Assembly (NCBI RefSeq): GCF_005160265.1
Contig: NZ_CP039865.1
Span: forward strand, 2,628,828-2,692,827
Reading direction: 5' to 3'
Origin: Phreatobacter aquaticus
GTDB taxonomy: Bacteria; Pseudomonadota; Alphaproteobacteria; Rhizobiales; Phreatobacteraceae
DNA length: 64,000 bases
How positions within the stretch are numbered: the stretch's first letter is position 1; every line of letters begins with the position of its first letter. Shown in pieces: positions 1-64,000 of this stretch. Both the position numbers and the translations under genes were made by a program. A model generated the notes under the pieces. That model was not told where the DNA came from, did not search any database, and was given only the letters and a program-made list of their open reading frames with translations.

Positions 1-382
1 CCTGTTCGGCCTCAGCCGGGATCTGATATTTGCGCACGACGTCGAAGAGATAATGCGCGCTGTCGCGCAGCACCGCATTGAACCGTTCGCCGGCCTCGCC
101 GTGGCGCTTCACCATGGCCGAGGGGTCATGACCGGCCAGCGTCGGGATCACCTGGCCGTTGTTGCGGCCCGACGCCCCCCAGCCGGGCTCGGCGGCCTCG
201 ATCACGGTCACCGCGATGCCCATCTCGCGCAGATGGATCGCCGTCGACAGGCCGGTAAAGCCGGCGCCGATCACCACCACATCGCTGGTCTGGTCACCGA
301 CAAGCTCCGGCAGGACCGGTGCCTCGGGCGCCGTGGCCGCCCACAGCGACGGGGGCCAGACGACGGTTTCAGAAGCGGACAT
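1..382 (-). CDS. FAD-dependent oxidoreductase, DAO/GlpO-like (3' part outside window)
   Basis: Only the first 127 codons are present; the gene runs off the left edge. After a 33-residue lead the protein shows an FAD dinucleotide-binding loop, VVVIGAGFTGLS (glycines at residues 39, 41 and 44), then an acidic strand end (VIEA) and the GWGASGRNNGQV stretch. That stretch is typical of amine and gamma-glutamylputrescine oxidase-like members of the DAO superfamily. Family knowledge suggests oxidation of a secondary amine or D-amino acid in the cytoplasm. The start is the ATG at 382. The gene is divergent from the VOC/ABC operon, so the two may share a control region. The substrate cannot be assigned. 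Confidence 0.85.
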   Translation of the reverse strand, partial: MSASETVVWPPSLWAATAPEAPVLPELVGDQTSDVVVIGAGFTGLSTAIHLREMGIAVTVIEAAEPGWGASGRNNGQVIPTLAGHDPSAMVKRHGEAGERFNAVLRDSAHYLFDVVRKYQIPAEAEQ

Positions 383-721
383 GGCGTGACCTTCATTCCT
401 GTGTGATGATCCATCAAAGCGCGCGTCCCGGCAGGCGACAAGGCCCGCCAGTTGCATGGCCGAGTGTCTCATGTGGAGGGGTTCTGTGAAACTCCCCGGT
501 TTCACCTCATTAAAGAATTAAATTCTACAGAATTCTTGTTATGCAGTATGATTGTTCCAAGTATCATCGCACTTGAACTTTCCAGTAAAAAATTCCACTC
601 TTTTCAGCCATGAGTGCATTGCAACAGAGACCCGGTGCCGATGCCGGTCTCGCGCTGTTGCCTCGTGCAACGGGTTGAGTTGAACTCAGCCAACTGTCCG
701 CCGTGCCTTGAGGGGGTTCCC
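383..721. other. divergent intergenic control region
   Basis: This 339-bp non-coding stretch separates two divergently oriented genes and becomes clearly AT-rich from about 505 to 600, unlike the surrounding DNA. It contains the half-site cluster at 514-534. A purine-rich ribosome binding sequence (GAGGGGG) lies just before the ATG at 722. A longer reading frame extends upstream to 614, but it lacks a good ribosome binding site and its extra residues look non-conserved. I see no RNA gene here. Confidence 0.6.
514..534. promoter_or_regulatory. operator-like cluster of three AGAATT/AATTCT half-sites
   Basis: The 21 bases read AGAATT, A, AATTCT, AC, AGAATT. The first and second half-sites form one perfect inverted repeat (spacer 1), and the second and third form another (spacer 2). 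This looks like a regulator binding site for the divergent promoters of the oxidoreductase and the VOC/ABC operon. No regulator gene lies beside it, so the cognate protein is unknown. Confidence 0.45.
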
Positions 722-1567
722 ATGCCGATGCCACACATTCTCGGTGCCGACCACGTGGTCGTGACCGTCCGCGATCTCGATGCCTCCGCCGCGGCCTGGG
801 CGAAGCTCGGCTTCACCGTCTCGCCGCGCGGCACCCATTCGCCGCATCTCGGCACCGGCAATTACACGATCATGTTCCAGGACGATTATCTGGAGCTGCT
901 CGGGGTGCTCACCCCGACCGACCAGAACAAGCCGACCCAGGACTTCCTGGCGGCGCGTGAAGGCATCGAGCGCACGGCCTTCACCACCGACAGCGCGGCC
1001 GGTGGCGCAGCCGAACTCAAGAAGCGCGGCCTTGAGCCGCTCGGTCCCGTCCATTTCGGCCGCCCCGTCGATCTGCCGGGTGGTGGCACGGGCGAAGCCA
1101 AGTTCAATGTGTTCCGCTGGCCGCTTCTCGAAAATCCCGGTGGCATGCGCATCTTTGCCTGCGAGCATCTGAGCCGTCACACGGTCTGGATCCCGGAACT
1201 CATGGTCCACGCCAACGGTGCCAAGGCGATTGCCCGCATCGAGATCCTCACCGCCGATCCCAAGGCTGCCGCCGAGCATATGAGCCGCCTGATCGACGAG
1301 CCCGCAATTGCCGATGGCGCCGTCTGGAAGGTGCCCTCGGGCGGCAGGCGCGCAGACTTCGTGTTCCTCGACGCCGCGGCCTTCGCGGCGCGCTATCCGG
1401 ACGCCGTCCGCGCTGGCGCGACGACGTCGGGTGCCGCGGCCCTTGTTCTGGTCACCGACGATCTCGCCAAGGCTAAGGCCATTCCCGGCGCGGTGACCAC
1501 AGGCTCCGCGGTTTCCATTCCCGCCAGCGCCGCCAATGGCGTGGTTGTCAGCTTCGTGGCGCGATAA
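722..1567 (+). CDS. VOC superfamily (glyoxalase-like) protein
   Basis: A 281-residue protein beginning MPMPHILGADHVVVTVRDLDA. The H11 in the first strand and the beta-alpha-beta pattern that follows match the glyoxalase-like domain of the vicinal-oxygen-chelate fold, with a second weaker module in the C-terminal half. Such proteins bind a metal and act as dioxygenases, lyases or binding proteins; the reaction here is unknown. I chose the ATG at 722 because GAGGGGG precedes it; a longer version from 614 would add 36 unlikely residues. It lies 93 bp upstream of the ABC binding protein on the same strand, so it may process the imported compound. Confidence 0.8.
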   Translation: MPMPHILGADHVVVTVRDLDASAAAWAKLGFTVSPRGTHSPHLGTGNYTIMFQDDYLELLGVLTPTDQNKPTQDFLAAREGIERTAFTTDSAAGGAAELKKRGLEPLGPVHFGRPVDLPGGGTGEAKFNVFRWPLLENPGGMRIFACEHLSRHTVWIPELMVHANGAKAIARIEILTADPKAAAEHMSRLIDEPAIADGAVWKVPSGGRRADFVFLDAAAFAARYPDAVRAGATTSGAAALVLVTDDLAKAKAIPGAVTTGSAVSIPASAANGVVVSFVAR

Positions 1568-1660
1568 GCGGCACGACGTCTCACTCCGCATTCGACAATT
1601 GACGGGTTGACCCCCGTTTTCCATCGTAAGGGCGATCACGCCCCAGAAGGAGATGTCCCC

Positions 1661-3262
1661 ATGGATTTCACCCGCCGCGCCGCCCTCATGACCTCGGCTG
1701 CCATTGCTGCCAACGTTCTCGATCCCACCCGCGCCTTCGCGCAACAGACGCCGCGCAAGGGTGGCGTGTTCACGGTTCATTATGCTGCCGAGCAGCGCCA
1801 GTTGAACCCCAGCCTCCAGGCATCAACCGGCGTCTACATCATTGGCGGCAAGATCCAGGAGCAGCTGGTCGACCTCGACGCCGCGGGCAATCCGGTGGGC
1901 GTGCTCGCCACCAGCTGGGAGGCGGCCCCAGACGGCAAGACCATCACCTTCAAGCTGCGCTCGGGCGTGAAATGGCATGACGGCCAGCCCTTCACCTCAG
2001 CGGACGTCCAGTTCACCGCCATGGAGATGTGGAAGAAGATCCTGAACTACGGATCGACGCTGCAGCTGTTCCTCACCGCCGTCGATACGCCGGATCCGCT
2101 GACCGCCGTGTTCCGCTACGAGCGGCCGATGCCGCTCAACCTGCTGCTGCGCGCGTTGCCGGACCTCGGCTACATCTCGCCGCGCCATCTCTATGAGGGC
2201 AAGGGCGATATCCGGAGCAATCCGGTCAACCTCGCGCCGGTGGGCACCGGTCCGTTCAAGTTCGTCCAGTACGAGCGCGGCCAGCATGTCATCGCCGAGC
2301 GCAACAACGACTATTGGCGCGGCCCGGCCAATCTCGACCGCATCATCTGGCGCGTCATCACCGACCGCTCGGCTGCCGCCGCCCAGATGGAGGCCGGTCA
2401 GCTCCAATACGCGCCGTTCTCCAGCCTCACGCTGTCCGACACCGCGCGTCTGGCCAAGGACCCGCGCTTCGTCGTGTCCACCAAGGGCAATGAGGGCAAT
2501 GCCCGCACCAACACGCTGGAGTTCAACTTCCGGCGCAAGGAACTGGCCGACATCAAGGTGCGCCAGGCGATCGCCCACGCGATCAACGTGCCGTTCTTCA
2601 TCGAGAACTTCCTCGGCGACTTCGCCAAGCTCGGCACCGGCCCGATCCCCTCGGTCTCGACCGACTTCTACCCCGGCGCCAACACGCCGCAATATCCCTA
2701 CGACAAGGCGAAGGCCATCAAGCTGCTCGACGAGGCTGGCCTCAGGCCGGGCGCCGGCGGCGTCCGCATGACGTTGCGCCTGCTGCCGGCTCCCTGGGGC
2801 GAGGACATCTCGCTCTGGGCCACCTTCATCCAGCAGTCGCTCTCGGAAGTCGGCATCAAGATCGATGTCGTGCGCACCGATGGCGGCGGCTTCCTGAAGC
2901 AGGTCTATGCCGACCACGCCTTCGATCTCGCCTCCGGCTGGCATCAGTACCGCAACGATCCCGCCGTCTCGACGACGGTCTGGTATCGCTCGGGCCAGCC
3001 CGCCGGCGCGCCCTGGACCAACCAGTGGGGTTGGAAGGACGATGTCATCGACAAGGTCATCGACGATGCCGCAACCGAGGTCGACCCGGTCAAGCGCAAG
3101 GCGCTCTATGCCGAGTTCGTCACCAAGGCGAACGCTGCCCTGCCGCTGTGGATGCCGATCGAGCAGATCTTCGTCACCACGATCACAGCCAAGGCGCGCA
3201 ACCATTCCAACTCGCCGCGCTGGGGCTCGGCGTCCTGGCACGATCTTTGGTTGGCAGAATGA
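1661..3262 (+). CDS. ABC transporter substrate-binding protein, family 5 (peptide/nickel type)
   Basis: A 533-residue periplasmic binding protein of the DppA/OppA class. The N-terminus MDFTRRAALMTSAAI followed by AFAQQ is a twin-arginine-like signal with a cleavage site. The mature part has the family-5 hallmarks: SWEAAPDGKTITFKLRSGVKWHDGQPFTSADV near residues 85-115 and a GTGPFKFVQYERG motif near 200. AGAAGGAGATG precedes the ATG at 1661 and fixes the start; a longer frame from 1607 is unlikely. It heads the transport genes (two permeases and a double ATPase). The ligand is unknown; family members carry peptides, opines, sugars or metals. Its last 56 codons are duplicated downstream. Confidence 0.93.
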   Translation: MDFTRRAALMTSAAIAANVLDPTRAFAQQTPRKGGVFTVHYAAEQRQLNPSLQASTGVYIIGGKIQEQLVDLDAAGNPVGVLATSWEAAPDGKTITFKLRSGVKWHDGQPFTSADVQFTAMEMWKKILNYGSTLQLFLTAVDTPDPLTAVFRYERPMPLNLLLRALPDLGYISPRHLYEGKGDIRSNPVNLAPVGTGPFKFVQYERGQHVIAERNNDYWRGPANLDRIIWRVITDRSAAAAQMEAGQLQYAPFSSLTLSDTARLAKDPRFVVSTKGNEGNARTNTLEFNFRRKELADIKVRQAIAHAINVPFFIENFLGDFAKLGTGPIPSVSTDFYPGANTPQYPYDKAKAIKLLDEAGLRPGAGGVRMTLRLLPAPWGEDISLWATFIQQSLSEVGIKIDVVRTDGGGFLKQVYADHAFDLASGWHQYRNDPAVSTTVWYRSGQPAGAPWTNQWGWKDDVIDKVIDDAATEVDPVKRKALYAEFVTKANAALPLWMPIEQIFVTTITAKARNHSNSPRWGSASWHDLWLAE

Positions 3263-3264
3263 GC

Positions 3265-3282
3265 CGGGGGGCCTCCCCCCCG
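3265..3282 (+). promoter_or_regulatory. GC hairpin directly after the binding-protein stop codon
   Basis: Just after the TGA at 3260-3262, CGGGGGG (3265-3271) can pair with CCCCCCG (3276-3282) around a 4-base loop. There is no U-tract, so it is more likely a 3'-end stabiliser or attenuator than a full terminator. Such hairpins often keep binding-protein mRNA in excess over permease mRNA. An identical copy lies at 3581-3598 because of the tandem duplication. Confidence 0.5.
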
Positions 3283-3316
3283 TCTCGGCCCTTGTCCTGC
3301 GGACCCGTGTGAACAG

Positions 3317-3628
3317 ATGCGCATCCTGACCCTTGCGGGGCGGCGGCTCGCCGCCTCGATCCCCACCCTGTTCCTGATCCTGATCGGGGTGTTTCTGCTG
3401 CTGCAATTCGCGCAAGGCGCTCTATGCCGAGTTCGTCACCAAGGCGAACGCTGCCCTGCCGCTGTGGATGCCGATCGAGCAGATCTTCGTCACCACGATC
3501 ACAGCCAAGGCGCGCAACCATTCCAACTCGCCGCGCTGGGGCTCGGCGTCCTGGCACGATCTTTGGTTGGCAGAATGAGCCGGGGGGCCTCCCCCCCGTC
3601 TCGGCCCTTGTCCTGCGGACCCGTGTGA
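3317..3628 (+). pseudogene. truncated duplicate of the permease 5' end
   Basis: The first 32 codons are identical to those of the permease gene at 3633, covering the first membrane helix. The frame then crosses the duplication junction at about 3410 into an unrelated frame of the binding-protein tail and stops at 3628. It is a by-product of the tandem duplication, not a functional gene. If translated it would yield a membrane helix with a basic, cysteine-containing tail. Its stop lies 4 bp before the true permease start, so it could in principle feed ribosomes to it. Confidence 0.85.
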
Positions 3629-3632
3629 ACAG

Positions 3633-4610
3633 ATGCGCATCCTGACCCTTGCGGGGCGGCGGCTCGCCGCCTCGATCCCCACCCTGTTCCTGATCCTGAT
3701 CGGGGTGTTTCTGCTGCTGCAATTCGCGCCGGGCGACACGGTCGACGCGATGATGGCGCAGATGGGGGGCGGCGATGCCGCGACCGCCCGCGAACTCCGC
3801 CGCTTCTACGGGCTAGACCTCTCGGTGCCGGCCCAGTTGGGCAATTACCTATGGCGTCTCGTGCGCTTCGATCTCGGCTTTTCCGCCATCTACGGCAAGC
3901 CGGTGGCCCTGGTCATTGCCGAGCGGCTGCCCGCGACCATCCTCCTGATGACGGCATCGCTGTCCTTTGCCTTCTTCTTCGGGCTAATCTTCGGCGTCAT
4001 CGCGGCGCGCGGCGTCAACCGCTGGCCGGACACGCTGGTTTCCACGCTCGGACTGGTGTTCTACGCCACGCCCACCTTCTGGTTCGGCCTGATGGCGATC
4101 GTGGTCTTCTCGGTCTATCTGCAATGGTTGCCGCCTGGCGGCTTCGAAGACATCACGAACACCTACACAGGGCTGCGCCGCACGCTCGACATCGCTCGGC
4201 ACCTCGTGCTGCCGACGTTGACGCTCGGCCTGTTCTATCTGGCGATCTATCTGCGCATCATGCGCGGCTCGATGCTTGAGGTCCTCAACCTCGATTTTGT
4301 CCGTACCGCGCGCGCAAAGGGCCTCGACGAGACGCGTGTCGTGGTGCGCCACGTGCTGCGCAACGCGCTGCTGCCCATGGTCACACTGATCGGCCTGCAG
4401 GCCGGCACGATGCTCGGCGGTTCCGTGGTGGTGGAGAGCGTGTTCTCGCTGCCGGGGCTTGGCCGACTCGCCTATGAATCGGTGGTCCAGCGCGACCTGA
4501 ACACGTTGCTCGGCATCGTCTTCGTCTCGGCGCTGCTGGTCATCTCGGTCAACTTCCTGGTCGACCTCATCTATGCCCGGCTCGACCCGCGCATCTCGAC
4601 GGGAGCCTGA
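3633..4610 (+). CDS. ABC transporter permease, DppB type
   Basis: A 325-residue inner-membrane permease of the peptide/nickel family. It has an N-terminal helix (SIPTLFLILIGVFLLLQFAPGD), a periplasmic segment with the family sequence FYGLDLSVPAQLGNYLW, and about five further helices. The cytoplasmic EAA loop that contacts the ATPase is visible near residues 225-250 (RAKGLDETRVVVRHVLRNAL). The C-terminal ESVFSLPGLGRL motif is classic for DppB. It starts at the ATG at 3633 in the second duplicate copy and is followed after 3 bp by the second permease. The substrate is shared with the binding protein and is unknown. Confidence 0.93.
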   Translation: MRILTLAGRRLAASIPTLFLILIGVFLLLQFAPGDTVDAMMAQMGGGDAATARELRRFYGLDLSVPAQLGNYLWRLVRFDLGFSAIYGKPVALVIAERLPATILLMTASLSFAFFFGLIFGVIAARGVNRWPDTLVSTLGLVFYATPTFWFGLMAIVVFSVYLQWLPPGGFEDITNTYTGLRRTLDIARHLVLPTLTLGLFYLAIYLRIMRGSMLEVLNLDFVRTARAKGLDETRVVVRHVLRNALLPMVTLIGLQAGTMLGGSVVVESVFSLPGLGRLAYESVVQRDLNTLLGIVFVSALLVISVNFLVDLIYARLDPRISTGA

Positions 4611-4613
4611 GCG

Positions 4614-5444
4614 GTGGACGTCCTCAAGCGCTATTTCAAGAGCCCGCCGGCCGTCATCGGCCTCATTCTGCTGATCGTCGTTCTGTTCATGGCGGCCAGT
4701 GCCGGCTGGCTCTATCCGCGCGATCCGCTGGCGCTCGCCGGCCGGCCGCTGGTCTGGCCGGGCGACAATCCGCGTTTCCTGCTCGGCACCGACAATTCCG
4801 GCCGCGACATCGCGGCACAATTGTTCCATGGCGCGCGCATTTCGCTGCTGATCGGCGTGGTGGCCACCGTCATCGCCATTTTCATCGGCATCGTCATCGG
4901 CGCCGTCGCGGGCTTCTACGGCGGCACGGTCGACACCGTGCTGATGCGGATCACCGAGGCGTTCCAGACCCTGCCGAACTTCCTGCTCCTGCTGGTGCTG
5001 GTGGCGGTCTTCGGCTCCAACATGACAACGGTGACCATCGCCATCGGGGTCGTCTCCTGGACCGCACCGGCGCGGCTGACGCGCGCCGAGTTCCTGTCGC
5101 TGCGCTCGCGCGAATTCGTCCAGGCTTGCCGCACCCTCGGAATGAAGGACGTGCAGATCATCTTCCGCGAGATCCTGCCGAACGCCCTGCCGCCGGTCAT
5201 CGTCTATGCGAGTGTCGTGATGGCGGTGGCCATCCTGCTGGAAAGCGCGCTGGCTTTCCTCAGGCTCTCCGATCCCAATGTCGCCTCCTGGGGCAACCTG
5301 ATCGGCCTCGGCCGCGATGTCCTGCGCGTCCAGTGGTACGTCTCGGCCATTCCGGGCCTTGCCATCCTGTTCACTGTGCTCGCCGTCTCGCTGGTGGGCC
5401 AAGGGCTCAACGATGCCTTGAACCCGAGGCTCAAGAGCCGATGA
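4614..5444 (+). CDS. ABC transporter permease, DppC type
   Basis: A 276-residue permease starting at a GTG (4614), 3 bp after the first permease. It shows the DppC features: LLGTDNSGRDIAAQLFHGARISL around residues 58-80, the RITEAFQTLPNFLLLL helix, and the EAA loop REFVQACRTLGMKDVQIIFREILPN around 165-190. It forms a heterodimer with the DppB-type protein in the inner membrane. Its stop overlaps the start of the ATPase gene (ATGA at 5441-5444), which indicates translational coupling. Nothing in it narrows the substrate. Confidence 0.93.
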   Translation: MDVLKRYFKSPPAVIGLILLIVVLFMAASAGWLYPRDPLALAGRPLVWPGDNPRFLLGTDNSGRDIAAQLFHGARISLLIGVVATVIAIFIGIVIGAVAGFYGGTVDTVLMRITEAFQTLPNFLLLLVLVAVFGSNMTTVTIAIGVVSWTAPARLTRAEFLSLRSREFVQACRTLGMKDVQIIFREILPNALPPVIVYASVVMAVAILLESALAFLRLSDPNVASWGNLIGLGRDVLRVQWYVSAIPGLAILFTVLAVSLVGQGLNDALNPRLKSR

Positions 5445-7093
5445 CTGCCATGCCCCCCATGTCCACCGATGCCGTGCTGACCCTCGACCGCCTGAGCGTC
5501 AGCCTGCCCAAGGGTGCCGACCGTTCGCATGCCATGCAGGACGTGTCGCTGGCCATTGCCGCCAACGAAATCCTCTGCGTGGTCGGCGAGAGCGGCTCCG
5601 GCAAGTCGATGACCGCCAATGCGATCATGCGGCTCCTGCCCAGCGGTGTCGCCATCGACGGCGGCCGCATCCTGTTCGAGGGCCGTGATCTCGCCCAGGC
5701 CGACGAGGCCGAGATGCGGCGCGTCCGCGGCGCCGGCATCGCCATGATCTTCCAGGAGCCGATGACCGCGCTCAATCCGCTGCGCACCATCGGCGACCAG
5801 ATCGGCGAGATGTTCCAGATTCATTCGGATCTCTCGCGGTCCGAGATCGCGGCCAGGGTCCAGTCGCTGCTGGAAGAGGTGCGCATCCCCGAGCCGAAGA
5901 CGGCGGCCAAGGCCTATCCCCACGAACTCTCGGGTGGGCAGCGTCAGCGCGCCATGATCGCCATGGCGCTCGCCCTCGACCCCCGCGTGCTGATCGCCGA
6001 CGAGCCGACCACGGCCTTGGATGTCACCACCCAGGCGCAGATCCTCGCCCTCATCAAGGATCTGCAGAAGCGCAAGGGCACGGCTGTGCTCTTCATCACC
6101 CACGATTTCGGCGTGGTCGCCGAGATCGCCGACCGCGTGGCGGTGATGCAGCATGGCCGCGTCGTGGAGGAGGGCACCGCCAAGGCGGTGCTGAACAATC
6201 CGCAGCATGCCTATACCCGCCAATTGATCGCGGCCGTGCCGCCGCTGGCAGCTCCCGCGCCGCGCGTCTTCTCGGACGAAGCGATCCTGTCGATCGAGCA
6301 TGTCTCGAAGACCTATCGCAATGGCGGGTTCCTCGGGCGCGGCGCCCGCGTCACCCATGCGGTGAAGGATGTGTCGCTGACGCTGCCCAAGGGCGGCACA
6401 CTCGGCATTGTCGGGGAGAGCGGTTCGGGCAAGTCGACGCTCGCCCGTTGCATCGTCCGGCTGATCGATCCGGAGACAGGCGTCATCCGGCTCGGTGACA
6501 CCGATCTCCTGAAACTCACCCGCGCCGAAATGCGCGAGGAGACGCGGCATATCCAGATGGTGTTCCAGGATCCGTTCGGCTCGCTCAATCCGCGCCGCAA
6601 GGTCGGTGAACTGGTGGCGCAGGGCCCCATTGTCCACGGCACGCCGCCAGCCGAGGCGCTGACCCGCGCCAAGGACCTGTTCAAGCTGGTCGGCCTCGAT
6701 CCCGCATCGATCGACCGCTACCCCCATGAATTCTCCGGCGGCCAGCGCCAGCGCATCGGTCTGGCTCGTGCGCTCGCGCTTGAGCCGGAAGTGCTGGTGG
6801 CCGACGAAGCGGTCTCTGCCCTTGATGTCTCGGTGCAGGCGCAGGTGCTGCGGCTCCTGGCCGATCTGCGCGCCCGTCTCGGTCTCTCCATCGTGTTCAT
6901 CACCCATGACCTGAGGGTCGCAGCCCAGGTCTGCGACCTTGTGGCCGTGATGAAGAATGGCGAGGTGGTGGAGGCAGGCCCCATCGGCGAGGTCTTCGGC
7001 AATCCGCAGCATGCCTATACCCAGGCGCTGCTCGCCTCCATCCCCGGGCAGGGTTTCGAGCGTGACCGGGCCGCGGCTGCGGGGCCGGCCTAG
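5441..7093 (+). CDS. ABC transporter double ATPase, DppD-DppF fusion
   Basis: A 550-residue protein with two complete nucleotide-binding domains in tandem. Domain 1 has Walker A GESGSGKS near residue 49, signature LSGGQRQR near 164 and Walker B VLIADEPTTALD near 185. Domain 2 has a second GESGSGKS near 325, FSGGQRQR near 431 and VLVADEAVSALD near 451. The second Walker B has Ala-Val instead of Pro-Thr after the catalytic Glu, a small deviation. It energises the two permeases from the cytoplasmic face. The ATG at 5441 overlaps the previous stop; a longer frame from 5126 only overlaps the upstream gene. Confidence 0.95.
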   Translation: MTAMPPMSTDAVLTLDRLSVSLPKGADRSHAMQDVSLAIAANEILCVVGESGSGKSMTANAIMRLLPSGVAIDGGRILFEGRDLAQADEAEMRRVRGAGIAMIFQEPMTALNPLRTIGDQIGEMFQIHSDLSRSEIAARVQSLLEEVRIPEPKTAAKAYPHELSGGQRQRAMIAMALALDPRVLIADEPTTALDVTTQAQILALIKDLQKRKGTAVLFITHDFGVVAEIADRVAVMQHGRVVEEGTAKAVLNNPQHAYTRQLIAAVPPLAAPAPRVFSDEAILSIEHVSKTYRNGGFLGRGARVTHAVKDVSLTLPKGGTLGIVGESGSGKSTLARCIVRLIDPETGVIRLGDTDLLKLTRAEMREETRHIQMVFQDPFGSLNPRRKVGELVAQGPIVHGTPPAEALTRAKDLFKLVGLDPASIDRYPHEFSGGQRQRIGLARALALEPEVLVADEAVSALDVSVQAQVLRLLADLRARLGLSIVFITHDLRVAAQVCDLVAVMKNGEVVEAGPIGEVFGNPQHAYTQALLASIPGQGFERDRAAAAGPA

Positions 7094-7107
7094 CGGCCCG
7101 GCCTCCA

Positions 7108-7656
7108 TCACACCATCGGGTTGTCGTCGATCGTATAGGTGCCGGCCAGTGGGAGGCACGCCTGCCCCCAGAGGTCGCGGATCTCGACGGTCGTCGAAAT
7201 GGCCCTGTGAAGATCGGCGATGATATCGCGCTGCACGTCCAGACCGAGATGCGTGCTCAACTGATCGCGTGCCGAGACCGCCTCGTCATCGACACTCCAA
7301 TGCTCATCGAGAATGGCGGCGGCGCGGCGCATCTCGTCGAGACGCCCGCCGCCCGAATATTTCAGGACGGACTGCCATTCGGGACACCGCACGATCAGCG
7401 TCATCAGCCCGTCGAGGTCGTCGGCGAGCAGCCCGGCCTGCCCCTCCGATGAACAATAGAAAAGTCTTGGCTGAGACGCCGTCCTGATGAACTGTCCGCC
7501 AGAGCCGGTCCTCGCGACGATGATGACATCGGTCTCGCCATCGATTGTGGAAAGCAGCGGCTTGTCCCCATCGTAGGGCGGCTCGATCTCGGACAGAAGT
7601 CCAAGGTGAACAGTCAAGTCGTCATCAGCAAAGATCGCGCCCAGATTGATGGCCAT
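7108..7656 (-). CDS. hypothetical protein, 182 aa
   Basis: I do not recognise this protein. It is acidic and soluble, without a signal peptide or membrane helix. It starts MAINLGAIFADDDLTVHLG, has a central YCSSEGQAGLLADDLDGLM segment, and a helical second half (DEMRRAAAILDEHW). The overall feel is of SMI1/KNR4-like (SUKH) or immunity-type proteins, but this is only an impression. The ATG at 7656 is preceded by AAGGGA; an upstream TTG at 7686 is less likely. It lies downstream of tctA after 126 bp and converges with the ABC ATPase gene, so its link to either operon is weak. Confidence 0.6.
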   Translation of the reverse strand: MAINLGAIFADDDLTVHLGLLSEIEPPYDGDKPLLSTIDGETDVIIVARTGSGGQFIRTASQPRLFYCSSEGQAGLLADDLDGLMTLIVRCPEWQSVLKYSGGGRLDEMRRAAAILDEHWSVDDEAVSARDQLSTHLGLDVQRDIIADLHRAISTTVEIRDLWGQACLPLAGTYTIDDNPMV

Positions 7657-7782
7657 GACAGGTCCCTTGCTTGAGTGGCGAACCAAAATCCTGGTTGCCG
7701 GGACATGTGTCTCACGATCGAGCGGGAAGGTTCAGGACAGCCGGCGGACAATTGAAGAAGGCCACTCGCCGACCACGAGGTC

Positions 7783-9285
7783 CTAGTCGTCCTGGAAAGC
7801 CACTTCGCGTGTCTTGCGGATCGACGGCAGGACCATGACCAGCACCAGAAGAACGCTGGTGGCGAGCAAACCGGCGCTGATCGGACGCTCGAGGAAGATG
7901 ATCCAATCGCCACGCGACAGCACCAGCGAGCGGCGGAAATTGTCCTCCAGCATGGGTGCCAGGATGAAGCCGAGGATGAGCGGTGCGGCCTCGCAGCCGA
8001 TCTTGGGCAGCAGGTAACCGATCACCCCGAACACCGCCATGATCACGATGTCGGTCGCCGACGAGTTCACCGAATAGACGCCGATGCAGCAGAACACGAG
8101 GATGATCGCGTAGAGCCAGCGATAGGGGATGGAGAGCAGCAGCACCCAGATGCGCACCAGCGGCAGATTGATGATCACCAGCATCAGGTTGCCGATGAAC
8201 ATCGAGGCAATCATGCCCCAGAAAAGGTCCGGCCGTTCCACCATGACCTTCGGTCCCGGCACGATGCCGTGAATGGTCATGGCGCCGAGCATCAGCGCCA
8301 TCACCGCATTGGGCGGGATGCCAAGGGCCAGCAGCGGAATGAACGAGGTCTGCGCGCCGGCATTGTTGGCGCTTTCCGGTCCCGCCACCCCTTCGACCGC
8401 ACCCTGACCGAAGCGGCTGGGGTCCTTCGCGATCTTCTTTTCCAGCACATAGGAGGCGAAGGCCGCGACCAGCGCGCCGCCGCCGGGCAAAACACCGAGG
8501 ATCGCGCCGAGCCCCGTGCCACGCAGCACGGCGGGAATGGCCGAACGCGTTTCCTCTCGGGTCGGCCAGAAGCTGGTCAGCGGCTGACGGTCGCCGCGCC
8601 CGGCATGCTTTTCCAGATTGCGGACGATTTCGGCGATGCCGAACAGGCCCATGGCGACCGGCACGAAGCCAATGCCGTCGGACAAGGCCGCAATGTCGAA
8701 TGTGTAGCGCGTCTGGCCGGTACCGCCATCGGTCCCGACCAGGCCGAGAAACAGGCCGAGCGCCACCATGGCGATGGCGCGCACCACCGACCCCTGCGCC
8801 AGCACGACCGCTGCCACCAGGCCGAACACCATCAGCGCGAAATAGTCCGGTGAGCGGAAGGTCTCCGCTACCTTCACAAGCGGCCCGGAAAAGGCGGCAA
8901 TCACCAGCGTGCCGACGCAACCGGCGAAGAACGAGCCGAGCGCAGCGATGGTGAGGGCGGCGCCCGCCCGGCCCTTGCGGGCCATCTGGTGGCCGTCGAT
9001 ACAGGTGACGACGGAGGAGCTTTCGCCGGGAATGTTGACCAGGATCGCGGTGGTCGAGCCGCCATATTGCGCGCCATAGTAGAGCCCGGCCAGCATGATC
9101 AGCGCGGCTATCGGCGGCAGGGTGAAGGTGATCGGCAGCAGCATGGCGATGGTCGCCACCGGGCCGAGGCCCGGCAGGACGCCGACCAGCGTGCCGAGCA
9201 ATGCGCCGAGGAAGCAGAACAGCAGGTTCTGCCCCGACAGCGCGATGCCGAAGCCGAAGGCGAGGTTGGCGATCATCTCGGTCAT
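7783..9285 (-). CDS. tctA: tripartite tricarboxylate transporter, large membrane subunit TctA
   Basis: A 500-residue polytopic membrane protein with about 10-12 helices. Near the N-terminus it has the TctA hallmark GALLGTLVGVLPGLGPVATIAMLLPITF and then YYGAQYGGSTTAILVNIPGESSSVVTCIDGH. A second PG-rich loop (GVLPGGGALVAAFASY) occurs in the middle, as in the family. It moves carboxylates delivered by the periplasmic TctC together with a sodium or proton gradient. The ATG at 9285 is chosen because the frame upstream to 9402 only overlaps tctB. It is the third gene of a tctC-tctB-tctA operon, 13 bp after tctB. Confidence 0.95.
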   Translation of the reverse strand: MTEMIANLAFGFGIALSGQNLLFCFLGALLGTLVGVLPGLGPVATIAMLLPITFTLPPIAALIMLAGLYYGAQYGGSTTAILVNIPGESSSVVTCIDGHQMARKGRAGAALTIAALGSFFAGCVGTLVIAAFSGPLVKVAETFRSPDYFALMVFGLVAAVVLAQGSVVRAIAMVALGLFLGLVGTDGGTGQTRYTFDIAALSDGIGFVPVAMGLFGIAEIVRNLEKHAGRGDRQPLTSFWPTREETRSAIPAVLRGTGLGAILGVLPGGGALVAAFASYVLEKKIAKDPSRFGQGAVEGVAGPESANNAGAQTSFIPLLALGIPPNAVMALMLGAMTIHGIVPGPKVMVERPDLFWGMIASMFIGNLMLVIINLPLVRIWVLLLSIPYRWLYAIILVFCCIGVYSVNSSATDIVIMAVFGVIGYLLPKIGCEAAPLILGFILAPMLEDNFRRSLVLSRGDWIIFLERPISAGLLATSVLLVLVMVLPSIRKTREVAFQDD

Positions 9286-9298
9286 GCGGCGTCCGCCA

Positions 9299-9775
9299 TC
9301 ACGGCATCCAGACAGGGATCGGCAGGCCCAGTCCCTTGACGAACAGCGCCCAGGAGAAGAAGGCGAGGGACAGGCCGAGCACGACAGCTGAGCGCCAGCC
9401 ATTGTCGGGCGAGGCGAAGCTCGCCAGCCCGACGCTTGCGACGACCGCGACGATCAGCCCGGCCGAGTTGAGCAGGGCCGCAAAGGCCAGGACCGAGCCC
9501 ACGATGACGACCAGCGGCCGCCAGGCAATCGTCAGTTCTGCTTCGTCATGGGTGAACGGCGAGCGGACCGCCAGCAGCACGCCGATGCCGATCAGGACAA
9601 AAGCGAGCAGGCGTGGCGCATAGCCCGCGCCAAGGCGTCCGGCTCGTCCAAGTGGCAGGTCGTATCCCGCAGCCAGCGCGAACAGGCCCCAGGCGATGAA
9701 CATTGCGCCGGCCCAGAGGTCGGCGCGCTTCCAAAGCGGCAGGGCGGCGGCAGGCTCAGGGGAGGGGGGCGACAT
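9299..9775 (-). CDS. tctB: tripartite tricarboxylate transporter, small membrane subunit TctB
   Basis: A 158-residue protein with four predicted helices: WAGAMFIAWGLFALAAGY, RLLAFVLIGIGVLLAV, LVVIVGSVLAFAALL with GLIVAVVASVGLASF, and SAVVLGLSLAFFSWALFV ending GLGLPIPVWMP. This matches the TctB family in size and in the poorly conserved but hydrophobic pattern, including the LGAGYAPRLLA segment. It pairs with TctA in the inner membrane. It lies 9 bp after tctC and 13 bp before tctA on the same strand, which strongly supports the assignment. Confidence 0.9.
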   Translation of the reverse strand: MSPPSPEPAAALPLWKRADLWAGAMFIAWGLFALAAGYDLPLGRAGRLGAGYAPRLLAFVLIGIGVLLAVRSPFTHDEAELTIAWRPLVVIVGSVLAFAALLNSAGLIVAVVASVGLASFASPDNGWRSAVVLGLSLAFFSWALFVKGLGLPIPVWMP

Positions 9776-9784
9776 CGTGCGGGG

Positions 9785-10774
9785 TCAATCGACTGTCGCA
9801 CCCGAGGCGCGCACAACCTCTCGCCATTTCAGGCGGTCGGCATGAATGGTCTGGCGGAACTGCGCGACCGATTCCCAGCGCGGCGTGTTGCCCATGTCAG
9901 CCAGGCGCTGCTGGATGACCGGCTCGGCCAGCACCTTCTTCATCGCCGCGTTGATCCGCTCGGCAATAGCGGGATCGAGCCCCTTCGGCCCCATCAGGCC
10001 AAACCAGATATAGCTCTCGAACGTCTTGAGGCCCGCCTCGTCGATGGTTGGCACATCCGGCACGGCCGGCACGCGGGTCAGTGTGCTGACGCCGAGCAGG
10101 CGGACCCGGCCGGCGCGCACCTGGCCGAGCACGGTCTGGACCTGATTGAAGATGCAGCAGACCTCGCCGGTCACCACGGCCTGGATCGCGGCCGGGCCGC
10201 CGCGATAGGGCACGTGGATCATGTCGAGCCCGGCCATCTGGTTGAACTGGGCGAAGGCGAGATGGGTGCCGGTGCCATTGCCGGTGGAGGCGTAGTTGTA
10301 CTTGCCGGGGCTGGCCTTCACCTTGGCGATGAAATCGGCGATCGAACTGGCGTCGATCACCTGCGGGTTGATGGTCAACACGTTCGACACATCGACCATC
10401 GGTACGATCGGTGTGAAATCGGCTTCCACGTCGAAGGGCAGCCGCGGATAGAGCGCGGCATTGACGCCATGTGTGGCCGCGGTCGCGAGCGCCAGCGTGT
10501 AGCCGTCCGGCCGGGCGCGGGCGACGAATTCGGAGGCGACATTGCCGGCGGCGCCCTGCTTGTAGTCGAGCACGAAGGTGGCGCCAAGTTCGCGTTCCAG
10601 CGGCTCCTGCAAAAGGCGCATCACCACGTCGACGCCGGAACCGGGAGCAAAGCCGAGCACCACGGTGATCGGCTTGGACGGCCAGGCCTGGGCCAGCGCC
10701 GGCAGTGCCTGGAGGCTCGATCCGACCAGCAAGGCGGCCAGAAGGGCAAGGCGGCGGGAGAAGGGGATCAGCAT
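9785..10774 (-). CDS. tctC: tripartite tricarboxylate transporter binding protein TctC (Bug family)
   Basis: A 329-residue periplasmic receptor. MLIPFSRRLALLAALLVGSSLQALPALAQ is a signal peptide, followed by WPSKPITVVLGFAPGSGVDVVMRLL. In Bug proteins the corresponding segment (normally PGGxxDxxAR) binds the substrate carboxylate; here it is PGSGVDVVMR. Later family motifs are YASTGNGTGTHLA and MIHVPYRGGPAAIQAVVTGEV. The start at 10774 is chosen for the signal peptide; the frame extends to a TTG at 10864. It heads the tctCBA operon and is divergent from modB. The ligand is unknown, since Bug proteins bind many carboxylic acids, amides and nicotinate. Confidence 0.93.
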   Translation of the reverse strand: MLIPFSRRLALLAALLVGSSLQALPALAQAWPSKPITVVLGFAPGSGVDVVMRLLQEPLERELGATFVLDYKQGAAGNVASEFVARARPDGYTLALATAATHGVNAALYPRLPFDVEADFTPIVPMVDVSNVLTINPQVIDASSIADFIAKVKASPGKYNYASTGNGTGTHLAFAQFNQMAGLDMIHVPYRGGPAAIQAVVTGEVCCIFNQVQTVLGQVRAGRVRLLGVSTLTRVPAVPDVPTIDEAGLKTFESYIWFGLMGPKGLDPAIAERINAAMKKVLAEPVIQQRLADMGNTPRWESVAQFRQTIHADRLKWREVVRASGATVD

Positions 10775-10939
10775 GGGGGCGGCTCCGTTGTCCCCGAACG
10801 GTAGCCCCATTTGCTGCGCCTGCGAAAGGGCGAAAATCCATCGTTTGGCATGCCGTTCGCGCAAGGACCTTCCTCAAACCGGTGGATCTGCGCTATAGCT
10901 GGTCGCATACAACGATTGCGACAGGCGGAATGCTGACAG

Positions 10940-11635
10940 ATGATGGCCCTGACGCCTGAGGAATGGACGGCCATCCTCCTGTCGCTGCGCATCGGCTTCT
11001 GGGCAACGCTCTGGGCGCTTCCGCCGGGCATCGCCATCGCCTGGCTGCTGGCCAGGCGCTCGTTTCCCGGCAAGGCGCTGGTCGATGGACTGGTCCATCT
11101 TCCGCTGGTTCTGCCGCCTGTGGTCACCGGCTACGCGCTGCTCCTGCTGATGGGCCGGCGGGGGCCGATTGGCAGCTTTCTCGCTGAGCAATTCGGTATC
11201 GTTTTCGCCTTCCGGTGGACCGGGGCGGCGCTCGCCTGCGCCATCATGGGCTTCCCGTTGCTGGTGCGCGCGATCCGCCTGTCGATCGAGGCGAGCGATG
11301 TGAAGCTCGAACAGGCGGCCGCCACTCTTGGCGCTCGTCCGCTCTGGGTCTTCGCCACCGTCACGCTGCCGCTGGCACTGCCCGGCATCGTCGCCGGCAT
11401 GGTGCTGTGCTTCGCCAAGGCACTGGGCGAATTCGGCGCGACCATCACCTTCGTGTCCAACATTCCCGGCGAGACGCAGACCATTTCGGCGGCCATCTAC
11501 ACCTTCACCCAGTCACCGGATGGCGACGCCGCGGCTCTCAGGCTGACCCTGGTGGCGGTCGTCGTGGCGCTGGCGGCGCTAGTGCTGTCGGAATGGTTTG
11601 CCCGCCGCGTCGGTGCCCGCGCCCACGGCTTCTGA
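10940..11635 (+). CDS. modB: molybdate ABC transporter permease ModB
   Basis: A 231-residue membrane protein with about five helices. The segment PLVLPPVVTGYALLLLMGRRGPIG and the loop IEASDVKLEQAAATLGARPLWVFATVTLPLALPGIVAG are characteristic of ModB; the second holds the EAA motif that contacts ModC. The family transports molybdate, or occasionally tungstate, and needs the binding protein ModA and ATPase ModC. Neither is adjacent: upstream is divergent tctC and downstream is pncB. The sulfate permease CysT/W is the closest alternative, but the size and motifs favour ModB. Molybdate supply would serve the molybdenum hydroxylase encoded at 39188-42795. Confidence 0.85.
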   Translation: MMALTPEEWTAILLSLRIGFWATLWALPPGIAIAWLLARRSFPGKALVDGLVHLPLVLPPVVTGYALLLLMGRRGPIGSFLAEQFGIVFAFRWTGAALACAIMGFPLLVRAIRLSIEASDVKLEQAAATLGARPLWVFATVTLPLALPGIVAGMVLCFAKALGEFGATITFVSNIPGETQTISAAIYTFTQSPDGDAAALRLTLVAVVVALAALVLSEWFARRVGARAHGF

Positions 11636-11743
11636 CCGGCCACGCAGGCGAGCCTTGCGATAATCAGCCCCTCGGGCGAGTGTTCAGGGTGCCGACCCCC
11701 TTGCTATGGTCCCGCCCCCGGACGAAGCGCCTTCAGGACCGCC

Positions 11744-13060
11744 ATGGTCGACATTGCCACCCGCGTCTACAATCACACGTGGAAGCTCGACCCGATCATC
11801 CGGTCGCTGCTCGATTCCGACTATTACAAATTCTCGATGCAACAGCTGATCCGCCGGTTCCATCCCGATGTGACAGCTACCTTCGCGCTGACCAACCGGA
11901 CGAAATCCGTGAGGCTTGCCGATGCGATCGACGAGGGCGAACTGCGCGAGCAGCTCGACCATGCGCGCGACCTGCGCTTCAGCCAGCGCGAACTCATCTG
12001 GCTCGCCGGCAACACGTTCTATGGCCGCGAGCGCATTTTCGGGCCCGACTATCTGGCCTTCCTCAAGGATTTCCGGCTTCCCGACTACGAGCTGACCAAG
12101 CGCGATGGCCAGTATGAGCTGACCTTTGCAGGCAACTGGGCCCACACCACCATGTGGGAGGTGCAGTCGCTCGCCATCGTCAACGAGCTGCGCGCCCGCG
12201 CCATAATGCGCACGCTGTCGAAGCTCGAACTCGACATCCTCTATGCCAATGCCAAGGCCAAGGCCTGGGAGAAGATCAAGCGGCTGCGCAAGCTGAAGGA
12301 CGAGGTCGGTTCGCTGAAGATCTCGGATTTCGGGACCCGTCGTCGCCACGGCTTCCTCTGGCAGCACTGGATCATGGAGGCCATGGCCGATGCGCTGGGG
12401 CCGGACGTGTTCACCGGCACGTCCAACATGAAGCTCGCCATGGACCTTGGCCTCGAGGCCATCGGCACCAACGCCCACGAACTGCCCATGGTCTATGCGG
12501 CGCTGGCGAAGAACGACGCGGACCTCTTGGCCTCGCCCTACAAGGTGTTGGAGGACTGGGCGCGCATCTACGACCAGAACATGCGGATCATCCTGCCGGA
12601 TTGTTTCGGCACGGCACATTTTCTGGCCCATGCGCCGGATTGGGTAGCGGACTGGACGGGTGCCCGCCCCGATTCCAAGGAGCCGATCGAGGGAACTGAG
12701 GAACTGATCGCCTGGTGGCAGGCCAAGGGCCGCGATCCCCGCAAGAAGCTGGTTATCCTCTCCGATGGCATGGACATCGATTCCATCGAGCAAAGCGCGC
12801 GCCATTTCAAGGACCGCGTGCGCATAGGCTATGGCTGGGGCACCAATCTCACCAATGATTTCAAGGGCTGTGTTCCGCGTGGCGACCCGGATGCGCTCGC
12901 GCCGATTTCGGTCGTCTGCAAGGTGATCGAGGCCAATGGCCGCCCGGCGGTCAAGCTCTCCGACAATCCGGTCAAAGCGACCGGCCCCGCCGACGAGATC
13001 GAGCGCTACCGCCGTGTCTTCGGCACGGCCGGCATGAAGGCGCACGCCGTTCTGGTCTGA
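11744..13060 (+). CDS. pncB: nicotinate phosphoribosyltransferase
   Basis: A 438-residue enzyme that joins nicotinate to PRPP, with ATP hydrolysis, in NAD salvage (Preiss-Handler pathway). It has the N-terminal [30 protein letters not shown], the central [12 protein letters not shown] and the [25 protein letters not shown] stretch. The last contains the histidine (about residue 244) equivalent to the phosphorylated catalytic His of the family. The C-terminal [24 protein letters not shown] is also typical. Length is usual for PncB. It stands alone, 108 bp after modB, with the SDR gene 36 bp downstream. Salvage of nicotinate competes with any nicotinate catabolism by the second island. Confidence 0.97.
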
Positions 13061-13096
13061 CCGACCAGGATATTCACTTCAAAAAAACTCAACGGG

Positions 13097-13906
13097 ATGA
13101 ACGCCATGCATGATCTGACCGGCAAGGTCGCCTTCATCTCCGGCATGGGCTCGGTTGGCGAGGGCTGGGGCAACGGCAAGGCCACTGCCGTCCTGCTCGC
13201 CCGACAGGGGGCGACCATCTATGGCACCGATATCGGGCAGGCCGCTGCCGACGAGACCAAGCGCCTGATCGAAGCCGCGGGCGGCAAGGCTTTCGCGCGC
13301 GAGGTCAACATGACCCAGGCCGCAGAGGTCGAGACGGCCGTGCGCGATTGTCTCGCCCGCTTCGGGCGGATCGACATCCTGATCAACAATGTTGGCGGCT
13401 CGGCGCCCGGCGATCCGGTCACGATGTCGGAAGAGGTCTGGGACGCCCAGCTCGACCTCAACCTCAAGACCGCGTTCCTGGCGGCGAAATACATCATCCC
13501 CGTGATGGAAGCCCAGGGCGGTGGTGCGATCGTCAACCTCTCGTCGATCGCTGGCGTGCGCATCCTGCCCGACCGCCCGCATGTCGCCTACACCACGACC
13601 AAGCTTGGCATTCTCGGCTTCTCGCGCTCGATCGCGGTGACCTATGCCAAGAAGAACATCCGCTGCAACACCGTCATTCCCGGCCTGATGCACACGCCGC
13701 TCGTCGAGCACCGCCTGGCGAAGACCGTTGCTGGCGGCGATGTCGAGGCGCTGATCGCCTCTCGCAATGCGCAGGTGCCGACCGGCAAGATGGGCGACGC
13801 CTGGGACGTCGCACAGGCCGTGCTGTTCCTGGTCTCGGACGAAGCGCGCTATGTCACCGCCGCCGAGATCGCGGTGGACGGCGGACTATCGGCCGCGAGC
13901 CGGTAG
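13097..13906 (+). CDS. SDR family NAD(P)-dependent oxidoreductase
   Basis: A 269-residue classical short-chain dehydrogenase. The cofactor loop is unusual, SGMGSVGEGWGNGKA rather than the standard TGxxxGIG, with an insertion seen in some subfamilies. The ILINNVGG motif follows near residue 95. The catalytic Ser (in NLSSIAG, about 150), Tyr (about 164) and Lys (about 168, YTTTK) are all present, and PG at the end of the following strand is conserved. It converges with the monooxygenase/reductase gene, with only 2 bp between stops. A ring-alcohol or hydroxyacyl-CoA oxidation in the neighbouring aromatic pathway is possible, but sequence does not prove it. Confidence 0.85.
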   Translation: MNAMHDLTGKVAFISGMGSVGEGWGNGKATAVLLARQGATIYGTDIGQAAADETKRLIEAAGGKAFAREVNMTQAAEVETAVRDCLARFGRIDILINNVGGSAPGDPVTMSEEVWDAQLDLNLKTAFLAAKYIIPVMEAQGGGAIVNLSSIAGVRILPDRPHVAYTTTKLGILGFSRSIAVTYAKKNIRCNTVIPGLMHTPLVEHRLAKTVAGGDVEALIASRNAQVPTGKMGDAWDVAQAVLFLVSDEARYVTAAEIAVDGGLSAASR

Positions 13907-13908
13907 GC

Positions 13909-16242
13909 CTATTCCGCCGCCTTGACGTCGTCGAACGAGCCGCGCGCGTGGCGCTTCGGCTTGGCGGCGATCTTCAGCGTCTCGAAGTCACTGCGCTCCT
14001 TCACCGCATTGCGCATCGCCTGGTCCTTGCCAGGCTGATATTGCGGCGGCTGATAAGCATCGACTCCATACCAGGCGGCGGCCTTCAGCATGAAGGACGG
14101 ATCAGCGAGATGCGGCCGCCCGAGCGCCACCAGATCGGCGCGGCCGGCGGCGAGGATCGTGTTCATCTGGTCGGCTGATGTGATGTTGCCGACGCACATC
14201 GTCTTCACATCGGCCTCGTTGCGGATCGCATCCGAGTACGAGGTCTGGAACATGCGGCCATAGGTCGGCCGGCTCTTCGGCGAGGTCTGGCCGGTCGAGA
14301 CATCGACAAGATCGACGCCGGCTTCCGCGAAGGCGCGTGCGATTGCGATCGAGTCCGCTTCGGAAATGCCACCCTCGGCCCAGTCGGTCGCTGAAATGCG
14401 CACCGCCATGGGCTTCTCCTTTGGCCAGGCCGTGCGCATCGCCGTGAACACCCGCAGGGGGAACCGCAGGCGGTTGTCGAGCGAACCGCCGAATTCATCG
14501 CTGCGCGTGTTGGTCAGTGGCGAGAGGAAACTCGCCAGCAGGTATCCGTGGGCTGCGTGCATTTCCAGCATGTCGAAGCCGGCGCGCGCGCCGCGCTCCG
14601 TTGCCGCGACGAATTCGGCCACGATGCGATCCATGCCGGCACGGTCGAGCTCTGCCGGGACCTGACTCTCCGGATAATAGGGGATGGGGGATGCCGATAC
14701 GACCGGCCAGGCGCCATCCTTGAGCGGGCGGTCCATGCCCTCCCACATCAGCTTGGTTGCCCCCTTGCGGCCGGCATGGCCGAGCTGCAGGCAGATCTTG
14801 GCCTTCGAATGGGCGTGTGCAAAGGCGACAATCCGCGTCCAGGCGGCTTCCTGCGCGTCCGACCAGAGGCCGGCGCAACCGGGTGTGATCCGGGCGTCCG
14901 GCGCCACGCAGACCATCTCGGTATAGACGAGGCCCGCGCCGCCGACGGCCCGCGCCCCGTAATGGACCAAATGCCAGTCGTTCGGCAGGCCGTCCTCGGC
15001 GGAATACATGCACATGGGCGAGACGACGCCGCGGTTCTCAAGGGTCATGCCGCGCAGCTGAAGCGGCTGGAACAGCGGAGGCCTGGGCCGCGCGGTATCG
15101 GCACCGGCCACGCCTTCGGCGAACATCCTGTCAGCTGTCGCCACGAAGTCCGGCGCGCGCAGACGCAGATTGTCGTAGGTGATGGCCTTGGAGCGGGTCA
15201 TCAGGCCGAAGGCGAACTGGCGCGGATCCATGTCCCAGAAGCGGTCGAGATGTTCGAACCATACGAGCGACACGTCGGCGGCATGCTGGGTGCGCTCCAC
15301 CTCATCGCGCCGGTCGGTCTCGTAGGCCGCAAGCGCGGGGGCGACCGTGCCGTGGGCGCGGAAGGCGTCGAACAGCGCGATCGCATCCTCCATCGCGAGC
15401 TTGGTGCCAGACCCGATGGAGAAATGGGCGGTGGCCTTGGCGTCCCCCATCAGCACCACATTGCCCTTGCACCAGCGACGCGTGCGGATCATCGGGAATT
15501 GCCGCCAGAGCGAGCGGTTGGTGATGAGCGGGTGGCCCGCGAGTTCCTCGGCGAACACGCCCTCGAGAAACCGCGCGGATGCATCCTCGTCCATGCGGTC
15601 GAGACCAGCCCGCGCGAAGGTCTCCGGATCGGTTTCGATCACCCAGGTCGAGCGGCCCGGCGCATATTGATAGGTATGCGCGATGAACTTGCCGAACTCG
15701 GTCTCGCGGAAGAAGAAGGTGAAGGCATCGAGCGGCTTGGTCGAGCCGAGCCAGGTGAACCGGTTGGGGCGAAGGTCGACCTCGGGCAGGAAATGGTCGC
15801 GGTCGGCCTCGCGGATGCGCGAATTGATGCCGTCGGCGCCAACCACAAGGTCATAGCCTGCGCAGAAGTCCGGCGTGACATCGACCTCGGTCTGAAAGCG
15901 CATCTCGATGCCCAGTTCGCGGGCGCGATCCTGCAACAGAACCAGCAGGGTCTGGCGCGAACAGCCGCAGAAGCCGTTGCCGCCGATGCGGTGGACGCTG
16001 TCCTTGAAGTGGATCTCGATATCGTCCCAGTAGGCGAAGTTCTCGGTGATCGCCCGGTAGCTCTCGGCGTCATAGCGCTCGAAAATGTCGAGCGTCGCAT
16101 CGGAGAACACCACGCCGAAACCGAACGTGTCGTCCGGGCGGTTGCGCTCGAACACCGTGATCTCCGCCTCGCGGCGCCACTTCTTCATCAGGATGGCGAA
16201 GTAGAGGCCGGCCGGTCCGCCGCCGATCACCGCGATGCGCAT
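13909..16242 (-). CDS. 2-aminobenzoyl-CoA monooxygenase/reductase-like fusion (also named salicylyl-CoA 5-hydroxylase/oxidoreductase)
   Basis: A 777-residue two-domain flavoenzyme. Residues 1-390 are a class-A FAD monooxygenase: GGGPAGLY at 8-15, the DG motif GADGINSRI near 140, and [22 protein letters not shown] near 275. Residues from about 398 are an old-yellow-enzyme reductase: [30 protein letters not shown] near 565, then [12 protein letters not shown]. This architecture is that of the Azoarcus evansii enzyme, which hydroxylates 2-aminobenzoyl-CoA and then reduces the ring, giving a dearomatised enamine. Automatic annotation often calls it salicylyl-CoA 5-hydroxylase. The divergent CoA ligase and RidA genes favour 2-aminobenzoate. 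Its promoter region carries a palindrome at 16291-16311. Confidence 0.88.
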
Positions 16243-16290
16243 GGGTCACTCCGTGGCTTGCCGGGCCGAACGTGTCGTCAGCCGCAGCGG

Positions 16291-16370
16291 AAATTAGTTT
16301 AAGCCTAAAATAAATTCCGGCAAGCGGGCCAAGCCTCTTGCTCCGGAATATTTGAAGCCTAAACTAATTT
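16291..16370. promoter_or_regulatory. paired operator-like boxes between divergent catabolic promoters
   Basis: Box 1 (16291-16311, plus strand) begins AAATTAGTTTA, then AGCC, then TAAAAT. Box 2 (16350-16370) read on the minus strand also begins AAATTAGTTTA, then GGCT, then TCAAAT. The first 11 bases are identical, so the boxes are inverted copies, one facing each promoter. Each box has the core TTTA-N4-TAAA or a near match. This is the layout expected for a MarR-type repressor, and a MarR gene lies in the same cluster at 21869-22393. A related box lies at 26543-26560. Confidence 0.65.
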
Positions 16371-16384
16371 GCGAGGAGGCCGTG

Positions 16385-17164
16385 ATGGTCGCTGCAAGCT
16401 CCCCTTCGCCCGCATTGTCGGGACGTCGCGCGCTGGTCACCGGTGGCGGCCGCGGCATCGGTCTCGCCGTTGCGCGGGCGCTGACACAGGCCGGCGTTGA
16501 AGTGACCGTGCTGGGCCGAACCGCAGCCTCGCTCGACAAGGCCGTGAGTTCCGGCGCTGCAGCCCACGCGATCGTCGCCGACGTCACCGACGCCTTGGCG
16601 CTGGAAGCAGCCATCCGTGCTGTTGAGGCTGCAGGCCCGCTCGATATCCTCGTCAACAATGCCGGCCACGCCGAGACCGCGCCGATCCGAAAAATGGACC
16701 GGGCGCTGTTCGACCGGATGATCGCGCTGAACCTCACTTCCGTCTTCGATGGCATTCGCCTGGCCTTGCCCGGCATGTTGGCGCGCGGCCAAGGCCGCAT
16801 CGTCTCCATCGCCTCGACCGCAGGCCTCACCGGCTACCCCTATGTCTCGGCCTATTGTGCCGCCAAGCACGGGGTCGTCGGCCTGACGCGGGCGCTCGCC
16901 AGGGAGGTCGCGACCTCCGGCGTGACCATCAATTGCGTCTGCCCCGGCTTCACCGAGACCGACCTCGTCGCCGGCTCCATCGACACCATCGTTGCGAAGA
17001 CCGGACGGACCGCCGAGGCGGCCCTCGCCGATCTGACCAAGTCCATGCCCATCGGGCGGCTGATCAAGCCCGAGGAGGTGGCATCGGCCGTGCTTTGGCT
17101 GGTGTCGGACGCGGCAGCCGCCGTCACCGGCCTGGCCCTGCCTGTCGCCGGTGGAGAGATCTAG
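16385..17164 (+). CDS. SDR family NAD(P)-dependent oxidoreductase
   Basis: A 259-residue classical short-chain dehydrogenase with cofactor loop VTGGGRGIGLAVA near residue 18, NNAGHAE near 93, and the Ser-Tyr-Lys triad (SIASTAG, then YCAAK at about 156-160). It resembles 3-hydroxyacyl-CoA or 3-oxoacyl dehydrogenases. The ATG at 16385 follows GAGGAGG; an upstream in-frame TTG at 16352 falls inside the operator box and is unlikely. It is the first gene of an operon with the aryl-CoA ligase (9 bp gap) and RidA. It probably oxidises a ring hydroxyl or alicyclic hydroxyacyl-CoA formed after dearomatisation. Confidence 0.88.
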   Translation: MVAASSPSPALSGRRALVTGGGRGIGLAVARALTQAGVEVTVLGRTAASLDKAVSSGAAAHAIVADVTDALALEAAIRAVEAAGPLDILVNNAGHAETAPIRKMDRALFDRMIALNLTSVFDGIRLALPGMLARGQGRIVSIASTAGLTGYPYVSAYCAAKHGVVGLTRALAREVATSGVTINCVCPGFTETDLVAGSIDTIVAKTGRTAEAALADLTKSMPIGRLIKPEEVASAVLWLVSDAAAAVTGLALPVAGGEI

Positions 17165-17173
17165 GAGCACGCC

Positions 17174-18847
17174 ATGGCAATCCCCTCGGCCCATGTCGAT
17201 ACCTTCGCTGCCCGCGGCCTGCCGCCGATCGAGATGCAGCCGCAATTCCTCTTCGACCGGCCGGAGCTGCGCTATCCCGACCGGCTGAACTGCGTCACCG
17301 AATTCATCGATCGCCACCTGCGGGAAGGCCGGGGCGGCAGCGTCGCCATTCTGGCGCCGGGCGGGCTCACCTGGACCTATGCCGATCTCGCGGCCGAGGT
17401 GAACCGCATCGCCAATGTGCTGACCAGAGAGCTGGGCCTTGTGCCGGGCAATCGCGTTCTGCTGCGCGCGCCCAACAATCCCACCATGGTCGCGGCCTAT
17501 CTCGCCGTCATCAAGGCCGGCGGCATCGTGGTTGCCACCATGCCGCTCTTGCGCGCCAAGGAACTGACCGAGATCGTCGACAAGGCCGAGATCGGACTGG
17601 CGCTCTGCGACGACCGGCTGATGGACGAACTGGCCAAGACCGGCGCCTCCTCGGCCTTCCTCAAGCGCATTGTCGGTTTTGCCGAACTGTCCTCGCTCGC
17701 AGCCGCTGTGTCCCCTGAGTTCGCTCCAGTCGATACCGTCCGCGACGATGTCTGCCTGTTCGGTTTCACTTCCGGCACCACCGGCAAGCCGAAATGCACC
17801 ATGCATTTCCACCGCGATCTGTTGGCGATCTGCGATGCCTATTCCGGCAATGTTCTGAAGCCGCAGGCGACGGACCGCTTCATCGGCTCGCCGCCGCTGG
17901 CCTTCACCTTCGGTCTTGGCGGCCTCGTGCTGTTCCCGTTCCGGGTCGGCGCCTCGACGGTCCTGCTGGAAAAGGCCTCGCCGGGCGATCTCTTGCCGGC
18001 GATTGCCGAATTCAAGCCGACCATCTGTTTCACCGCGCCGACCGCCTATCGCGCGATGATCCCGGCGCTGTCGGAGCACAATTGGCGTTCCTTGCGCAAA
18101 TGCGTCTCGGCCGGCGAGGCCCTGCCGAAGGCGACGTTTGATGCCTGGAAGGCGGCGACCGGCCTGGAGCTGATGGACGGCATCGGCGCAACCGAGATGC
18201 TGCACATCTTCATTTCGGCCCCCGAGGGCGAGATCCGCCCGGGCGCCACGGGCAAGCCGGTGCCTGGCTATCAGGCCAAGGTGATCGGCGATCATGGTGA
18301 GGATCTGCCACCCGGCACGCCCGGCCGCCTCGCGGTCCGTGGACCGACCGGCTGCCGCTATCTCGCCGATGACCGGCAGGCCAAATATGTCCTCGCCGGC
18401 TGGAACATTACCGGCGATACCTACATGGCCGATGCCGACGGCTATTTCTGGTATCAGGCCCGCAACGACGACATGATCGTCTCGGCCGGCTACAACATCG
18501 CCGGACCTGAGGTCGAGGCTGCGCTCTTGGCCCATCCGGCGGTGGCGGAAGCCGGCGTCGTCGGCAAGCCCGATCCCGAGCGCGGCATGATCGTCCAGGC
18601 CTATGTCGTGCTGAAGCCCGATTTCCCGGCTGTTCCCGCCATGGCGGTGGAGCTGCAGGTCTATGTGAAGGCCGAGATCGCGCCCTACAAGTATCCGCGT
18701 GCCATCAGCTTCGTGGACAAGCTGCCGCGCACCGAAACCGGCAAGCTGCAGCGCTTCACACTGCGCGAGATCGCCAAGGCCGAAGCGGCATCAGCCGAAG
18801 CGGCATCAGCCGACGACAAGAACACGGCCGCCAAGGCCGCGGAGTAG
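17174..18847 (+). CDS. aryl-CoA ligase, probable 2-aminobenzoate-CoA ligase
   Basis: A 557-residue AMP-forming acyl-CoA synthetase. It has the P-loop FTSGTTGKPKCTMHFHRD near residue 198, an aromatic-ligase-like SPPLAFTFGLGGLVLFPFR, GIGATEMLHIFISA near 335, and the C-terminal hinge and lysine region (ARNDDMIVSAGYNI; PRTETGKLQRF). The overall pattern is that of benzoate and 2-aminobenzoate CoA ligases. It activates an aromatic acid with ATP and CoA in the cytoplasm. It sits between the SDR and RidA genes, and is divergent from the 2-aminobenzoyl-CoA monooxygenase/reductase, which supports anthranilate as substrate. The C-terminal tail has a small AEAAS tandem repeat. Confidence 0.9.
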   Translation: MAIPSAHVDTFAARGLPPIEMQPQFLFDRPELRYPDRLNCVTEFIDRHLREGRGGSVAILAPGGLTWTYADLAAEVNRIANVLTRELGLVPGNRVLLRAPNNPTMVAAYLAVIKAGGIVVATMPLLRAKELTEIVDKAEIGLALCDDRLMDELAKTGASSAFLKRIVGFAELSSLAAAVSPEFAPVDTVRDDVCLFGFTSGTTGKPKCTMHFHRDLLAICDAYSGNVLKPQATDRFIGSPPLAFTFGLGGLVLFPFRVGASTVLLEKASPGDLLPAIAEFKPTICFTAPTAYRAMIPALSEHNWRSLRKCVSAGEALPKATFDAWKAATGLELMDGIGATEMLHIFISAPEGEIRPGATGKPVPGYQAKVIGDHGEDLPPGTPGRLAVRGPTGCRYLADDRQAKYVLAGWNITGDTYMADADGYFWYQARNDDMIVSAGYNIAGPEVEAALLAHPAVAEAGVVGKPDPERGMIVQAYVVLKPDFPAVPAMAVELQVYVKAEIAPYKYPRAISFVDKLPRTETGKLQRFTLREIAKAEAASAEAASADDKNTAAKAAE

Positions 18848-18851
18848 CACC

Positions 18852-19292
18852 ATGTCCAAGGACCCTATCGTTTCGCCTTCGCCAACAGCGGAGGGCGGTC
18901 GCCCCGTCACCCTGAATCCGCCCGGCTGGCCCGAGCCGCGCGGCTATGCCAATGGCATGTCGGCCACCGGTCGCATCGTGGTCACGGGCGGTGTGGTCGG
19001 GTGGGATGTGGCGGGCCAGTTTCCCGTCGACTTTGCCGGCCAGGCGCGCCAGTGCTTCGAGAATATCGCGGCCATTCTCGCCGCCGGTGGCGCGACCCCC
19101 GGCCATATCGTGCGGCTCACCTGGTACGTGACCGACATCGAGGAGTACCAGGCGAACCTCCGGCCGCTCGGCGCGGCCTATCGCGAGGTCTTCGGCCGGC
19201 ACTTTCCAGCCATGGCTGTGGTGCAGGTGGTGCGCCTCGTCGAGAAGGCGGCCAAGATCGAGATCGAGGCAACGGCGGTGATCGGGGAGTAG
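18852..19292 (+). CDS. RidA family protein lacking the canonical carboxylate-binding Arg
   Basis: A 146-residue YjgF/YER057c/UK114 protein. The fold markers are GRIVVTGGVVGWD near residue 40, ENIAAILAAGGATPGHIVRLTWYVTD around 75-98, and the C-terminal KIEIEATAVIG. In standard RidA the loop reads FPARS, where the Arg holds the substrate carboxylate; here it reads FPAMA with Met at 121. RidA proteins hydrolyse enamines and imines. A thioester substrate has no free carboxylate, so the loss fits deamination of the enamine formed by the monooxygenase/reductase. The start is ATG at 18852, 4 bp after the ligase stop. Confidence 0.85.
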   Translation: MSKDPIVSPSPTAEGGRPVTLNPPGWPEPRGYANGMSATGRIVVTGGVVGWDVAGQFPVDFAGQARQCFENIAAILAAGGATPGHIVRLTWYVTDIEEYQANLRPLGAAYREVFGRHFPAMAVVQVVRLVEKAAKIEIEATAVIGE

Positions 19293-19335
19293 GCGAGGCC
19301 GCTTGAAATTGGCGGGTGCTGTTCTGACGGAGAGA

Positions 19336-19520
19336 GCCCCTCACCCTTGCCCTCTCCCCGTAGGAGGGGAGAGGGGATTCAAACACCTGACCTCAATCGA
19401 CGATCGTCTTGGACCGGCCGCATCGCCTGGAATGTGTCACCAAGCAATTGGTGCGTAAACGAGGCTGGAGGGTGCCGCGTACCCTCTCCCCGCCTGCGGG
19501 GAGAGGGAAGGGTGAGGGGC
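19336..19520. repeat. intergenic inverted repeat with CCCTCACCC-type arms
   Basis: The left arm (19336-19376) and right arm (19481-19520) are near reverse complements of each other, and each also contains its own CCTCTCCCC/GGGGAGAGG hairpin. The element fills the gap between two convergent RidA genes and may act as a bidirectional terminator. Its style matches dispersed palindromic elements common in rhizobial chromosomes. Confidence 0.75.
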
Positions 19521-19567
19521 CATACGCGCTGACCATCGTTCATCGAACGAGGCCTTCCACCCCTTCC

Positions 19568-20029
19568 TCAGTCGTGAATCCGGATCACCGCTTCCACTTC
19601 CACAGTGATCCCCATCGGCAGCGATCCCATGCCCACTGCCGAACGGGCATGGCGGCCGCGGTCGCCGAGCACGGCCACCATCAGGTCGGAAAAGCCGTTG
19701 ATGACGCGCGGATGGTCGCCGAAATCGGGCGCGGCATTGACCATGCCCAGCACCTTGAGGAACTCGACCTTCGAGAGGTCGCCGCCTGCCGCCGCCTTGG
19801 CCGAGGCGAGGATCTGCAGGCCTACCAGCTTGGCGTGTTCATAGGCCGTCTCGACCGTGACATCGCTGCCGACCTTGCCGGTGTGGAGGGAGCCGTCCGG
19901 CTTGAGCGGACCCTGTCCGGCCAGATAGGCGATCTGGCCGTCCCGCTTGAACGGCACATAATTGCCGGCCGGCGTTGGCGTCGGTGGCAGCGTCAGGCCG
20001 AGTTTGGCGAGATTGTCTTCCGGGCTCAT
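19568..20029 (-). CDS. RidA family protein with intact Arg
   Basis: A 153-residue member of the YjgF family, of the longer subtype beginning MSPEDNLAKLGLTLPPTPTPAGNYVPF. Conserved pieces are QIAYLAGQGPLKPDGS, VEFLKVLGMVNAAPDF and the C-terminal HARSAVGMGSLPMGITVEVEAVI. Arg129 in HARSA corresponds to the carboxylate-binding Arg of enamine/imine deaminases, unlike the neighbouring RidA at 18852. It is 34 bp downstream of the DSD1-like PLP enzyme on the same strand, so it likely clears the 2-aminoacrylate or related enamine released by that enzyme. Confidence 0.88.
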   Translation of the reverse strand: MSPEDNLAKLGLTLPPTPTPAGNYVPFKRDGQIAYLAGQGPLKPDGSLHTGKVGSDVTVETAYEHAKLVGLQILASAKAAAGGDLSKVEFLKVLGMVNAAPDFGDHPRVINGFSDLMVAVLGDRGRHARSAVGMGSLPMGITVEVEAVIRIHD

Positions 20030-20063
20030 TCAGGCCTCCTGCGGGATCGATCGGGCGCCCATC

Positions 20064-21146
20064 TCAGCGCAATTTGCCGCGCGCCGCCACCGGGAGGATA
20101 CCGACGATCTCCTGGCCGCGCACCATCACCACCTCGTCCACCATGTTGACCACGACGCAGACATGGTTCGGCACGATGCGCACGACATCGCCAACCTTCG
20201 GGCGCTCGTTGCACTTCGCGAGATCGAGAAATCCGTGCTCCTCGGCGAAGCGGGCGATGCGGGCTTCCGGGTGCTCCAGAATATAGCCATAGCCGTCGAT
20301 GCCGCCGCCCGGATCGGAGGTCAGCGTCTTGGAGCCTGAATCGAGAATGCCGCGGTCGACGCCGGCGCGGCTGACGACCGTCGCATAGACGTGCAGCGCG
20401 CAGTCGTCGAAGGTCGCAACGCCCGCCGCCACTTGCATCCGGTCATTGTAGATATAGGTGCCGGGGCGATGCTCGGTGGCGCCGGCGAGACGGCCGACAT
20501 TCTTCATGTTGGGCGAGCCGCCGGTGGAGACGATGGTCGGCTCCAGCCCCTCGAGCCTGACACCGGCCAGCGCCGTGTCGAAGAACTTCTGTGCTTCCGG
20601 CCAGCCGTCCTCGGTCGGATAGAGCATGAAGCCCTTGAACGAGAGGCCGGGGGAGGCCGCCACCAGCTTGGCAAGCTCGATCGCCTCAGCCGGCGTCTCG
20701 ACGCCCGCGCGCTTGCGGCCGGTATCGCACTCGATGACGACGCCAAGCGGCCGCCCGGCGAGCGCCGCGGCCTTCGGCAGATCGCCAATCACCACGGGAT
20801 TGTCGGCGGCGACCGTGACATCGGTTGATTCCAGAAGCCGGCCGAGCCGGTTCATCTTCTCCTCGCCCAGGAGATTGTAAGAGATCAGAATGTCGTCGAT
20901 GCCGGCTTCCGCCATCACCTCCGCTTCGCCGATCTTCTGGCAGGTGATGCCCTTGGCTCCTGCCGCGATCTGCAGCTTGGCGAGCAGCGGGCTCTTGTGC
21001 GTCTTGATATGCGGACGATTGGCCACGCCCGCCGCATCACAGGCCGCCTGCACGCGGGCGATATTGGCCTCCACCCGGTCCATGTCGATGACGACGGCCG
21101 GCGTGCCATATTCGCGGGCAATCTTTGCGGCAAGCGGGCTTGTCAT
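20064..21146 (-). CDS. DSD1-like PLP enzyme (D-threonine aldolase / D-serine dehydratase family)
   Basis: A 360-residue fold-type III PLP enzyme. YGTPAVVIDMDRVEANI is followed by RPHIKTHKS near residue 44, which carries the PLP lysine. A C-terminal D-serine-dehydratase-like domain ends with VRIVPNHVCVVVNMVDEV; its His and Cys match the zinc ligands of eukaryotic-type D-serine dehydratase. Family members cleave D-threonine or 3-hydroxy-D-amino acids, or dehydrate D-serine. It is encoded between livF and a RidA gene in the same direction, so it probably belongs to the transporter operon. The exact substrate is unknown. Confidence 0.85.
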   Translation of the reverse strand: MTSPLAAKIAREYGTPAVVIDMDRVEANIARVQAACDAAGVANRPHIKTHKSPLLAKLQIAAGAKGITCQKIGEAEVMAEAGIDDILISYNLLGEEKMNRLGRLLESTDVTVAADNPVVIGDLPKAAALAGRPLGVVIECDTGRKRAGVETPAEAIELAKLVAASPGLSFKGFMLYPTEDGWPEAQKFFDTALAGVRLEGLEPTIVSTGGSPNMKNVGRLAGATEHRPGTYIYNDRMQVAAGVATFDDCALHVYATVVSRAGVDRGILDSGSKTLTSDPGGGIDGYGYILEHPEARIARFAEEHGFLDLAKCNERPKVGDVVRIVPNHVCVVVNMVDEVVMVRGQEIVGILPVAARGKLR

Positions 21147-21167
21147 ACGGCAACTCCGGCGAATGGC

Positions 21168-21869
21168 TCAGACGTGGAGATAGCGGTCCTTCAGGTCGGG
21201 GCTGGCGAGGAAATCCGCGCTGGTCCCTTCCCAGACGAGCCGGCCCTTCTCGAGGATCAGGTGCCGGTCGGCCAGTTTGACCAGAGCATCGACATTCTTG
21301 TCGATCACCAGGATCGATTGGCCGTCCTGCTTGAGGCGGGCTAGACAGGCCCAGATCTCCTGGCGGATCACCGGCGCGAGGCCTTCAGTAGCCTCGTCCA
21401 GAACGAGGAGCTTGGGGTTGGTCATCAGCGCCCGGCCGATCGCCAGCATCTGCTGCTCGCCGCCGGAAAGCTGGGTTCCCATGTTGCGCCGCCGTTCCTT
21501 CAGCCGCGGGAAGAATTCATAGACCCGCTCCAGCGACCAGGGCTTGGCCGCGCGGTCGCGATCGGCTGCTGTTGCGATCAGGTTTTCCTCAACCGTCAGG
21601 TTCGGGAAGATCTGCCGCCCCTCCGGCACCAGGCCGAGGCCTGCCTGCGCCGCCCGGAACGGCGGCTTGCCGGCAAGCGCGACCTCGTCCATGGCGATGG
21701 TGCCGCCGCTGGGCTTCACCAGCCCGAAGATCGACTTGATCGTGGTGGTCTTGCCCATGCCGTTGCGGCCGAGCAGGGTCACGACCTCGCCCTGCGCGAT
21801 CGAGAGCGAGATGCCGAACAGCACCTGCACGTCGCCATAACCGGCCTCGAGGCTTGAAACGGTCAGCAT
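21168..21869 (-). CDS. livF: branched-chain amino acid-type ABC transporter ATPase LivF
   Basis: A 233-residue ATPase: MLTVSSLEAGYGDVQVLFGISLSI, Walker A LLGRNGMGKTT near 33, signature LSGGEQQMLAIGRALM near 133, and Walker B LLVLDEATEGLAPVI near 155. EGLAPVI is the LivF subtype mark. It pairs with LivG. Its ATG (21869) overlaps the MarR stop by one base (TAATG), so translation is probably coupled. In this family Liv systems often carry aromatic acids rather than amino acids; the neighbouring 2-aminobenzoate genes suggest that role here. Confidence 0.94.
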   Translation of the reverse strand: MLTVSSLEAGYGDVQVLFGISLSIAQGEVVTLLGRNGMGKTTTIKSIFGLVKPSGGTIAMDEVALAGKPPFRAAQAGLGLVPEGRQIFPNLTVEENLIATAADRDRAAKPWSLERVYEFFPRLKERRRNMGTQLSGGEQQMLAIGRALMTNPKLLVLDEATEGLAPVIRQEIWACLARLKQDGQSILVIDKNVDALVKLADRHLILEKGRLVWEGTSADFLASPDLKDRYLHV

Positions 21870-22393
21870 TATTCCGCCGCCTCCGCTCGCTCGGTTGTGG
21901 CGCGGGCGACCGACGCCTTGGTCTTGCCGAGCAATCCCATCAGCAACTCTCGTTCGGTCGGATCGAGACCGGCCAGCAGTTCGGTGATCCAGAGGCCGTG
22001 CTGACGCGCCATGGCCGAGAATTGCGTCCGGCCCTTGTCTGTCATCACGATGCGCTGCGCGCGCCCGTCGGAGGCGTCGCGGCGGCGCTCGACAAAACCT
22101 TGCTCGGCGATGCGGGCGACAAGCCCTGTTACATTGCCGTTGGTCACCATCATGCGCCGCGAGATGTCACCGAGCGTCAGGCCTTCCGGCGACTTGTCGA
22201 GCTGGGCCAGGAGGTCGAAGCGCGGCAGCGTGATGGCGAAGCGATCGGCAAGCCTGCGGCGGATCTCCCGTTCGATCATCGTCGTGCAGGTGAGCATGCG
22301 CAGCCAGAGGCGGAGCTCGGGGCGTGCATCGCGCGGCTGCTGGGCGAGCCGGCTCTCGGCGTCGAGGATGTCGTTGGCGCGGACCTCGCTCAT
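21869..22393 (-). CDS. MarR family transcriptional regulator
   Basis: A 174-residue regulator with a winged-helix domain: ITLPRFDLLAQLDKSPEGLTLGDISRRMMVTNGNVTGLVARI (recognition helix near residues 80-95) and wing GFVERRRDASDGRAQRIVMTDKG near 100-122, the DxR pattern of MarR. The N-terminal helices and C-terminal QHGLWITELLAGLDPTERELL form the dimer. It is embedded between livG and livF with overlaps on both sides (ATGA and TAATG), so it is co-transcribed with the transporter. It is the best candidate to bind the three palindromic boxes at 16291-16370 and 26543-26560, with an aryl-CoA ester as likely effector. Confidence 0.92.
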   Translation of the reverse strand: MSEVRANDILDAESRLAQQPRDARPELRLWLRMLTCTTMIEREIRRRLADRFAITLPRFDLLAQLDKSPEGLTLGDISRRMMVTNGNVTGLVARIAEQGFVERRRDASDGRAQRIVMTDKGRTQFSAMARQHGLWITELLAGLDPTERELLMGLLGKTKASVARATTERAEAAE

Positions 22394-23145
22394 GCGAAAT
22401 CCTCCTCGCCGAGATATGCCTCGCGCACGGCGGGATCGGCCCGCACCTCATCTGGCGTGCCCGAGGCGATGACCCGGCCATAGACCAGCACGGAGATGCG
22501 GTCGGCGAGGCGGAACACCGCGTGCATGTCGTGCTCCACCAGCACCATAGGATAGCGACCTTTCAGCGCCATCAGCACCGCGACCAGGCTCTCGGTCTCC
22601 TCGCGGCCCATGCCGGCCATCGGCTCGTCGAGCAGCAGGAGCTTCGGCTCCGACACCAGCGCCATCGCGATCTCGAGCTGGCGCTTCTCGCCATGCGACA
22701 GGCTGGTCGCGGGAAGCTCGGCCTTGGGCCTGAGACCCACCTGGTCGAGGGCGGCGACAGCCTTGTCGTTGAGCCTTGCGTCGCGCGACACCTGACGGAA
22801 AAAGCGGAACGACGACCGGTCATGCGCCTGCGCGGCGGTGGCGACATTTTCCAGGACCGTGAAGGCCGGCAGGATCTGGGTGATCTGGAACGAGCGCGTC
22901 AGGCCGCGCAGCGCGCGGGCATGGATCGGCAGGCGGGTGATGTCCTCGCCGGCGAAGGTCACCTGGCCGACATCCAGCGGCACCTCGCCGGTGATCTCGC
23001 CGATCAGCGTGGTCTTGCCGGCACCGTTGGGGCCGATGATGGCGTGGAGCTCAGAGGCACCGATGTCCAGCGTCACGTCATCGGTGACCTTCAGCGCTCC
23101 ATAGGACTTGGAGAGGCCTCTGAGCGACAGGATCGGCGCGGTCAT
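22390..23145 (-). CDS. livG: branched-chain amino acid-type ABC transporter ATPase LivG
   Basis: A 251-residue ATPase: LRGLSKSYGALKVTDDVTLDI, Walker A IGPNGAGKTTLIGEITG near residue 37, ITRLPIHARALRGLTRSFQITQI, signature SHGEKRQLEIAMAL near 148 and Walker B LLLLDEPMAGMG near 168. The MAGM motif and a long insertion after the Q-loop mark LivG. It forms the ATPase pair with LivF and energises LivHM. Its start overlaps the livM stop, and its stop overlaps the MarR start, in a tight livH-M-G-marR-F operon. Confidence 0.94.
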   Translation of the reverse strand: MTAPILSLRGLSKSYGALKVTDDVTLDIGASELHAIIGPNGAGKTTLIGEITGEVPLDVGQVTFAGEDITRLPIHARALRGLTRSFQITQILPAFTVLENVATAAQAHDRSSFRFFRQVSRDARLNDKAVAALDQVGLRPKAELPATSLSHGEKRQLEIAMALVSEPKLLLLDEPMAGMGREETESLVAVLMALKGRYPMVLVEHDMHAVFRLADRISVLVYGRVIASGTPDEVRADPAVREAYLGEEDFA

Positions 23146-24113
23146 CGTCCGGCTCCCCGGTCAATGAGCTTGACGAGGCCGCCGCGGGCGAAGATCGCCA
23201 CCAGCACGACCAGCGGACCAAACAGTGCCTTCCAGTGCTGGGTGAGTTCGGCCAGCCATTCCTCGATCAGCAGCACGCCGATGGCGCCGATGATCGCACC
23301 GTTGAGGGTGCCGAGACCGCCGGCTACCACCATCGCGATCATGTCGCCGGAACGCTGCCAGCTCATATAGGCCGGCGAGACGAACAGGGTGAGATTGGCG
23401 AACAGCGCGCCGGCCAGCGCACAGATCGCACCCGAGATCACATAGGCAGCCAGCCGATAGCGGAACGGATCGAAGCCGAGGGCCCGCATCCGGCGCTCGT
23501 TCTCCTTGGCGCCGCGCAGCACACGCCCGAAGCGCGATCCGACGATGGCGCGCAGCAGCAGATAGACGCCGAGCAGGACGCCCAGCACGACGAAATAGAA
23601 TGAGGTCTCGTTGCGCAACAGCCGCGTGCCGAACACGTCGGAGCGGCTGAACATCCTGAGACCATCATCGCCGCCATAGGCCGACAGCGATGTGGCCGTG
23701 AAGAACGCCATCTGCCCGAAGGCCAGCGTGATCATGATGAAATAGACGCCGCGCGTCTTGAGCGAGATCGCGCCTGTCACCAGTGCGAAGGCCGCCCCCA
23801 CCAGCATCGCGACAGGGAAAGAGATGGCGGCTTCATCGATGCCATGGGCCGACAGGATCGCGACCGCGTAGCCGCCAAGCCCAAGGAATGCCGCATGGCC
23901 GAAGGACACCATCGCGCCATAGCCGAGGATCAGGTCGAGCGAGAGGGCGGCGATGCCGAAGACCATGGCTCGTCCGACCAGCGACAGCACGTAGCGCTCC
24001 GGCCAGATGAACGGCACGACGGCCAGCGCCGCAAAGATCACGAGAGCAATGGCATGGCGCCGCCAGAGGGGGGCGGGGATGGATGCGGGCGCGCTGGTGG
24101 CGATGTCGGCCAT
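23142..24113 (-). CDS. livM: branched-chain amino acid-type ABC transporter permease LivM
   Basis: A 323-residue permease with about nine helices. Family landmarks are ALSLDLILGYGAMVSFGHAAFLGLGGYAVAIL near residue 55-85, SLKTRGVYFIMITLAFGQMAFF near 120 and the cytoplasmic EAA-like loop GSRFGRVLRGAKENERRMRALGFDPFRYRL near 205-230, then VVAGGLGTLNGAIIGA. It forms the membrane heterodimer with LivH. The gene overlaps livG by 4 bp and lies 5 bp after livH. Confidence 0.94.
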   Translation of the reverse strand: MADIATSAPASIPAPLWRRHAIALVIFAALAVVPFIWPERYVLSLVGRAMVFGIAALSLDLILGYGAMVSFGHAAFLGLGGYAVAILSAHGIDEAAISFPVAMLVGAAFALVTGAISLKTRGVYFIMITLAFGQMAFFTATSLSAYGGDDGLRMFSRSDVFGTRLLRNETSFYFVVLGVLLGVYLLLRAIVGSRFGRVLRGAKENERRMRALGFDPFRYRLAAYVISGAICALAGALFANLTLFVSPAYMSWQRSGDMIAMVVAGGLGTLNGAIIGAIGVLLIEEWLAELTQHWKALFGPLVVLVAIFARGGLVKLIDRGAGR

Positions 24114-24118
24114 ATCCG

Positions 24119-25042
24119 TCAGCCCTTCGCCGGGAACAGGCCGGTCGGACGGAAGAACAGCACCGCCGCCATCAGGATATAGATCGACATGGAGGCGATG
24201 GCCGGACCGATGGTGCGGGCATCGCCGGCCGACAGTCCGCCAAGGCGCAAGAGATCGACCGAGAAGGAACGGAGCAGCGTGTCGGTCAGGCCGACGATCA
24301 GCGCGCCGACGAAGGCGCCGCGGATCGAGCCGATGCCGCCAATGACGATCACCACGAAGGCGAGGATCAGGAGATTGTCGCCCATGCCAGGCTCGACCGA
24401 GAGCACGGGTGCCGCCATGCAGCCGGCAAAGCCGGCGAGCATTGCCCCGAAACCGAAGACGATCATGAACAGCCTGCGGATGTCGACGCCGAGCGCAGAG
24501 ACCATCTGTGCATTGGAGGCACCCGCCCGGATCAGCATGCCGACACGGGTCTTGGCCACGACGAGATAGAGCCCGAGCGCCACGCCGAGGCCGGCCCCGA
24601 TGATGGCAAGCCGCCAGACCGGATAGAGGACGCCGTTGGCAATCACGATGGAGCCCGTCAGCATGTCCGGGACAGGCACCTGCAGCGGCGCCGCGCCCCA
24701 GATGATCTTCACGGCCTCGTTGAGGAACAGGATCAGACCGAAGGTCGCCAGCACCTGCTCCAGATGGTCGCGATCATAGAGATGGCGCATCACGACGATT
24801 TCGAGCAGCAACCCGAAGGCAAGCGCCGAAATGAGCGCCAGGATCAGTCCGATGACGAAGGACCCGGTCCAGGCGACGAACATGGCGGCGAGATAGGCGC
24901 CCAGCATGTACTGCACGCCATGGGCGAGATTGATGAAGTCCATCACGCCGAACACCAGCGTCAGGCCTGCGGCAATCAGGAACAGCAGCACGCCCAGCTG
25001 CAAGCCGTTCAGCGTCTGGATGATGAGCAGCGTGGAGGACAT
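24119..25042 (-). CDS. livH: branched-chain amino acid-type ABC transporter permease LivH
   Basis: A 307-residue permease with about eight helices. It begins with LLIIQTLNGLQLGVLLFLIAAGLTLVFGVMDFINLAHGVQYMLGAYLA, the LivH signature, followed by LATFGLILFLNEAVKIIWG, the loop TRVGMLIRAGASNAQMVSALGVDIRRL near residue 185-210, and VVIVIGGIGSIRGAFVGALIVG. It partners LivM in the inner membrane. It is separated from the upstream binding-protein gene by 211 bp that contain a palindromic repeat, which may lower permease expression relative to the binding protein. Confidence 0.94.
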   Translation of the reverse strand: MSSTLLIIQTLNGLQLGVLLFLIAAGLTLVFGVMDFINLAHGVQYMLGAYLAAMFVAWTGSFVIGLILALISALAFGLLLEIVVMRHLYDRDHLEQVLATFGLILFLNEAVKIIWGAAPLQVPVPDMLTGSIVIANGVLYPVWRLAIIGAGLGVALGLYLVVAKTRVGMLIRAGASNAQMVSALGVDIRRLFMIVFGFGAMLAGFAGCMAAPVLSVEPGMGDNLLILAFVVIVIGGIGSIRGAFVGALIVGLTDTLLRSFSVDLLRLGGLSAGDARTIGPAIASMSIYILMAAVLFFRPTGLFPAKG

Positions 25043-25101
25043 GGGATAAGGGGGCCTGTCGCTCTATCCGGCAAAGGGCTGCCGACGGAACCTGCTGAAC
25101 C

Positions 25102-25207
25102 GTCACCCCCGGCGAGCCCGAAGGGCGAGGGAAGGGGGTCCAGGAATGCCGACCGTGATCTCGCGGCCCCTGGATCCCCTTCCCTCGCTTCGCTCGCCGG
25201 GGATGAC
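25102..25207. repeat. dispersed GTCACCCCCGGCGAG palindrome, copy A
   Basis: An imperfect palindrome of about 106 bp. The left end reads GTCACCCCCGGCGAGC and then GAAGGGGGTCCAGG; the right end reads CCTGGATCCCCTTCC and then CTCGCCGGGGATGAC. It lies between the binding-protein gene and livH, inside one apparent operon. Three related copies occur in this window at 46622, 52823 and 62957. It could form a long hairpin in RNA and act as an attenuator or mRNA stabiliser. Confidence 0.85.
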
Positions 25208-25253
25208 GTCTGTGCTGTGTTGACGGGGCTCGCCTCGGCGAGCCCCGATCACC

Positions 25254-26438
25254 TCACCAGCGCATCTGGCACTGGGCGGCGTAGACGTCGGTGTAGTCGG
25301 TGAACACCCGGTCGACGATCTCCGTCTGGAACTTTCCGTCGGCGCGCTTGGCGGCACGGACCGTGTAGAAGTCCTGGATCGGATAATGGTTGTTGGCGAA
25401 GCGGAACTTGCCGCGCAGCGACACGAAGTCGGCCTTGCGGAGCGCCGCGCGGACCGCATCGCGGTTCGACAGGTTGCCGCCGGTGGCGCGCGCCGCGCTG
25501 TCGATCAGCATGGCGGCATCATAGGCCTGCATGGCGTAGGAGCCGGGCACATAACCGAAGGCCGCCTCGAAATCGGCGACGAACTTGCGGTTCTGCGGGT
25601 TGTCCATATTGGGCGCCCAGGTCATGCCGGCGAGCATGCCGATGGCGGCGTCCTGCTGGGCCGGCAGCGTCGATTCATCCACCGTGAAGGCCGAGAGGAA
25701 CGGCACGCGCTGGACGAGACCAGCCTGGCGATACTGGCGGACCAGGTTCACGCCCATGCCGCCGGGCATGAAGGTGAACAGGCCATCGGCATTGGACGAG
25801 CCGATGCGGGCAAGCTCTGCCGCGAAATCGAGATGGCCGAGGGGCGTGAAGATCTCATCGACGATCTCGCCGCGGAAGTGGCGCTTGAAGCCGGCCATGG
25901 CGTCGCGGCCTGCCTGGTAGTTCGGCGTCATCAGGAAGACGCGGCGCAGGTTGCGGCTCTGCGCATAGGCGCCGAGTACCTCGTGAACCTGATCGTTCTG
26001 GTAGGACGTGACGAAGAAGTTCTCGTGGCAGCCGCGGCCCGCATAGGTCGAGGGGCCGGCATTGGCCGAGATCAGGAAGGCGCGCTGCGAATTGACAACG
26101 GGGGCGTGGATCGCCTGCAGCACGTTGGAGAAGATCGGGCCGACGACGAAATCGACCTTGTCGCGGTCGAGCATGGTCTGAACGCGCTGCACTGCGACGT
26201 CCGGCTTCAGCTCGTCATCGACCACGGTGACCTGCACCTCGCGACCGGCCATGCGGCCGCCGAGTTGGCGAACAGCGAGCAGAAAGCCGTCGCGGGCATG
26301 CTGGCCGAGCACGGCCGAGGGACCGGACAGCGTCTCGATCACGCCGATGCGGATCGGCTCCTGTGCCTGGGCAGAACCGAGGGCGAGACCCATCCCCAGA
26401 GCCAGCCCTCCGGCGATTGTCTTCAGAACGCGAGTCAT
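25254..26438 (-). CDS. ABC transporter substrate-binding protein, Liv type (aromatic/amino acid)
   Basis: A 394-residue periplasmic receptor of the Peripla_BP_6 class. MTRVLKTIAGGLALGMGLALGSAQA is a signal peptide followed by QEPIRIGVIETLSGPSAVLGQHARDGF, the usual start of LivJ/K-like and aromatic-acid-binding proteins. Other markers are VVDDELKPDVAVQRVQTMLDRDKVDFVVGP and SYAMQAYDAAMLIDSA. The ATG at 26438 has GGGAGG upstream; the frame extends to a GTG at 26489 but loses the signal peptide. It heads the liv operon and is preceded about 105 bp upstream by a palindromic box. The likely ligand is 2-aminobenzoate or a related aromatic acid (inference). Confidence 0.92.
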   Translation of the reverse strand: MTRVLKTIAGGLALGMGLALGSAQAQEPIRIGVIETLSGPSAVLGQHARDGFLLAVRQLGGRMAGREVQVTVVDDELKPDVAVQRVQTMLDRDKVDFVVGPIFSNVLQAIHAPVVNSQRAFLISANAGPSTYAGRGCHENFFVTSYQNDQVHEVLGAYAQSRNLRRVFLMTPNYQAGRDAMAGFKRHFRGEIVDEIFTPLGHLDFAAELARIGSSNADGLFTFMPGGMGVNLVRQYRQAGLVQRVPFLSAFTVDESTLPAQQDAAIGMLAGMTWAPNMDNPQNRKFVADFEAAFGYVPGSYAMQAYDAAMLIDSAARATGGNLSNRDAVRAALRKADFVSLRGKFRFANNHYPIQDFYTVRAAKRADGKFQTEIVDRVFTDYTDVYAAQCQMRW

Positions 26439-26542
26439 GGAATACCTCCCACCAAGTGCCGCCCCGGCTTTGCCTTGGGATGCGGCCACTGACGGGGCAT
26501 TATTGCTGGGGATTTGGCGCCGACAACCCCGTTCGTGAAAAA

Positions 26543-26560
26543 TATTTTAAGTGTAAAATA
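26543..26560. promoter_or_regulatory. operator-like palindrome TATTTTA-N4-TAAAATA
   Basis: TATTTTA (26543-26549), AGTG, TAAAATA (26554-26560) is a perfect 7-bp inverted repeat with a 4-bp spacer. It shares the TTTA-N4-TAAA core and flanking AT-rich bases with the boxes at 16291-16311 and 16350-16370. It lies between the divergent liv binding-protein gene and tag. The most likely reading is a third site for the MarR regulator of the cluster, controlling the transporter. Confidence 0.65.
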
Positions 26561-26578
26561 ATTCGGCAGGAGAAGGTC

Positions 26579-27175
26579 ATGCTGCTCACCGATCATGCAG
26601 ACGGAAAGCCGCGTTGCTGGTGGCCTGGGCACGACCCTCTCTATGTCGCCTATCACGACACCGACTGGGGCGTGCCGGAATATGACGACCGCGCGCTGTT
26701 TGAGAAGCTCATTCTCGACGGCTTCCAGGCCGGCCTCTCCTGGATCACCATCCTCCGCAAGCGCGAGCACTTCCGCAAGGTGTTCGACGGCTTCCGGCCC
26801 GAGGTCATCGTCACCTATGGCCCCGACAAGGTCGAGGCGCTGATGAACGATGCCGGCATCATCCGCAACCGCGCCAAGATCGTCGGCACGGTGAAGTCGG
26901 CCGGTGTCTATCTCGACATGCAGGCGAGGGGCGAGGGCTTCTCCGACTATCTCTGGGGGCATATCGACGGCAAGCCGCTGCAGCCCAATCATCGTGACCG
27001 GTCCACCGTGCCGACCGAGACAGAGATTGCGCAGAAGATCTCGAAGGATCTCAAGAAGCGCGGCTTCACCTTCGTCGGCCCGACCATCGTCTATGCCTTC
27101 ATGCAGGCGGTCGGCATGACCAACGATCATCTCGTCGGCTGTTTCCGGCATGAAGAGGTCAAGGCGCTGGGGTGA
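26579..27175 (+). CDS. tag: DNA-3-methyladenine glycosylase I
   Basis: A 198-residue base-excision repair enzyme that removes 3-methyladenine from alkylated DNA. The sequence is close to E. coli Tag: RCWWPGHDPLYVAYHDTDWGVPEYDDRALFEKLILDGFQAGLSWITIL, then DAGIIRNRAKI and KKRGFTFVGPTIVYAFMQAVGMTNDHLVGC. The zinc ligands Cys (in RCWW), His (in YHD), and His and Cys (in NDHLVGC) are all retained. The ATG at 26579 follows CAGGAGAAGG. The longer frame from 26363 overlaps the divergent gene. The operator-like box lies 19 bp upstream, probably by virtue of the shared divergent region. Confidence 0.96.
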   Translation: MLLTDHADGKPRCWWPGHDPLYVAYHDTDWGVPEYDDRALFEKLILDGFQAGLSWITILRKREHFRKVFDGFRPEVIVTYGPDKVEALMNDAGIIRNRAKIVGTVKSAGVYLDMQARGEGFSDYLWGHIDGKPLQPNHRDRSTVPTETEIAQKISKDLKKRGFTFVGPTIVYAFMQAVGMTNDHLVGCFRHEEVKALG

Positions 27176-27214
27176 GGTCTTGCCGCCGCCGCCCGAAGCA
27201 GCCAAAACCGCTTC

Positions 27215-27844
27215 ATGCCGCCGCGCCCTCCTGCCAAGTCCGTCAAGAACCAGCCGCCGCGCGCCTGGCAGCGCATGCTGTCCGGCCGACGCCTCGACCT
27301 GCTCGATCCCTCGCCCTTCGATGTCGAGATCGAGGACATAGCCCATGGCCTTGCCCGCACAGCCCGCTGGAACGGCCAGACGATCGGCGATCACATCTAT
27401 TCGGTCGCCCAGCATTCTGTCCTGGTCGATGACATTGCAGCGATCCTTGATCCCGGGATCGGCAACCGCTGGCGCCGCGTGGTCCTGCTGCACGACGCGC
27501 CGGAATATGTCATCGGCGACATGATCTCGCCGTTCAAGGCGGTGATCGGCGGCGATTACAAGGCCGTGGAGGCGCGCCTGATGGCGGCGATCCACATCCG
27601 TTTCGGCTTGCCGGCATCCGCGCCTCCCGAAATCACAGCGCTTGCCAAGAAGGCCGACCGTATCGCGGCCTTTCTGGAGGCAACCCAGCTTGCCGGCTTC
27701 AGCGTGGAGGAGGCCGGCCTCCTGTTCGGCGCGCCCAACGGCCTGTTCGGCGGCGCTGCCGGCCCGGTGCCGCGCCTCGTGCCGCTGGCCGCGGATCGGG
27801 CCAAACAGACGTTCCTCGAGCGCTTCGCAGATCTCGATACGTGA
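27215..27844 (+). CDS. HD-domain hydrolase (YfbR-like)
   Basis: A 209-residue HD-superfamily phosphohydrolase. The metal-binding residues are visible: His in DHIYSVAQHSVLV near residue 67, the HD pair in VLLHDAPEYVIGD near 93, and a later Asp in KKADRIAAFLEA near 150. YfbR-type proteins dephosphorylate deoxynucleoside monophosphates; similar proteins are widespread and uncharacterised in Alphaproteobacteria. The region before the domain (PRAWQRMLSGRRLDLLDPSPFDVEIEDIAHGLA) is typical of this alphaproteobacterial form. It lies 39 bp after tag and may be co-transcribed. Confidence 0.85.
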   Translation: MPPRPPAKSVKNQPPRAWQRMLSGRRLDLLDPSPFDVEIEDIAHGLARTARWNGQTIGDHIYSVAQHSVLVDDIAAILDPGIGNRWRRVVLLHDAPEYVIGDMISPFKAVIGGDYKAVEARLMAAIHIRFGLPASAPPEITALAKKADRIAAFLEATQLAGFSVEEAGLLFGAPNGLFGGAAGPVPRLVPLAADRAKQTFLERFADLDT

Positions 27845-27904
27845 AGCCCTCGCAAGCGGCGCCGGCTTGCGGCACACTCGCGTCAGAGTTCGGAGGGTTC
27901 AACC

Positions 27905-28429
27905 GTGCAGGTCCATGTCTGCTCGCTGTCGCGCATCGCCAGCACCGTCGAGGCAACCGGCGCGCGCCATCTGGTGACCCTCATCAACCAGGGCACGCCG
28001 GTGCCGCGGCCGCCGCAGATCGATCCCGATAACCACCTGTTCCTCGGCATGAACGACATCGTCGAGCCGGTGGAGGGCTATGTCGCGCCGGGCGAGGCCC
28101 ATGTCGGACGGCTGCTCGGCTTCGTCGACGGCTGGTGGCGCGCCCATGGCGCCGAGAGCCCGATCGTCATCCATTGCTGGGCCGGTATCAGCCGCTCCAC
28201 GGCTGCTGCCTTCATCACGGCCTGCGCGATCAATCCCGCCGATGACGAGGCCGCGATCGCAGCGGACATCCGCGCCCTCAGCCCCAGCGCGACGCCCAAT
28301 GCCCGGCTCGTCGCCATTGCCGACGGCATGCTGCGCCGCGACGGCCGCATGATCGAAGCGATTGCCCGTATCGGTCGGGGCCAGGATGCCTTTGAAGGCG
28401 AGCCCTTCTCGCTGTCGCTGCTGCGCTGA
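27905..28429 (+). CDS. tyrosine/dual-specificity phosphatase-like protein
   Basis: A 174-residue protein with the cysteine-phosphatase P-loop HCWAGISRSTAAAF near residue 96 (HCx5RS), which forms the phosphate-binding pocket. The upstream part (SLSRIASTVEATGARHLVTLI and HLFLGMNDI) matches alphaproteobacterial tyrosine-phosphatase-family proteins. The general acid Asp is probably in the NDIVEP region, near residue 50. Family function would be removal of phosphate from protein tyrosine or a small molecule; the physiological target is unknown. It follows the HD hydrolase after 60 bp. Confidence 0.85.
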   Translation: MQVHVCSLSRIASTVEATGARHLVTLINQGTPVPRPPQIDPDNHLFLGMNDIVEPVEGYVAPGEAHVGRLLGFVDGWWRAHGAESPIVIHCWAGISRSTAAAFITACAINPADDEAAIAADIRALSPSATPNARLVAIADGMLRRDGRMIEAIARIGRGQDAFEGEPFSLSLLR

Positions 28430-28559
28430 GCCAGCGACATCAGCCCGATCCGCCGCCATCGCGCAGAAACAGAAAGGGGTCATTAGCGACCTGTCACACA
28501 GATTGTTGCGGTTGATCCTGCATTTTCGCTGATCGTGCCTGGGCCCTGGAGGCCACCTG

Positions 28560-31385
28560 ATGGAAATCGTCCTTGGCGTCTTGCTCGTCGCAGGCCTCAT
28601 CCTGGTCGTGCCGGTTCTGGCGATCATCGCCTTCATTCGCACGAGCGATCTGACCCGTCAGATCGGCGCGGTCGGAATACGCCTGGTCCAGGCCGAAGGC
28701 GAGGTGCTGGCACTCCGCAGGGCGCTGGCGCTCGGGCAGCCGGTGGCCATGCCGCCAGAGGCGCCGGTCAGCCCGGACATGCCTCTCTCTCCGGTGACTG
28801 ATGCACCGGTGGCGTCCCATGTCGCGCCCGAGCCGCCGCAGATCGTCACCGAAGCCCCGCCTGTTGCGGAGCCGCAACCGGTCGATCCCGGGTTGCGCCC
28901 GTCGCGTGGCGGCATTCCCGCCATTTCCACGTCGGCTCCGCTGGAAGCGATCGATCCGATCGTGTCGGAGCCTGCCCCCGCTCCGGCCAACCTCATTCCG
29001 CAGCCTGCCCGCACCCAGTCGCTCGAAGAGATGATCGGCTCGAAATGGTCGGTCTGGGTCGGCGCGCTGGCGCTTGGCCTCGGCGGCATCTTTCTCGTGC
29101 GCTATTCGATCGAGCAGGGCCTGGTCGGCCCCGGTGTCCGCCTCATGCTGGGCGCGATCTTCTCCATGGCACTGCTGGCCGGGGGCGAATGGCTCCGCAC
29201 CGCCGACAAGGGCCTGCCGACGCTGCCGGCTGCCGATATTCCCTCGGCGATCACCGGTGCCGGCGTCGTCACGGCTTTCGGCACGATCTGGGCGGCTCAT
29301 GCGCTCTATGGCTTCATCGGCCCGGCCTTCGCCTTCTTCGCGCTGGGAGCTGTGGGCATTGGCGCGCTCGTGCTGGCTGGCCTTCACGGCCCGCTGCTCG
29401 GCGGTATCGGACTGGTCGCCGCCTTCGGCGCGCCGTTCCTGGTCTCGACCGACCAACCGAGCCCCTATGCCTTCCCGATCTATGCCTCGGTTATCACCGC
29501 GGCCTGCTACACGCTCGCCTGGATTCGTGGCTGGCGCTGGCTCACAGTCGCCGCGACCATCGCGGCCACCGTGCTCGGCACGGTCGCCATGATCGGCACG
29601 CGCGGGTCGGCGCTGCCAACCCTGATCCAGGCTGTCCTCGGCATTGCCACCGCGGCCATATTCCTCGTGCCGGGCATCCGCTTCACTCCCGACCACCCCC
29701 GCGGCATTGCCAAGATCGCGACCGGCGCGCTGGTCGCCTTTGCCGGCCTCGCCATGCTCGCCGTCCTCGACAGCCGGCATGAGGCATTTCCGCTCGTCCT
29801 GTTCGGGGCCATTGCTCTGACGATGATCGGTCTGACCTGGCGCACGCCATCCGTCGTCTTCTCTGTGCCTGCGACCGGGCTGTTCGCCACCCTGATCGTG
29901 CTGGCCATGGCAGCCGGCGTCCGGCGCCCCCTGGCGATCACCGATCCCCTGGCCATTCCCGACGCATTCCCGGATTCGCTCGCACGGATCGTCTGGGCGG
30001 GCCTGGCCTTCGCGCTGGTCTATGGGATCGGCGCCGCAGCCGCCGCGATTTATCGCCGCCAGGTCCAGGCGCGCACCGTTCTGGTCCTCGTCACGACTTC
30101 CGTTCTTGTGCCGCTCGCCATGCTGGCCATCGTCTATGGCAAGGTCGAGGGCTTCATCATCTCGCCGCGCTTTGCAGCCCTCGCCATGGTACTGGCCGCG
30201 ACCTTCGGCGCTGCAACGGAGGCCACCCATCGCCTACGTTCCGGTGCGCGCCCGGGCCTCGCCTCGGCTTCGGCCATCTATGCAATCGGCGCTTTGGCGG
30301 CTGTCGCCTTCGCGCTGACCCTGCTGCTCGAGCGGGCCTGGTTGACGCTGGCACTGTCGGCGATGATAGCCGGCATCGCCTGGGTCTATACCCTCAGGCC
30401 CTTGCCGCATCTGCGCTGGGTGGCTGCCATCACCGGCCTTGCCGTCCTTGGGCGCCTTTTCTGGGACCCGGCCATCAACGGCGCTGGCGTCGGCGAGATG
30501 GTCATCCTCAACTGGCTGCTGCCCGGCTATGGCGTCCCCGCCGCTTCCGCGGCCTTCGCGGCCCTCCTGCTGCGCCGCAGGCGGGGCGAGGACACGCCCG
30601 TCCAGGTTCTCGAAGGCCTCGCCATGGTCTTCGCGGCCCTGCTGGTGATCGTCGAGACGCGCCACGCCTTCGGTGCGCACGGCCATCGCCTGTTCTATGC
30701 GCCGATGCGCTTCGGCGAGGCCGCGACCCACACGGTCACCATTCTTGCCTTCGGACTTGGCCTGTCACGCATCGCCTCGATCAGGCCCGGCGCACTCTGG
30801 CAGAACGTCACCCTGCTCGCGCGATATGCATCATGGGCATGGATTGTCGCGGTCATGGGCTTCGCGATGAACCCCTGGCTGTCCGGCTATTCGATCGGTC
30901 CGCACCCCATATTCAACTGGGCGCTGCTCGGCTATGGCTTTGCCGGTGTCCTGGCTCTGGGCTCGGCTCTGCTGGAGCGGCGTGCCGGCCGTGATGCAGA
31001 AGCCAAGATCATGGCTGTGCTGGGCCTCGGTCTGGTCTTCTTCTGGCTGAACACGGTCATCGGCGCCCTGTTCCGCGGGCCGGTGCTCAGCCGAGGCTCG
31101 ATCAGCGATGGCGAACTCTACGCCTATTCCGCGGCCTGGCTGGTGCTTGGCCTGATCCTGCTGGGCCTCGGTGCTGCTTTTGCCAGCAAGGTGCTGCGTC
31201 TGGCCTCGGCCGCCCTCGTCGGACTGACCGTGCTGAAAGTGTTCCTGGTCGACATGTCGGACCTCACCGGCCTGTGGCGGGCGCTGTCCTTCATCGGGCT
31301 CGGCCTGGTTCTGCTGCTGGTCGGCCGCATCTATCAGCGCGTGCTGGGCATCGCTCAGAAGCCCGCGGACGGGCATGGCCAGTAG
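28560..31385 (+). CDS. DUF2339 large polytopic membrane protein
   Basis: A 941-residue membrane protein. It begins with one helix (VLGVLLVAGLILVVPVLAIIAFI), then a Pro/Glu/Ala-rich linker to about residue 155, and then some twenty or more hydrophobic helices. The conserved entry to the DUF2339 core, EEMIGSKWSVWVGALALGLGGIFLVRYSIEQGL, is clear near residues 158-190. The C-terminal LKVFLVDMSDLTGLWRALSFIGLGLVLLLVGRIYQ is also a family mark. No function is established for DUF2339. GGAGG precedes the ATG at 28560. It is probably monocistronic, since the next gene converges. Confidence 0.88.
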   Translation: MEIVLGVLLVAGLILVVPVLAIIAFIRTSDLTRQIGAVGIRLVQAEGEVLALRRALALGQPVAMPPEAPVSPDMPLSPVTDAPVASHVAPEPPQIVTEAPPVAEPQPVDPGLRPSRGGIPAISTSAPLEAIDPIVSEPAPAPANLIPQPARTQSLEEMIGSKWSVWVGALALGLGGIFLVRYSIEQGLVGPGVRLMLGAIFSMALLAGGEWLRTADKGLPTLPAADIPSAITGAGVVTAFGTIWAAHALYGFIGPAFAFFALGAVGIGALVLAGLHGPLLGGIGLVAAFGAPFLVSTDQPSPYAFPIYASVITAACYTLAWIRGWRWLTVAATIAATVLGTVAMIGTRGSALPTLIQAVLGIATAAIFLVPGIRFTPDHPRGIAKIATGALVAFAGLAMLAVLDSRHEAFPLVLFGAIALTMIGLTWRTPSVVFSVPATGLFATLIVLAMAAGVRRPLAITDPLAIPDAFPDSLARIVWAGLAFALVYGIGAAAAAIYRRQVQARTVLVLVTTSVLVPLAMLAIVYGKVEGFIISPRFAALAMVLAATFGAATEATHRLRSGARPGLASASAIYAIGALAAVAFALTLLLERAWLTLALSAMIAGIAWVYTLRPLPHLRWVAAITGLAVLGRLFWDPAINGAGVGEMVILNWLLPGYGVPAASAAFAALLLRRRRGEDTPVQVLEGLAMVFAALLVIVETRHAFGAHGHRLFYAPMRFGEAATHTVTILAFGLGLSRIASIRPGALWQNVTLLARYASWAWIVAVMGFAMNPWLSGYSIGPHPIFNWALLGYGFAGVLALGSALLERRAGRDAEAKIMAVLGLGLVFFWLNTVIGALFRGPVLSRGSISDGELYAYSAAWLVLGLILLGLGAAFASKVLRLASAALVGLTVLKVFLVDMSDLTGLWRALSFIGLGLVLLLVGRIYQRVLGIAQKPADGHGQ

Positions 31386-31424
31386 GCGGTCCTCGAGGGC
31401 CCCTGAAACGAGCGGGCTCGTGGC

Positions 31425-32441
31425 CTAAAGCGCGGCAAGTCCCGCCTTGCCGCCCTCGGTGCCGTACACGAAACCTTTGCCATCGGCGCGCCATGCCATG
31501 GCGGAGACGGGGTCACCGTCGGGCTCGCGCATCAGGATTTCCGCGCCGTCCTCGATCCGGGCGAGCAGGATCAGCCCATCGGCAAAGCCGACCGCGCAGA
31601 CCGGGCTCGACGGATGGCCAGCCACCTGGGTCACCCGCACGCCGGCCTTGGCGCCCGGCGCGATCATGGTCGGTTGCGCGCCCATCGGGCCGTTCTTGGA
31701 TGAGAAGGGCCAGAGGATCGCCTCGGTCGCCCCCGACGTCGCGAGGAACTTCGCGCCCATGGTCCAGCCGAAGGATTTCACCTTGCCGGGATAGCCGGAC
31801 ATGCGCATGTGCTGGCCGTCTTCCAGGCGCCAGCCGTGCAATTGCGGCTCCTGCATCGTGGTGACGACGAAGCGCTGGTCAGGGCTGACGGCGACCCCGA
31901 GATGCGAGCCCTTCCATTCCAGGAACTGGGGCTTCGCCTCGATATTCGGATACCAGAGGCTGACGCCATTATAGTGGGCCACGGCCACCCGGAACCCCTT
32001 CGGGAAGAAGGCGAGCCCGCCAACCGCTGAGATGACGTCGAGCGATTTGACCGCCGCGAGATCCTTCGGGCCTCGACCGCCCACCGCGAAGGCCTTGCGC
32101 CCGGCGCTCCAGGCAAGACCGCCGCCAGGTCCCATCGCCACACGGTCGATCCAGGCGCCGCCGCTGTCATGCACCGTGCGCGCGCCATCCTTGATATTGA
32201 ACAGGACGACCTTGCCGTCGTCGCCGCCGGTCACCATCGACTGGCCATCGCTCGCCGTATCCAGAATGCCGCCATCGTGCAGAGTTTCACGCCGGTCGGT
32301 CTCGCCGGCCACGATCAGCTCGCCGGAAACGAGCGCGAGAACTGCCTCTTGGCCGAGAAAATGCGCTGACATCACGCGCTCGCCAGCTTCGATTGGCCGG
32401 ACACGATCGCGGACGGAGGGACGGGATGGTTTGGTCATCAT
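31425..32441 (-). CDS. WD40-repeat beta-propeller protein
   Basis: A 338-residue soluble protein made of repeated blades. Examples are ILDTASDGQSMVTGGDDGKVVLFNIKDG near residue 60, LAWSAGRKAFAVGG, SHLGVAVSPDQRFVVTTMQEPQLHGWRLEDG near 185, and SAMAWRADGKGFVYGTEGGKAGLAAL at the end. The GDDGKVVLF and QLHGWRL turns are degenerate GH-WD repeats, giving about seven blades. There is no signal peptide, so it should act as a cytoplasmic scaffold. Such proteins are widespread in rhizobia and their partner is not known. The gene converges with DUF2339 and is divergent from the histidine phosphatase gene. Confidence 0.8.
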   Translation of the reverse strand: MMTKPSRPSVRDRVRPIEAGERVMSAHFLGQEAVLALVSGELIVAGETDRRETLHDGGILDTASDGQSMVTGGDDGKVVLFNIKDGARTVHDSGGAWIDRVAMGPGGGLAWSAGRKAFAVGGRGPKDLAAVKSLDVISAVGGLAFFPKGFRVAVAHYNGVSLWYPNIEAKPQFLEWKGSHLGVAVSPDQRFVVTTMQEPQLHGWRLEDGQHMRMSGYPGKVKSFGWTMGAKFLATSGATEAILWPFSSKNGPMGAQPTMIAPGAKAGVRVTQVAGHPSSPVCAVGFADGLILLARIEDGAEILMREPDGDPVSAMAWRADGKGFVYGTEGGKAGLAAL

Positions 32442-32489
32442 GACGCTTAGCTAGCGGATGGCGTCGGCCTTGGCGAGAGGGGCGTCCCC

Positions 32490-33215
32490 GTGACATCGGT
32501 GGATGAAACAGCCAGCCCCTTTGACAGTCGCGCCGCACTCGGCCATGCCATCGCCCGACTTCATGCTGCTGCCCCAGGGAGCCAGATGGCCACCGGAACT
32601 CCTACCCAGGTCGCACCGACCGTCGGCTACAACGCCATTGTCGATCTTTCGCGGACGATTGCCTTCCGGCCTCGGCTGTCGCGCTTCATTTTTCTGCGCC
32701 ACGGCGAGACCGAGGGCAATCGCAAGGGCATTTACCAGGCGCCCGAGACGCCGCTGAATTCGGCTGGCGAGGCGCAGGCCGCAGAAGCTGCCTCGATCCT
32801 GGCGCTCGCGTCCATCGTCCATGTCGCGGCGAGCCCGATGATGCGCGCCTGGCGCACCGCGGCCATTGTCACCGATGGCATGGGCCTGACGCCGGAGCCC
32901 GATGGTGCTCTGCAGGAGCGTCTCTATCTGGGTCTGGCTGGAACCCCGGTCGGAACCCTGGACTGGAACGATGATCCGCCGGCCTGCGAATCGCTTGCGA
33001 CCTTCGTCCATCGCGCAGGCTCCGGTCTGTCGCGCTGGCTGTCGCGCGAGGATGATCCGGAAGGCGACTTGCTGCTGGTTTCCCATGGCGGCGTGCTGCT
33101 GGTGCTCGCAGCGCTGACCGGCGTCGACCTGGGCACGGAGTTGCGTCGCAACGCCACGCCGATCCTGTTCACCAAGTCGAGCGCCGGCGGCTGGGAAGCC
33201 CAGGCGGCGGGCTGA
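32490..33215 (+). CDS. histidine phosphatase family protein
   Basis: A 241-residue protein of the phosphoglycerate-mutase-like family. The RHG catalytic motif FLRHGETEGNRKGIYQ lies near residue 69, followed by TPLNSAGEAQAAEAASIL, SPMMRAWRTAA near 114 and the second catalytic His in VSHGGVLLVLAAL near 199. It removes phosphate through a phosphohistidine intermediate; the substrate is not predictable. Two starts are possible: GTG at 32490 with GAGAGGGG, or ATG at 32586 with CAGGGAG, which would give 209 residues. The region before the domain is poorly conserved, so the shorter form is quite possible. Confidence 0.85.
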   Translation: MTSVDETASPFDSRAALGHAIARLHAAAPGSQMATGTPTQVAPTVGYNAIVDLSRTIAFRPRLSRFIFLRHGETEGNRKGIYQAPETPLNSAGEAQAAEAASILALASIVHVAASPMMRAWRTAAIVTDGMGLTPEPDGALQERLYLGLAGTPVGTLDWNDDPPACESLATFVHRAGSGLSRWLSREDDPEGDLLLVSHGGVLLVLAALTGVDLGTELRRNATPILFTKSSAGGWEAQAAG

Positions 33216-33219
33216 AGTC

Positions 33220-34356
33220 CTAGCCGCCGAACTCGGCCTTCACGGCAGCGGTCTGCTGGCCAAGCGCCGGCACGGGTCCCAGTTCCGGCGTCTGGTTGTC
33301 GTGGATCGCGCCCGGTGCCAGCAGCGTCTTGCGGCCGGCGGGCGTATCGACATCCATGTAGCGGTTCTGCGGATGCTGCTTCAGGTCGTCCAGCGACGAC
33401 ACGCGGCCATAGGCGACCTTGGCCTTTTCCAGCCGCTCGACGATCGCCTCGCGCGGGGCACCCGCAAAAGCCTGGATGATGATCTGATCCAGCGCCGGGC
33501 GGTTCTCCACCCGCTTGACGTTCGAGACGAAGCGCGGATCGGTTGCGATCGCGCCGTCGCCTAGCACGTTTTCGCACAGCGACAGCCATTCCCGCTCGTT
33601 CTGGATCGAGAACAGGATCGCCTTGCCGTCGCCGCAGGGGTAGGCGCCGTAGGGTGCGATGGTCGGATGGTTGAGGCCTGAGCGCGTCGGATAGATGCCG
33701 CCATAGGCATATTGGAGATAGGGCACGTTCATCCAGTCGGCGAGCGCGTGATAGAGCGACACCGCGATATGGCGGCCCTGGCCATTGATCGACCGACCGA
33801 TCAGTGCCTGCAGGATCGCCTGGAACGCCGTCATGCCGGCAGCGATATCGCAGACCGACACGCCGACGCGCGCGCGGCTTTCGCCGTCGCCAGTGATCTC
33901 GGCGAGCCCTGCTTCCGCCTGCACCAGGAGGTCATAGGCCTTGAGGTGCTTCCACGGACCTTCCTCGCCATAGCCCGAGATGGAGCAGGTGATGAGGCGC
34001 GGGTGCTTCGCCCGGAGCGCTTCCATGCCGAAGCCGATCCGCTCCAGCGCGCCGGGCGCGAGGTTCTGGATGAACACATCGGCCTTGGCGATGATCGCCG
34101 CCAGAACCTTCTGGTCGGCCGCGTCCTTGAGGTCCAGGACGACCGATTCCTTGCCCCGGTTGAGCCAGACGAAATAGGCGCTCTCGCCATCCACCGCCCG
34201 GTCGTAGCGGCGGGCGAAGTCGCCCTCGTCGCGCTCGATCTTGATGACCCGGGCGCCCGCATCGGCCAGCCTGGAGGCTGCATAGGGCGCGGCCACCGCC
34301 TGTTCGACGGAAACGACAAGAAGGCCGGAGAGATCGGTCTGCGATGCGGCGGGCAT
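33220..34356 (-). CDS. CaiB/BaiF family (class III) CoA-transferase
   Basis: A 378-residue enzyme that moves CoA between acyl donors and acceptors. The N-terminal SGLLVVSVEQAVAAPYAASRLADAGARVIKIERDEGDFARRYD, FVWLNRGKESVVLDL and FIQNLAPGALERIGFG are family signatures. The catalytic Asp is expected in KHLKAYDLLVQAEAGL near residue 155. The RVGVSVCDIAAGMTAFQAILQAL helix follows. The ATG at 34356 is chosen over an upstream frame that overlaps the GNAT gene. It lies 4 bp after the GNAT gene on the same strand. The acids it serves are unknown; adjacent genes give no metabolic hint. Confidence 0.9.
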   Translation of the reverse strand: MPAASQTDLSGLLVVSVEQAVAAPYAASRLADAGARVIKIERDEGDFARRYDRAVDGESAYFVWLNRGKESVVLDLKDAADQKVLAAIIAKADVFIQNLAPGALERIGFGMEALRAKHPRLITCSISGYGEEGPWKHLKAYDLLVQAEAGLAEITGDGESRARVGVSVCDIAAGMTAFQAILQALIGRSINGQGRHIAVSLYHALADWMNVPYLQYAYGGIYPTRSGLNHPTIAPYGAYPCGDGKAILFSIQNEREWLSLCENVLGDGAIATDPRFVSNVKRVENRPALDQIIIQAFAGAPREAIVERLEKAKVAYGRVSSLDDLKQHPQNRYMDVDTPAGRKTLLAPGAIHDNQTPELGPVPALGQQTAAVKAEFGG

Positions 34357-34360
34357 GGGC

Positions 34361-34819
34361 TTACTCGGAGAAGAGGGTCTTCTCCATAAAGACGCTGCCC
34401 GGGCTTGGTCTATAGCTGCCGAACGCTGCGCATGGCTTGTAGCCCATGGCCGCATAGAGCTGGAGGGCTGCGGCATTGCGCGGACCGGTCTCCAACTGGA
34501 CCAGCGTGATGCATTCCGAACGCGCAACCGCCTCCAGAGCCTCCATCAGGGCACGCCCCGCGCCGAGCCCACGTGCCGTACTGTGCACGAACAGGCGCTT
34601 CACCTCGCCCTGTGGCGGGGCGATCGCCAGCGCGACGCAGCCGACCGCCCGGCCCTCGTGGCGCGCCACGAGGAAGCGGATATCGTCGGCGAGCAGCCGG
34701 TCGACGAGCGATCCATGCCGCTGTTCCGGTGGGTAGAGCGTCGCCGCAAAGGCATCCGCTGCCGCGATCAGCGCGCGCGCCTCGGCGCTGTCTGCCCGTT
34801 CAAGGGCGATAACGATCAC
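34361..34819 (-). CDS. GNAT family N-acetyltransferase
   Basis: A 152-residue acetyltransferase. The acetyl-CoA-binding motif is VKRLFVHSTARGLGAGRALMEALEAVA near residues 72-100 (a Q/RxxGxG/A variant: ARGLGAG), followed by LVQLETGPRNAAALQLYAAMGYKPC. The size is that of small-molecule or protein acetyltransferases. The start ATG overlaps the stop of the HTH antitoxin-like gene by 4 bp (34816-34819), so the two are translationally coupled. Some GNAT proteins are toxins that acetylate aminoacyl-tRNA, but those are usually paired with a ribbon-helix-helix antitoxin; here that role is speculative. Confidence 0.88.
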   Translation of the reverse strand: MIVIALERADSAEARALIAAADAFAATLYPPEQRHGSLVDRLLADDIRFLVARHEGRAVGCVALAIAPPQGEVKRLFVHSTARGLGAGRALMEALEAVARSECITLVQLETGPRNAAALQLYAAMGYKPCAAFGSYRPSPGSVFMEKTLFSE

Positions 34820-35172
34820 GAGGCGAGCGCCCGGTCCACCGCCTCGCGTTCCGTCTCGATGACCGTGATATAGGCCAGGAAGGCGCTGTCGGGCATGGTC
34901 CGGCCCTGCTCGATATCCCTGAGACGGGCGAGATTGATCCGGTAGCGTTCGGCGAATTCAGGCTGGCTCAGGCCGAGCGACTGACGCAGCAGGCGGACCT
35001 TTCGCCCGGCCACGCCGCGGTCGAGCTCCTCCTCGGTCCAGGGCGGGTTGTCGGGATCGTCAAGCGCGTTCTGCTCGATCTGCTCCGGAGACAACGCGTT
35101 CATGCGCCGCTCGAAGTCAGGATCGAGCGCGGGCAGGTTGTTCGGGTCGAGAAAGAACCTACCTTTGGACAT
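34816..35172 (-). CDS. HTH (XRE-like) antitoxin partner of BrnT
   Basis: A 118-residue protein with an acidic, proline-rich N-terminal half (RFFLDPNNLPALDPDFERRMNALSPEQIEQNALDDPDNPPWTEEELDRG). It ends in a helix-turn-helix, VRLLRQSLGLSQPEFAERYRINLARLRDIEQGRTMPD (residues about 67-103). This is the usual toxin-binding plus DNA-binding layout of an antitoxin. It starts at the ATG at 35172, inside the end of brnT (14-bp overlap). The classical BrnA antitoxin has a ribbon-helix-helix domain, so this pairing is a variant. It likely represses its own promoter at the palindrome 35451-35465. Confidence 0.82.
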   Translation of the reverse strand: MSKGRFFLDPNNLPALDPDFERRMNALSPEQIEQNALDDPDNPPWTEEELDRGVAGRKVRLLRQSLGLSQPEFAERYRINLARLRDIEQGRTMPDSAFLAYITVIETEREAVDRALAS

Positions 35173-35434
35173 ATGTTCTGATTTCCTTCGGATTGGCTCG
35201 GCGAGCCGAGATGATCCAATGCACGTCATCTCGCAAGGTATAGACCACGCTGAACAATCTACCGGCGAGAAGGCCAGTCGTCTTGCGTCGCAGCTCGCCA
35301 TCCTCCTCGCGGGACGCATCAATGTCGATCCGCAGCGGATCAAGAAAGACGCTTCTCGCCTCCCCGAAACTGATCCCATGCTTGATCAGGTTCGAGGCGG
35401 CCTTGTCGTCATGCCAGTCGAAACTGAACGGCAA
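35159..35434 (-). CDS. brnT: BrnT family ribonuclease toxin
   Basis: A 91-residue protein of the BrnT/DUF497 family (RelE-like fold). FSFDWHDDKAASNLIKHGISFGEARSVFLDP and LLAGRLFSVVYTLRDDVHWIISARRANPKEIRTY match the family along its whole length. BrnT toxins cut mRNA and halt translation. The start is a TTG at 35434, supported by GGAGGCGG just upstream and by the first residues of the family (MPFSFDWHDDK). It is the first gene of an apparent operon brnT, HTH antitoxin, GNAT and CoA-transferase. A perfect palindrome lies 17 bp upstream of the start codon. Confidence 0.9.
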   Translation of the reverse strand: MPFSFDWHDDKAASNLIKHGISFGEARSVFLDPLRIDIDASREEDGELRRKTTGLLAGRLFSVVYTLRDDVHWIISARRANPKEIRTYVQR

Positions 35435-35450
35435 GACCGCCTCCGGATCA

Positions 35451-35465
35451 TACGGAATTTCCGTA
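35451..35465. promoter_or_regulatory. palindromic operator of the brnT operon
   Basis: TACGGAA, T, TTCCGTA is a perfect 7-bp inverted repeat with a 1-bp centre. It lies between the ribosome binding site of brnT and the end of the upstream gene. Toxin-antitoxin operons are typically autorepressed through such sites, here probably by the HTH antitoxin. Confidence 0.7.
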
Positions 35466-35483
35466 CTTTCGGCAACGGCTCCT

Positions 35484-36065
35484 CTACCGCTGCCCGTCCC
35501 ACTTCGAGATCTGGTCCTGCGTCAGGCCGCCCATGCGCGGATGCGGCCGGCCACCGGTCGCCATGGCGAGCGTGAACATGATCTCGTCCGGGCGGGGGCT
35601 GTCGGCTACGAAGGCGGTGATGCCGTCGAAATGGCTGCGGACATAGGCCGCATCCTTGTGGTGCAGCGGGATGTCGAGAATGGTGCCGACCGTGCCGATC
35701 TTGGTCATGGACGGCACGATGGACAGCGCCTGACCCAGCAGTTCGCGCATCGCATAGCCGCCGGGCACATGCCAGAGGGCGCCGTGTTCCAGTTCGCCGG
35801 CCGTGCCGACCACTGAACCCTTGCCATAGCCTTCGATCGATTTCGGATCGCCGCCCATCGCCTTCAGGAGCGTGGTCGAGCATTCGAGACCGAGCGGCTT
35901 CAGCGCATCCATCATGCCCTGGATGTCCTCGACATAGCGGCCGGCGAAGGGGTTCTTGACGATCGCCGCGACGAACCCCTTGAGGATCGGCTTGTCGAGC
36001 TTCGGCCCGCCATCATGGCGCACGTCTTCCACGCCGACGACGATCTTCCTCACATCCACGTTCAT
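35484..36065 (-). CDS. DUF1185 ("amino acid synthesis") family protein
   Basis: A 193-residue protein starting MNVDVRKIVVGVEDVRHDGG. It contains KNPFAGRYVEDIQGMMDALKPLG near residue 38, YGKGSVVGTAGELEHGALWHVPGGYAMRELLG near 75-105 and GTILDIPLHHKDAAYVRSHFDGITAFV near 130. These are conserved in the DUF1185/AA_synth family, whose structure is known but whose reaction is not. The ATG at 36065 overlaps the UPF0280 stop by 4 bp. Its constant linkage here to UPF0280 and the Hnr-like reductase suggests a role in N-heterocycle or cyclic-amide breakdown (inference). Confidence 0.85.
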   Translation of the reverse strand: MNVDVRKIVVGVEDVRHDGGPKLDKPILKGFVAAIVKNPFAGRYVEDIQGMMDALKPLGLECSTTLLKAMGGDPKSIEGYGKGSVVGTAGELEHGALWHVPGGYAMRELLGQALSIVPSMTKIGTVGTILDIPLHHKDAAYVRSHFDGITAFVADSPRPDEIMFTLAMATGGRPHPRMGGLTQDQISKWDGQR

Positions 36066-36928
36066 TGCGGTCTCTCCCCGAGGCTTCTGTGGTGTCCGAC
36101 GGTGACAGTCTGGCCCTTGAGGCTCAAGGCTGCATCGATGATGAGGCGGCGGAGCCGCAGCTGCTCCGCGCGCTCCCGGCCGGCGGCGAGCGCCTGGCGG
36201 ATATCGTCCGCCGACAAGTCGCCGACAGCAACCGTCACGGCGAGGTCGCCGAGGTCGCTGTCGGGATCGAGCGCGCGGGCAGGGCGGCGCGTGACAGCTG
36301 GATGATCGACATCGACCGCATTGGCGATCAGGCTGGCGCAGGCATCGGCGCTGGCCGCATCGCGAGCGAGCACAGTGACGCTGTCGGCTATGCCAAGCGA
36401 GAACGACCGCCCCTGCGCGCCGGATGTCGCGATGCCGCCGATGCCGTCGCCGTGGCGGAGCGATACCTGCCCGTTGAGCGCGGGGACCGATCCGCGTGAG
36501 AAATCGGCGGCCATCGCCACCTCCAGCGTTTCGCCTTCGGTCAAGAACACGGCGATGTCGCCGCCATTGTTGACGAAGGCGCGATCCAGCGGCGCGGCCT
36601 CGGTCAGCACCTCCAGGATCTCGTCCGCCACCGAGCCTGCGACCGCCGCCATGGGGGTCAGGAAAACGCCCTGGTGCGGCCGGCAGGCATTGATCATGCG
36701 CAAGCCCACCGGCGTCTCCACCGTCGGCCGTTCGCTCATCGGCTTGCGCAATTCGGTAAGTTCTCCGGCGAGTTCGGGCAGAACGGTGCGGAACCGGGCA
36801 ATGGCTGCGTGATAGGCCTCCTTGACGGCCGCCGTCGCGCCCCAGGCCTTGATCACGAGGTCGATCGGCCCGTGCTGCAGATGCAGCCGGTCGCCGGCGA
36901 GCCATTGCGTGGTCGGGGCCTCCCACAT
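36062..36928 (-). CDS. UPF0280 family protein (ApbE-like fold)
   Basis: A 288-residue protein with the UPF0280 pattern: HLQHGPIDLVIKAWG at the start, QGVFLTPMAAVAGSVADEILEVL around residue 87-110, FVNNGGDIAVFL near 118 and GGIATSGAQGRSFSLGIADSVTVLARDAASADACASLIANAV near 163-205. The NNGGDIA and GIATSG segments parallel the flavin- and metal-binding motifs of ApbE (NxGGD and TSG), an FAD:protein FMN transferase. It sits between the MarR and DUF1185 genes, close to the Hnr-like reductase. A flavin-attachment role for that reductase is a reasonable hypothesis but unproven. Confidence 0.87.
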   Translation of the reverse strand: MWEAPTTQWLAGDRLHLQHGPIDLVIKAWGATAAVKEAYHAAIARFRTVLPELAGELTELRKPMSERPTVETPVGLRMINACRPHQGVFLTPMAAVAGSVADEILEVLTEAAPLDRAFVNNGGDIAVFLTEGETLEVAMAADFSRGSVPALNGQVSLRHGDGIGGIATSGAQGRSFSLGIADSVTVLARDAASADACASLIANAVDVDHPAVTRRPARALDPDSDLGDLAVTVAVGDLSADDIRQALAAGRERAEQLRLRRLIIDAALSLKGQTVTVGHHRSLGERPQ

Positions 36929-36929
36929 G

Positions 36930-37409
36930 TCAGGTGATCTTGGCCAGCAGGGCGACCAGTGTCCGCGCCTCTTCGGCGGTCATCGGCTCGAGGGTTCTCG
37001 CCGTCACCTCCGAGCCCCGGCTCTTCATCGCCTCGGCCACGCCGCGGCCCTCGTCGGTCAACGACAGCAGGACCAGCCGGGCATCGGTCGGATCGACCGA
37101 GGGCGAAACAAGGCCCCGTTTGGTCAGCCGTCCGGCCACGCCGAACATGGTCGCGGGATCGATCCCCACCAGCCGCCCCAGCAGATTCTGCGAGGTCGGG
37201 CCCAGATCATGCAGCTTGGCGAGTACGGAATATTGCACCGGCGTCACCTCGAATCCGTCCATCACCTGATCGAAGATCGAACTCGCGCGCTGGTGGGCGC
37301 GACGGATCAGGAAGCCGATCTGGTCTTCCAGCACATAGGTCTTCAGCGCCGCGGGATCGACGGTCAGCGGCGGGCTCTGCCGCTTGGCGCGGGCCTTGGT
37401 GGCGCTCAT
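36930..37409 (-). CDS. MarR family transcriptional regulator
   Basis: A 159-residue regulator. A basic start (SATKARAKRQSPP) is followed by the dimer helix and the winged helix: FEVTPVQYSVLAKLHDLGPTSQNLLGRLVGIDPATMFGVAGRLTKRGLVSPSVDPTDARLVLLSLTDEGRGVAEAM (about residues 55-130). DPTDAR is the wing with the DxR pattern. The start overlaps the Hnr-like gene stop (ATGA), and the UPF0280 start is 1 bp after its stop, so it is co-transcribed with the catabolic genes. It probably senses the pathway substrate. Its binding site is not obvious upstream of the Hnr-like gene. Confidence 0.92.
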   Translation of the reverse strand: MSATKARAKRQSPPLTVDPAALKTYVLEDQIGFLIRRAHQRASSIFDQVMDGFEVTPVQYSVLAKLHDLGPTSQNLLGRLVGIDPATMFGVAGRLTKRGLVSPSVDPTDARLVLLSLTDEGRGVAEAMKSRGSEVTARTLEPMTAEEARTLVALLAKIT

Positions 37410-38914
37410 GCCCGGCCCTCGCCGAACGGCCAGGGATTGCCGTCGGTCCAGCGGTCGATGCGGGCGGATGGGGCCACCTCGCGGAGCACATCCGCGATGG
37501 AAACGACGTCCGACATATGGCCCCCGAGCTGCTCGTAGAGCGCCTTCGGCACGGTGAACTCGATGGGCGCGACGATGGCCGGCGTCGGCACATAGCCGAA
37601 GGAGTTCTTCGGCATGCGCGTGACATCCGCCATGATCGTGATGCCGCCGCCGGGCCAGAGGAAGGCCGGCGCACCGCCCATGGTCACGCGCGTCTCGCCA
37701 CGCCCGACGGAGCGGGTCAGCAGGACCGGGTTCTCGGTGACGCCGGCACGCAGCGACCCGCCGGCGCCCGCCATGAACAGCACGGAACAGACCGACGGCT
37801 CGCAATTCTCGCCGATCCGGTCGACCACCTTCATCACTGCCTCGGGGATCGGCGCCGGTACCGGCACGAGGTTCTCGTCGAGGATGCAGTAGAGGAAGTG
37901 CTCGCCGGTCGTGGAGGTCATCAGCAGGCGCAGGCCGGGCCAGGCCACGGCCGGATCGATCTTCTGGATGATCGACAGGGGCTCGTCGATATCGGTTCCG
38001 CCCCAGCCGATGCCGGGATTCGCCACCTGGAAATAGCGGCCCGGCGTCGACTTGCGGCCCCGCACGCGAATGCCGGCCTGTTTCATGTCCAGCACGCGGC
38101 CGGCCTGATGCTCGGTCAGCACGCCGGTGATGTGGTCATCGACCACGATCACCTCGTCGACATGGCCGAGCCATTGCTTGGCGAAGATGCCGACGGTTGC
38201 CGATCCGCAGCCGACGCGCATCCGGCTCTCCGGCTTGCCGTCGACGATCGGCGCCTGGCCCGCGGCCACCACCACCTCATGACCGCCATCGATGGTCATG
38301 GTCACCGCCTCGCCACCGCACAGCTTCAGCATGGTGTCGCAGGTGGTGTTGCCTTCCTTCTTCGAACCGCCGGTGAGGTGGCGCACGCCGCCGATCGACA
38401 GCATCTGGCTGCCATATTCGGCGGTCGTCACATGGCCGACCTGTTCGCCATTGACCCGAATGGGCGCCGCCTCTGGGCCAAGATGGCGGTCGGTGTCGAT
38501 CTTCACCTTGACGCCGCAATAGCTGAAAATGCCTTCGGTCACGATGGTGACGGTATCGACGCCGTCATGCTCGGCCGAGACGATGAACGGCGCGGGTTTG
38601 TAGTCGGGATAGGTGGTCCCAGAGCCGACGCCGGTGACGAAGGTGCGGTCAGGGGCCAGCAGCTGGCCGTCCCACTCGTTCTTGCCGAATTCCACCAGCG
38701 GCGCGCCGTCCTCGACCGCCTTGGCCAAGAGCACGACCGGATCGGTGCGGATGAGCTGGCCGTTCTCGTTGGCATAGCGCGAACAGGCCCCCGCGCGGCC
38801 CGGCCGGATGCGGCAGAGCACCGGGCAGGCATCGCAGCGCAGGATGCCGTCGCCTTCGGCGGCACCGAACTTCTTCGAGCGCGCCTCGAGAGAGAGATGG
38901 TCAGTGGCGGTCAT
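37406..38914 (-). CDS. 6-hydroxynicotinate reductase-like iron-sulfur protein
   Basis: A 502-residue protein. The N-terminus has Cys27, Cys30, Cys34 and Cys44 (CDACPVLCRIRPGRAGAC), a likely Fe-S cluster site. Large conserved blocks follow: RTFVTGVGSGTTYPDYKPAPFIVSAEHDGVDTVTIVTEGIFSYCGVKVKIDTD, GNTTCDTMLKLCGGEAVTMTIDGGHEVVVAAGQAPIVDG and MRVGCGSATVGIFAKQWLG. Database naming for this type is 6-hydroxynicotinate reductase, after the Eubacterium barkeri enzyme that reduces the pyridone ring with ferredoxin. It lies downstream of a molybdenum hydroxylase operon, which fits a hydroxylate-then-reduce scheme. The exact substrate is not provable from sequence. Confidence 0.78.
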   Translation of the reverse strand: MTATDHLSLEARSKKFGAAEGDGILRCDACPVLCRIRPGRAGACSRYANENGQLIRTDPVVLLAKAVEDGAPLVEFGKNEWDGQLLAPDRTFVTGVGSGTTYPDYKPAPFIVSAEHDGVDTVTIVTEGIFSYCGVKVKIDTDRHLGPEAAPIRVNGEQVGHVTTAEYGSQMLSIGGVRHLTGGSKKEGNTTCDTMLKLCGGEAVTMTIDGGHEVVVAAGQAPIVDGKPESRMRVGCGSATVGIFAKQWLGHVDEVIVVDDHITGVLTEHQAGRVLDMKQAGIRVRGRKSTPGRYFQVANPGIGWGGTDIDEPLSIIQKIDPAVAWPGLRLLMTSTTGEHFLYCILDENLVPVPAPIPEAVMKVVDRIGENCEPSVCSVLFMAGAGGSLRAGVTENPVLLTRSVGRGETRVTMGGAPAFLWPGGGITIMADVTRMPKNSFGYVPTPAIVAPIEFTVPKALYEQLGGHMSDVVSIADVLREVAPSARIDRWTDGNPWPFGEGRA

Positions 38915-38949
38915 GGCGACCTCCGGTCGAGTGGATCGGCAGGAAAGAG

Positions 38950-39153
38950 GTCCTTCGAGGCGAGGCTGTCGCCTCGCACCTCAGGATGAGGATTGGATGG
39001 GCCTCGGCTGGACGAAGCGCGATCTGAGCCGCGTCATTGGCACTGGCTCCTGAATGGCGGATTGCTTCCCGTCCCTCATCCTGAGGTGCGAGCCCATAGC
39101 GAGATGCGAACGCATCTCGCGTTCGCTCGATGCTATGGCGAGCCTCGAAGGAT
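38950..39153. repeat. long inverted repeat TCCTTCGAGGC...GCCTCGAAGGA
   Basis: The left arm (38950-38991) contains TCCTTCGAGGC and CACCTCAGGATGAGG; the right arm (39073-39153) contains CCTCATCCTGAGGTG and GCCTCGAAGGA, its reverse complement. The right arm holds an extra hairpin (GAGATGCGAACGCATCTC). The element fills the 273-bp gap between the molybdenum hydroxylase and the Hnr-like gene and may attenuate read-through. It is a different sequence family from the GTCACCCCC-type repeats. Confidence 0.8.
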
Positions 39154-39187
39154 CGGTCGCCGTCCGCGGAACACATGAGACCATCCC

Positions 39188-41929
39188 TCATTCCGCGGCC
39201 TCCTTCGCCTGCATGGCCTCCCACAGCCGATGCGGCAGCACCGGCACCTGGGTGACCCGCACGCCGGTGGCGTGGCGGATGGCGGCAAGGATCGCGGGCG
39301 GGGTTGCCACCAGCGCCGGCTCACCGACGCCCTTGGCGCCATAGGGGCCCTCGGGCTCGGTATCTTCGATCAGCTTGACCACGATCTCCGGCATGTCGCC
39401 GACGGTCGGGATCAAGTAGTCGTGCAGGTTCTCGGTGCGGCCGGGGAGATATTCCTCCATCAGCGCCAGCCCCAGGCCCTGCGCGATGCCGCCATGGATC
39501 TGGCCCTCGGTCAGCGTCGGATTGACCGCGCGGCCGACATCGTGGGCGGCGACGATGGTCTTCACCTTCACCGTGCCGAGGATCCGATCGACCTCGACGC
39601 TCGCCACCTGAGCCGCGAAGCCATAGGTCGCATAGGGAATGCCCTGGCCATTGGCGTCCAGCGCCGTGCTCGGCGGATCGTACATGCCTTCGCCGGCCAG
39701 CACGGTACCCACGTCGTCGGCCGCGAGCGCCGCCAGATCGAGAGTGCGGCTCGCCTCGCCATCTTCGACAGAGAGCGTCGTGCCGTTCAGCGTCAGCTTC
39801 GCGCCCGGCCCGGCATTGGCAAGCGCCAGGATCTTGGCGCGGAGATCCTCGCCGGCAAGCTTGGACGCATTGCCGGAGACAAAGGTCTGCCGCGAGGCCG
39901 AGGTCTTGCCGGCATCATAGGTGCGATCGGTGTCGCCGATGACGAAGTCGAAATCGGTCACCGGCAGGCCGAGCCCGTCGGCGGCGATCTGTAGCAGCAC
40001 GGTGGAGGAGCCCTGGCCGATATCGGCGGCGCCATTCCAGAACGTCAGCTTGCCGTCGCGTCCGAGCGTGATGCGCATGCGCGACGGGTTCGACATCGAC
40101 GTATTGCCGCAGCCGTACCACATGCAGGCAATGCCGACGCCCATGGCCACGCGCCCGCCCTTGGCATTGTGCGCCTCAGCCTCGGCCTCGAGGCGGAAGA
40201 AGTCGTCCTTCACAGCATCGAGGCATTGCGGCAGGCCGGCTGAGGCATGGATCACCTGGCCGCAGGGCGTCGCATCGCCATGGTCGATGGCGTTGAGCCG
40301 CCGGATCGTCCAGCGATCAAGCCGGAGCTTTTCCGCGAGATCATCGATCAGCGTCTCGCCGGCAATCGCCGCCTGCGGGATGCCGAAGCCACGAAACGCG
40401 CCAGCCGGCACCTCGTTGGTGTGAATGGCCCGCACCCGGTTATGGACGTTCGGCACGCGATAGGGGCCGCTCGCATGAACCGGCACGCGGCCGGCAACCG
40501 TTGGCCCCCAGGACGCATAGGCGCCGGTGTTGAAATCGCCGGTCATCTCATAGGCCGTGAACCGGCCCTCGGCATCTGCCGACATGCGCGCGGAAATCGC
40601 CGAGGGGTGCCGCTTGGTGGTGGAAGCCATGCTCTCGATGCGCGAATAGATGACGCGCACCGGCTTGCCCGTGACCCAGGCGGCGACCGCGAGCAGCGGC
40701 TGCACCGAGACGTCAAGCTTGCCGCCGAAGCCGCCCCCGCAGGCGGTCGGCACGATGCGCACATCGGCCATGGCAAGCCCCATGACGCGCGCGACCTCTT
40801 CCTGGTCCATGACGGGCGCCTGCGTGCAGGCCGTCACCTCGATGCGGTTGCCGACGCGCAGCGCATAGCCGGCCTCCGGCTCAATATAGGCATGTTCGAC
40901 AAAGCCGGTGCGGAACTCGCCGGTGGCGGTGGCAGCGCCGGCACGATGGCCGGCCTCGACATCGCCGGTCTTGAGATTGCCGCGGCTCAGCACATTGTCG
41001 GGGATGGTCGGATGGAGCGCATACGCGCCCGGTTCCAGCGCTGCCTCGACGCCGATCAGCGCCTCTTCGATGTCCCAGGCGATCGGCAGTTCGGCGACGC
41101 GCACCGCCTCCACCGCCTCGCGGGTGCCGACCAGCGCCAGCACGCATTCGCCGCGATAACGCGCGAAGCCCGGCGCGAAGACCGGCTGGTCCTTCAGATG
41201 CGGGAAGATGCCGAAACTATTGGCGCCGGGCACATCGGCGGCCGTCAGCACCGCCTCGATGCCGGGATGGCCGGCCTTGAAGGCCTTGATGTCGCCGAGC
41301 GTGAAGCCGGCGCGGGCATGGGGCGAGCGCACGGCGCGCAGCCAGAGGGCACCCTCGGGCGCGAAGTCCGCGCCGAAACGGTCCGTGCCGGAGACCTTCG
41401 CCAGGCCATCGACGCGCGCGATGCGGGCGCCCACCGCCTGGCCGGCTTCGGCGACGGGGGCGGGCAGGATGTTTGCGCCACGCGCCACATCGGCCACCGC
41501 CTCGATGATCTTGATATAGCCGGTGCACCGGCAGAGCACGCCACCGAGCGCGTCCTCGATCGCCTGGGTGTCGGGGGAGGGCGTGTGCTTCAGGAGATCG
41601 GCTGCCGCCATGATCATGCCCGGCGTGCAGATGCCGCACTGGGCCGCGCCATGGGCCAGAAAGGCCTGCTTGAGGCGATCGACGATCGGGTCCGCGCCCT
41701 CGATCGTCAGGATGTCATGGCCCTCGGCCTGGGCCGTCGAGACGAGACAGGAGCAGACCTGCTCGCCATCCACCAGCACGGTGCAGGCGCCGCAATCGCC
41801 GGCATCGCAGCCGATCTTGGTGCCGATGAGCCCCAGGCCCTCGCGCAGCGTATCGGCGAGCGAGGCGAAGGGATCGGCGGTGACGGCGCGGTCAGAGCCG
41901 TTGACGCGAAGAACGATGGCCTGGCTCAT
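39188..41929 (-). CDS. molybdenum hydroxylase, fused 2Fe-2S and molybdopterin subunits
   Basis: A 913-residue xanthine-dehydrogenase-family protein. Residues 1-150 hold two 2Fe-2S clusters: Cys41, 46, 49 and 61 (plant-ferredoxin type) and the CGICTPG and CRCTGY pairs. From about 165 the molybdopterin domain begins (ARIDGLAKVSGTDRFGAD-like start), with GGGFGGKLDV near 395 and the catalytic Glu in GAKGVGEPAL near 885. The order FeS-Mo without FAD resembles Desulfovibrio aldehyde oxidoreductase, but a separate FAD subunit is encoded upstream. It would hydroxylate an N-heterocycle or aldehyde with water as oxygen donor. Its start overlaps the FAD-subunit stop (TGATG). Confidence 0.9.
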   Translation of the reverse strand: MSQAIVLRVNGSDRAVTADPFASLADTLREGLGLIGTKIGCDAGDCGACTVLVDGEQVCSCLVSTAQAEGHDILTIEGADPIVDRLKQAFLAHGAAQCGICTPGMIMAAADLLKHTPSPDTQAIEDALGGVLCRCTGYIKIIEAVADVARGANILPAPVAEAGQAVGARIARVDGLAKVSGTDRFGADFAPEGALWLRAVRSPHARAGFTLGDIKAFKAGHPGIEAVLTAADVPGANSFGIFPHLKDQPVFAPGFARYRGECVLALVGTREAVEAVRVAELPIAWDIEEALIGVEAALEPGAYALHPTIPDNVLSRGNLKTGDVEAGHRAGAATATGEFRTGFVEHAYIEPEAGYALRVGNRIEVTACTQAPVMDQEEVARVMGLAMADVRIVPTACGGGFGGKLDVSVQPLLAVAAWVTGKPVRVIYSRIESMASTTKRHPSAISARMSADAEGRFTAYEMTGDFNTGAYASWGPTVAGRVPVHASGPYRVPNVHNRVRAIHTNEVPAGAFRGFGIPQAAIAGETLIDDLAEKLRLDRWTIRRLNAIDHGDATPCGQVIHASAGLPQCLDAVKDDFFRLEAEAEAHNAKGGRVAMGVGIACMWYGCGNTSMSNPSRMRITLGRDGKLTFWNGAADIGQGSSTVLLQIAADGLGLPVTDFDFVIGDTDRTYDAGKTSASRQTFVSGNASKLAGEDLRAKILALANAGPGAKLTLNGTTLSVEDGEASRTLDLAALAADDVGTVLAGEGMYDPPSTALDANGQGIPYATYGFAAQVASVEVDRILGTVKVKTIVAAHDVGRAVNPTLTEGQIHGGIAQGLGLALMEEYLPGRTENLHDYLIPTVGDMPEIVVKLIEDTEPEGPYGAKGVGEPALVATPPAILAAIRHATGVRVTQVPVLPHRLWEAMQAKEAAE

Positions 41930-42795
41930 CAGGCGGCCCTCCGGCTTGAGGTTGCGGCGAGGTCGGTCAGGAGATCGCGGACGAGCGTGGTCGCTGCGCC
42001 AAGACGGTAGGCGCCGGTGGCTCGGACATCGTCAATCGGGGAGAGCGTGGCGAGGTGGCGCGCTTCCACATGGCCGGCAGCGTCGGCCAGCGGCACGCCG
42101 ATCAGTTCGCTTTCCAGCCGTCCCAGCCGTTCGGCCACCGCCGAACAGGCGCCAACCGCGATGCGCACGGTCGTGATGTGGCCGGCCGCATCGGTTGCGA
42201 CCACGCCTGCCACCATTGCGATGGAGATGACCAGATAGGCCCGGGCGCCGAGCTTCAGGAATTGGGACCGTGCGCCGTCGACCGAGGGGATCAATATCGC
42301 CGTGACGATCTCGTCGGGGCGGAGCGCCGTCTTGCGATAGCCGGTGATGAATTCGGAGATGGGCAGCGTGCGCGTACCGGCAAGGCTCGCAAGCTCGATC
42401 TCGGCATCCAGCGCCATCAGGTTCGGGATGCCGTCGCCGGCTGGCGAGGCCGTGACGAGATTGCCGGCCAGAGTGCCGGAATTCTGCACCTGCACGCCGC
42501 CAACCGCGCGGGCGGCTTGTGCATAGCCATCGAACAACGGAGGCAGATCGGCCCGGATGAGATCGGTCCAGGTGGTGAGCGCACCGAAGCGGACGCCGGT
42601 CGCCGTCTGCTCGATGCCACGCAGGCCCGGCACGGCGGAGAGATCCAGTACGTCCTTGTGGGTCGGGTCGCCCCAGGCGCGCTTGGCCGTGCGCACCGGA
42701 TAGACATCGGTACCACCGGCAAGCGGCATCACGTCATGGTTCGCCCGGATTTCCAGCGCCTCGGCCAGCGTCTTCGGTCGGAAATAGGCCGTCAT
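41929..42795 (-). CDS. molybdenum hydroxylase FAD-binding (CoxM-like) subunit
   Basis: A 288-residue FAD subunit. MTAYFRPKTLAEALEIRANHDVMPLAGGTDVYPV carries the first FAD loop (AGGTD), and VGGVQVQNSGTLAGNLVTASPAGDGIPNLMALDAEIEL carries the second (NSGTLAGN, near residue 108). The C-terminal VRIAVGACSAVAERLGRLE matches the CO-dehydrogenase flavoprotein C-domain. It passes electrons from the 2Fe-2S clusters to an acceptor. I chose the ATG at 42795, which overlaps the hyuB stop (TGATG) and has GGAGGG upstream; alternatives are ATG 42807 and GTG 42813. It lies between hyuB and the FeS-Mo subunit in one operon. Confidence 0.93.
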   Translation of the reverse strand: MTAYFRPKTLAEALEIRANHDVMPLAGGTDVYPVRTAKRAWGDPTHKDVLDLSAVPGLRGIEQTATGVRFGALTTWTDLIRADLPPLFDGYAQAARAVGGVQVQNSGTLAGNLVTASPAGDGIPNLMALDAEIELASLAGTRTLPISEFITGYRKTALRPDEIVTAILIPSVDGARSQFLKLGARAYLVISIAMVAGVVATDAAGHITTVRIAVGACSAVAERLGRLESELIGVPLADAAGHVEARHLATLSPIDDVRATGAYRLGAATTLVRDLLTDLAATSSRRAA

Positions 42796-44489
42796 CACGC
42801 CCTCCATCCCCACAGCCGCCCGGCTTCCTCGGCCGTGTAATAGCCGCGCGCCACGTCGCGGCTGATGGCGGCGGGATCGCGCCTGGCCGGATCGCCATAG
42901 CCGCCACCACCCGGCGTCTTCACCTCCACGCGGTCGCCCTTGCGGATCAGGATGCCCTGGTCCTTGGAGAGATGTTCCGGGATCGTCGTCGTGCCGTTCC
43001 GATGGATCATCACCTGGTTCGGCGCGCCGTCCTGGCCACCCAGCACGCCCGGCGGGCCGAAGCGGCCGTGATCCATCACGAAGGAGGCGCGCGCCTCGCC
43101 GCGTAGCAATTCCATGTCGTAATGGACGCCGAAGCCGCCGCGCTTTTCGCCGGCGCCGCCCGAGCCCTCGTGCAGCGAGAAGCGTCGGAACAGAACCGGG
43201 TAATATTGCTCCATCACCTCTATGGGCGCGGTCTTGGAGATCCCGATGGTCGAGCAGCCATTGGTCAGGCCGTCGGTCGCGACATTGCCGCCATAGCCAC
43301 CGCCCGTGATCTTGTACATGACGTAGCCGGCGTTCTTGGCCGGGTCGAAACCGCCCAGCGCGAAATTGCCGGACGTGCCGGCGGGCGCGGCCGTCACCTT
43401 GTCCGGGATCGCCTGGACGAGGGCCAGGAACACCGCTTCCGCGATGCGCTGTGACACTTCCGCCGCGCAGCCCGAGACCGGCTTCGGATATTGAGCATCC
43501 AGGAAAGTGCCGACCGGACGATTGACGATCAGCGGCTCGAAGGCGCCCGAATTGATCGGCACGTCGGGGAAGATGTGCTTCACGCCGAGATAGACCGCCG
43601 ACAGCGTGGTGGCGATCACCGAGTTCATCGGCCCCTGGCAGGGCGGCGATGATCCCGCAAAATCGAAGGTCAGCGTGTCGCCGGCCTTGGTCACGGCGAG
43701 CGCGATCTTCAGCGGCTCGTTCACGACACCGTCGGAATCGACATAGGCCACGCTTGCATAGGTCCCGTCCGGGATCTGGCGGATTTCCGCCCGCATCCGG
43801 TCGGCCGAGCGGGCGCGGATCTGGACGATCGCCTCGTCCAGTGTCTCGCGGCCATAGCGCGCGACCATCTCCATGAGCCGGCTCTCGCCAACCAGCAGGG
43901 CGGCGGCCTGGGCCTTGATGTCGCCGATCCGCTGTTCGGCAATGCGGATGTTCGACGAGATGATCGCGAAGATCTCGGGATCCATCTCGCCCTTCTTGAA
44001 CAGCTTCACCGGTGGCAGGCGCAGGCCCTCCTGCTCCACCTCGGTCGCATGGGCCGAGAAGCCGCCCGGCACCATGCCGCCGATATCGGGCCAGTGGCCG
44101 GTATTCTGCAGCCAGCAGAACAGCTCGCCCTCGATGAAGACGGGCTTGGCGAAGCGCACGTCCATGAGGTGCGTGCCGCCGAGATAGGGGTCGTTGACGA
44201 TGTAGATATCGCCGGGCTCGGGCTTGCCGGCCTTGCCCTCGCGGATCAGCCGGATGATCTCTTTCGTCGAATACTGCATGACGCCGACAAAGACCGGCAG
44301 GCCGAACTCGCCCTGGCTGATCAGCGCGCCGGTATCGCGGTCATAGATGCCGTCGGCGCGGTCATCGGCTTCCGCGATCACCGGCGAGAAGGCCGAGCGC
44401 GAGAAGGCGATGTCCATCTCGTTGCAGACCTGCTGGAGGCCGGCCTGGATGACGGCAAGGGTCAGCGCGTCAATGGGTTTCGTGCTCAT
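42795..44489 (-). CDS. hyuB: hydantoinase B / oxoprolinase family protein
   Basis: A 564-residue subunit of an ATP-dependent cyclic-amide hydrolase. Landmarks are LTLAVIQAGLQQVCNEMDIAFSRSAFSPVIAEADDRADGIYD, GDIYIVNDPYLGGTHLMDVRFAKPVF near residue 92, QNTGHWPDIGGMVPGGFSAHATEVEQEGLRLPPVKLF near 125-160 and the glycine-rich C-terminal VEVKTPGGGGYGDPARRD. These define the HyuB/oxoprolinase-B family, which partners HyuA to open hydantoins, N-methylhydantoin or oxoproline. The start ATG overlaps the hyuA stop. Linkage to a molybdenum hydroxylase is unusual and suggests a lactam formed from an N-heterocycle as substrate. Confidence 0.93.
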   Translation of the reverse strand: MSTKPIDALTLAVIQAGLQQVCNEMDIAFSRSAFSPVIAEADDRADGIYDRDTGALISQGEFGLPVFVGVMQYSTKEIIRLIREGKAGKPEPGDIYIVNDPYLGGTHLMDVRFAKPVFIEGELFCWLQNTGHWPDIGGMVPGGFSAHATEVEQEGLRLPPVKLFKKGEMDPEIFAIISSNIRIAEQRIGDIKAQAAALLVGESRLMEMVARYGRETLDEAIVQIRARSADRMRAEIRQIPDGTYASVAYVDSDGVVNEPLKIALAVTKAGDTLTFDFAGSSPPCQGPMNSVIATTLSAVYLGVKHIFPDVPINSGAFEPLIVNRPVGTFLDAQYPKPVSGCAAEVSQRIAEAVFLALVQAIPDKVTAAPAGTSGNFALGGFDPAKNAGYVMYKITGGGYGGNVATDGLTNGCSTIGISKTAPIEVMEQYYPVLFRRFSLHEGSGGAGEKRGGFGVHYDMELLRGEARASFVMDHGRFGPPGVLGGQDGAPNQVMIHRNGTTTIPEHLSKDQGILIRKGDRVEVKTPGGGGYGDPARRDPAAISRDVARGYYTAEEAGRLWGWRA

Positions 44490-46540
44490 ACCTTCACCCT
44501 CAGATTGCCGATGGCGTCGACGGTCGCGACCGTGCCGGGCTCGATGATCGTGGTGGCGTCGATCTGCTGGATGGCGGCGGGGCCAGAGACGCTGCCGCCG
44601 ATCGGCAGGCGGTCGCGGGAATAGACCTTGGCCTCATGCCAGGCGCCGTCGGCATAGAGCTGGCGCGTGCCGATCACCGCCTCTTCCGCCGTTGCCGCAC
44701 GGGCCGCGCCGTCGATCAGTGCTGAGAGCGGGAAGCTCTTCCGCCGCCCGATCACGCTGGTCACCAGATTGACCAGCACCGCGCGGATTTCCGGCAGGCG
44801 CACCTGGAAACGCTTGAAATAGGCCGCCTCGAAGGCTGCCTGGATCGCCTCGCGGCTGACATCGGCGCTGGCGAGCGGGACCCGGATGAGATGGGTCTGG
44901 CCACGGAACTGCATGTCCGCGCCATGCATCACCACGATCTCCTCGATCTCGGCCTTCTCCTTCTCCACCGTCTCCAGCGCGCTCTGGCCTTGAGCCGCCA
45001 TCAGCCGGTGAACCTCGGCCATGTCGACCTGGTCGAGCGGCTTGTTGACCGTGTTCACCCGGTCCTGCCGGAGATCGGCGACGAGGCAGCCCAGCGCATT
45101 GGTGAGGCCCGGCCGCGCCGGCACCAGCACCTCGGGAATTCCGAGCTCGCGGGCGAGCGCTACCGCATGGAGGGGACCTGCGCCGCCAAAGGCGAACAGC
45201 ACGAAATCGCGGGGGTCATAGCCCTTGGAGAGCGACACCATGCGCACCGCGCCGGACATGTGGACATTGCCGAGCCGGATCACGGCGGCGGCGGCTTCCT
45301 CCACGCTCATGCCGAGCGGATCGGCGATGTCGCGGGCAAAGGCCTGGCGGATCGCCTCCATCGAGACCTTGGCATTGACGGCGGTCAGCCGTTCCGGATC
45401 GAGCCGGCCGAGCACCAGATTGGCATCCGTGATGGTCGGCTTCGTGCCGCCGCGCCCAAACCCGATCGGACCCGGCTCCGAGCCCGCCGAATGGGGGCCA
45501 ACCTGCAACATGCCGGCCTTGTTGACCGAGGCGATCGAGCCGCCGCCGGCGCCGACCGTGCGCACATCCACCATGGGCAAATGGATCGGCAGGCCATAGG
45601 CAATTGTCAGTTCGGCCGAGACTTCCGGCACGCCGCCATGGATCAGTGCGACGTCGGTGGATGTGCCGCCCATGTCATAGGTGATCGCGTTGGTGAGGCC
45701 GGACTGTGCGAGCGTGGCGGCTGCCGCCATCACGCCGGAAGCCGGGCCCGACATGACGGTCTTGGCCGCTTCAAGGGCCACCACCGAGGCCGGCACCGTG
45801 CCGCCATTGCCGTTCATCACCAGGAGGTCGTGGGCAAAGCCCTTGGCCGAGAGATCGGCCTGCAGCCGCTGGACATAGCGGTCGAGGATCGGCTGCACGG
45901 CGGCGTTCACGCTCGCCGTGGTGCCGCGCTCATATTCGCGGAACTCCGAGAGAAGCTCGTGGCCAAGCGTCACATAGGGGTTCGGCCAGAGGGAGCGGAC
46001 GATCTCGCCGGCGCGCTTCTCGTGGGCCGGATTGGCATAGGCGTGCAGGAAATGAACGACGATCGCCTCGCAACCGGCTTCGATCAGCGCCTTGGTCTCG
46101 CGGGCCACCGCGGCCTCGTCGAGCGGGATCACCACTTCGCCGTGGGCGTTCAGCCGCTCGGGCACCTCGCGGCGGAGCTCGCGCGGGATCAGCGGGTCGA
46201 ACGTACCGATCATGCCATAGGCGGCGGGGCGGGTGCGCCGGCCAAGCTCGAGAATGTCGCGGAACCCGTCGGTGGTGATCAGGCCGACCTTGGCCACCTT
46301 GCGTTCCAGCACCGCATTGGTGGTGGCGGTCGTGCCATGGATGATCAGGTCGAGATCGGCGGGCGAGGCGCCCGCCGCCTCGATGGCCTGGACGACGCCG
46401 AGCGCCTGGTTGGCGGCGCTGGTCGGCACCTTGGCCAGGCGCACGGTGACCCGGCCACCCTCCGTCTCGGTCAGGAGAAGGTCGGTGAAGGTCCCGCCCA
46501 CGTCGATGCCGGCTACTCGCCTCACGGTCTGCCTCGTCAT
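44486..46540 (-). CDS. hyuA: hydantoinase A / oxoprolinase family protein
   Basis: A 684-residue ATP-binding subunit. The N-terminal AGIDVGGTFTDLLLTE is the ASKHA phosphate loop, followed by IHGTTATTNAVLERKVAKVGLITTDGFRDILELGRRTRPAAYG near residue 72-115, MGGTSTDVALI near 285 and GAGGGSIASVNKAG near 330. It activates the amide carbonyl by phosphorylation from ATP for hydrolysis with HyuB. The ATG at 46540 is chosen because the reading frame upstream to the GTG at 46594 has no ribosome site. The ATG itself also lacks a clear Shine-Dalgarno sequence: the operator-like palindrome 46540-46551 directly abuts it. Confidence 0.9.
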   Translation of the reverse strand: MTRQTVRRVAGIDVGGTFTDLLLTETEGGRVTVRLAKVPTSAANQALGVVQAIEAAGASPADLDLIIHGTTATTNAVLERKVAKVGLITTDGFRDILELGRRTRPAAYGMIGTFDPLIPRELRREVPERLNAHGEVVIPLDEAAVARETKALIEAGCEAIVVHFLHAYANPAHEKRAGEIVRSLWPNPYVTLGHELLSEFREYERGTTASVNAAVQPILDRYVQRLQADLSAKGFAHDLLVMNGNGGTVPASVVALEAAKTVMSGPASGVMAAAATLAQSGLTNAITYDMGGTSTDVALIHGGVPEVSAELTIAYGLPIHLPMVDVRTVGAGGGSIASVNKAGMLQVGPHSAGSEPGPIGFGRGGTKPTITDANLVLGRLDPERLTAVNAKVSMEAIRQAFARDIADPLGMSVEEAAAAVIRLGNVHMSGAVRMVSLSKGYDPRDFVLFAFGGAGPLHAVALARELGIPEVLVPARPGLTNALGCLVADLRQDRVNTVNKPLDQVDMAEVHRLMAAQGQSALETVEKEKAEIEEIVVMHGADMQFRGQTHLIRVPLASADVSREAIQAAFEAAYFKRFQVRLPEIRAVLVNLVTSVIGRRKSFPLSALIDGAARAATAEEAVIGTRQLYADGAWHEAKVYSRDRLPIGGSVSGPAAIQQIDATTIIEPGTVATVDAIGNLRVKV

Positions 46541-46551
46541 TCGTCTACGAA
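46540..46551. promoter_or_regulatory. operator-like palindrome TTCGT-CT-ACGAA at the hyuA start
   Basis: TTCGT (46540-46544), CT, ACGAA (46547-46551) is a perfect inverted repeat inside the larger match CATTCGTNNACGAACG. The same 16-base pattern occurs at the Liv binding-protein promoter (51572-51587). It touches the hyuA start codon, so a bound protein would cover the transcription or translation start. The GT-NN-AC core resembles GntR-type sites. Confidence 0.6.
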
Positions 46552-46621
46552 CGTTGGCGACATGCCAAGGTTCAATTTTGCTTCGTCCATCCACCGCCCC
46601 GGGGGGCGATTTCTGTCATTG

Positions 46622-46719
46622 GTCACCCCCGGCGAGCCCGAAGGGCGAGGGAAGGGGGTCCAGGAGTCGTTTGTCCCGACTTCGTGGCCCTTGGATCCCC
46701 TTCCCTCGCCGGGGATGAC
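46622..46719. repeat. dispersed GTCACCCCCGGCGAG palindrome, copy B
   Basis: A 98-bp imperfect palindrome whose first 43 bases are identical to copy A at 25102; the right end CCCTTCCCTCGCCGGGGATGAC lacks the GCTTCG inner piece of copy A. It lies between livF and the hyuA promoter, probably terminating the liv operon. Confidence 0.85.
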
Positions 46720-46773
46720 GGATCATCCCAGTCGACGCAGCGACGGCCTCTTCCCCATGTGGGGCTCATGCAC

Positions 46774-47490
46774 TCACATGCTCAGATAGGCTTCGCGGAT
46801 CTCGTCATTGGCTTCGAGATCAGCCGTCGTTCCCTCGTACCGGATCGCGCCCTTCTCGATGACATAGGCGCGGTCCGACACGGCGGAGGCGAAGTATAGG
46901 TTCTGTTCGGAGAGCAGCACGGCGATGCCCTCGGCCTTCATGGCGAGCACGGCATCGGCCATCTGCTCGACGATGACGGGCGCAAGGCCCTCCGAGGGCT
47001 CGTCCAGTAGCACCGCATGCGGATTGCCCATCAAGGTGCGGGCGATCGTCAGCATCTGCTGCTCGCCGCCCGACATGGCGGAAGCTCTGCGGCCCTTCAT
47101 CTCGGCGAGATTGGGGAAGATCGCGAAAAGCCGCTCCGGCGTCCAGGCATTGGCGGTGCTGCCCGCCGCCTTCCGCCCGACTTCCAGGTTCTCGTAGACG
47201 GTGAGGTCGGTGAAGATGCGCCGCTCCTCGGGCACATAGCCGAGGCCAAGGCGCGCGATCCGGTAGGGCTGCTGCCCGGTGATCATCTCACCCTCGAAGG
47301 TGATCCGTCCCTCGGAGGGAATGAGGCCCATGATGGCCTTCAGCGTCGTGGTCTTGCCGGCACCATTGCGGCCCATCAGCGCCACGACCTCGCCGGAGCG
47401 GAGCGAAAGATCGACGCCGAACAGCACCTGAGCGCGGCCATAGGCGGCCGAAACGTTCTGGACGTCGAGAAGCGTACGGGAGGTGGTCAT
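46774..47490 (-). CDS. livF: branched-chain amino acid-type ABC transporter ATPase LivF (second system)
   Basis: A 238-residue ATPase: TLLDVQNVSAAYGRAQVLFGVDLSL, Walker A LMGRNGAGKTTTLKAIMG near residue 37, signature MSGGEQQMLTIARTLMG near 138 and Walker B AVLLDEPSEGLAPVIVEQM near 160. The EGLAPVI motif marks LivF. The ATG at 47490 overlaps the livG stop (TGATG); a GTG at 47493 would add one residue. It is the last gene of the second liv operon. It is only moderately similar to the first LivF (21168-21869), so the two systems are not recent duplicates. Confidence 0.94.
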   Translation of the reverse strand: MTTSRTLLDVQNVSAAYGRAQVLFGVDLSLRSGEVVALMGRNGAGKTTTLKAIMGLIPSEGRITFEGEMITGQQPYRIARLGLGYVPEERRIFTDLTVYENLEVGRKAAGSTANAWTPERLFAIFPNLAEMKGRRASAMSGGEQQMLTIARTLMGNPHAVLLDEPSEGLAPVIVEQMADAVLAMKAEGIAVLLSEQNLYFASAVSDRAYVIEKGAIRYEGTTADLEANDEIREAYLSM

Positions 47491-48278
47491 CACGCGGCTC
47501 CCACTGTCGCGCGCCGCGCCTTGAGCGCCGCCTGCACGCCGGTTTCGCCGAGATAGACCTGCTTCACCTGCGCGTTCGACCGGACCTCGTCGGGCGTGCC
47601 CTCGGCGATGATCTCGCCGCGCACCAGCACCAGGATCCGGTCGGAATGGGCGAAGACCGCGTCCATGTCGTGCTCGGTGAACAGGACGCCGATCTTGTGC
47701 TTGCGGGCGATGCTGGCCGTCAGCTCCATCAGCTGGGCGCGTTCCTTCGGCGCCATGCCGGCGGTCGGCTCGTCCATCAGCAGCAGCTTCGGATTGGAGG
47801 CGAGCGCAATTGCCAGTTCCACCCGCTTCACGTCGCCATAGGCGAGCTCCGACACCGGCCGTTCCGCCATGTCGGCCATGCCGACGCGGTCGAGAAAGCC
47901 GATCGCCTCGTCGCGGTGGAGGCTGTGGGCATTGGCGGTCAGCGAGCGCGTCTCGTTCCGATGCGAGATCAGCGCCATCTGGACATTCTCGGCGACGCTC
48001 ATCGAGACGAACGTCTGGGCGATCTGGAAGGTCCGCCCCACGCCCTTGCGCCAGACCATGCGCGGCGGCTGGCCCGTCACGTCCTCGCCGTCGAGCACCA
48101 CGCGGCCGAGATCGGGCTTCAGCTGGCCGCCGACCATGTTGAAGGTCGTCGACTTGCCGGCACCGTTCGGGCCGATGATAGCGAGCAGTTCACCGGGCGC
48201 CAGCTGGAACGACACGTTCTTGGCCGCCGTCACACCGCCGAAGCGCTTCTGCAGATTGTCGACCAGGAGCAGCGTCAT
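47490..48278 (-). CDS. livG: branched-chain amino acid-type ABC transporter ATPase LivG (second system)
   Basis: A 262-residue ATPase: LLVDNLQKRFGGVTAAKNVSFQL, Walker A IGPNGAGKSTTFNMVGG near residue 37, GVGRTFQIAQTFVSMSVAENV near 85, LAYGDVKRVELAIALAS near 145 and Walker B LLLMDEPTAGMAPKERAQL near 165. TAGM and AYGDVKRVE are LivG marks. It overlaps the permease stop by 4 bp and the livF start by one base. It partners the second LivF to power the fused LivHM permease. Confidence 0.94.
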   Translation of the reverse strand: MTLLLVDNLQKRFGGVTAAKNVSFQLAPGELLAIIGPNGAGKSTTFNMVGGQLKPDLGRVVLDGEDVTGQPPRMVWRKGVGRTFQIAQTFVSMSVAENVQMALISHRNETRSLTANAHSLHRDEAIGFLDRVGMADMAERPVSELAYGDVKRVELAIALASNPKLLLMDEPTAGMAPKERAQLMELTASIARKHKIGVLFTEHDMDAVFAHSDRILVLVRGEIIAEGTPDEVRSNAQVKQVYLGETGVQAALKARRATVGAA

Positions 48279-50149
48279 GATGCGGCCCTCCCGGCGAAGC
48301 GCTCGCGGGCGGTCTGCACCGCGCCGACAAGACCGCGCGGGAAGATCAGCACCATGGCGATGATGGAGGCGCCGAGGAAAAACCGCCAGAAATCGGTCAG
48401 CGGCATGAAGAAGTCCTTCACCGAATGGAAGAAGGCCGCCCCCACCAGCGGGCCCATCACGGTCTGGATGCCGCCGGTCAGGATCATCACCAGGAAGTCG
48501 ATCGACATGGAGATCGAGATCATGGTCGGATCGATCGACCCCTTGGAAAAGGCATAGAGGCCGCCGGCAAGGCCCGCCGCAGCGCCGGCCAGGATGAAGC
48601 CGAGCCAGCGATGGGTGCGCACATCGATGCCGATGGAATCGGCTCTGGTCGCGCTATCGCGGGCTGCCCTCAGCGTATAGCCGAAGGGGGCATAGACGAC
48701 GTGGCGCAGCGCGAAGATCGCGGCCAGCGACAGCACGGCCACGACGTAGAAATAGACCTGCCGGCTCGACGCCCAGGCCGACGGCCAGACGCCGACCACG
48801 CCATTGTCGCCGCCGGTGACCTCCACCCACTGGAAGAACACCGCATAGGTGATCTGGGCGAAGGCGAGTGTCAGCATGGCGAGATAGATGCCCGAGAGCC
48901 GCACGATGAAATAGCCGAACAGGGCGGCTGCAAGACCTGCCGCTATCGGGGCGGCGATCAGCGCCACCTCCATCGGCAGCTTCAGCGGCCCGGTGACCAG
49001 GAGCCCCGCCGCATAGGCGCCGACGCCGAAATAGGCGGCATGGCCGAACGAAACGAGCCCGCCATTGCCGATCAGGAAGTTGAGCGAGAAGGCGGCAAGC
49101 GCGAAGACCAGAATCTCGATGCCGACCTTGACCTTGTAGGCATCGCCGACAAGCGGAATGGCGAGCAGGGCCAGCACAACCAGGGCGCTGATGATCCACT
49201 CCGTCCGGGCGAAGGGCTTCAGGTTGAGGATGCCCTCCGGAAGGATGGCGCGATTGGCGGTCGCGTCCGGCTTGCCCATCAGGCCCCAGGGCTTCACCAC
49301 CAGGACTACCGCCATCAGCAGGAACACCAGAACCAGGGTGATCTTGGGGAAGATCAGGATGCCGAAGGCTTCCAGCATCTTGATGATCAGGGCGGCGATG
49401 AAGGCGCCCGGCACCGAGCCCATGCCGCCGATCACGGTGACCACGAAGGCTTCCGTGATGATGGAGAGGTCCATGCCCGTATTGGCGGGCAGGCGCGGGA
49501 TCTGCAGCGCGCCGCCGAGGCCGGCGAGGAAGGCGCCGAGGAACAGCGTGCCGGTGAACAGCACGGCCTGGTTGACGCCGAGAGCGCCGACCATCTCGCG
49601 GTCCTGGGTCGCCGCCCGGATGAGCACGCCGAAGCGCGTCTTGTGCATGATCAGCAGGAGGATGCCGAGCACTGCCGGGCCGACGGCGATCAGGAACATC
49701 TCATAGGCCGGAAAGCGCTGGCCGAGGATCTCGATGCCGTGCCGCATGCCCGGTGCGCGCGGCCCCGTGATGTCCACCGGGCCCCAGATCTTCAGCACCA
49801 CGTCCTGGACAATCAGCACGACGCCGAAGGTTGCCAGAAGCTGGAACAGCTCCGGCACCTTGTAGATGCGGCGCAGCAGGACAAGCTCCATCACCACGCC
49901 CAGCACGCCGACCACGATCGCCGACAGGATGACGCCGAGGAAGAACAGGGCCGGCGACCGGTCGAACTCCAGAAGCCACGGTACGATCGTCACGGCCATG
50001 TAGGCGCCGAGCATGTAGAACGAGCCATGGGCGAAATTGACGATGCGGGTCACGCCGAAGACGATGGTCAGGCCGGACGCGATGACGAACAGCGCCGAGG
50101 CGCTGGCCAATCCCGATAGGGCCTGGATGACGAGGAAGGAGAGGTCCAT
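48275..50149 (-). CDS. fused LivH-LivM permease of a branched-chain-type ABC transporter
   Basis: A 624-residue double permease. Residues 1-300 are LivH-like: LSFLVIQALSGLASASALFVIASGLTIVFGVTRIVNFAHGSFYMLGAYMA, LLATFGVVLIVQDVVLKIWG and VVTVIGGMGSVPGAFIAALI. After a linker (ANRAILPEGILNLKPFARTEW, about 305-330), residues 335-624 are LivM-like: ALAAFSLNFLIGNGGLVSFGHAAYFGVGAYAAG and LRAARDSATRADSIGIDVRTHRWLGFI. One polypeptide replaces the usual heterodimer. The ATG at 50149 follows GGAAGGAGAGG; an upstream in-frame start at 50170 is less likely. The operon continues into livG with a 4-bp overlap. Confidence 0.92.
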   Translation of the reverse strand: MDLSFLVIQALSGLASASALFVIASGLTIVFGVTRIVNFAHGSFYMLGAYMAVTIVPWLLEFDRSPALFFLGVILSAIVVGVLGVVMELVLLRRIYKVPELFQLLATFGVVLIVQDVVLKIWGPVDITGPRAPGMRHGIEILGQRFPAYEMFLIAVGPAVLGILLLIMHKTRFGVLIRAATQDREMVGALGVNQAVLFTGTLFLGAFLAGLGGALQIPRLPANTGMDLSIITEAFVVTVIGGMGSVPGAFIAALIIKMLEAFGILIFPKITLVLVFLLMAVVLVVKPWGLMGKPDATANRAILPEGILNLKPFARTEWIISALVVLALLAIPLVGDAYKVKVGIEILVFALAAFSLNFLIGNGGLVSFGHAAYFGVGAYAAGLLVTGPLKLPMEVALIAAPIAAGLAAALFGYFIVRLSGIYLAMLTLAFAQITYAVFFQWVEVTGGDNGVVGVWPSAWASSRQVYFYVVAVLSLAAIFALRHVVYAPFGYTLRAARDSATRADSIGIDVRTHRWLGFILAGAAAGLAGGLYAFSKGSIDPTMISISMSIDFLVMILTGGIQTVMGPLVGAAFFHSVKDFFMPLTDFWRFFLGASIIAMVLIFPRGLVGAVQTARERFAGRAAS

Positions 50150-50263
50150 CGGGGGCGACTCTCGGCGCAAGCGATCAGAGCAGGGTCACGGCGATGCCGC
50201 GATCCGGTGGGGATCTTCCGCCCGGGAGCAGGTCCCGGGCGTATCGTTTCGATCTGATTGGCC

Positions 50264-51490
50264 TCAGATCTTGCGCGCGGCGCGCACCTCGGCCTCGGGG
50301 ATCATCACCTCGGCACCGTCCACGTAGCGGAAGTTCTTCATGGTCGGCAGCTTGCCCTGCAGGGTGGTCTCGCCGACCCAGGCGCCGAGCGTCGACTGCT
50401 GGTCGATCGCCCGCATGGTCACCGGTCCGCAGATGGTCTGCGTCGTCAGACCCTTGAAGGCCTCGATCATCGCAGCCGTTTCGGTCGACTTCGCCTTGTT
50501 GAACATGTCGCGGATCATGAACGGCACGACATAGCCGAGCACCGAACCAAGGCGCGGGCTGTCGTTGAACTTCGCCTTGTAGGCGGCGACGAAGGCCGGA
50601 TGGCCATGGGTGGTGATCTGCTCCGGCGGATAGCCGGTAACGATCCAGCCGGCGGGGGTCTCGTCGCCGAGCGGCAAGAGATATTCCGGCTCGCCGGTGA
50701 GCAGGCTCACCACGGTGCGACGCTCGAACAGGCCGCGCGTGTTGCCCTCGCGCACGAAGGCGGTGAGGTCGGCGCCAAACAGCACGTTGAAGATGCCGTC
50801 AGGCCGGCTTTGGGCCAGAGCGCCGACGGTTGCGCCGGCATCGACGCGGCCAAGAGCCGGGAACTGCTCGGCCACCACTTCGAAGCCCGGAACCGCCTCG
50901 CCCATCAGGCGCTTGAAGGCCGCGACCGCCGACTGGCCATACTCGTAGTTCGGCGCGACCACGGCCCAGCGCTTCACGCCCTTGGCCTTGGCGGCATCGA
51001 CCAGCATCTTGGTCTGCATGTAGGTGCCGGGGCGGACGCGGAACGTGTAGGGATTGCCGCTGCCCATGGTGAGCGCGTCGGTCAGCGGCTCGGTGGCGAG
51101 ATAGAGCACCTTCTTCTGGTTGGCGAAGTCGGCCAGCGCCAGGCCGACATTCGACAGGAAGGCGCCGGCGATGAACGAGACGTTCTCGCGGGTCATCAGC
51201 TCTTCTGCGACCCGGACCGCGTCGCCCGGCGTCGAGCCGTCGTCGCGGAACACGATTTCCAGCGGCCGGCCGCCGAGGCCGACAAGGCCGCCGGCCTTGT
51301 TGATCTCTTCCACGGCAAGCTGCATGCCGTTGCGATAGGGCACGGCGAAGGCCGCCATGCGCGAATAGGAATTGAGTTCGCCCACTTTGACGGGCGCGCC
51401 CTGGGCGGCGCCGCTCTTCGACGTCAGCGCCACGCCGGTTGCGGCAAGGCCGCCGACGACGCTGCGGCGGGACAGGTTCAACTTGGTCAT
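50264..51490 (-). CDS. ABC transporter substrate-binding protein, Liv type, Tat-exported
   Basis: A 408-residue Peripla_BP_6-class receptor. NLSRRSVVGGLAATGVALTS is a twin-arginine signal (SRRSVVGG), ending AAQG before APVKVGELNSYSRMAAFAVPYRNGMQLAVEEINKAGG. The family patterns IVFRDDGSTPGDAVRVAEELM and WAVVAPNYEYGQSAVAAFKRLM follow. Tat export suggests folding in the cytoplasm. GAAGGAGG precedes the ATG at 51490. It heads the second liv operon and has the TTCGT-AA-ACGAA palindrome 84 bp upstream, shared with hyuA. The ligand is presumably the substrate of the adjacent Mo-hydroxylase/hydantoinase pathway. Confidence 0.93.
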   Translation of the reverse strand: MTKLNLSRRSVVGGLAATGVALTSKSGAAQGAPVKVGELNSYSRMAAFAVPYRNGMQLAVEEINKAGGLVGLGGRPLEIVFRDDGSTPGDAVRVAEELMTRENVSFIAGAFLSNVGLALADFANQKKVLYLATEPLTDALTMGSGNPYTFRVRPGTYMQTKMLVDAAKAKGVKRWAVVAPNYEYGQSAVAAFKRLMGEAVPGFEVVAEQFPALGRVDAGATVGALAQSRPDGIFNVLFGADLTAFVREGNTRGLFERRTVVSLLTGEPEYLLPLGDETPAGWIVTGYPPEQITTHGHPAFVAAYKAKFNDSPRLGSVLGYVVPFMIRDMFNKAKSTETAAMIEAFKGLTTQTICGPVTMRAIDQQSTLGAWVGETTLQGKLPTMKNFRYVDGAEVMIPEAEVRAARKI

Positions 51491-51573
51491 GGAGCAACCT
51501 CCTTCAGGACACGGGGGCGGAGAACCGCTGTTCAGCCTCTGGACGCCTCCCGTCGTTTCATCGCGGGAGATCA

Positions 51574-51585
51574 TTCGTAAACGAA
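51574..51585. promoter_or_regulatory. operator-like palindrome TTCGT-AA-ACGAA upstream of the second liv operon
   Basis: TTCGT (51574-51578), AA, ACGAA (51581-51585) forms a perfect inverted repeat in the extended context CATTCGTNNACGAACG. The extended pattern matches the hyuA site (46538-46553) at 14 fixed positions. The two sites lie at the starts of transport and catabolic operons in the same direction, which suggests one regulator. Confidence 0.6.
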
Positions 51586-51693
51586 CGATACCTTCTCTCT
51601 AGGCGCTGGCAAGAGGGAAAATTGGAATTTCTGCAAACTGCTTGGGCACTGCACAGACTGTCGAAAAATGCGGCAGAAAAGGCCTTCCGCAGC

Positions 51694-52701
51694 TCATTGG
51701 AGCAGCGCTCCGGCAGGTTTCAGCCCGCCGACCACGATGCCGTTCCAGTTCACCAGTGACGGTTCGGCCAGGGCCTTGAACGCGGCTGCCTCGCTCTCGC
51801 TCATCGGCACGAAACGCCGGATCAGCGACGCCATGATGACTTCGGCGGCCCGGCTCGCGCCGTCATTGCACTTGATCGCGACGCCGAGACCCTGGTCCGG
51901 GAAGGCCGCGCAGAACACGCCCTCGGCGCCGGTCTTGACGAAGACGCGCGGGCCGAACAGCTCCATCGCGCGGGTGCAGAACCGTCCGGTGCCGGCCACC
52001 ATGAAGGGCTCTGCGGCGCACGCCGCGCGCAGCCTGGCCATCGCCTTGGCGCGCTCCGGCCCGACGCCATGGCCGGTGGCGAGCTTCGCGAAGCCGTGGG
52101 AGAGCCTGGACAGCGGAATAGCATAGGTCGGGATCGAGCAGCCATCCGTGCCGATGGCGGTCGCCGCATCGAGCTTGTGGCCGGTCACCTCGCCGACGGC
52201 TTCGGCGACGTACCGCTGCACCTTGTGGTCGATACCGACATAGCCCCTGGGGTCGATGTCGTTGGCGCAAGCCAAGCAGACGAAGCCCGCATGTTTGCCC
52301 GAGCAATTGTTGTGAAGCGCCGATGGTGCGCCGCCGGAGCGCGCAAGCTCCTGCGTTGCGGCAGCACCCGACGGCCAGTGCGCGCCGCATTCAAGCGTTG
52401 CGACATCACGCCCGGCTTTCGCCAGCATGCCGGCCGAGGTCGCGGCGTGGCGGGCCTCGCCCGAATGGGAGGAACAGGCGAGCGCCAGTTCGGCATTGCC
52501 GAAGGCGTAGCGATCGGCAGCCCCGCTTTCCACCAGCGGCAGGGCCTGCAGTGCCTTGATCGCCGAGCGGGGATAGACTGGCCGATCCTCGCCGATCGAC
52601 CAGACCACCCGACCATCGCCGTCGGTCACGATCGCCGCGCCGCGATGGACGCTCTCGACAGCCGGGCCGCGGGTGACTTCGACAAGGATAGGATCGGACA
52701 T
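51694..52701 (-). CDS. L-asparaginase, ReAV/AnsA-type (class 3)
   Basis: A 335-residue enzyme hydrolysing L-asparagine to aspartate and ammonia. It matches the Rhizobium etli inducible asparaginase: YPRSAIKALQALPLVESGAADRY (with the Ser-x2-Lys pair near residue 46-49), LACSSHSGEARHA near 77, NNCSGKHAGFVCLA near 132 and GTDGCSIPTYAIPL near 183. The catalytic serines and the Cys and Asp residues of the metal-like site are in place, as is the later IKCNDGASRAAEV. It has no signal peptide, so it is cytoplasmic. It lies downstream of the second Liv binding protein but runs towards a repeat-containing gap, so co-regulation is uncertain. Confidence 0.92.
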   Translation of the reverse strand: MSDPILVEVTRGPAVESVHRGAAIVTDGDGRVVWSIGEDRPVYPRSAIKALQALPLVESGAADRYAFGNAELALACSSHSGEARHAATSAGMLAKAGRDVATLECGAHWPSGAAATQELARSGGAPSALHNNCSGKHAGFVCLACANDIDPRGYVGIDHKVQRYVAEAVGEVTGHKLDAATAIGTDGCSIPTYAIPLSRLSHGFAKLATGHGVGPERAKAMARLRAACAAEPFMVAGTGRFCTRAMELFGPRVFVKTGAEGVFCAAFPDQGLGVAIKCNDGASRAAEVIMASLIRRFVPMSESEAAAFKALAEPSLVNWNGIVVGGLKPAGALLQ

Positions 52702-52822
52702 GGCTCAATGCTCGGCAGGGCATGCGGGGAGCGCATTGTTAGCAGCCGCGTTGCGCTTGCCTAGGGGCAGCGGCGCGATGGCTGCTCCACAGGAGCGTCG
52801 TGCTCCGCCCGGCGGCCCAACC

Positions 52823-52934
52823 GTCATCCCCGGCGAGCCGTGCAACGGCGAGGGAAGGGGATCCAGGAGCCCCATGTCCTGACCAATGGCCCCTGGGCCC
52901 CCTTCCCTCGGCCTTTGGCCTCGCCGGGTGTGAC
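52823..52934. repeat. dispersed GTCATCCCCGGCGAG palindrome, copy C
   Basis: A 112-bp imperfect palindrome related to copies A, B and D: GTCATCCCCGGCGAGCC, then GGAAGGGGATCCAGG on the left, and CCCCTTCCCTCG, then CTCGCCGGGTGTGAC on the right. It is the most degenerate of the four. It occupies the gap upstream of asparaginase and downstream of the amidotransferase gene. Confidence 0.8.
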
Positions 52935-52989
52935 GAACGGGAGCAGCCCCATCAGACGAGCTTTTGGGGAGGTGAGACGGCCCCTCGGC

Positions 52990-53760
52990 TTAGTGGACCG
53001 AGAATGGCTCCACATATGGCCCTTCGGGCGTCACCGTCACCCAATGGTTCGGCGGCACCGCGTTCCAGCGCCCGCCTTCGGTGTCGATCGGTTCCGACAC
53101 CACCAGCCAGCCCTTGGCGGTGCGCCCGCAATAGAGCGTCGGCGGCCGGTCGTCGGAGGAGAACCGGCAGGCATAGATGGTCTGACCATCGGTGAAACAG
53201 GCGGTGAATTTCAGGGGCGCGTTGGCGCTGCCCGCCTTCATGGCGGCAAGCACGGTCGACAGCGTCGCGCGCGTGGCGCCAATGGGGTCGTCCTCAAGGC
53301 CGTTCGCCCGCATCATCAGGAAGATCAGCTCGGAATCGGTTGCGCCATGGCGCTCGGCATAGAGATGGTCGGGGATCGTCGCCTCAAGCGTCCGCCGCAC
53401 CCGCGCGAAATCGCCGATCTGGCCATTGTGGACAAACAGCCAGCGGCCGCCGGAAAACGGATGGCAGTTGACCCGGCTCGTGGCGGAGCCGGTGGAGGCC
53501 CTGACATGGGCGAGGAACATCCGCGTCTTCACCTGATGGGCGAGCGCCCTGAGGTTCTCGTCCGACCAGGCCGGCATGATGTCGCGGAACACGCCGGGCA
53601 CGTCGCGCTCGCCATACCAACCGACGCCGAACCCGTCGGCATTGACGCCGGTCTTGGCCTCATGGGCGTGCCGGCTCTGCTCGATCAGCGAGTGGCAGGG
53701 CTGGAACAGGAGCTCGTCGACAAAGGCGGGCTCGCCCGAATAGGCCATCCATCGGCACAT
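52990..53760 (-). CDS. class II glutamine amidotransferase (YafJ/EgtC-like)
   Basis: A 256-residue single-domain N-terminal nucleophile glutaminase. The catalytic Cys is residue 2 (MCRWMAYSGEP), exposed after Met removal. Other active-site blocks are GVNADGFGVGWYGE near 39, FLAHVRASTGSATSRVNCHPFSGGRWLFVHNGQIGDF near 84-120 and DSELIFLMM near 140. It would take ammonia from glutamine; the acceptor is unknown, with EgtC (gamma-glutamyl hydrolysis in ergothioneine synthesis) as one relative, though no other egt gene is nearby. It lies 7 bp before the DUF6356-like gene stop boundary in the same direction. Confidence 0.9.
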   Translation of the reverse strand: MCRWMAYSGEPAFVDELLFQPCHSLIEQSRHAHEAKTGVNADGFGVGWYGERDVPGVFRDIMPAWSDENLRALAHQVKTRMFLAHVRASTGSATSRVNCHPFSGGRWLFVHNGQIGDFARVRRTLEATIPDHLYAERHGATDSELIFLMMRANGLEDDPIGATRATLSTVLAAMKAGSANAPLKFTACFTDGQTIYACRFSSDDRPPTLYCGRTAKGWLVVSEPIDTEGGRWNAVPPNHWVTVTPEGPYVEPFSVH

Positions 53761-53767
53761 GCCGGCT

Positions 53768-54025
53768 TTACTCGGCGGGCTGGATCGCAGCCTCGACCTT
53801 GCCCTGCGGCGCGTTCATCCGGGCGTTCATGTCGGCGACCATCTTCTTGACGATGGTGGAGGCCGTCTTCTCGAACAGGAAGGGCAGGAAGGCGTGGACG
53901 AAGGCGCAGAACGCGCAGAAGGCGAACGTGCCGGCATAGCCCATGGCCGCGCGGAAATGCTCGAAATAGCTCTCGTTGACGCTCTCGGGATGAGCCATGA
54001 AGGCTTTGCGCAGGCGCTCGAACAT
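53768..54025 (-). CDS. small membrane protein, DUF6356-like
   Basis: An 85-residue protein: MFERLRKAFMAHPESVNESYFEHFRAAMGYAGTFAFCAFCAFVHAFLPFLFEKTAS, then a charged tail. The HPxSVNESYFEHFRxAxxY start and the hydrophobic stretch with FCAFVHAFLPFLFE resemble the small DUF6356 proteins of Alphaproteobacteria, whose function is not known. One or two helices span the membrane between about residues 28 and 52. The stop lies 7 bp upstream of the amidotransferase start, so the two genes are likely co-transcribed. Confidence 0.75.
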   Translation of the reverse strand: MFERLRKAFMAHPESVNESYFEHFRAAMGYAGTFAFCAFCAFVHAFLPFLFEKTASTIVKKMVADMNARMNAPQGKVEAAIQPAE

Positions 54026-54153
54026 GAGGGGGGCTCCAGGCTGATGTGACGCTTTGGTAACGATAACTCGCCCTTTGCGGGATGATGTCCCAATCTGGAG
54101 TCGCGAGCGTTCTGCTGTGTGGACAAATTCACGCCGAATGATATTTTATTGGG

Positions 54154-54633
54154 ATGTCCTCTCAAGCCTCACCGCTCGACAGCTACGATAAGTCCATCCT
54201 CCGGCTGATTCAGCAGGACTCCAGCCCGTCGATCGAGGAGCTGGCAGCCAAGGTCAACCTGTCGCGCAATGCGTGCTGGCGCCGGCTGAAGCGGCTGGAG
54301 GACGACGGCTTCATCAAGGCGCGCGTCGCGCTCGCCGATCCGGTCAAGCTGAACCTCGAACTGACCGTGTTCATCGCGGTGCGCACCAGTCGCCACGAAG
54401 CCGACTGGGCCGAGCGGTTTCATCGCACCGTGCAGGACATTCCGGAGATCATCGGCGCCTACCGTACGGCCGGCGAGATCGACTATGTGCTGCACGCCCG
54501 CGTGCCGAATGTCGCGGCCTATGACCGGCTCTACAAGAAGCTCACCGCCCGCATCGAGATGCAGGATGTGTCTGCGAGCTTCGTGATGGAGGAGATCAAG
54601 GAAGTGACGGCGCTGCCGCTGGATTTCGTCTGA
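54154..54633 (+). CDS. Lrp/AsnC family transcriptional regulator
   Basis: A 159-residue regulator. The N-terminal helix-turn-helix LDSYDKSILRLIQQDSSPSIEELAAKVNLSRNACWRRLKRLEDDGFIKARVAL (residues about 6-58) is typical of AsnC-type proteins. It is followed by the RAM domain with the effector-binding pattern (IIGAYRTAGEIDYVLHARVPNVAAYDRLYKKL) and ending VMEEIKEVTALPLDFV. It forms octamers or dimers that sense amino acids. It is divergent from the DUF6356-like gene and converges with map (2 bp between stops). An AT-rich stretch just upstream (GAATGATATTTTATTGGG) may be its own control site. Its Shine-Dalgarno sequence is weak. Confidence 0.94.
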   Translation: MSSQASPLDSYDKSILRLIQQDSSPSIEELAAKVNLSRNACWRRLKRLEDDGFIKARVALADPVKLNLELTVFIAVRTSRHEADWAERFHRTVQDIPEIIGAYRTAGEIDYVLHARVPNVAAYDRLYKKLTARIEMQDVSASFVMEEIKEVTALPLDFV

Positions 54634-54635
54634 CG

Positions 54636-55385
54636 TCAGCCGGGGAGCGTCAGCACCAGTGCGCCCTGGCGGGTGGCAATGACCGTGTGCTCGTACTGGA
54701 CGGTCAGCGCGCGGGGCTCGCTGTAGAGCGTCCAGGGGTCGTCGCCATCCTCGGCCAGTTCGGCGCCAAGCGACAGGAACGGCTCAACCGTGAAGACCAG
54801 GCCTTCGGTGATCATCCGCCGCTCGGACTTGTCCGGCCAGGTCGCGATTTCGGTCGGATATTCGTGCAGGGACTTGCCCACGCCATGGCTGGCGAGATTG
54901 CGCACCAGCGTATAGCGGTTCTTCCGTGCGAAGGCGCCGATGGCATTGCCGATCCCGGCGATTGGCCGCCCCGCAGCGACTTCGCCGATACCGGCCCACA
55001 TGGCGCGGCGACCGTCGCGACAGAGTTTTTCGATGGCCCGCGTGACGGGCGGAACCGCAAAGGATGCACCGGTATCGGCGAACAATCCGGCCTTCTCGGC
55101 GGAGACGTCGATATTCACGAGATCGCCGGCCGCGATCACCCGGTCGCCGGGGATGCCGTGGGCGATCTCCTCGTTGACGCTGATGCAGGTGGCGCCGGGA
55201 AAGCCATAGGCGAGTTCGGGGGCGGAGCGGGCGCCGGCCAGATCAAGCTCCCTGCGCCCGATCGCATCGAGCTCAGCCGTGGTCATGCCCGGCTCGATCG
55301 CCTTGCCCATGGTCGCCAGCGTGTTCGCGACGATCCGGCCGATATCCTTGAGCTTCTGCAACTCGTCTTCGCTGGTGGCTGTCAT
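54636..55385 (-). CDS. map: methionine aminopeptidase, type I
   Basis: A 249-residue metallopeptidase that removes N-terminal Met. The five metal ligands are identifiable: two Asp in NIDVSAEKAGLFADTG (near residues 93 and 104), His in NLASHGVGKSLHEYPTEIATW near 170, and Glu in FTVEPFLSLG and in YEHTVIAT near 235. The N-terminal SEDELQKLKDIGRIVANTLATMGKAIEPGMTTAELD is normal for the family. It lacks the SH3-like zinc-finger extension of longer forms. The start at 55385 is chosen over the longer frame to 55460. A second Map elsewhere in the genome would be usual, so this may be an accessory copy. Confidence 0.93.
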   Translation of the reverse strand: MTATSEDELQKLKDIGRIVANTLATMGKAIEPGMTTAELDAIGRRELDLAGARSAPELAYGFPGATCISVNEEIAHGIPGDRVIAAGDLVNIDVSAEKAGLFADTGASFAVPPVTRAIEKLCRDGRRAMWAGIGEVAAGRPIAGIGNAIGAFARKNRYTLVRNLASHGVGKSLHEYPTEIATWPDKSERRMITEGLVFTVEPFLSLGAELAEDGDDPWTLYSEPRALTVQYEHTVIATRQGALVLTLPG

Positions 55386-55440
55386 GCGCGAGGCTTCTAA
55401 TGCCAATTGGCCGGGGAGGCCAAGTGCGCGCGCAGATGCC

Positions 55441-56352
55441 TCACACCACCCTGAACGCACCCTTCAGCGCTGGTGCGCCATCGGTGGCCACCAGTCCGCG
55501 CTCCACCATATCCTCCAGATGGGCGAAGACGCTCAGGCCTGCCGCGCCCTTCAGCCGGGGATCGAGCCCCTCGTAGATCGCCGCCACAATATCCGGAATG
55601 AGGCTGTCTCCCGCCGTGATCCGCCGGATGATCGCCGCCTCACGCTGTAGCCGGTGATGGGCCAGCGCCCGCATGAAGCGCTGCGGATCCTTCACCGGCC
55701 CGCCATGGCCCGGCCAGAAGATCTGCTCGTCGCGGGCGCGCAGCTTGGCGAGCGAGGCCATGTAGTCGCCCATCGACCCGTCGGGTGGCGCGACAATCGA
55801 CGTCGACCAGGCCATGACATGATCGCCCGACAGGAGCGTGTTCTCCTCGCGCAGCGAAAAGGCCATGTGGTTGGCGCAATGGCCGGGCGTGAACACGCCC
55901 TCCAGCGTCCAGCCGGGCCCGGAGACAACCTCGCCATCGGCCAGCGCCACATCGGGCCGGAACTCGCGGTCGCCAGAGGCATCCATCGTGTTGGCCTCGC
56001 CCTCGTGGAGCGCGCGCGACGCGCGATGCGGCCCCTCGGCATAGACCTTGGCGCCGGTCGCCGCCTTCAGCGCAGGCGTGCCCGGCGAATGGTCGCGATG
56101 GGTATGGGTGACGAGGATGGCCTCGACGGTCTCGCCCTTCACCGCCTCCAGGATGGCTGCGTGGTGAGCCGGATCGTCCGGGCCGGGATCGACGATCGCC
56201 ACCCGGCCGGTCCCGATCACATAGGTGACCGTGCCCTTGAAGGTGAAGGGGCCCGGATTGCCGCAGAGCACCCGGCGGATCAGCGGCGAGAGCTGCTCGG
56301 GGCGGCCGGGCACGGCCTCGTCGGCGCGTTCGAAGGGAATGTCGTCGGCCAT
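55441..56352 (-). CDS. metallo-beta-lactamase-fold hydrolase
   Basis: A 303-residue hydrolase of the LACTB2-like/RNase-Z-type MBL group. The zinc motif THTHRDHSPG is near residue 95, followed by the later ligands in TPGHCANHMAF near 168, GDHVMAW near 187 (the bridging Asp), and WPGHGGPVKDPQRFM near 228. A C-terminal winged-helix-like tail (VFAHLEDMVERGLVATDGAPAL) is common in this subgroup. Possible roles include nucleic-acid or thioester hydrolysis. The ATG at 56352 has AGAGGC upstream; the longer frame to 56385 is unlikely. The gene is 55 bp upstream of map. Confidence 0.88.
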   Translation of the reverse strand: MADDIPFERADEAVPGRPEQLSPLIRRVLCGNPGPFTFKGTVTYVIGTGRVAIVDPGPDDPAHHAAILEAVKGETVEAILVTHTHRDHSPGTPALKAATGAKVYAEGPHRASRALHEGEANTMDASGDREFRPDVALADGEVVSGPGWTLEGVFTPGHCANHMAFSLREENTLLSGDHVMAWSTSIVAPPDGSMGDYMASLAKLRARDEQIFWPGHGGPVKDPQRFMRALAHHRLQREAAIIRRITAGDSLIPDIVAAIYEGLDPRLKGAAGLSVFAHLEDMVERGLVATDGAPALKGAFRVV

Positions 56353-56432
56353 CGTGCCTCTGGGGGATGCCTTGTCCTGTTGCACCGACCCAACACGAGC
56401 ACTCGGCCGGTGGCAAGCCGGTCGAACGGGGA

Positions 56433-57344
56433 TCAGCCGATGATGAACCCGCCGTCGAAATAGCAGGCGATGCGGGCCAGGGCCGCTCGGGTCTCGTCCG
56501 CGACCGGATCGACGCCCGGCGGCAGAATGCCGGCAAGCTCGGCCGAGGTCATGGCGTTGAGGCGCGGGAACAGGGCGGGGTCCAGCATCTTCGCCAACTG
56601 ATGGTCCGGATGGGTCGCGTCCTCATGGGCGGGGCCATACTCGCCGAGATGGCGCATGGCCTTCCAGTCGGGCAGGGCCTTCGGCAGCCGCTCGGCCAGC
56701 GCCAGACCCTCCTCGGGCATGTAGAAGCGGTTGAGATTGTCGAAATAGACGTCGCGATAGCCTGCGGCACTCAGGATCGGCAGGAAATCCGCCGAGACAT
56801 CGGCCATCGACCAGGGGGCCACCGCCTCCAGCATGACGACGCGCGGGCGAAAGCGCTGCCAGTCATTGCCGGCCAGCACTTCGGCCTCGGCGCCCTCGAC
56901 ATCCACCTTGAGGAAATCGATCGACGCCGGCGCATGGGCCGCGAAGAGGTCCGCGAGCGTCAACACCGGCAGGCGGTGGGCAGTCGTGGCGATGCCGGCA
57001 GCACTCGCCGCGTCGGCGTGCTGGCTGACTGTCGTCGACAGGCCGTGGAACCGGTCGGCTTGGAAGAAGTCGCTCTCGCCGCTGGCGCGTCCGCAGAGTG
57101 CATTGACCAGCACATCGCGTGGGCGAACCGTCCGGTAGGCAGCGGCCAGCGGCGCCTGCGGCTCCACCACGATGCCGCGCCAGCCGCGCTCGTAGAACGA
57201 GAAACTGACATTGTCGGCCACCACATGGCCGCCGCCGACATCGCAGTAGAAGCCGTCCTGCTGGCCCGCGAACAAGAGCGACAGGTGGTAGTCCTCGAAA
57301 TTCTGCGCGTAGGAGAGGAAGCCAGGGGCCGTCGGGTCGGACAT
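56433..57344 (-). CDS. FkbM family methyltransferase
   Basis: A 303-residue protein. The N-terminal LSYAQNFEDYHLSLLFAGQQDGFYCDVGGGHVVADNVSFSFYERGWRGIVVEPQ carries the SAM-binding loop (CDVGGG, near residue 34) and the acidic strand end EPQ. FLKVDVEGAEAEVLAGNDW near 145 is the classic FkbM VDVEG block. These enzymes O-methylate sugars or other small molecules. Members with this start (SYAQNFED) are common next to glycan genes, but none is nearby here. It lies between selO and the MBL gene on the same strand with gaps of 45 and 80 bp. Confidence 0.88.
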   Translation of the reverse strand: MSDPTAPGFLSYAQNFEDYHLSLLFAGQQDGFYCDVGGGHVVADNVSFSFYERGWRGIVVEPQAPLAAAYRTVRPRDVLVNALCGRASGESDFFQADRFHGLSTTVSQHADAASAAGIATTAHRLPVLTLADLFAAHAPASIDFLKVDVEGAEAEVLAGNDWQRFRPRVVMLEAVAPWSMADVSADFLPILSAAGYRDVYFDNLNRFYMPEEGLALAERLPKALPDWKAMRHLGEYGPAHEDATHPDHQLAKMLDPALFPRLNAMTSAELAGILPPGVDPVADETRAALARIACYFDGGFIIG

Positions 57345-57389
57345 GCGGGCGCTTTCGACGGTGGGAACGGGACGCGCGAGGGAAGCGCG

Positions 57390-58823
57390 TCAGCGGGCAG
57401 GATGCAAGCCGAAGGCAAGGCGCGCCTGATCGATATGGGCGAGCTTGGCGGTGAACAGGCTCCAGTCGTCCGCCTCCGCAATGGGCGCCCAGAGCTTTTC
57501 GACCTCGTCGATGGTCAGTGTCGCGGGAGCAGGCCCGCTGAAATAGACCTCGGCCTCGGGGGTGACGCCGATGGGCTCGTGAGCGGCGAGCGCTGCAAAG
57601 AACCGGTCGAACGCCTCGCCCTGGTAGTGCGCAGCCGAGGGCCCGGCGATCGCGAAATCCCGCCGACCGGCGCCACCATGCCAGTCGAAGATCGTGCGCT
57701 CGAACGGCGCTTTGGAGTGATGGAGAAACTGGAAGAAGGCGGCGAGCAGTTCCTCATCCGCCGCCTCGTCCTTCGCCATCACGCCGAGACGGCCGGTCGC
57801 CATGCGCCGCAGGCGCTCGTTGAAGGCCGGCCCATAGGTCTTCAGCGCGGTTTCGAGGTCAGCGACGGGCGCCACCAGCGTCAGGCATTCGGCGAAGCGC
57901 TCAAAGTTCCACGCGACAGCGCCGGGCTGGCGACCATAGGCATAGAGCCCGGTCTGGTCGAAATAGGCTGCGGTGAAGCCCGGCTCGTAATGCGGCAGGA
58001 AGCGCCAGGGCCCGTAGTCGAAGCTCTCGCCGGTCACCACCATATTGTCGGTGTTGAGCACTCCGTGGACGAAGCCCGCCAGCATCCATTCGGCCACCAT
58101 GGCGCCGGCGGCCTTCGCCACGGCTTCCAGCAGGGCAGGGGCTTCCAGAGCAACATCGCCGCCGCGGGCGGCCTGCGGGTGATAATGCCGAACACAATGG
58201 CCGACCAGTTGCGCTATCCGCGCCTGATCGTTCTCGGCCAGCAGCCGCTGGAAGGTGCCGAAACGCACATGGCTGTGCGACAGCCGCACCAGCACGGAGG
58301 AGCGGGTCGGGGAGGGTTCGTCCTGCCGCTGCAGGGCCTCGCCCGTCTCGATCAGCGAGAAGCTCTTCGACGTGTAGACGCCGAAGGCTTCCAGCATGGC
58401 GGTCGCAAGCACCTCGCGCACGCCGCCCTTCAGGGTCAGGCGGCCATCGCCGAAGCGCGAATAGGGCGTCTGGCCTGAGCCCTTGGTGGCGAGGTCGAGC
58501 AGTCGACCCTCACCGTCACGCGCTTGAGCGAACAGGAAGCCGCGCCCGTCACCGATCTCCGGATTGTAGGAGCGGAACTGGTGACCGTGATAGCGCAGCG
58601 CCACCGGCTGCGGGATGTTCTCCGGCAGCGGCTGGAACCGACCGAAATGGGCGATCCACTGGTCATCGGTGAGCCCGCCGAGCCCGATCCTCTCGGCCCA
58701 GCGCTGGTTGCGATAGCGTAGTGTATGGGCGGGAAAGTGCGCGGCCTCGACCGGATCGAAGAATCCGTCGCCGAGGTCGAGATGGGCGGTCGAGGGGGAA
58801 TAGGCGGGGGATGGGGAGGACAT
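57390..58823 (-). CDS. selO: protein adenylyltransferase SelO (YdiU)
   Basis: A 477-residue pseudokinase-fold enzyme that transfers AMP to protein Ser, Thr or Tyr. The core ATP-binding block LLDLATKGSGQTPYSRFGDGRLTLKGGVREVLATAMLEAFG is near residues 115-155, and HGVLNTDNMVVTGESFDYGPWRFLPHYEP is near 245-275 with the catalytic Asn and Asp. The N-terminal ALRYHGHQFRSYNPEIGDGRGFLF is typical. Bacterial SelO regulates redox proteins such as glutaredoxins. No selenocysteine or Cys at the C-terminus is seen, which is usual for bacteria. The ATG at 58823 is chosen; a longer frame to 58844 exists. Confidence 0.95.
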   Translation of the reverse strand: MSSPSPAYSPSTAHLDLGDGFFDPVEAAHFPAHTLRYRNQRWAERIGLGGLTDDQWIAHFGRFQPLPENIPQPVALRYHGHQFRSYNPEIGDGRGFLFAQARDGEGRLLDLATKGSGQTPYSRFGDGRLTLKGGVREVLATAMLEAFGVYTSKSFSLIETGEALQRQDEPSPTRSSVLVRLSHSHVRFGTFQRLLAENDQARIAQLVGHCVRHYHPQAARGGDVALEAPALLEAVAKAAGAMVAEWMLAGFVHGVLNTDNMVVTGESFDYGPWRFLPHYEPGFTAAYFDQTGLYAYGRQPGAVAWNFERFAECLTLVAPVADLETALKTYGPAFNERLRRMATGRLGVMAKDEAADEELLAAFFQFLHHSKAPFERTIFDWHGGAGRRDFAIAGPSAAHYQGEAFDRFFAALAAHEPIGVTPEAEVYFSGPAPATLTIDEVEKLWAPIAEADDWSLFTAKLAHIDQARLAFGLHPAR

Positions 58824-58891
58824 GGGTCTTCTATAGCCGCGCATTGGAATTTGTGCAGGCGTGATCCGGCTTGCGGCAGGTCAATATGTAA

Positions 58892-58907
58892 ATGCGAATA
58901 TACGCAT
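58892..58907. promoter_or_regulatory. ArsR/SmtB-like palindrome ATGCG-N6-CGCAT
   Basis: ATGCG (58892-58896), AATATA, CGCAT (58903-58907) is a perfect inverted repeat in an AT-rich context (TATGTAA before, ATAAAA after). It lies 42 bp upstream of the periplasmic His/Met protein and in the divergent region with selO. Metal-sensing ArsR/SmtB repressors use imperfect sites of this general kind, but no such regulator is encoded nearby. Confidence 0.5.
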
Positions 58908-58949
58908 ATAAAAGGTTTGCCCTGCTTCCCCTGCCTTCCGGAGTTTCCG

Positions 58950-59657
58950 ATGCGCCGCCTCATGATGGTGACAATCACTGCCTTGTCCATCTTTGCCGGG
59001 GAGGTGGCGGCCGGCCCGTTCCGCGAGGCCGAGCAACAGGTGCAGGCAGCCTATGGCGACTATCGCGCCGCGCTGTCCCGCACCAACCAGAACGACCGCA
59101 CGGCCAGCTTGCAGGCGATCGACGGCTTCGCGGCCAAATGGGCCGCACTTGTGGCAGTGTGGCGGGCGTCCCCGCCCCCGCAATATGCCGACGATCCGGC
59201 GCTCGCCGAGACGCTCACCGAGATTGGCCGGATCAATGAAGAGGCGAAGGCGCTGGCCGAGGCGGGAAAACTCGCCGAGTCCCATGATGTGCTGGAGAAG
59301 ATCCGTGCACGGCTCGCCGCTTTGCGGGCCCGCAATGGCGTGATCGTGTTCTCCGACCACATGAACGCCTATCACGAGCATATGGAAAAAATCGCAGCTG
59401 CACCCTATGACGGCTTCAGCCCGACTGGCCTTCTGGCCTTGCGCGAGGATGTGGCTGTCCTGGCCTACCTCGCGGATGAACTGCGCAAGAACCGCCCGGT
59501 GGCCCAGGCTGCTGCGCTCGACGAGGCAATGGCGCCGCTCTTCTCCTCGGTGACGAGCCTGCGCAGCGCGCTGGCGAGCAACGACATCGCTGCCATCAAG
59601 GCCGCCATCAAGGCACTCAAGCAGCCCTATGCGCGGATGTTCATGCGCTTCGGCTGA
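58950..59657 (+). CDS. periplasmic helical protein with His/Met cluster (unknown family)
   Basis: A 235-residue protein that I do not recognise. MRRLMMVTITALSIFAGEVAAGPF is a signal peptide, so the mature protein is periplasmic. It is mostly alpha-helical (four or more helices). Residues 136-146 read DHMNAYHEHME, a dense His/Met/acidic cluster able to bind copper, zinc or another metal. The C-terminal KAAIKALKQPYARMFMRFG is amphipathic. The ATG at 58950 is preceded by CGGAG. The upstream ArsR-like palindrome supports metal-responsive control. It faces away from selO and converges with the LLM flavoenzyme gene (6 bp between stops). Confidence 0.7.
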   Translation: MRRLMMVTITALSIFAGEVAAGPFREAEQQVQAAYGDYRAALSRTNQNDRTASLQAIDGFAAKWAALVAVWRASPPPQYADDPALAETLTEIGRINEEAKALAEAGKLAESHDVLEKIRARLAALRARNGVIVFSDHMNAYHEHMEKIAAAPYDGFSPTGLLALREDVAVLAYLADELRKNRPVAQAAALDEAMAPLFSSVTSLRSALASNDIAAIKAAIKALKQPYARMFMRFG

Positions 59658-59663
59658 GCGGTC

Positions 59664-60671
59664 TCACGCCGCCTGTTCGGTGCGTCCCAGCGTCTTCGTC
59701 ACCTCGTCCAGCAGCGCATACGAGCGCACCCGCGCGTCATGGTCGAAGATCGCGGAGGCCACCATCAGCTCGTCCGCGCCGGTCTGCTCAATGAAGCTTT
59801 CGAGCCCGGCCCTGACCGTCTCGCGCGATCCGACGAAGGAACAGGCGAGCATCCGGCCGACCTGCACGCGCTCGGAATGCGACCAGAACGTCTCGATATC
59901 GTCGATCGGCGGCGGCAGGTAGCCGCGCGCGCCACGGAAGATGCCGGTGGCGCGCTGCTGCGCCGACGTAAAGAGCCGCTCGGCTTCCGCATCCGTCTCA
60001 GCCAGGAACACGTTGCAGCCGACCATGGCGTGGGACCGCTGCAGCTGCTCGGACGGCTTGAACCGCTCGCGATAGACCTGAAGCGCCTGCATCAGGGCAT
60101 CGGGGGCGAAATGCGAGGCGAAGGCGTAAGGGAGCCCCAGCATGGCGGCGAGCTGCGAGCCGAACAGGCTGGAGCCGAGGATCCACAAGGGCACATTTGT
60201 GCCGAAGCCGGGGACGGCACGCAGCGTCTGCTCCGGCGCTGGATCGGCCAGGAAGGCCTGCAGCTCCAGCACGTCATTGGGGAAATTGTCGGAATCCATC
60301 GGATCGACGCGCAGCGCGCGCAAGGTGCGCTGGTCGGTGCCGGGCGCCCGGCCGAGGCCGAGATCGATGCGGCCGGGGAACAGCTCCGCCAGCGTGCCGA
60401 ACTGCTCGGCAATGATCATCGGCGCATGGTTCGGCAGCATGATGCCGCCGGCGCCGACGCGGATGCGTGATGTCGCCGCCGCCACCTGTCCGATGACGAT
60501 CGACGTCGCGGCGCTCGCAATGCCCACCATATTGTGGTGCTCGGCGAGCCAATAGCGCGTGTAGCCGAGCTTGTCGGCGTGGCGGGCGAGATCGATCGTG
60601 TTGCGCAGCGCGTCGCCCGGGCGCTTGCCCTCGGGCACGGGGGCGAGATCGAGGATGGAAAAGGCGGTCAT
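59664..60671 (-). CDS. LLM class flavin-dependent oxidoreductase
   Basis: A 335-residue luciferase-like FMN-dependent monooxygenase. The start [107 protein letters not shown] is the standard signature of the MsnO8-type LLM subfamily. [20 protein letters not shown] is near residue 195. Cofactor and substrate are not predictable; such enzymes oxidise small organics with reduced flavin from a separate reductase. No reductase gene is adjacent. It is preceded by a repeat-containing gap. Confidence 0.9.
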
Positions 60672-60786
60672 CGGGACACCCGGTCAGGTAACAGCTTCGG
60701 CATCAAGGTGGGGCGTCAGGGGCTCGCTGGCAATGCGGTGGGGTGTGCATGGCTGGCATGGCGGGTGGCAATGGCGATGCTGATGT

Positions 60787-60941
60787 CACCCCACCCCAAC
60801 CCTCCCCTCGATGAGGGGAGGGGGCAGATTGCGCTGTCGGTTATGTTCCGCGGAGTTCAGGCTCGTCTTTGGGGCGCTTGGGGAAGGTCCGGGCGCGCCA
60901 TTCTCCCTCCCCTCAACGAGGGGAGGGTTGGGGTGGGGTGA
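60787..60941. repeat. intergenic inverted repeat CACCCCACCCC...GGGGTGGGGTG
   Basis: The left arm (60787-60822) reads CACCCCACCCCAACCCTCCC and then a CTCCCCTCGATGAGGGGAG hairpin. The right arm (60904-60941) is its near reverse complement, with CCCTCAACGAGGGG in the hairpin. The element fills the gap between the LLM flavoenzyme and GntR genes and may terminate transcription of the GntR gene. It is a distinct sequence family from the other repeats. Confidence 0.8.
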
Positions 60942-60961
60942 TCGCCGCGATCTTGCCAATC

Positions 60962-61630
60962 CTACCGATCAAGCTGCCTGAGCGCCTCGTGCACCACATC
61001 CGCCTTGTGCCGGAGATGCTCGCGCATCAGTGACGACAGGCCCGCCCCGTCGCGCGCGCGCAGCGCCACCATCATCCGCTCATGGTCGTCGATGGCTTCG
61101 GCCCAGCGCTCCGGGCTCTTGCGGGCGACGAAGCGCACCGCATGGATCTTCACCATCAGGCTCTGATAGAGCCCCGCCAGCGTCTGGTTGCCGGCCAGCA
61201 CGAAGATCTGCTCGTGGATTTCCCGGTTGAGCCTGGAATAGGGCACCCACTCGCCGGCCTTCCAGTGCGTGACCATCCGGCCATGCATGGCCTCGAGCTT
61301 CCTGAGATCCCGGTCGGTCAGGCGCGCGCAGGCGAGTTCACCGGCCAACGCCTCCAGCATGCCCATGATCGGGAACAGTTCCTCGATCGCGCCGGGCTCG
61401 ATGCGGGCAACGGTCGCGCCGCGATTGGGGGTGAGCTGCACCAGCCCCTCGGCCGCCAGAACCTTCAGCGCCTCGCGCAGCGGCGTGCGCGACACGCCGA
61501 AGGTCTCGCAGAGATCCGGCTCGGAGATCTTCGAGCCGGCGGCCAGCGTCCCCTCGACAATCATGTCGCGCAGCCGCTCGGTCAGTTCCGTGGCGAGTGA
61601 TCGACGGGCGATGAGGGGATGCTCGTTCAT
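60962..61630 (-). CDS. GntR family transcriptional regulator (FadR/FCD subfamily)
   Basis: A 222-residue regulator. The winged-helix is LTERLRDMIVEGTLAAGSKISEPDLCETFGVSRTPLREALKVLAAEGLVQLTPNRGATVARI (residues about 17-75). The C-terminal FCD domain is all-helical and has the metal-ligand pattern Asp/His (RLNREIHEQIF near 136, KIHAVRF and the HERMM/HLRHKAD helices near 185-210). FCD proteins sense small organic acids. It lies 16 bp downstream of the aminotransferase gene on the same strand, so it is probably its autogenous regulator. A TGAAT-N5-ATTCA site lies upstream of that gene. Confidence 0.93.
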   Translation of the reverse strand: MNEHPLIARRSLATELTERLRDMIVEGTLAAGSKISEPDLCETFGVSRTPLREALKVLAAEGLVQLTPNRGATVARIEPGAIEELFPIMGMLEALAGELACARLTDRDLRKLEAMHGRMVTHWKAGEWVPYSRLNREIHEQIFVLAGNQTLAGLYQSLMVKIHAVRFVARKSPERWAEAIDDHERMMVALRARDGAGLSSLMREHLRHKADVVHEALRQLDR

Positions 61631-61646
61631 GGGGTGATCCCGCGCC

Positions 61647-62840
61647 TCACGCCGCCTTTTTCGCGCTCGCCGCCAGATAGTCCATCGCCGCCTGAACGCC
61701 GCCCTTGCTGTGCGGCACATTGGCGAGCCCAAGGCCCATCTCGACGCCCGCGAGTGCGCCGACCAGGGTGAGGTCGTTGATGTCGCCAAGATGGCCGATG
61801 CGGAAGATCTTCTTCGAGACCTTCGACAGGCCGGTGCCGAGCGACATGTCGAAGGCATCGAGGATAGTGGCGCGCACCGCGTCGGCATCCACGCCGTCGG
61901 GCATGACCACGCCGGTTAGCACCGAGGAATAATATTTCGGGTCCTTGCAGAGGATATCGAGACCCCAGGCGGTGACGGCCCGGCGGGTGGCTTCCGCCAG
62001 ACGGTCGTGGCGGGCGAAGACGTTGTCCAGGCCTTCCTCGTGCAGCATCTTGATCGCCTCATCGAGGCCGTAGAGCAGGTTGGTCGCCGGCGTATAGGGG
62101 AAATAGCCGGACTTTCCGGCCGCGATCATCTCGTCCCAGACCCAGAAGCTGCGCGGCAGCTTGGCGGCCTTGGCGGCGGCCAGCGCCTTCTCGGAAATCG
62201 CGTTGAACGACAGGCCCGGCGGCAGCATCAGCCCCTTCTGCGAACCCGCCACCGTGACGTCGACGCCCCATTCGTCATGGCGGTAGTCGATGGAGGCGAG
62301 CGAGGAGATCGTGTCGACCATCAGGAGCGCCGGGTGCTTGGCGGCATCGATCGCCTTGCGCACTTCGTCGATGCGCGACGTACAACCGGTCGAGGTCTCG
62401 TTGTGGACGACGCAGACCGCCTTGAACGTGTGGCCGCTATCGGCGCGCAGAGCCTGCTCGATCTGGCCGGCATCGGCGCCGGTGCGCCAGTCCGAGCCGA
62501 TGAAGGTCGTCTCGATGCCGAGCTTGCCGGCCATGGTCTTCCACAGCGTGGCGAAATGGCCGGTTTCCACCATCAGCACCTTGTCGCCGGGCGACAGCGT
62601 GTTGGCGAGGGCAGCCTCCCAGGCGCCGGTGCCCGACGCCGGATAGATCACCACGGCGCCCTTGGTCTTGAAGATCGAGCGCATGCCGTCGAGCACCGAG
62701 AGGCCGAGCTTGCCGAAATCCGGGCCGCGATGGTCGATGGTCTGGCGGGCGATCGCCGTCAGAACGCGCTCCGGCACGGGCGAGGGGCCGGGAATCTGCA
62801 GGAAGTGCCGGCCGGCCTTGCGGGGGGCGTTCTGGGCCAT
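61647..62840 (-). CDS. alanine/serine--glyoxylate aminotransferase family protein
   Basis: A 397-residue fold-type I PLP transaminase. FLQIPGPSPVPERVLTAIARQTIDHRGPDFGKL begins the family domain, GTGAWEAALANTLSPGDKVLMVETGHFATLW is near residue 68, VVHNETSTGCTSRIDEVR near 145 and the PLP lysine in VTVAGSQKGLMLPPGLSFNAISEKA near 195. Family members transfer amino groups from serine, alanine or aspartate to glyoxylate; some act as phosphoserine or aspartate:glyoxylate aminotransferases. The ATG at 62840 is chosen over the longer frame to 62870. It is the first gene of an operon with GntR and is divergent from the FAD oxidase gene. Confidence 0.93.
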   Translation of the reverse strand: MAQNAPRKAGRHFLQIPGPSPVPERVLTAIARQTIDHRGPDFGKLGLSVLDGMRSIFKTKGAVVIYPASGTGAWEAALANTLSPGDKVLMVETGHFATLWKTMAGKLGIETTFIGSDWRTGADAGQIEQALRADSGHTFKAVCVVHNETSTGCTSRIDEVRKAIDAAKHPALLMVDTISSLASIDYRHDEWGVDVTVAGSQKGLMLPPGLSFNAISEKALAAAKAAKLPRSFWVWDEMIAAGKSGYFPYTPATNLLYGLDEAIKMLHEEGLDNVFARHDRLAEATRRAVTAWGLDILCKDPKYYSSVLTGVVMPDGVDADAVRATILDAFDMSLGTGLSKVSKKIFRIGHLGDINDLTLVGALAGVEMGLGLANVPHSKGGVQAAMDYLAASAKKAA

Positions 62841-62895
62841 GGTTGTCTCCTCACGGACAAACGAGGCCATCGACGCCTCTTGCCAGAATGAATAA

Positions 62896-62910
62896 TGAAT
62901 GCAAAATTCA
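62896..62910. promoter_or_regulatory. operator-like palindrome TGAAT-N5-ATTCA
   Basis: TGAAT (62896-62900), GCAAA, ATTCA (62906-62910) is a perfect inverted repeat, with a further ATGAATAATGAAT on the left. It lies 56 bp upstream of the aminotransferase start and about 208 bp upstream of the divergent FAD oxidase. It may be the target of the GntR protein encoded in the same operon. Confidence 0.5.
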
Positions 62911-62956
62911 AGTCAAGCCGTTTGCGCTGATCGACCTTGGAAGATCGGGTCCACAC

Positions 62957-63068
62957 GTCACCCCCGGCGAGACGCGCCAGCGTCGAGGGAAGGGGGTCCA
63001 GGAGCCGGGAGCACGATCCTCGTGGCCCCTGGATCCCCTTCCCCTCGCTGCGCTCGGCCGGGGATGAC
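62957..63068. repeat. dispersed GTCACCCCCGGCGAG palindrome, copy D
   Basis: A 112-bp imperfect palindrome: GTCACCCCCGGCGAGACG, GAAGGGGGTCCAGG, then CCCCTGGATCCCCTTCC and GGCCGGGGATGAC. It is the fourth copy of the family seen at 25102, 46622 and 52823. It lies in the divergent region between the aminotransferase and FAD oxidase genes, on the side nearer the oxidase. Confidence 0.85.
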
Positions 63069-63117
63069 GTTTGTGCTCCATGGCCGACGCCGAGAAGACG
63101 ACCGAATAGGAAGAGCG

Positions 63118-64000
63118 ATGACCGAATCCAATCTCCAGTCCCGCCTCGCCGCCGAGGTGCGCGGCGATATCCTGTTCGATCGCTTCTCGCGCGGCCGCTA
63201 TGCAACCGACGCCTCGATCTACCAGATCACCCCGATCGGCGCGGTTGTCCCCGACACGATGGACGACGCCATCCGCGCCATCGCCATTGCCCGCGAGGCC
63301 GGCGTAACAGTCCTGCCGCGCGGCGGCGGCACCTCGCAATGCGGCCAGACGGTCAATTCCTCCCTCGTGGTTGACTGCTCGAAGAAGCTGAATTCCATCC
63401 TGGCCCTCGATGTCGCGGGCAGGCATGCCCGCGTTGAGCCGGGCATCGTGCTGGATGACCTGAACCGCCAGTTGAAGAAGCACGGGCTCTGGTTCCCGGT
63501 CGACGTCTCCACCGCCTCGCGCGCCACGATCGGCGGTATGACCGCCAACAATTCCTGCGGCGGCCGCAGCCTGCGCTACGGCACGATGCGCAACAATGTC
63601 ATCGCGGTGGAGGCGGCGCTCGCCGACGGCAACCGCCGCTGGTTTCGAGAGGTCTCCCGCGACGAGGCGCTGCGGAACGATGCCGACACGCTGACCCGCG
63701 ATCTCCTGACGCTCGGCGCCCGCGAGGCCGACGAGGTCGAGGCGCGGTACCCGAAGGTCCAGCGCCGCGTCGGCGGCTACAATCTCGATGCGCTGGTGCC
63801 GAACGGTTCGGCCAACAACATGGCGCATATCCTGGTGGGCTCGGAGGGCACGCTCGCCTTCACCACCGCTGTCGACCTGAAACTTTGGCCGCTTCTCGGC
63901 CCCAAGGTCTTCGGCATCTGCCATTTCGGCGCGTTCCACGAGGCGATGGATGCCGCCCAGCATCTGGTGAAACTGAAGCCGATCGCGGTCGAGCTGGTCG
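63118..64000 (+). CDS. FAD-linked oxidase, GlcD/YdiJ-like (C-terminus outside window)
   Basis: The first 294 codons of a PCMH-type FAD flavoprotein. It begins MTESNLQSRLAAEVRGDILFDRFSRGRYATDASIYQITPIGAVVP, typical of the large D-2-hydroxyacid or glycerol-3-phosphate-type dehydrogenases (YdiJ-like) that carry a C-terminal Fe-S part. The FAD-binding PRGGGTSQCGQTVN is near residue 63 and TIGGMTANNSCGGRSLRYGT near 138. It starts at the ATG at 63118 with AGGAAGAG upstream. The gene runs off the right edge, so total length and the Fe-S domain cannot be checked. Pairing with a glyoxylate-type aminotransferase suggests hydroxy-acid or glyoxylate metabolism. Confidence 0.88.
   Translation, partial: MTESNLQSRLAAEVRGDILFDRFSRGRYATDASIYQITPIGAVVPDTMDDAIRAIAIAREAGVTVLPRGGGTSQCGQTVNSSLVVDCSKKLNSILALDVAGRHARVEPGIVLDDLNRQLKKHGLWFPVDVSTASRATIGGMTANNSCGGRSLRYGTMRNNVIAVEAALADGNRRWFREVSRDEALRNDADTLTRDLLTLGAREADEVEARYPKVQRRVGGYNLDALVPNGSANNMAHILVGSEGTLAFTTAVDLKLWPLLGPKVFGICHFGAFHEAMDAAQHLVKLKPIAVELV

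Follow-up and report, generated by a model that had tools for sequence, protein, structure and literature searches.

Reductive catabolism of nicotinate, proceeding through 6-hydroxynicotinate and 1,4,5,6-tetrahydro-6-oxonicotinate (THON), is known from Eubacterium barkeri and Azorhizobium. E. barkeri ferments nicotinate by means of a dehydrogenase (3hrd), a 6-hydroxynicotinate reductase (Hnr) and, as ring opener, enamidase (2vun). BLAST searches with the E. barkeri genes located a cluster in Azorhizobium caulinodans and Bradyrhizobiaceae strain SG-6C that reportedly covers the first three steps, and Hnr clusters that also contain a putative importer and a pair of conserved proteins of unknown function were described for Azorhizobium, Bradyrhizobium, Rhodopseudomonas and SG-6C (PMC3511419). 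Hnr from SG-6C, which grows on nicotinate and 6-hydroxynicotinate, is 42% identical to E. barkeri Hnr (PMC3511419). Among two-subunit HyuA/HyuB enzymes, the OplAB relative hydrolyses delta-valerolactam, a six-ring lactam (PMC11033972).

We analysed a 64,000 nucleotide stretch of the Phreatobacter aquaticus genome (the window), in which a gene block combines an Hnr-like protein with HyuAB. The first-pass annotation had proposed a candidate undescribed N-heterocycle pathway, a claim that is not supported given the published Hnr clusters and growth on nicotinate and 6-hydroxynicotinate. Like the Azorhizobium/SG-6C cluster, known here by its published description, the block has an Hnr homolog, a nicotinate hydroxylase homolog, a putative ABC importer, a pair of conserved proteins of unknown function and, in all likelihood, the THON route; unlike it, the genome of the window carries HyuAB, and an enamidase search of that genome at E 1e-40 gave no match. 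The pathway itself is most likely the known reductive one, and the new element is most likely the ring opener. We estimate a probability of about 0.74 that the block encodes import together with the three initial steps of an aerobic reductive breakdown of nicotinate, with HyuAB replacing enamidase.

Organisation of the gene block

A single operon-like block occupies positions 35484–51574 of the minus strand, ending slightly beyond 51490 since the gene for the importer's substrate-binding protein (SBP) extends to 51574. All genes named in the first-pass annotation as a one-strand set (Liv importer, HyuA/HyuB, Mo hydroxylase, Hnr-like protein, MarR regulator, UPF0280 and DUF1185) were located on this strand. 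The order is SBP, LivHM, LivG, LivF, HyuA, HyuB, hydroxylase FAD subunit, fused FeS and Mo subunit, Hnr-like protein, MarR, UPF0280 and DUF1185, with neighbouring genes overlapping or almost abutting except at three internal gaps of 93, 179 and 273 bp. The importer genes encode the Liv-type SBP (50264–51574; PF13458, 213 bits), a fused LivH-LivM permease (48275–50170; PF02653 in two stretches, with UrtB-like and UrtC-like halves), and the ATPases LivG (47490–48278; PF00005 and PF12399) and LivF (46774–47493; PF00005, nearest NCBIfam relatives UrtE/LivF, under the cut-off). SBP orthologs of at least 48% identity adjoin Hnr in loci of both opener types discussed below.

Two gene calls were revised. 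A 480-residue open reading frame (35484–36926) was rejected as a single gene in favour of UPF0280 (36062–36928, in another frame; NF003322, 375 bits against a cut-off of 290) and DUF1185/AA_synth (35484–36065; PF06684, 225 bits over a gathering score of 27, scored inside the longer frame). The start of the MarR-family regulator (36930–37409; PF01047) was set by sequence at 37409, replacing 37805.

Hnr and its conserved neighbourhood

The Hnr-like Fe-S protein (37406–38914) is 60.6–65.2% identical to orthologs annotated as 6-hydroxynicotinate reductase, and by this homology is a probable 6-hydroxynicotinate reductase. Seven cysteines (C27, C30, C34, C44, C133, C236 and C371) are invariant across 33 aligned rows, and C192 is present in at least 90%. 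No solved relative was found, nor any fold relative at E ≤0.001 using a model of moderate confidence (pLDDT 76.8).

Hnr is present in 44 of the 289 alphaproteobacterial genomes sampled (about 15%). The 120 Hnr loci fetched comprise 116 distinct ones, the same contigs having been retrieved twice as L031/L093, L041/L122, L042/L119 and L043/L134. At E 1e-8 and any identity, these 116 loci contain UPF0280 (113), the FeS/Mo subunit (107), the FAD subunit (99), DUF1185 (80) and HyuA (45); counts rest on tblastn because gene clustering missed genes. Linkage of the block genes around Hnr is far above chance, so that the genome-neighbourhood comparison suggested in the first-pass annotation shows conserved linkage.

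The hydroxylase and its likely substrate

The hydroxylase consists of a FAD subunit (41929–42813; PF00941 and PF03450) and a fused [2Fe-2S] and Mo subunit (39188–41929; Fer2, Fer2_2, MoCoBD_1 and MoCoBD_2). The closest solved relative of the FAD subunit is chain C of the E. barkeri nicotinate dehydrogenase (3hrd_C, 96 bits versus 86 for the next), while the first and second Mo halves match 3hrd_A (234 versus 141 bits) and 3hrd_B (219 versus 145 bits) respectively. The E. barkeri Mo subunit is formed by two chains, in contrast to the window subunit, which is joined to the FeS part in one protein. The division of 3hrd into chains explains why the aldehyde oxidoreductase 1dgj ranks top when the whole FeS and Mo protein is the query. 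By homology, the enzyme is a probable Mo nicotinate dehydrogenase. Some related clusters contain genes annotated nicA/nicB or nicR, and on this and the hydroxylase kinship the pyrimidine-like ring that had been entertained as a substrate was dropped as unsupported. Counting against the proposed route, the hydroxylase is absent near the Methylobacterium clusters, and in three such genomes identity to the best match does not exceed 36–37%.

In 5 of 12 plasmids read, Pseudomonas putida-type NicAB adjoins Hnr instead of a FAD/Mo hydroxylase; it is absent from the window cluster. The NicAB name was taken from the record annotation of loci L173 and L187, and a scan of two NicB proteins detected cytochrome c domains in each.

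HyuAB and enamidase as probable alternative ring openers

HyuA (44486–46594; PF01968, PF05378 and PF19278) and HyuB (42795–44489; PF02538, 539 bits) are the large and small subunits of a predicted ATP-dependent lactamase, proposed to activate THON and to hold the ring-opening site, respectively. The pair shares with CapAB and OplAB the two-subunit architecture, ATP motifs and H-D-H metal-site residues. The nearest HyuA equivalog is the caprolactamase CapA; however, at 496.6 and 313.5 bits the window HyuA and HyuB score well under the caprolactamase equivalog cut-off of 1000 bits and, unlike CapAB and OplAB, they are tied to Hnr. The HyuA ATP-site motifs DxGGTxTD, DMGGT and GxxPGP (31–38, 307–311 and 371–376) are kept in as many as 49 rows of the alignment, the third reading GSEPGP here and GANPGP in CapA (PMC8453981). 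HyuB residues H107, D110 and H132 are invariant in all 38 aligned rows and correspond to three of the four residues that form the CapB metal site (PMC8453981). The fourth ligand, the first Asp of Asp-His-Asp-His, has no clear invariant counterpart in HyuB, D46 being present in 34 of the 38.

The distribution of ring openers was determined by scoring, in each genome, a small number of top first-look places (mostly 4 to 6). With identity limits chosen after the tables were seen (at least 66% for HyuB and at least 67% for enamidase), the 44 Hnr genomes divide into 27 with a HyuB ortholog and 17 with an enamidase ortholog, none having both or neither (Fisher p 1.5e-12, relatedness ignored). Of a further eight Hnr genomes, five have HyuB and three enamidase, again with none having both. 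This exact either/or pattern lends weight to the first-pass idea that HyuAB substitutes for enamidase. For the amidohydrolase, the match to E. barkeri enamidase 2vun reaches E 2e-109. Some observations count against a strict either/or: distant HyuB proteins (36–44%) occur in 9 of the 17 enamidase genomes (any identity, E 1e-100) and distant enamidase relatives (36–42%) in 2 of the 27 HyuB genomes at E 1e-40. Furthermore, enamidase is ATP-independent, which counts against a swap for an enzyme that uses ATP. Among Hnr-free genomes, two (G114 and G217) have HyuB at 64% and one (G082) has an enamidase.

At the level of 119 distinct loci (116 plus 3 plasmids), 48 carry Hyu, 27 carry enamidase, none carry both, and 44 have neither within the fetched stretch. 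In 20 of these 44 at least 8 kb is available on each side, and the opener is therefore often not adjacent to Hnr. HyuB lies on the Hnr contig in 20 of the 27 HyuB genomes, and within 25 kb of Hnr in 16. In loci L099, L102, L104 and L106 an amidohydrolase of the same cluster falls under the 55% limit used for the opener label. Mapped on an Hnr tree, this label changes about 14 times (13–14 in bootstraps), with at least eight changes forced by well-supported branches; the tree excludes L083, L137, L142 and L171, whose matched stretches contain a stop, the short row L070 and 31 rows lacking an opener label, and retains three pairs of identical rows. Hnr pairs of 88% and 81% identity differ in opener. 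On the plasmids (12 of 26 read), the FAD/Mo nicotinate dehydrogenase (Ndh) is found with Hyu twice and with enamidase three times, NicAB with Hyu four times and with enamidase once, and Hyu without a nearby hydroxylase twice, i.e. opener and hydroxylase type combine freely. Taken together, the either/or split, the label changes, the 88%-identical Hnr proteins with opposite openers and the mixed hydroxylases indicate that HyuAB has most likely taken the place of enamidase and acts on its substrate. Evolution seems to have made this exchange many times over. It is the distribution that shows the replacement; the HyuAB reaction is inferred.

Two other explanations must be weighed. HyuAB clusters might serve a different substrate from enamidase clusters, either because the Hnr-like protein yields a fully saturated lactam or because the pathway starts from a different carboxypyridine; ATP would then be required solely to open that other lactam. 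This would account for the ATP expenditure, given that OplAB and CapAB act on saturated lactams, and would fit the hydroxylase-free Methylobacterium clusters as well as loci L177 and L178, where HyuAB (58–64% identity) adjoins a distant Mo hydroxylase with no Hnr nearby. We nevertheless consider it unlikely: 88%-identical Hnr proteins are associated with opposite openers, at least eight label switches are required on the Hnr tree, and both Ndh and NicAB hydroxylases occur with either opener. Alternatively, the substrate is nicotinate but HyuAB has another task, such as processing a side-product lactam, with an unrecognised hydrolase opening THON in the Hyu-type genomes. Among the literature matches listed, none gave biochemistry for this HyuAB group, and the sometimes large separation of HyuB from Hnr is in keeping with such a role; however, the complementarity of HyuAB and enamidase is what an enzyme swap predicts, leaving a third hydrolase superfluous and making this explanation highly improbable.

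Proposed route

With replacement of enamidase by HyuAB as the preferred reading, the Liv-type importer would take up nicotinate or a close relative, which the FAD and FeS/Mo hydroxylase would convert to 6-hydroxynicotinate, in line with its nicotinate dehydrogenase kinship. The Hnr-like protein, judged by its family, would then form THON. HyuA would phosphorylate this six-membered enamide-lactam using ATP prior to hydrolysis by HyuB, and the opened enamine would lose ammonia to yield 2-formylglutarate; assistance by DUF1185 in this is a guess. UPF0280 presumably matures or services Hnr, most likely at a flavin or Fe-S centre, and MarR could conceivably sense a pathway intermediate. The logic envisaged in the first-pass annotation, in which the ring is hydroxylated, reduced to a lactam and then opened at the expense of ATP, is supported, on chemistry drawn from enzyme families and gene distribution.

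Labels as unspecific as hydantoinase, UPF0280 and amino acid synthesis protein acquire testable roles in the degradation of vitamin B3 (nicotinate). The ring opener provides a clean example of repeated non-orthologous replacement by an unrelated enzyme, at what is apparently one pathway step.

UPF0280 is a strict partner of Hnr

UPF0280 (COG2122) was found in all 44 Hnr genomes and in none of the 245 others, as well as in all eight further Hnr genomes. Wherever a locus has both genes, UPF0280 lies downstream of Hnr and on its strand, and in 101 of 116 (duplicates included) the distance from the matched end of Hnr is between -60 and +300 bp. The biochemical function of this family is debated in the literature; with Hnr it gains a strict single-gene partner, and that function can therefore be tested on one protein pair. 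The predicted model (pLDDT 93.7) resembles ApbE flavin transferases: a Foldseek search, with TM-scores of 0.55 at most, placed two 2o34 chains first, followed at ranks 3 to 41 by ApbE/Ftp/FmnB chains with E values of 1.9e-5 to 1.6e-2 and TM-scores of 0.29–0.53. ApbE flavin transferases possess a His-containing HxxDP-like motif, which is present in 0 of 32 UPF0280 rows. Likewise, the canonical ApbE target motif D-x-x-[ST]-G-A-[ST] (PMC12052999) occurs in 0 of 31 Hnr rows. This combination of an ApbE-like predicted fold with a lack of ApbE-like motifs suggests a dedicated role in Hnr maturation. Family and ApbE-like fold are shared with COG2122, MA1715 and DVU1097 (2o34), although members of known role act in homocysteine or sulfide assimilation rather than pyridine catabolism (PMC5764234, PMC12068725).

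The nature of this maturation is a more tentative matter. E. barkeri Hnr reportedly carries covalent flavin, which in combination with the ApbE-like fold and the strict co-occurrence would fit UPF0280 acting as an ApbE-type transferase that attaches flavin covalently to Hnr. The missing motifs in both proteins and the modest TM-scores to ApbE chains argue against this, and we regard it as possible but doubtful. An equally doubtful option is that UPF0280 delivers sulfur or Fe-S to Hnr, in line with a proposal made for COG2122 in the synthesis of homocysteine. In Desulfovibrio, COG2122 is required alongside DUF39 and NIL/ferredoxin proteins (PMC5764234), and sulfur trafficking is the role ascribed to MA1715 (PMC12068725). 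The seven invariant and one nearly invariant Hnr cysteines are compatible with such delivery, in contrast to UPF0280 itself, which has no cysteine among its invariant or nearly invariant positions. A fuller model, in which HyuAB and enamidase have repeatedly displaced each other as THON openers while Hnr requires the ApbE-fold UPF0280 to install a covalent flavin by a site and mechanism unlike those of known ApbE enzymes, appears unlikely as a whole.

Accessory and flanking genes

A class III CoA-transferase gene (33220–34527, minus strand; PF02515) is located just outside the block and may encode a downstream step. Its assignment as a glutarate CoA-transferase acting next was rejected: it is one of 11 genome matches to the succinate-glutarate model, not the best, and none of the 11 passes the model cut-off. 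The protein also scores under the cut-offs of all specific models it matched.

A search of four block gaps for a shared MarR operator (14-mers, up to 2 mismatches) identified none, the matches being solely to a control stretch. MarR relatives near Hnr carry the nicR annotation in two plasmids.

DUF1185 is an accessory component, with copies of at least 50% identity in 29 of the 44 Hnr genomes and 0 of the 245 others (counted by eye). It was discarded as a marker of the HyuAB type, since both types have such copies: 16 of the 27 Hyu genomes and 13 of the 17 with enamidase (also counted by eye). Our guess is that it acts near the opened product. A second DUF1185 copy (39–47%) is often seen near enamidase or its paralogs.

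The Hnr gene block and its conserved linkage

The twelve-gene block runs on the minus strand from 51574 down to 35484. It encodes a substrate-binding protein, fused LivHM, LivG, LivF, HyuA and HyuB, followed by the FAD and fused FeS-Mo subunits of a nicotinate-dehydrogenase-type hydroxylase (Ndh), the 6-hydroxynicotinate-reductase-like Fe-S protein (Hnr), MarR, UPF0280 and DUF1185. The host genome is a single contig of 4.97 Mb, and the closest relatives of the window Hnr, among the best 80 of 588 matches in genome contigs, belong to Phreatobacter (89-90% identity).

We collected 120 Hnr neighbourhoods from two genome sources, one providing the best 80 of 588 contigs; removal of four duplicates left 116 distinct loci. 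Genes were counted as matches at E 1e-8 at any identity, part of the low-identity matches being distant homologs and many loci being truncated by contig or fetch ends. On this basis, Hnr (116) is accompanied by UPF0280 (113), FeS-Mo (107), FAD (99) and DUF1185 (80), by the importer genes LivF (75), LivG (74), LivHM (64) and substrate-binding protein (56), and by MarR (60), HyuA (45) and HyuB (35). With identity limits applied and three plasmid loci added, FeS-Mo is found in 104/119 and DUF1185 in 83/119. The linkage of Hnr, UPF0280, DUF1185, HyuAB and Mo hydroxylase, which the first-pass annotation had singled out for comparison, is conserved to the extent of these counts, and the twelve genes form a real, conserved pathway block.

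Several minor features were seen in the window. A 480-residue ORF apparently joining UPF0280 and DUF1185 proved to be a reading-frame illusion, these being two separate genes with a 4-base overlap. The gap preceding Hnr (38915-39187) holds several perfect inverted repeats, resembling a repetitive intergenic element, and a Pfam scan of the small ORF located there (38901-39224) returned zero matches. The Cys-rich start of the window Hnr (P0001, residues 15-57) weakly matches other ORFs of ~370-380 residues (E about 1e-4), and resembles the start of AmmeMemoRadiSam proteins. A homolog of the SelO protein adenylyltransferase is located at 57390-58844.

HyuB and enamidase orthologs are mutually exclusive in the Hnr genomes sampled

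Clustering of neighbouring genes revealed an amidohydrolase in 24 Hnr loci, a representative of which (from L059) matches the E. barkeri enamidase structure 2vun with E 2e-109. The Hnr query matched 46 of 289 alphaproteobacterial genomes; G059 and G182, matched over a short N-terminal stretch only, were set aside to leave 44. Among the 289, HyuB orthologs (≥66% identity) occur in 27 genomes, every one Hnr-positive, and enamidase orthologs (≥67% identity to the query) in 18, of which 17 are Hnr-positive. With openers scored at a small number of top-ranking first-look places in each genome, none of the 44 Hnr genomes has both and none has neither. Within these genomes, a wide gap in identity separates the ortholog from the next best genome-level match (HyuB, 44-66%; enamidase, 42-67%). 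At looser limits, a distant HyuB (36-44%) appears in 9 of the 17 enamidase genomes, and a distant enamidase relative (36-42%) in 2 of the 27 HyuB genomes (G064, G104). The Hnr-negative exceptions are the enamidase of G082 and a 64% HyuB in G114 and G217; HyuB at 56-60% is present in the Hnr-negative G011, G095, G120, G182 and G224.

Eight further Hnr genomes, six reached via Hnr loci and two from a 274-genome sample of another class (Hnr in 3/274, centre included), carry Hyu only (5) or Ena only (3). At the level of the 119 distinct loci, 48 are Hyu, 27 Ena, none both, and 44 have neither within the stretch, 20 of these with at least 8 kb on each side of Hnr. Four loci (L099, L102, L104, L106) have an amidohydrolase of the same cluster nearby that falls below the 55% limit, and were scored as neither. 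This diverged protein is possibly a third opener or part of a second pathway; in three of these loci (L099, L104, L106) it shares its side with a DUF1185 relative and with a second, distant Mo hydroxylase.

Related arrangements were also observed. HyuAB (58-64%) adjoins a distant Mo hydroxylase (28%) at L177:8633-14609 and L178:5587-11647, in genomes without Hnr, perhaps representing another N-heterocycle route. In G060, G202 and G210, the first two lacking Hnr, the immediate neighbour of an enamidase paralog of 40-42% identity is a DUF1185 paralog, suggesting a possible DUF1185 role close to the opening of the enamide. At L110:6111-8218, genes for a radical SAM protein and for a membrane protein of LPG-synthase type separate an enamidase-like gene from a DUF1185 relative.

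Two openers, probably one substrate

Annotation of NicAB, the Pseudomonas putida-type nicotinate hydroxylase, at some Hnr loci and the kinship of the Ndh hydroxylase point to nicotinate as the substrate. The two Mo halves match the E. barkeri nicotinate dehydrogenase chains 3hrd_A (234 bits, next relative 141) and 3hrd_B (219 bits, next 145), and the FAD subunit is closest to 3hrd_C (96 bits versus 86). When the FeS-Mo protein is used whole as the query, aldehyde oxidoreductase 1dgj takes top rank, owing to the division of 3hrd into separate chains. A Rieske/VanA_C-type oxygenase lies near Hnr in L036, L037, L046, L048, L063, L065, L066, L101, L115, L120, L185 and L186, and may channel a substituted pyridine into the pathway.

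Two Hnr clades would be expected if each opener were tied to its own substrate. The Hnr tree (IQ-TREE; 88 rows, 32 Ena and 56 Hyu, 85 different sequences), labelled from whole genomes for L031-L070 and from loci for the remaining rows, has no such split. The opener label switches 14 times on this tree and 13-14 times on bootstrap replicates, and starred branches force at least 8 of the switches. Hnr pairs with opposite openers are up to 88% identical (L135, Ena, and L148, Hyu; 81% for L052, Ena, and L041, Hyu). Shuffled labels average 26 changes compared to these 14, so the opener is partly inherited.

Hnr is found on 26 plasmid records, 12 of which were examined, each within 13-14 kb of Hnr. 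All four hydroxylase/opener combinations are present: Ndh with Hyu (Fuscovulum, Sagittula), Ndh with Ena (Rhizobium etli, two Sulfitobacter), NicAB with Hyu (Neorhizobium, a Paracoccaceae strain, Rhizobium lusitanum, Allorhizobium) and NicAB with Ena (a Comamonadaceae strain). Methylobacterium aquaticum and Pleomorphomonas plasmids carry Hyu without a nearby hydroxylase. The names nicA, nicB and nicR are those of the records (L173, L187, L189), while L184, L188 and L190, having no gene table, and L172, with other names, were classed by tblastn; both NicB proteins scanned contain cytochrome c domains. Two unrelated swaps, of opener and of hydroxylase, around one core of Hnr and UPF0280 argue for one substrate.

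The product of Hnr-type ring reduction, 1,4,5,6-tetrahydro-6-oxonicotinate (THON), is a six-membered lactam. In the known route, as given in PMC9304392, nicotinate is converted via 6-hydroxynicotinate to THON, which a bifunctional enamidase hydrolytically opens and deaminates to 2-formylglutarate; PMC3511419 likewise describes the THON route. Within the HyuAB family, OplAB hydrolyses delta-valerolactam using ATP (PMC11033972), and one mechanism proposed for CapAB has CapA phosphorylating the lactim and CapB hydrolysing it (PMC8453981). The window HyuA/HyuB retain the ATP motifs and the H-D-H of the metal site. The distribution of the openers strongly suggests that HyuAB would open THON, spending ATP on a step that enamidase performs without it. 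Of the candidate undescribed pathway initially proposed, what stands is a new ring-opening variant, with HyuAB as the putative opener, in a pathway itself of known kind.

UPF0280 and candidate electron donors

UPF0280 is a strictly linked partner of the block. It occurs in exactly the 44 Hnr genomes (0/245 others at E 1e-8), and lies downstream of Hnr on the same strand in 116/116 loci having both (duplicates counted), at -60 to +300 bp from the matched Hnr end in 101 and within 1.6 kb in the remainder. Only three distinct loci lack it: L043 and L123 end at a contig edge, and L137, uncut there, has a stop inside Hnr and a UPF0280 gene elsewhere in the genome. At G028:C1:2969781-2971264, Hnr is in two overlapping pieces, reflecting a frame break or sequencing error.

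The E. barkeri Hnr reportedly carries three Fe-S clusters in addition to a covalently bound flavin. The predicted UPF0280 model (pLDDT 93.7) matches the UPF0280-family structure 2o34 (DVU1097) first, then 39 consecutive ApbE-superfamily chains (TM-scores 0.29-0.53). PMC5764234 links COG2122 to DUF39/ferredoxin homocysteine synthesis and describes it as a distant ApbE relative, apparently without the flavin-binding region; MA1715 is presented as a sulfur-trafficking protein in PMC12068725. Neither a canonical flavinylation motif in the aligned Hnr rows nor an HxxDP-like motif in the aligned UPF0280 rows was found. Either a candidate flavin or a candidate sulfur/Fe-S maturation role fits. No assignment of UPF0280 to Hnr, or of HyuAB to nicotinate, was found among the papers listed from the non-subscription literature searched, to which the original E. 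barkeri and Azorhizobium studies do not belong.

A ferredoxin-NADP reductase homolog, absent among the window ORFs scanned, recurs near Hnr in L085, L105, L114, L136, L172, L173, L184, L185, L186, L188, L190 and L191, and is a likely electron donor. Homologs of the 2-oxoacid:ferredoxin oxidoreductase alpha subunit, which might supply Hnr with reduced ferredoxin, are located nearby in L041 (identical to L122), L052, L054, L056, L091, L138 and L148; L052 additionally encodes a reductase of FAD/NAD type and a TPP-binding subunit.
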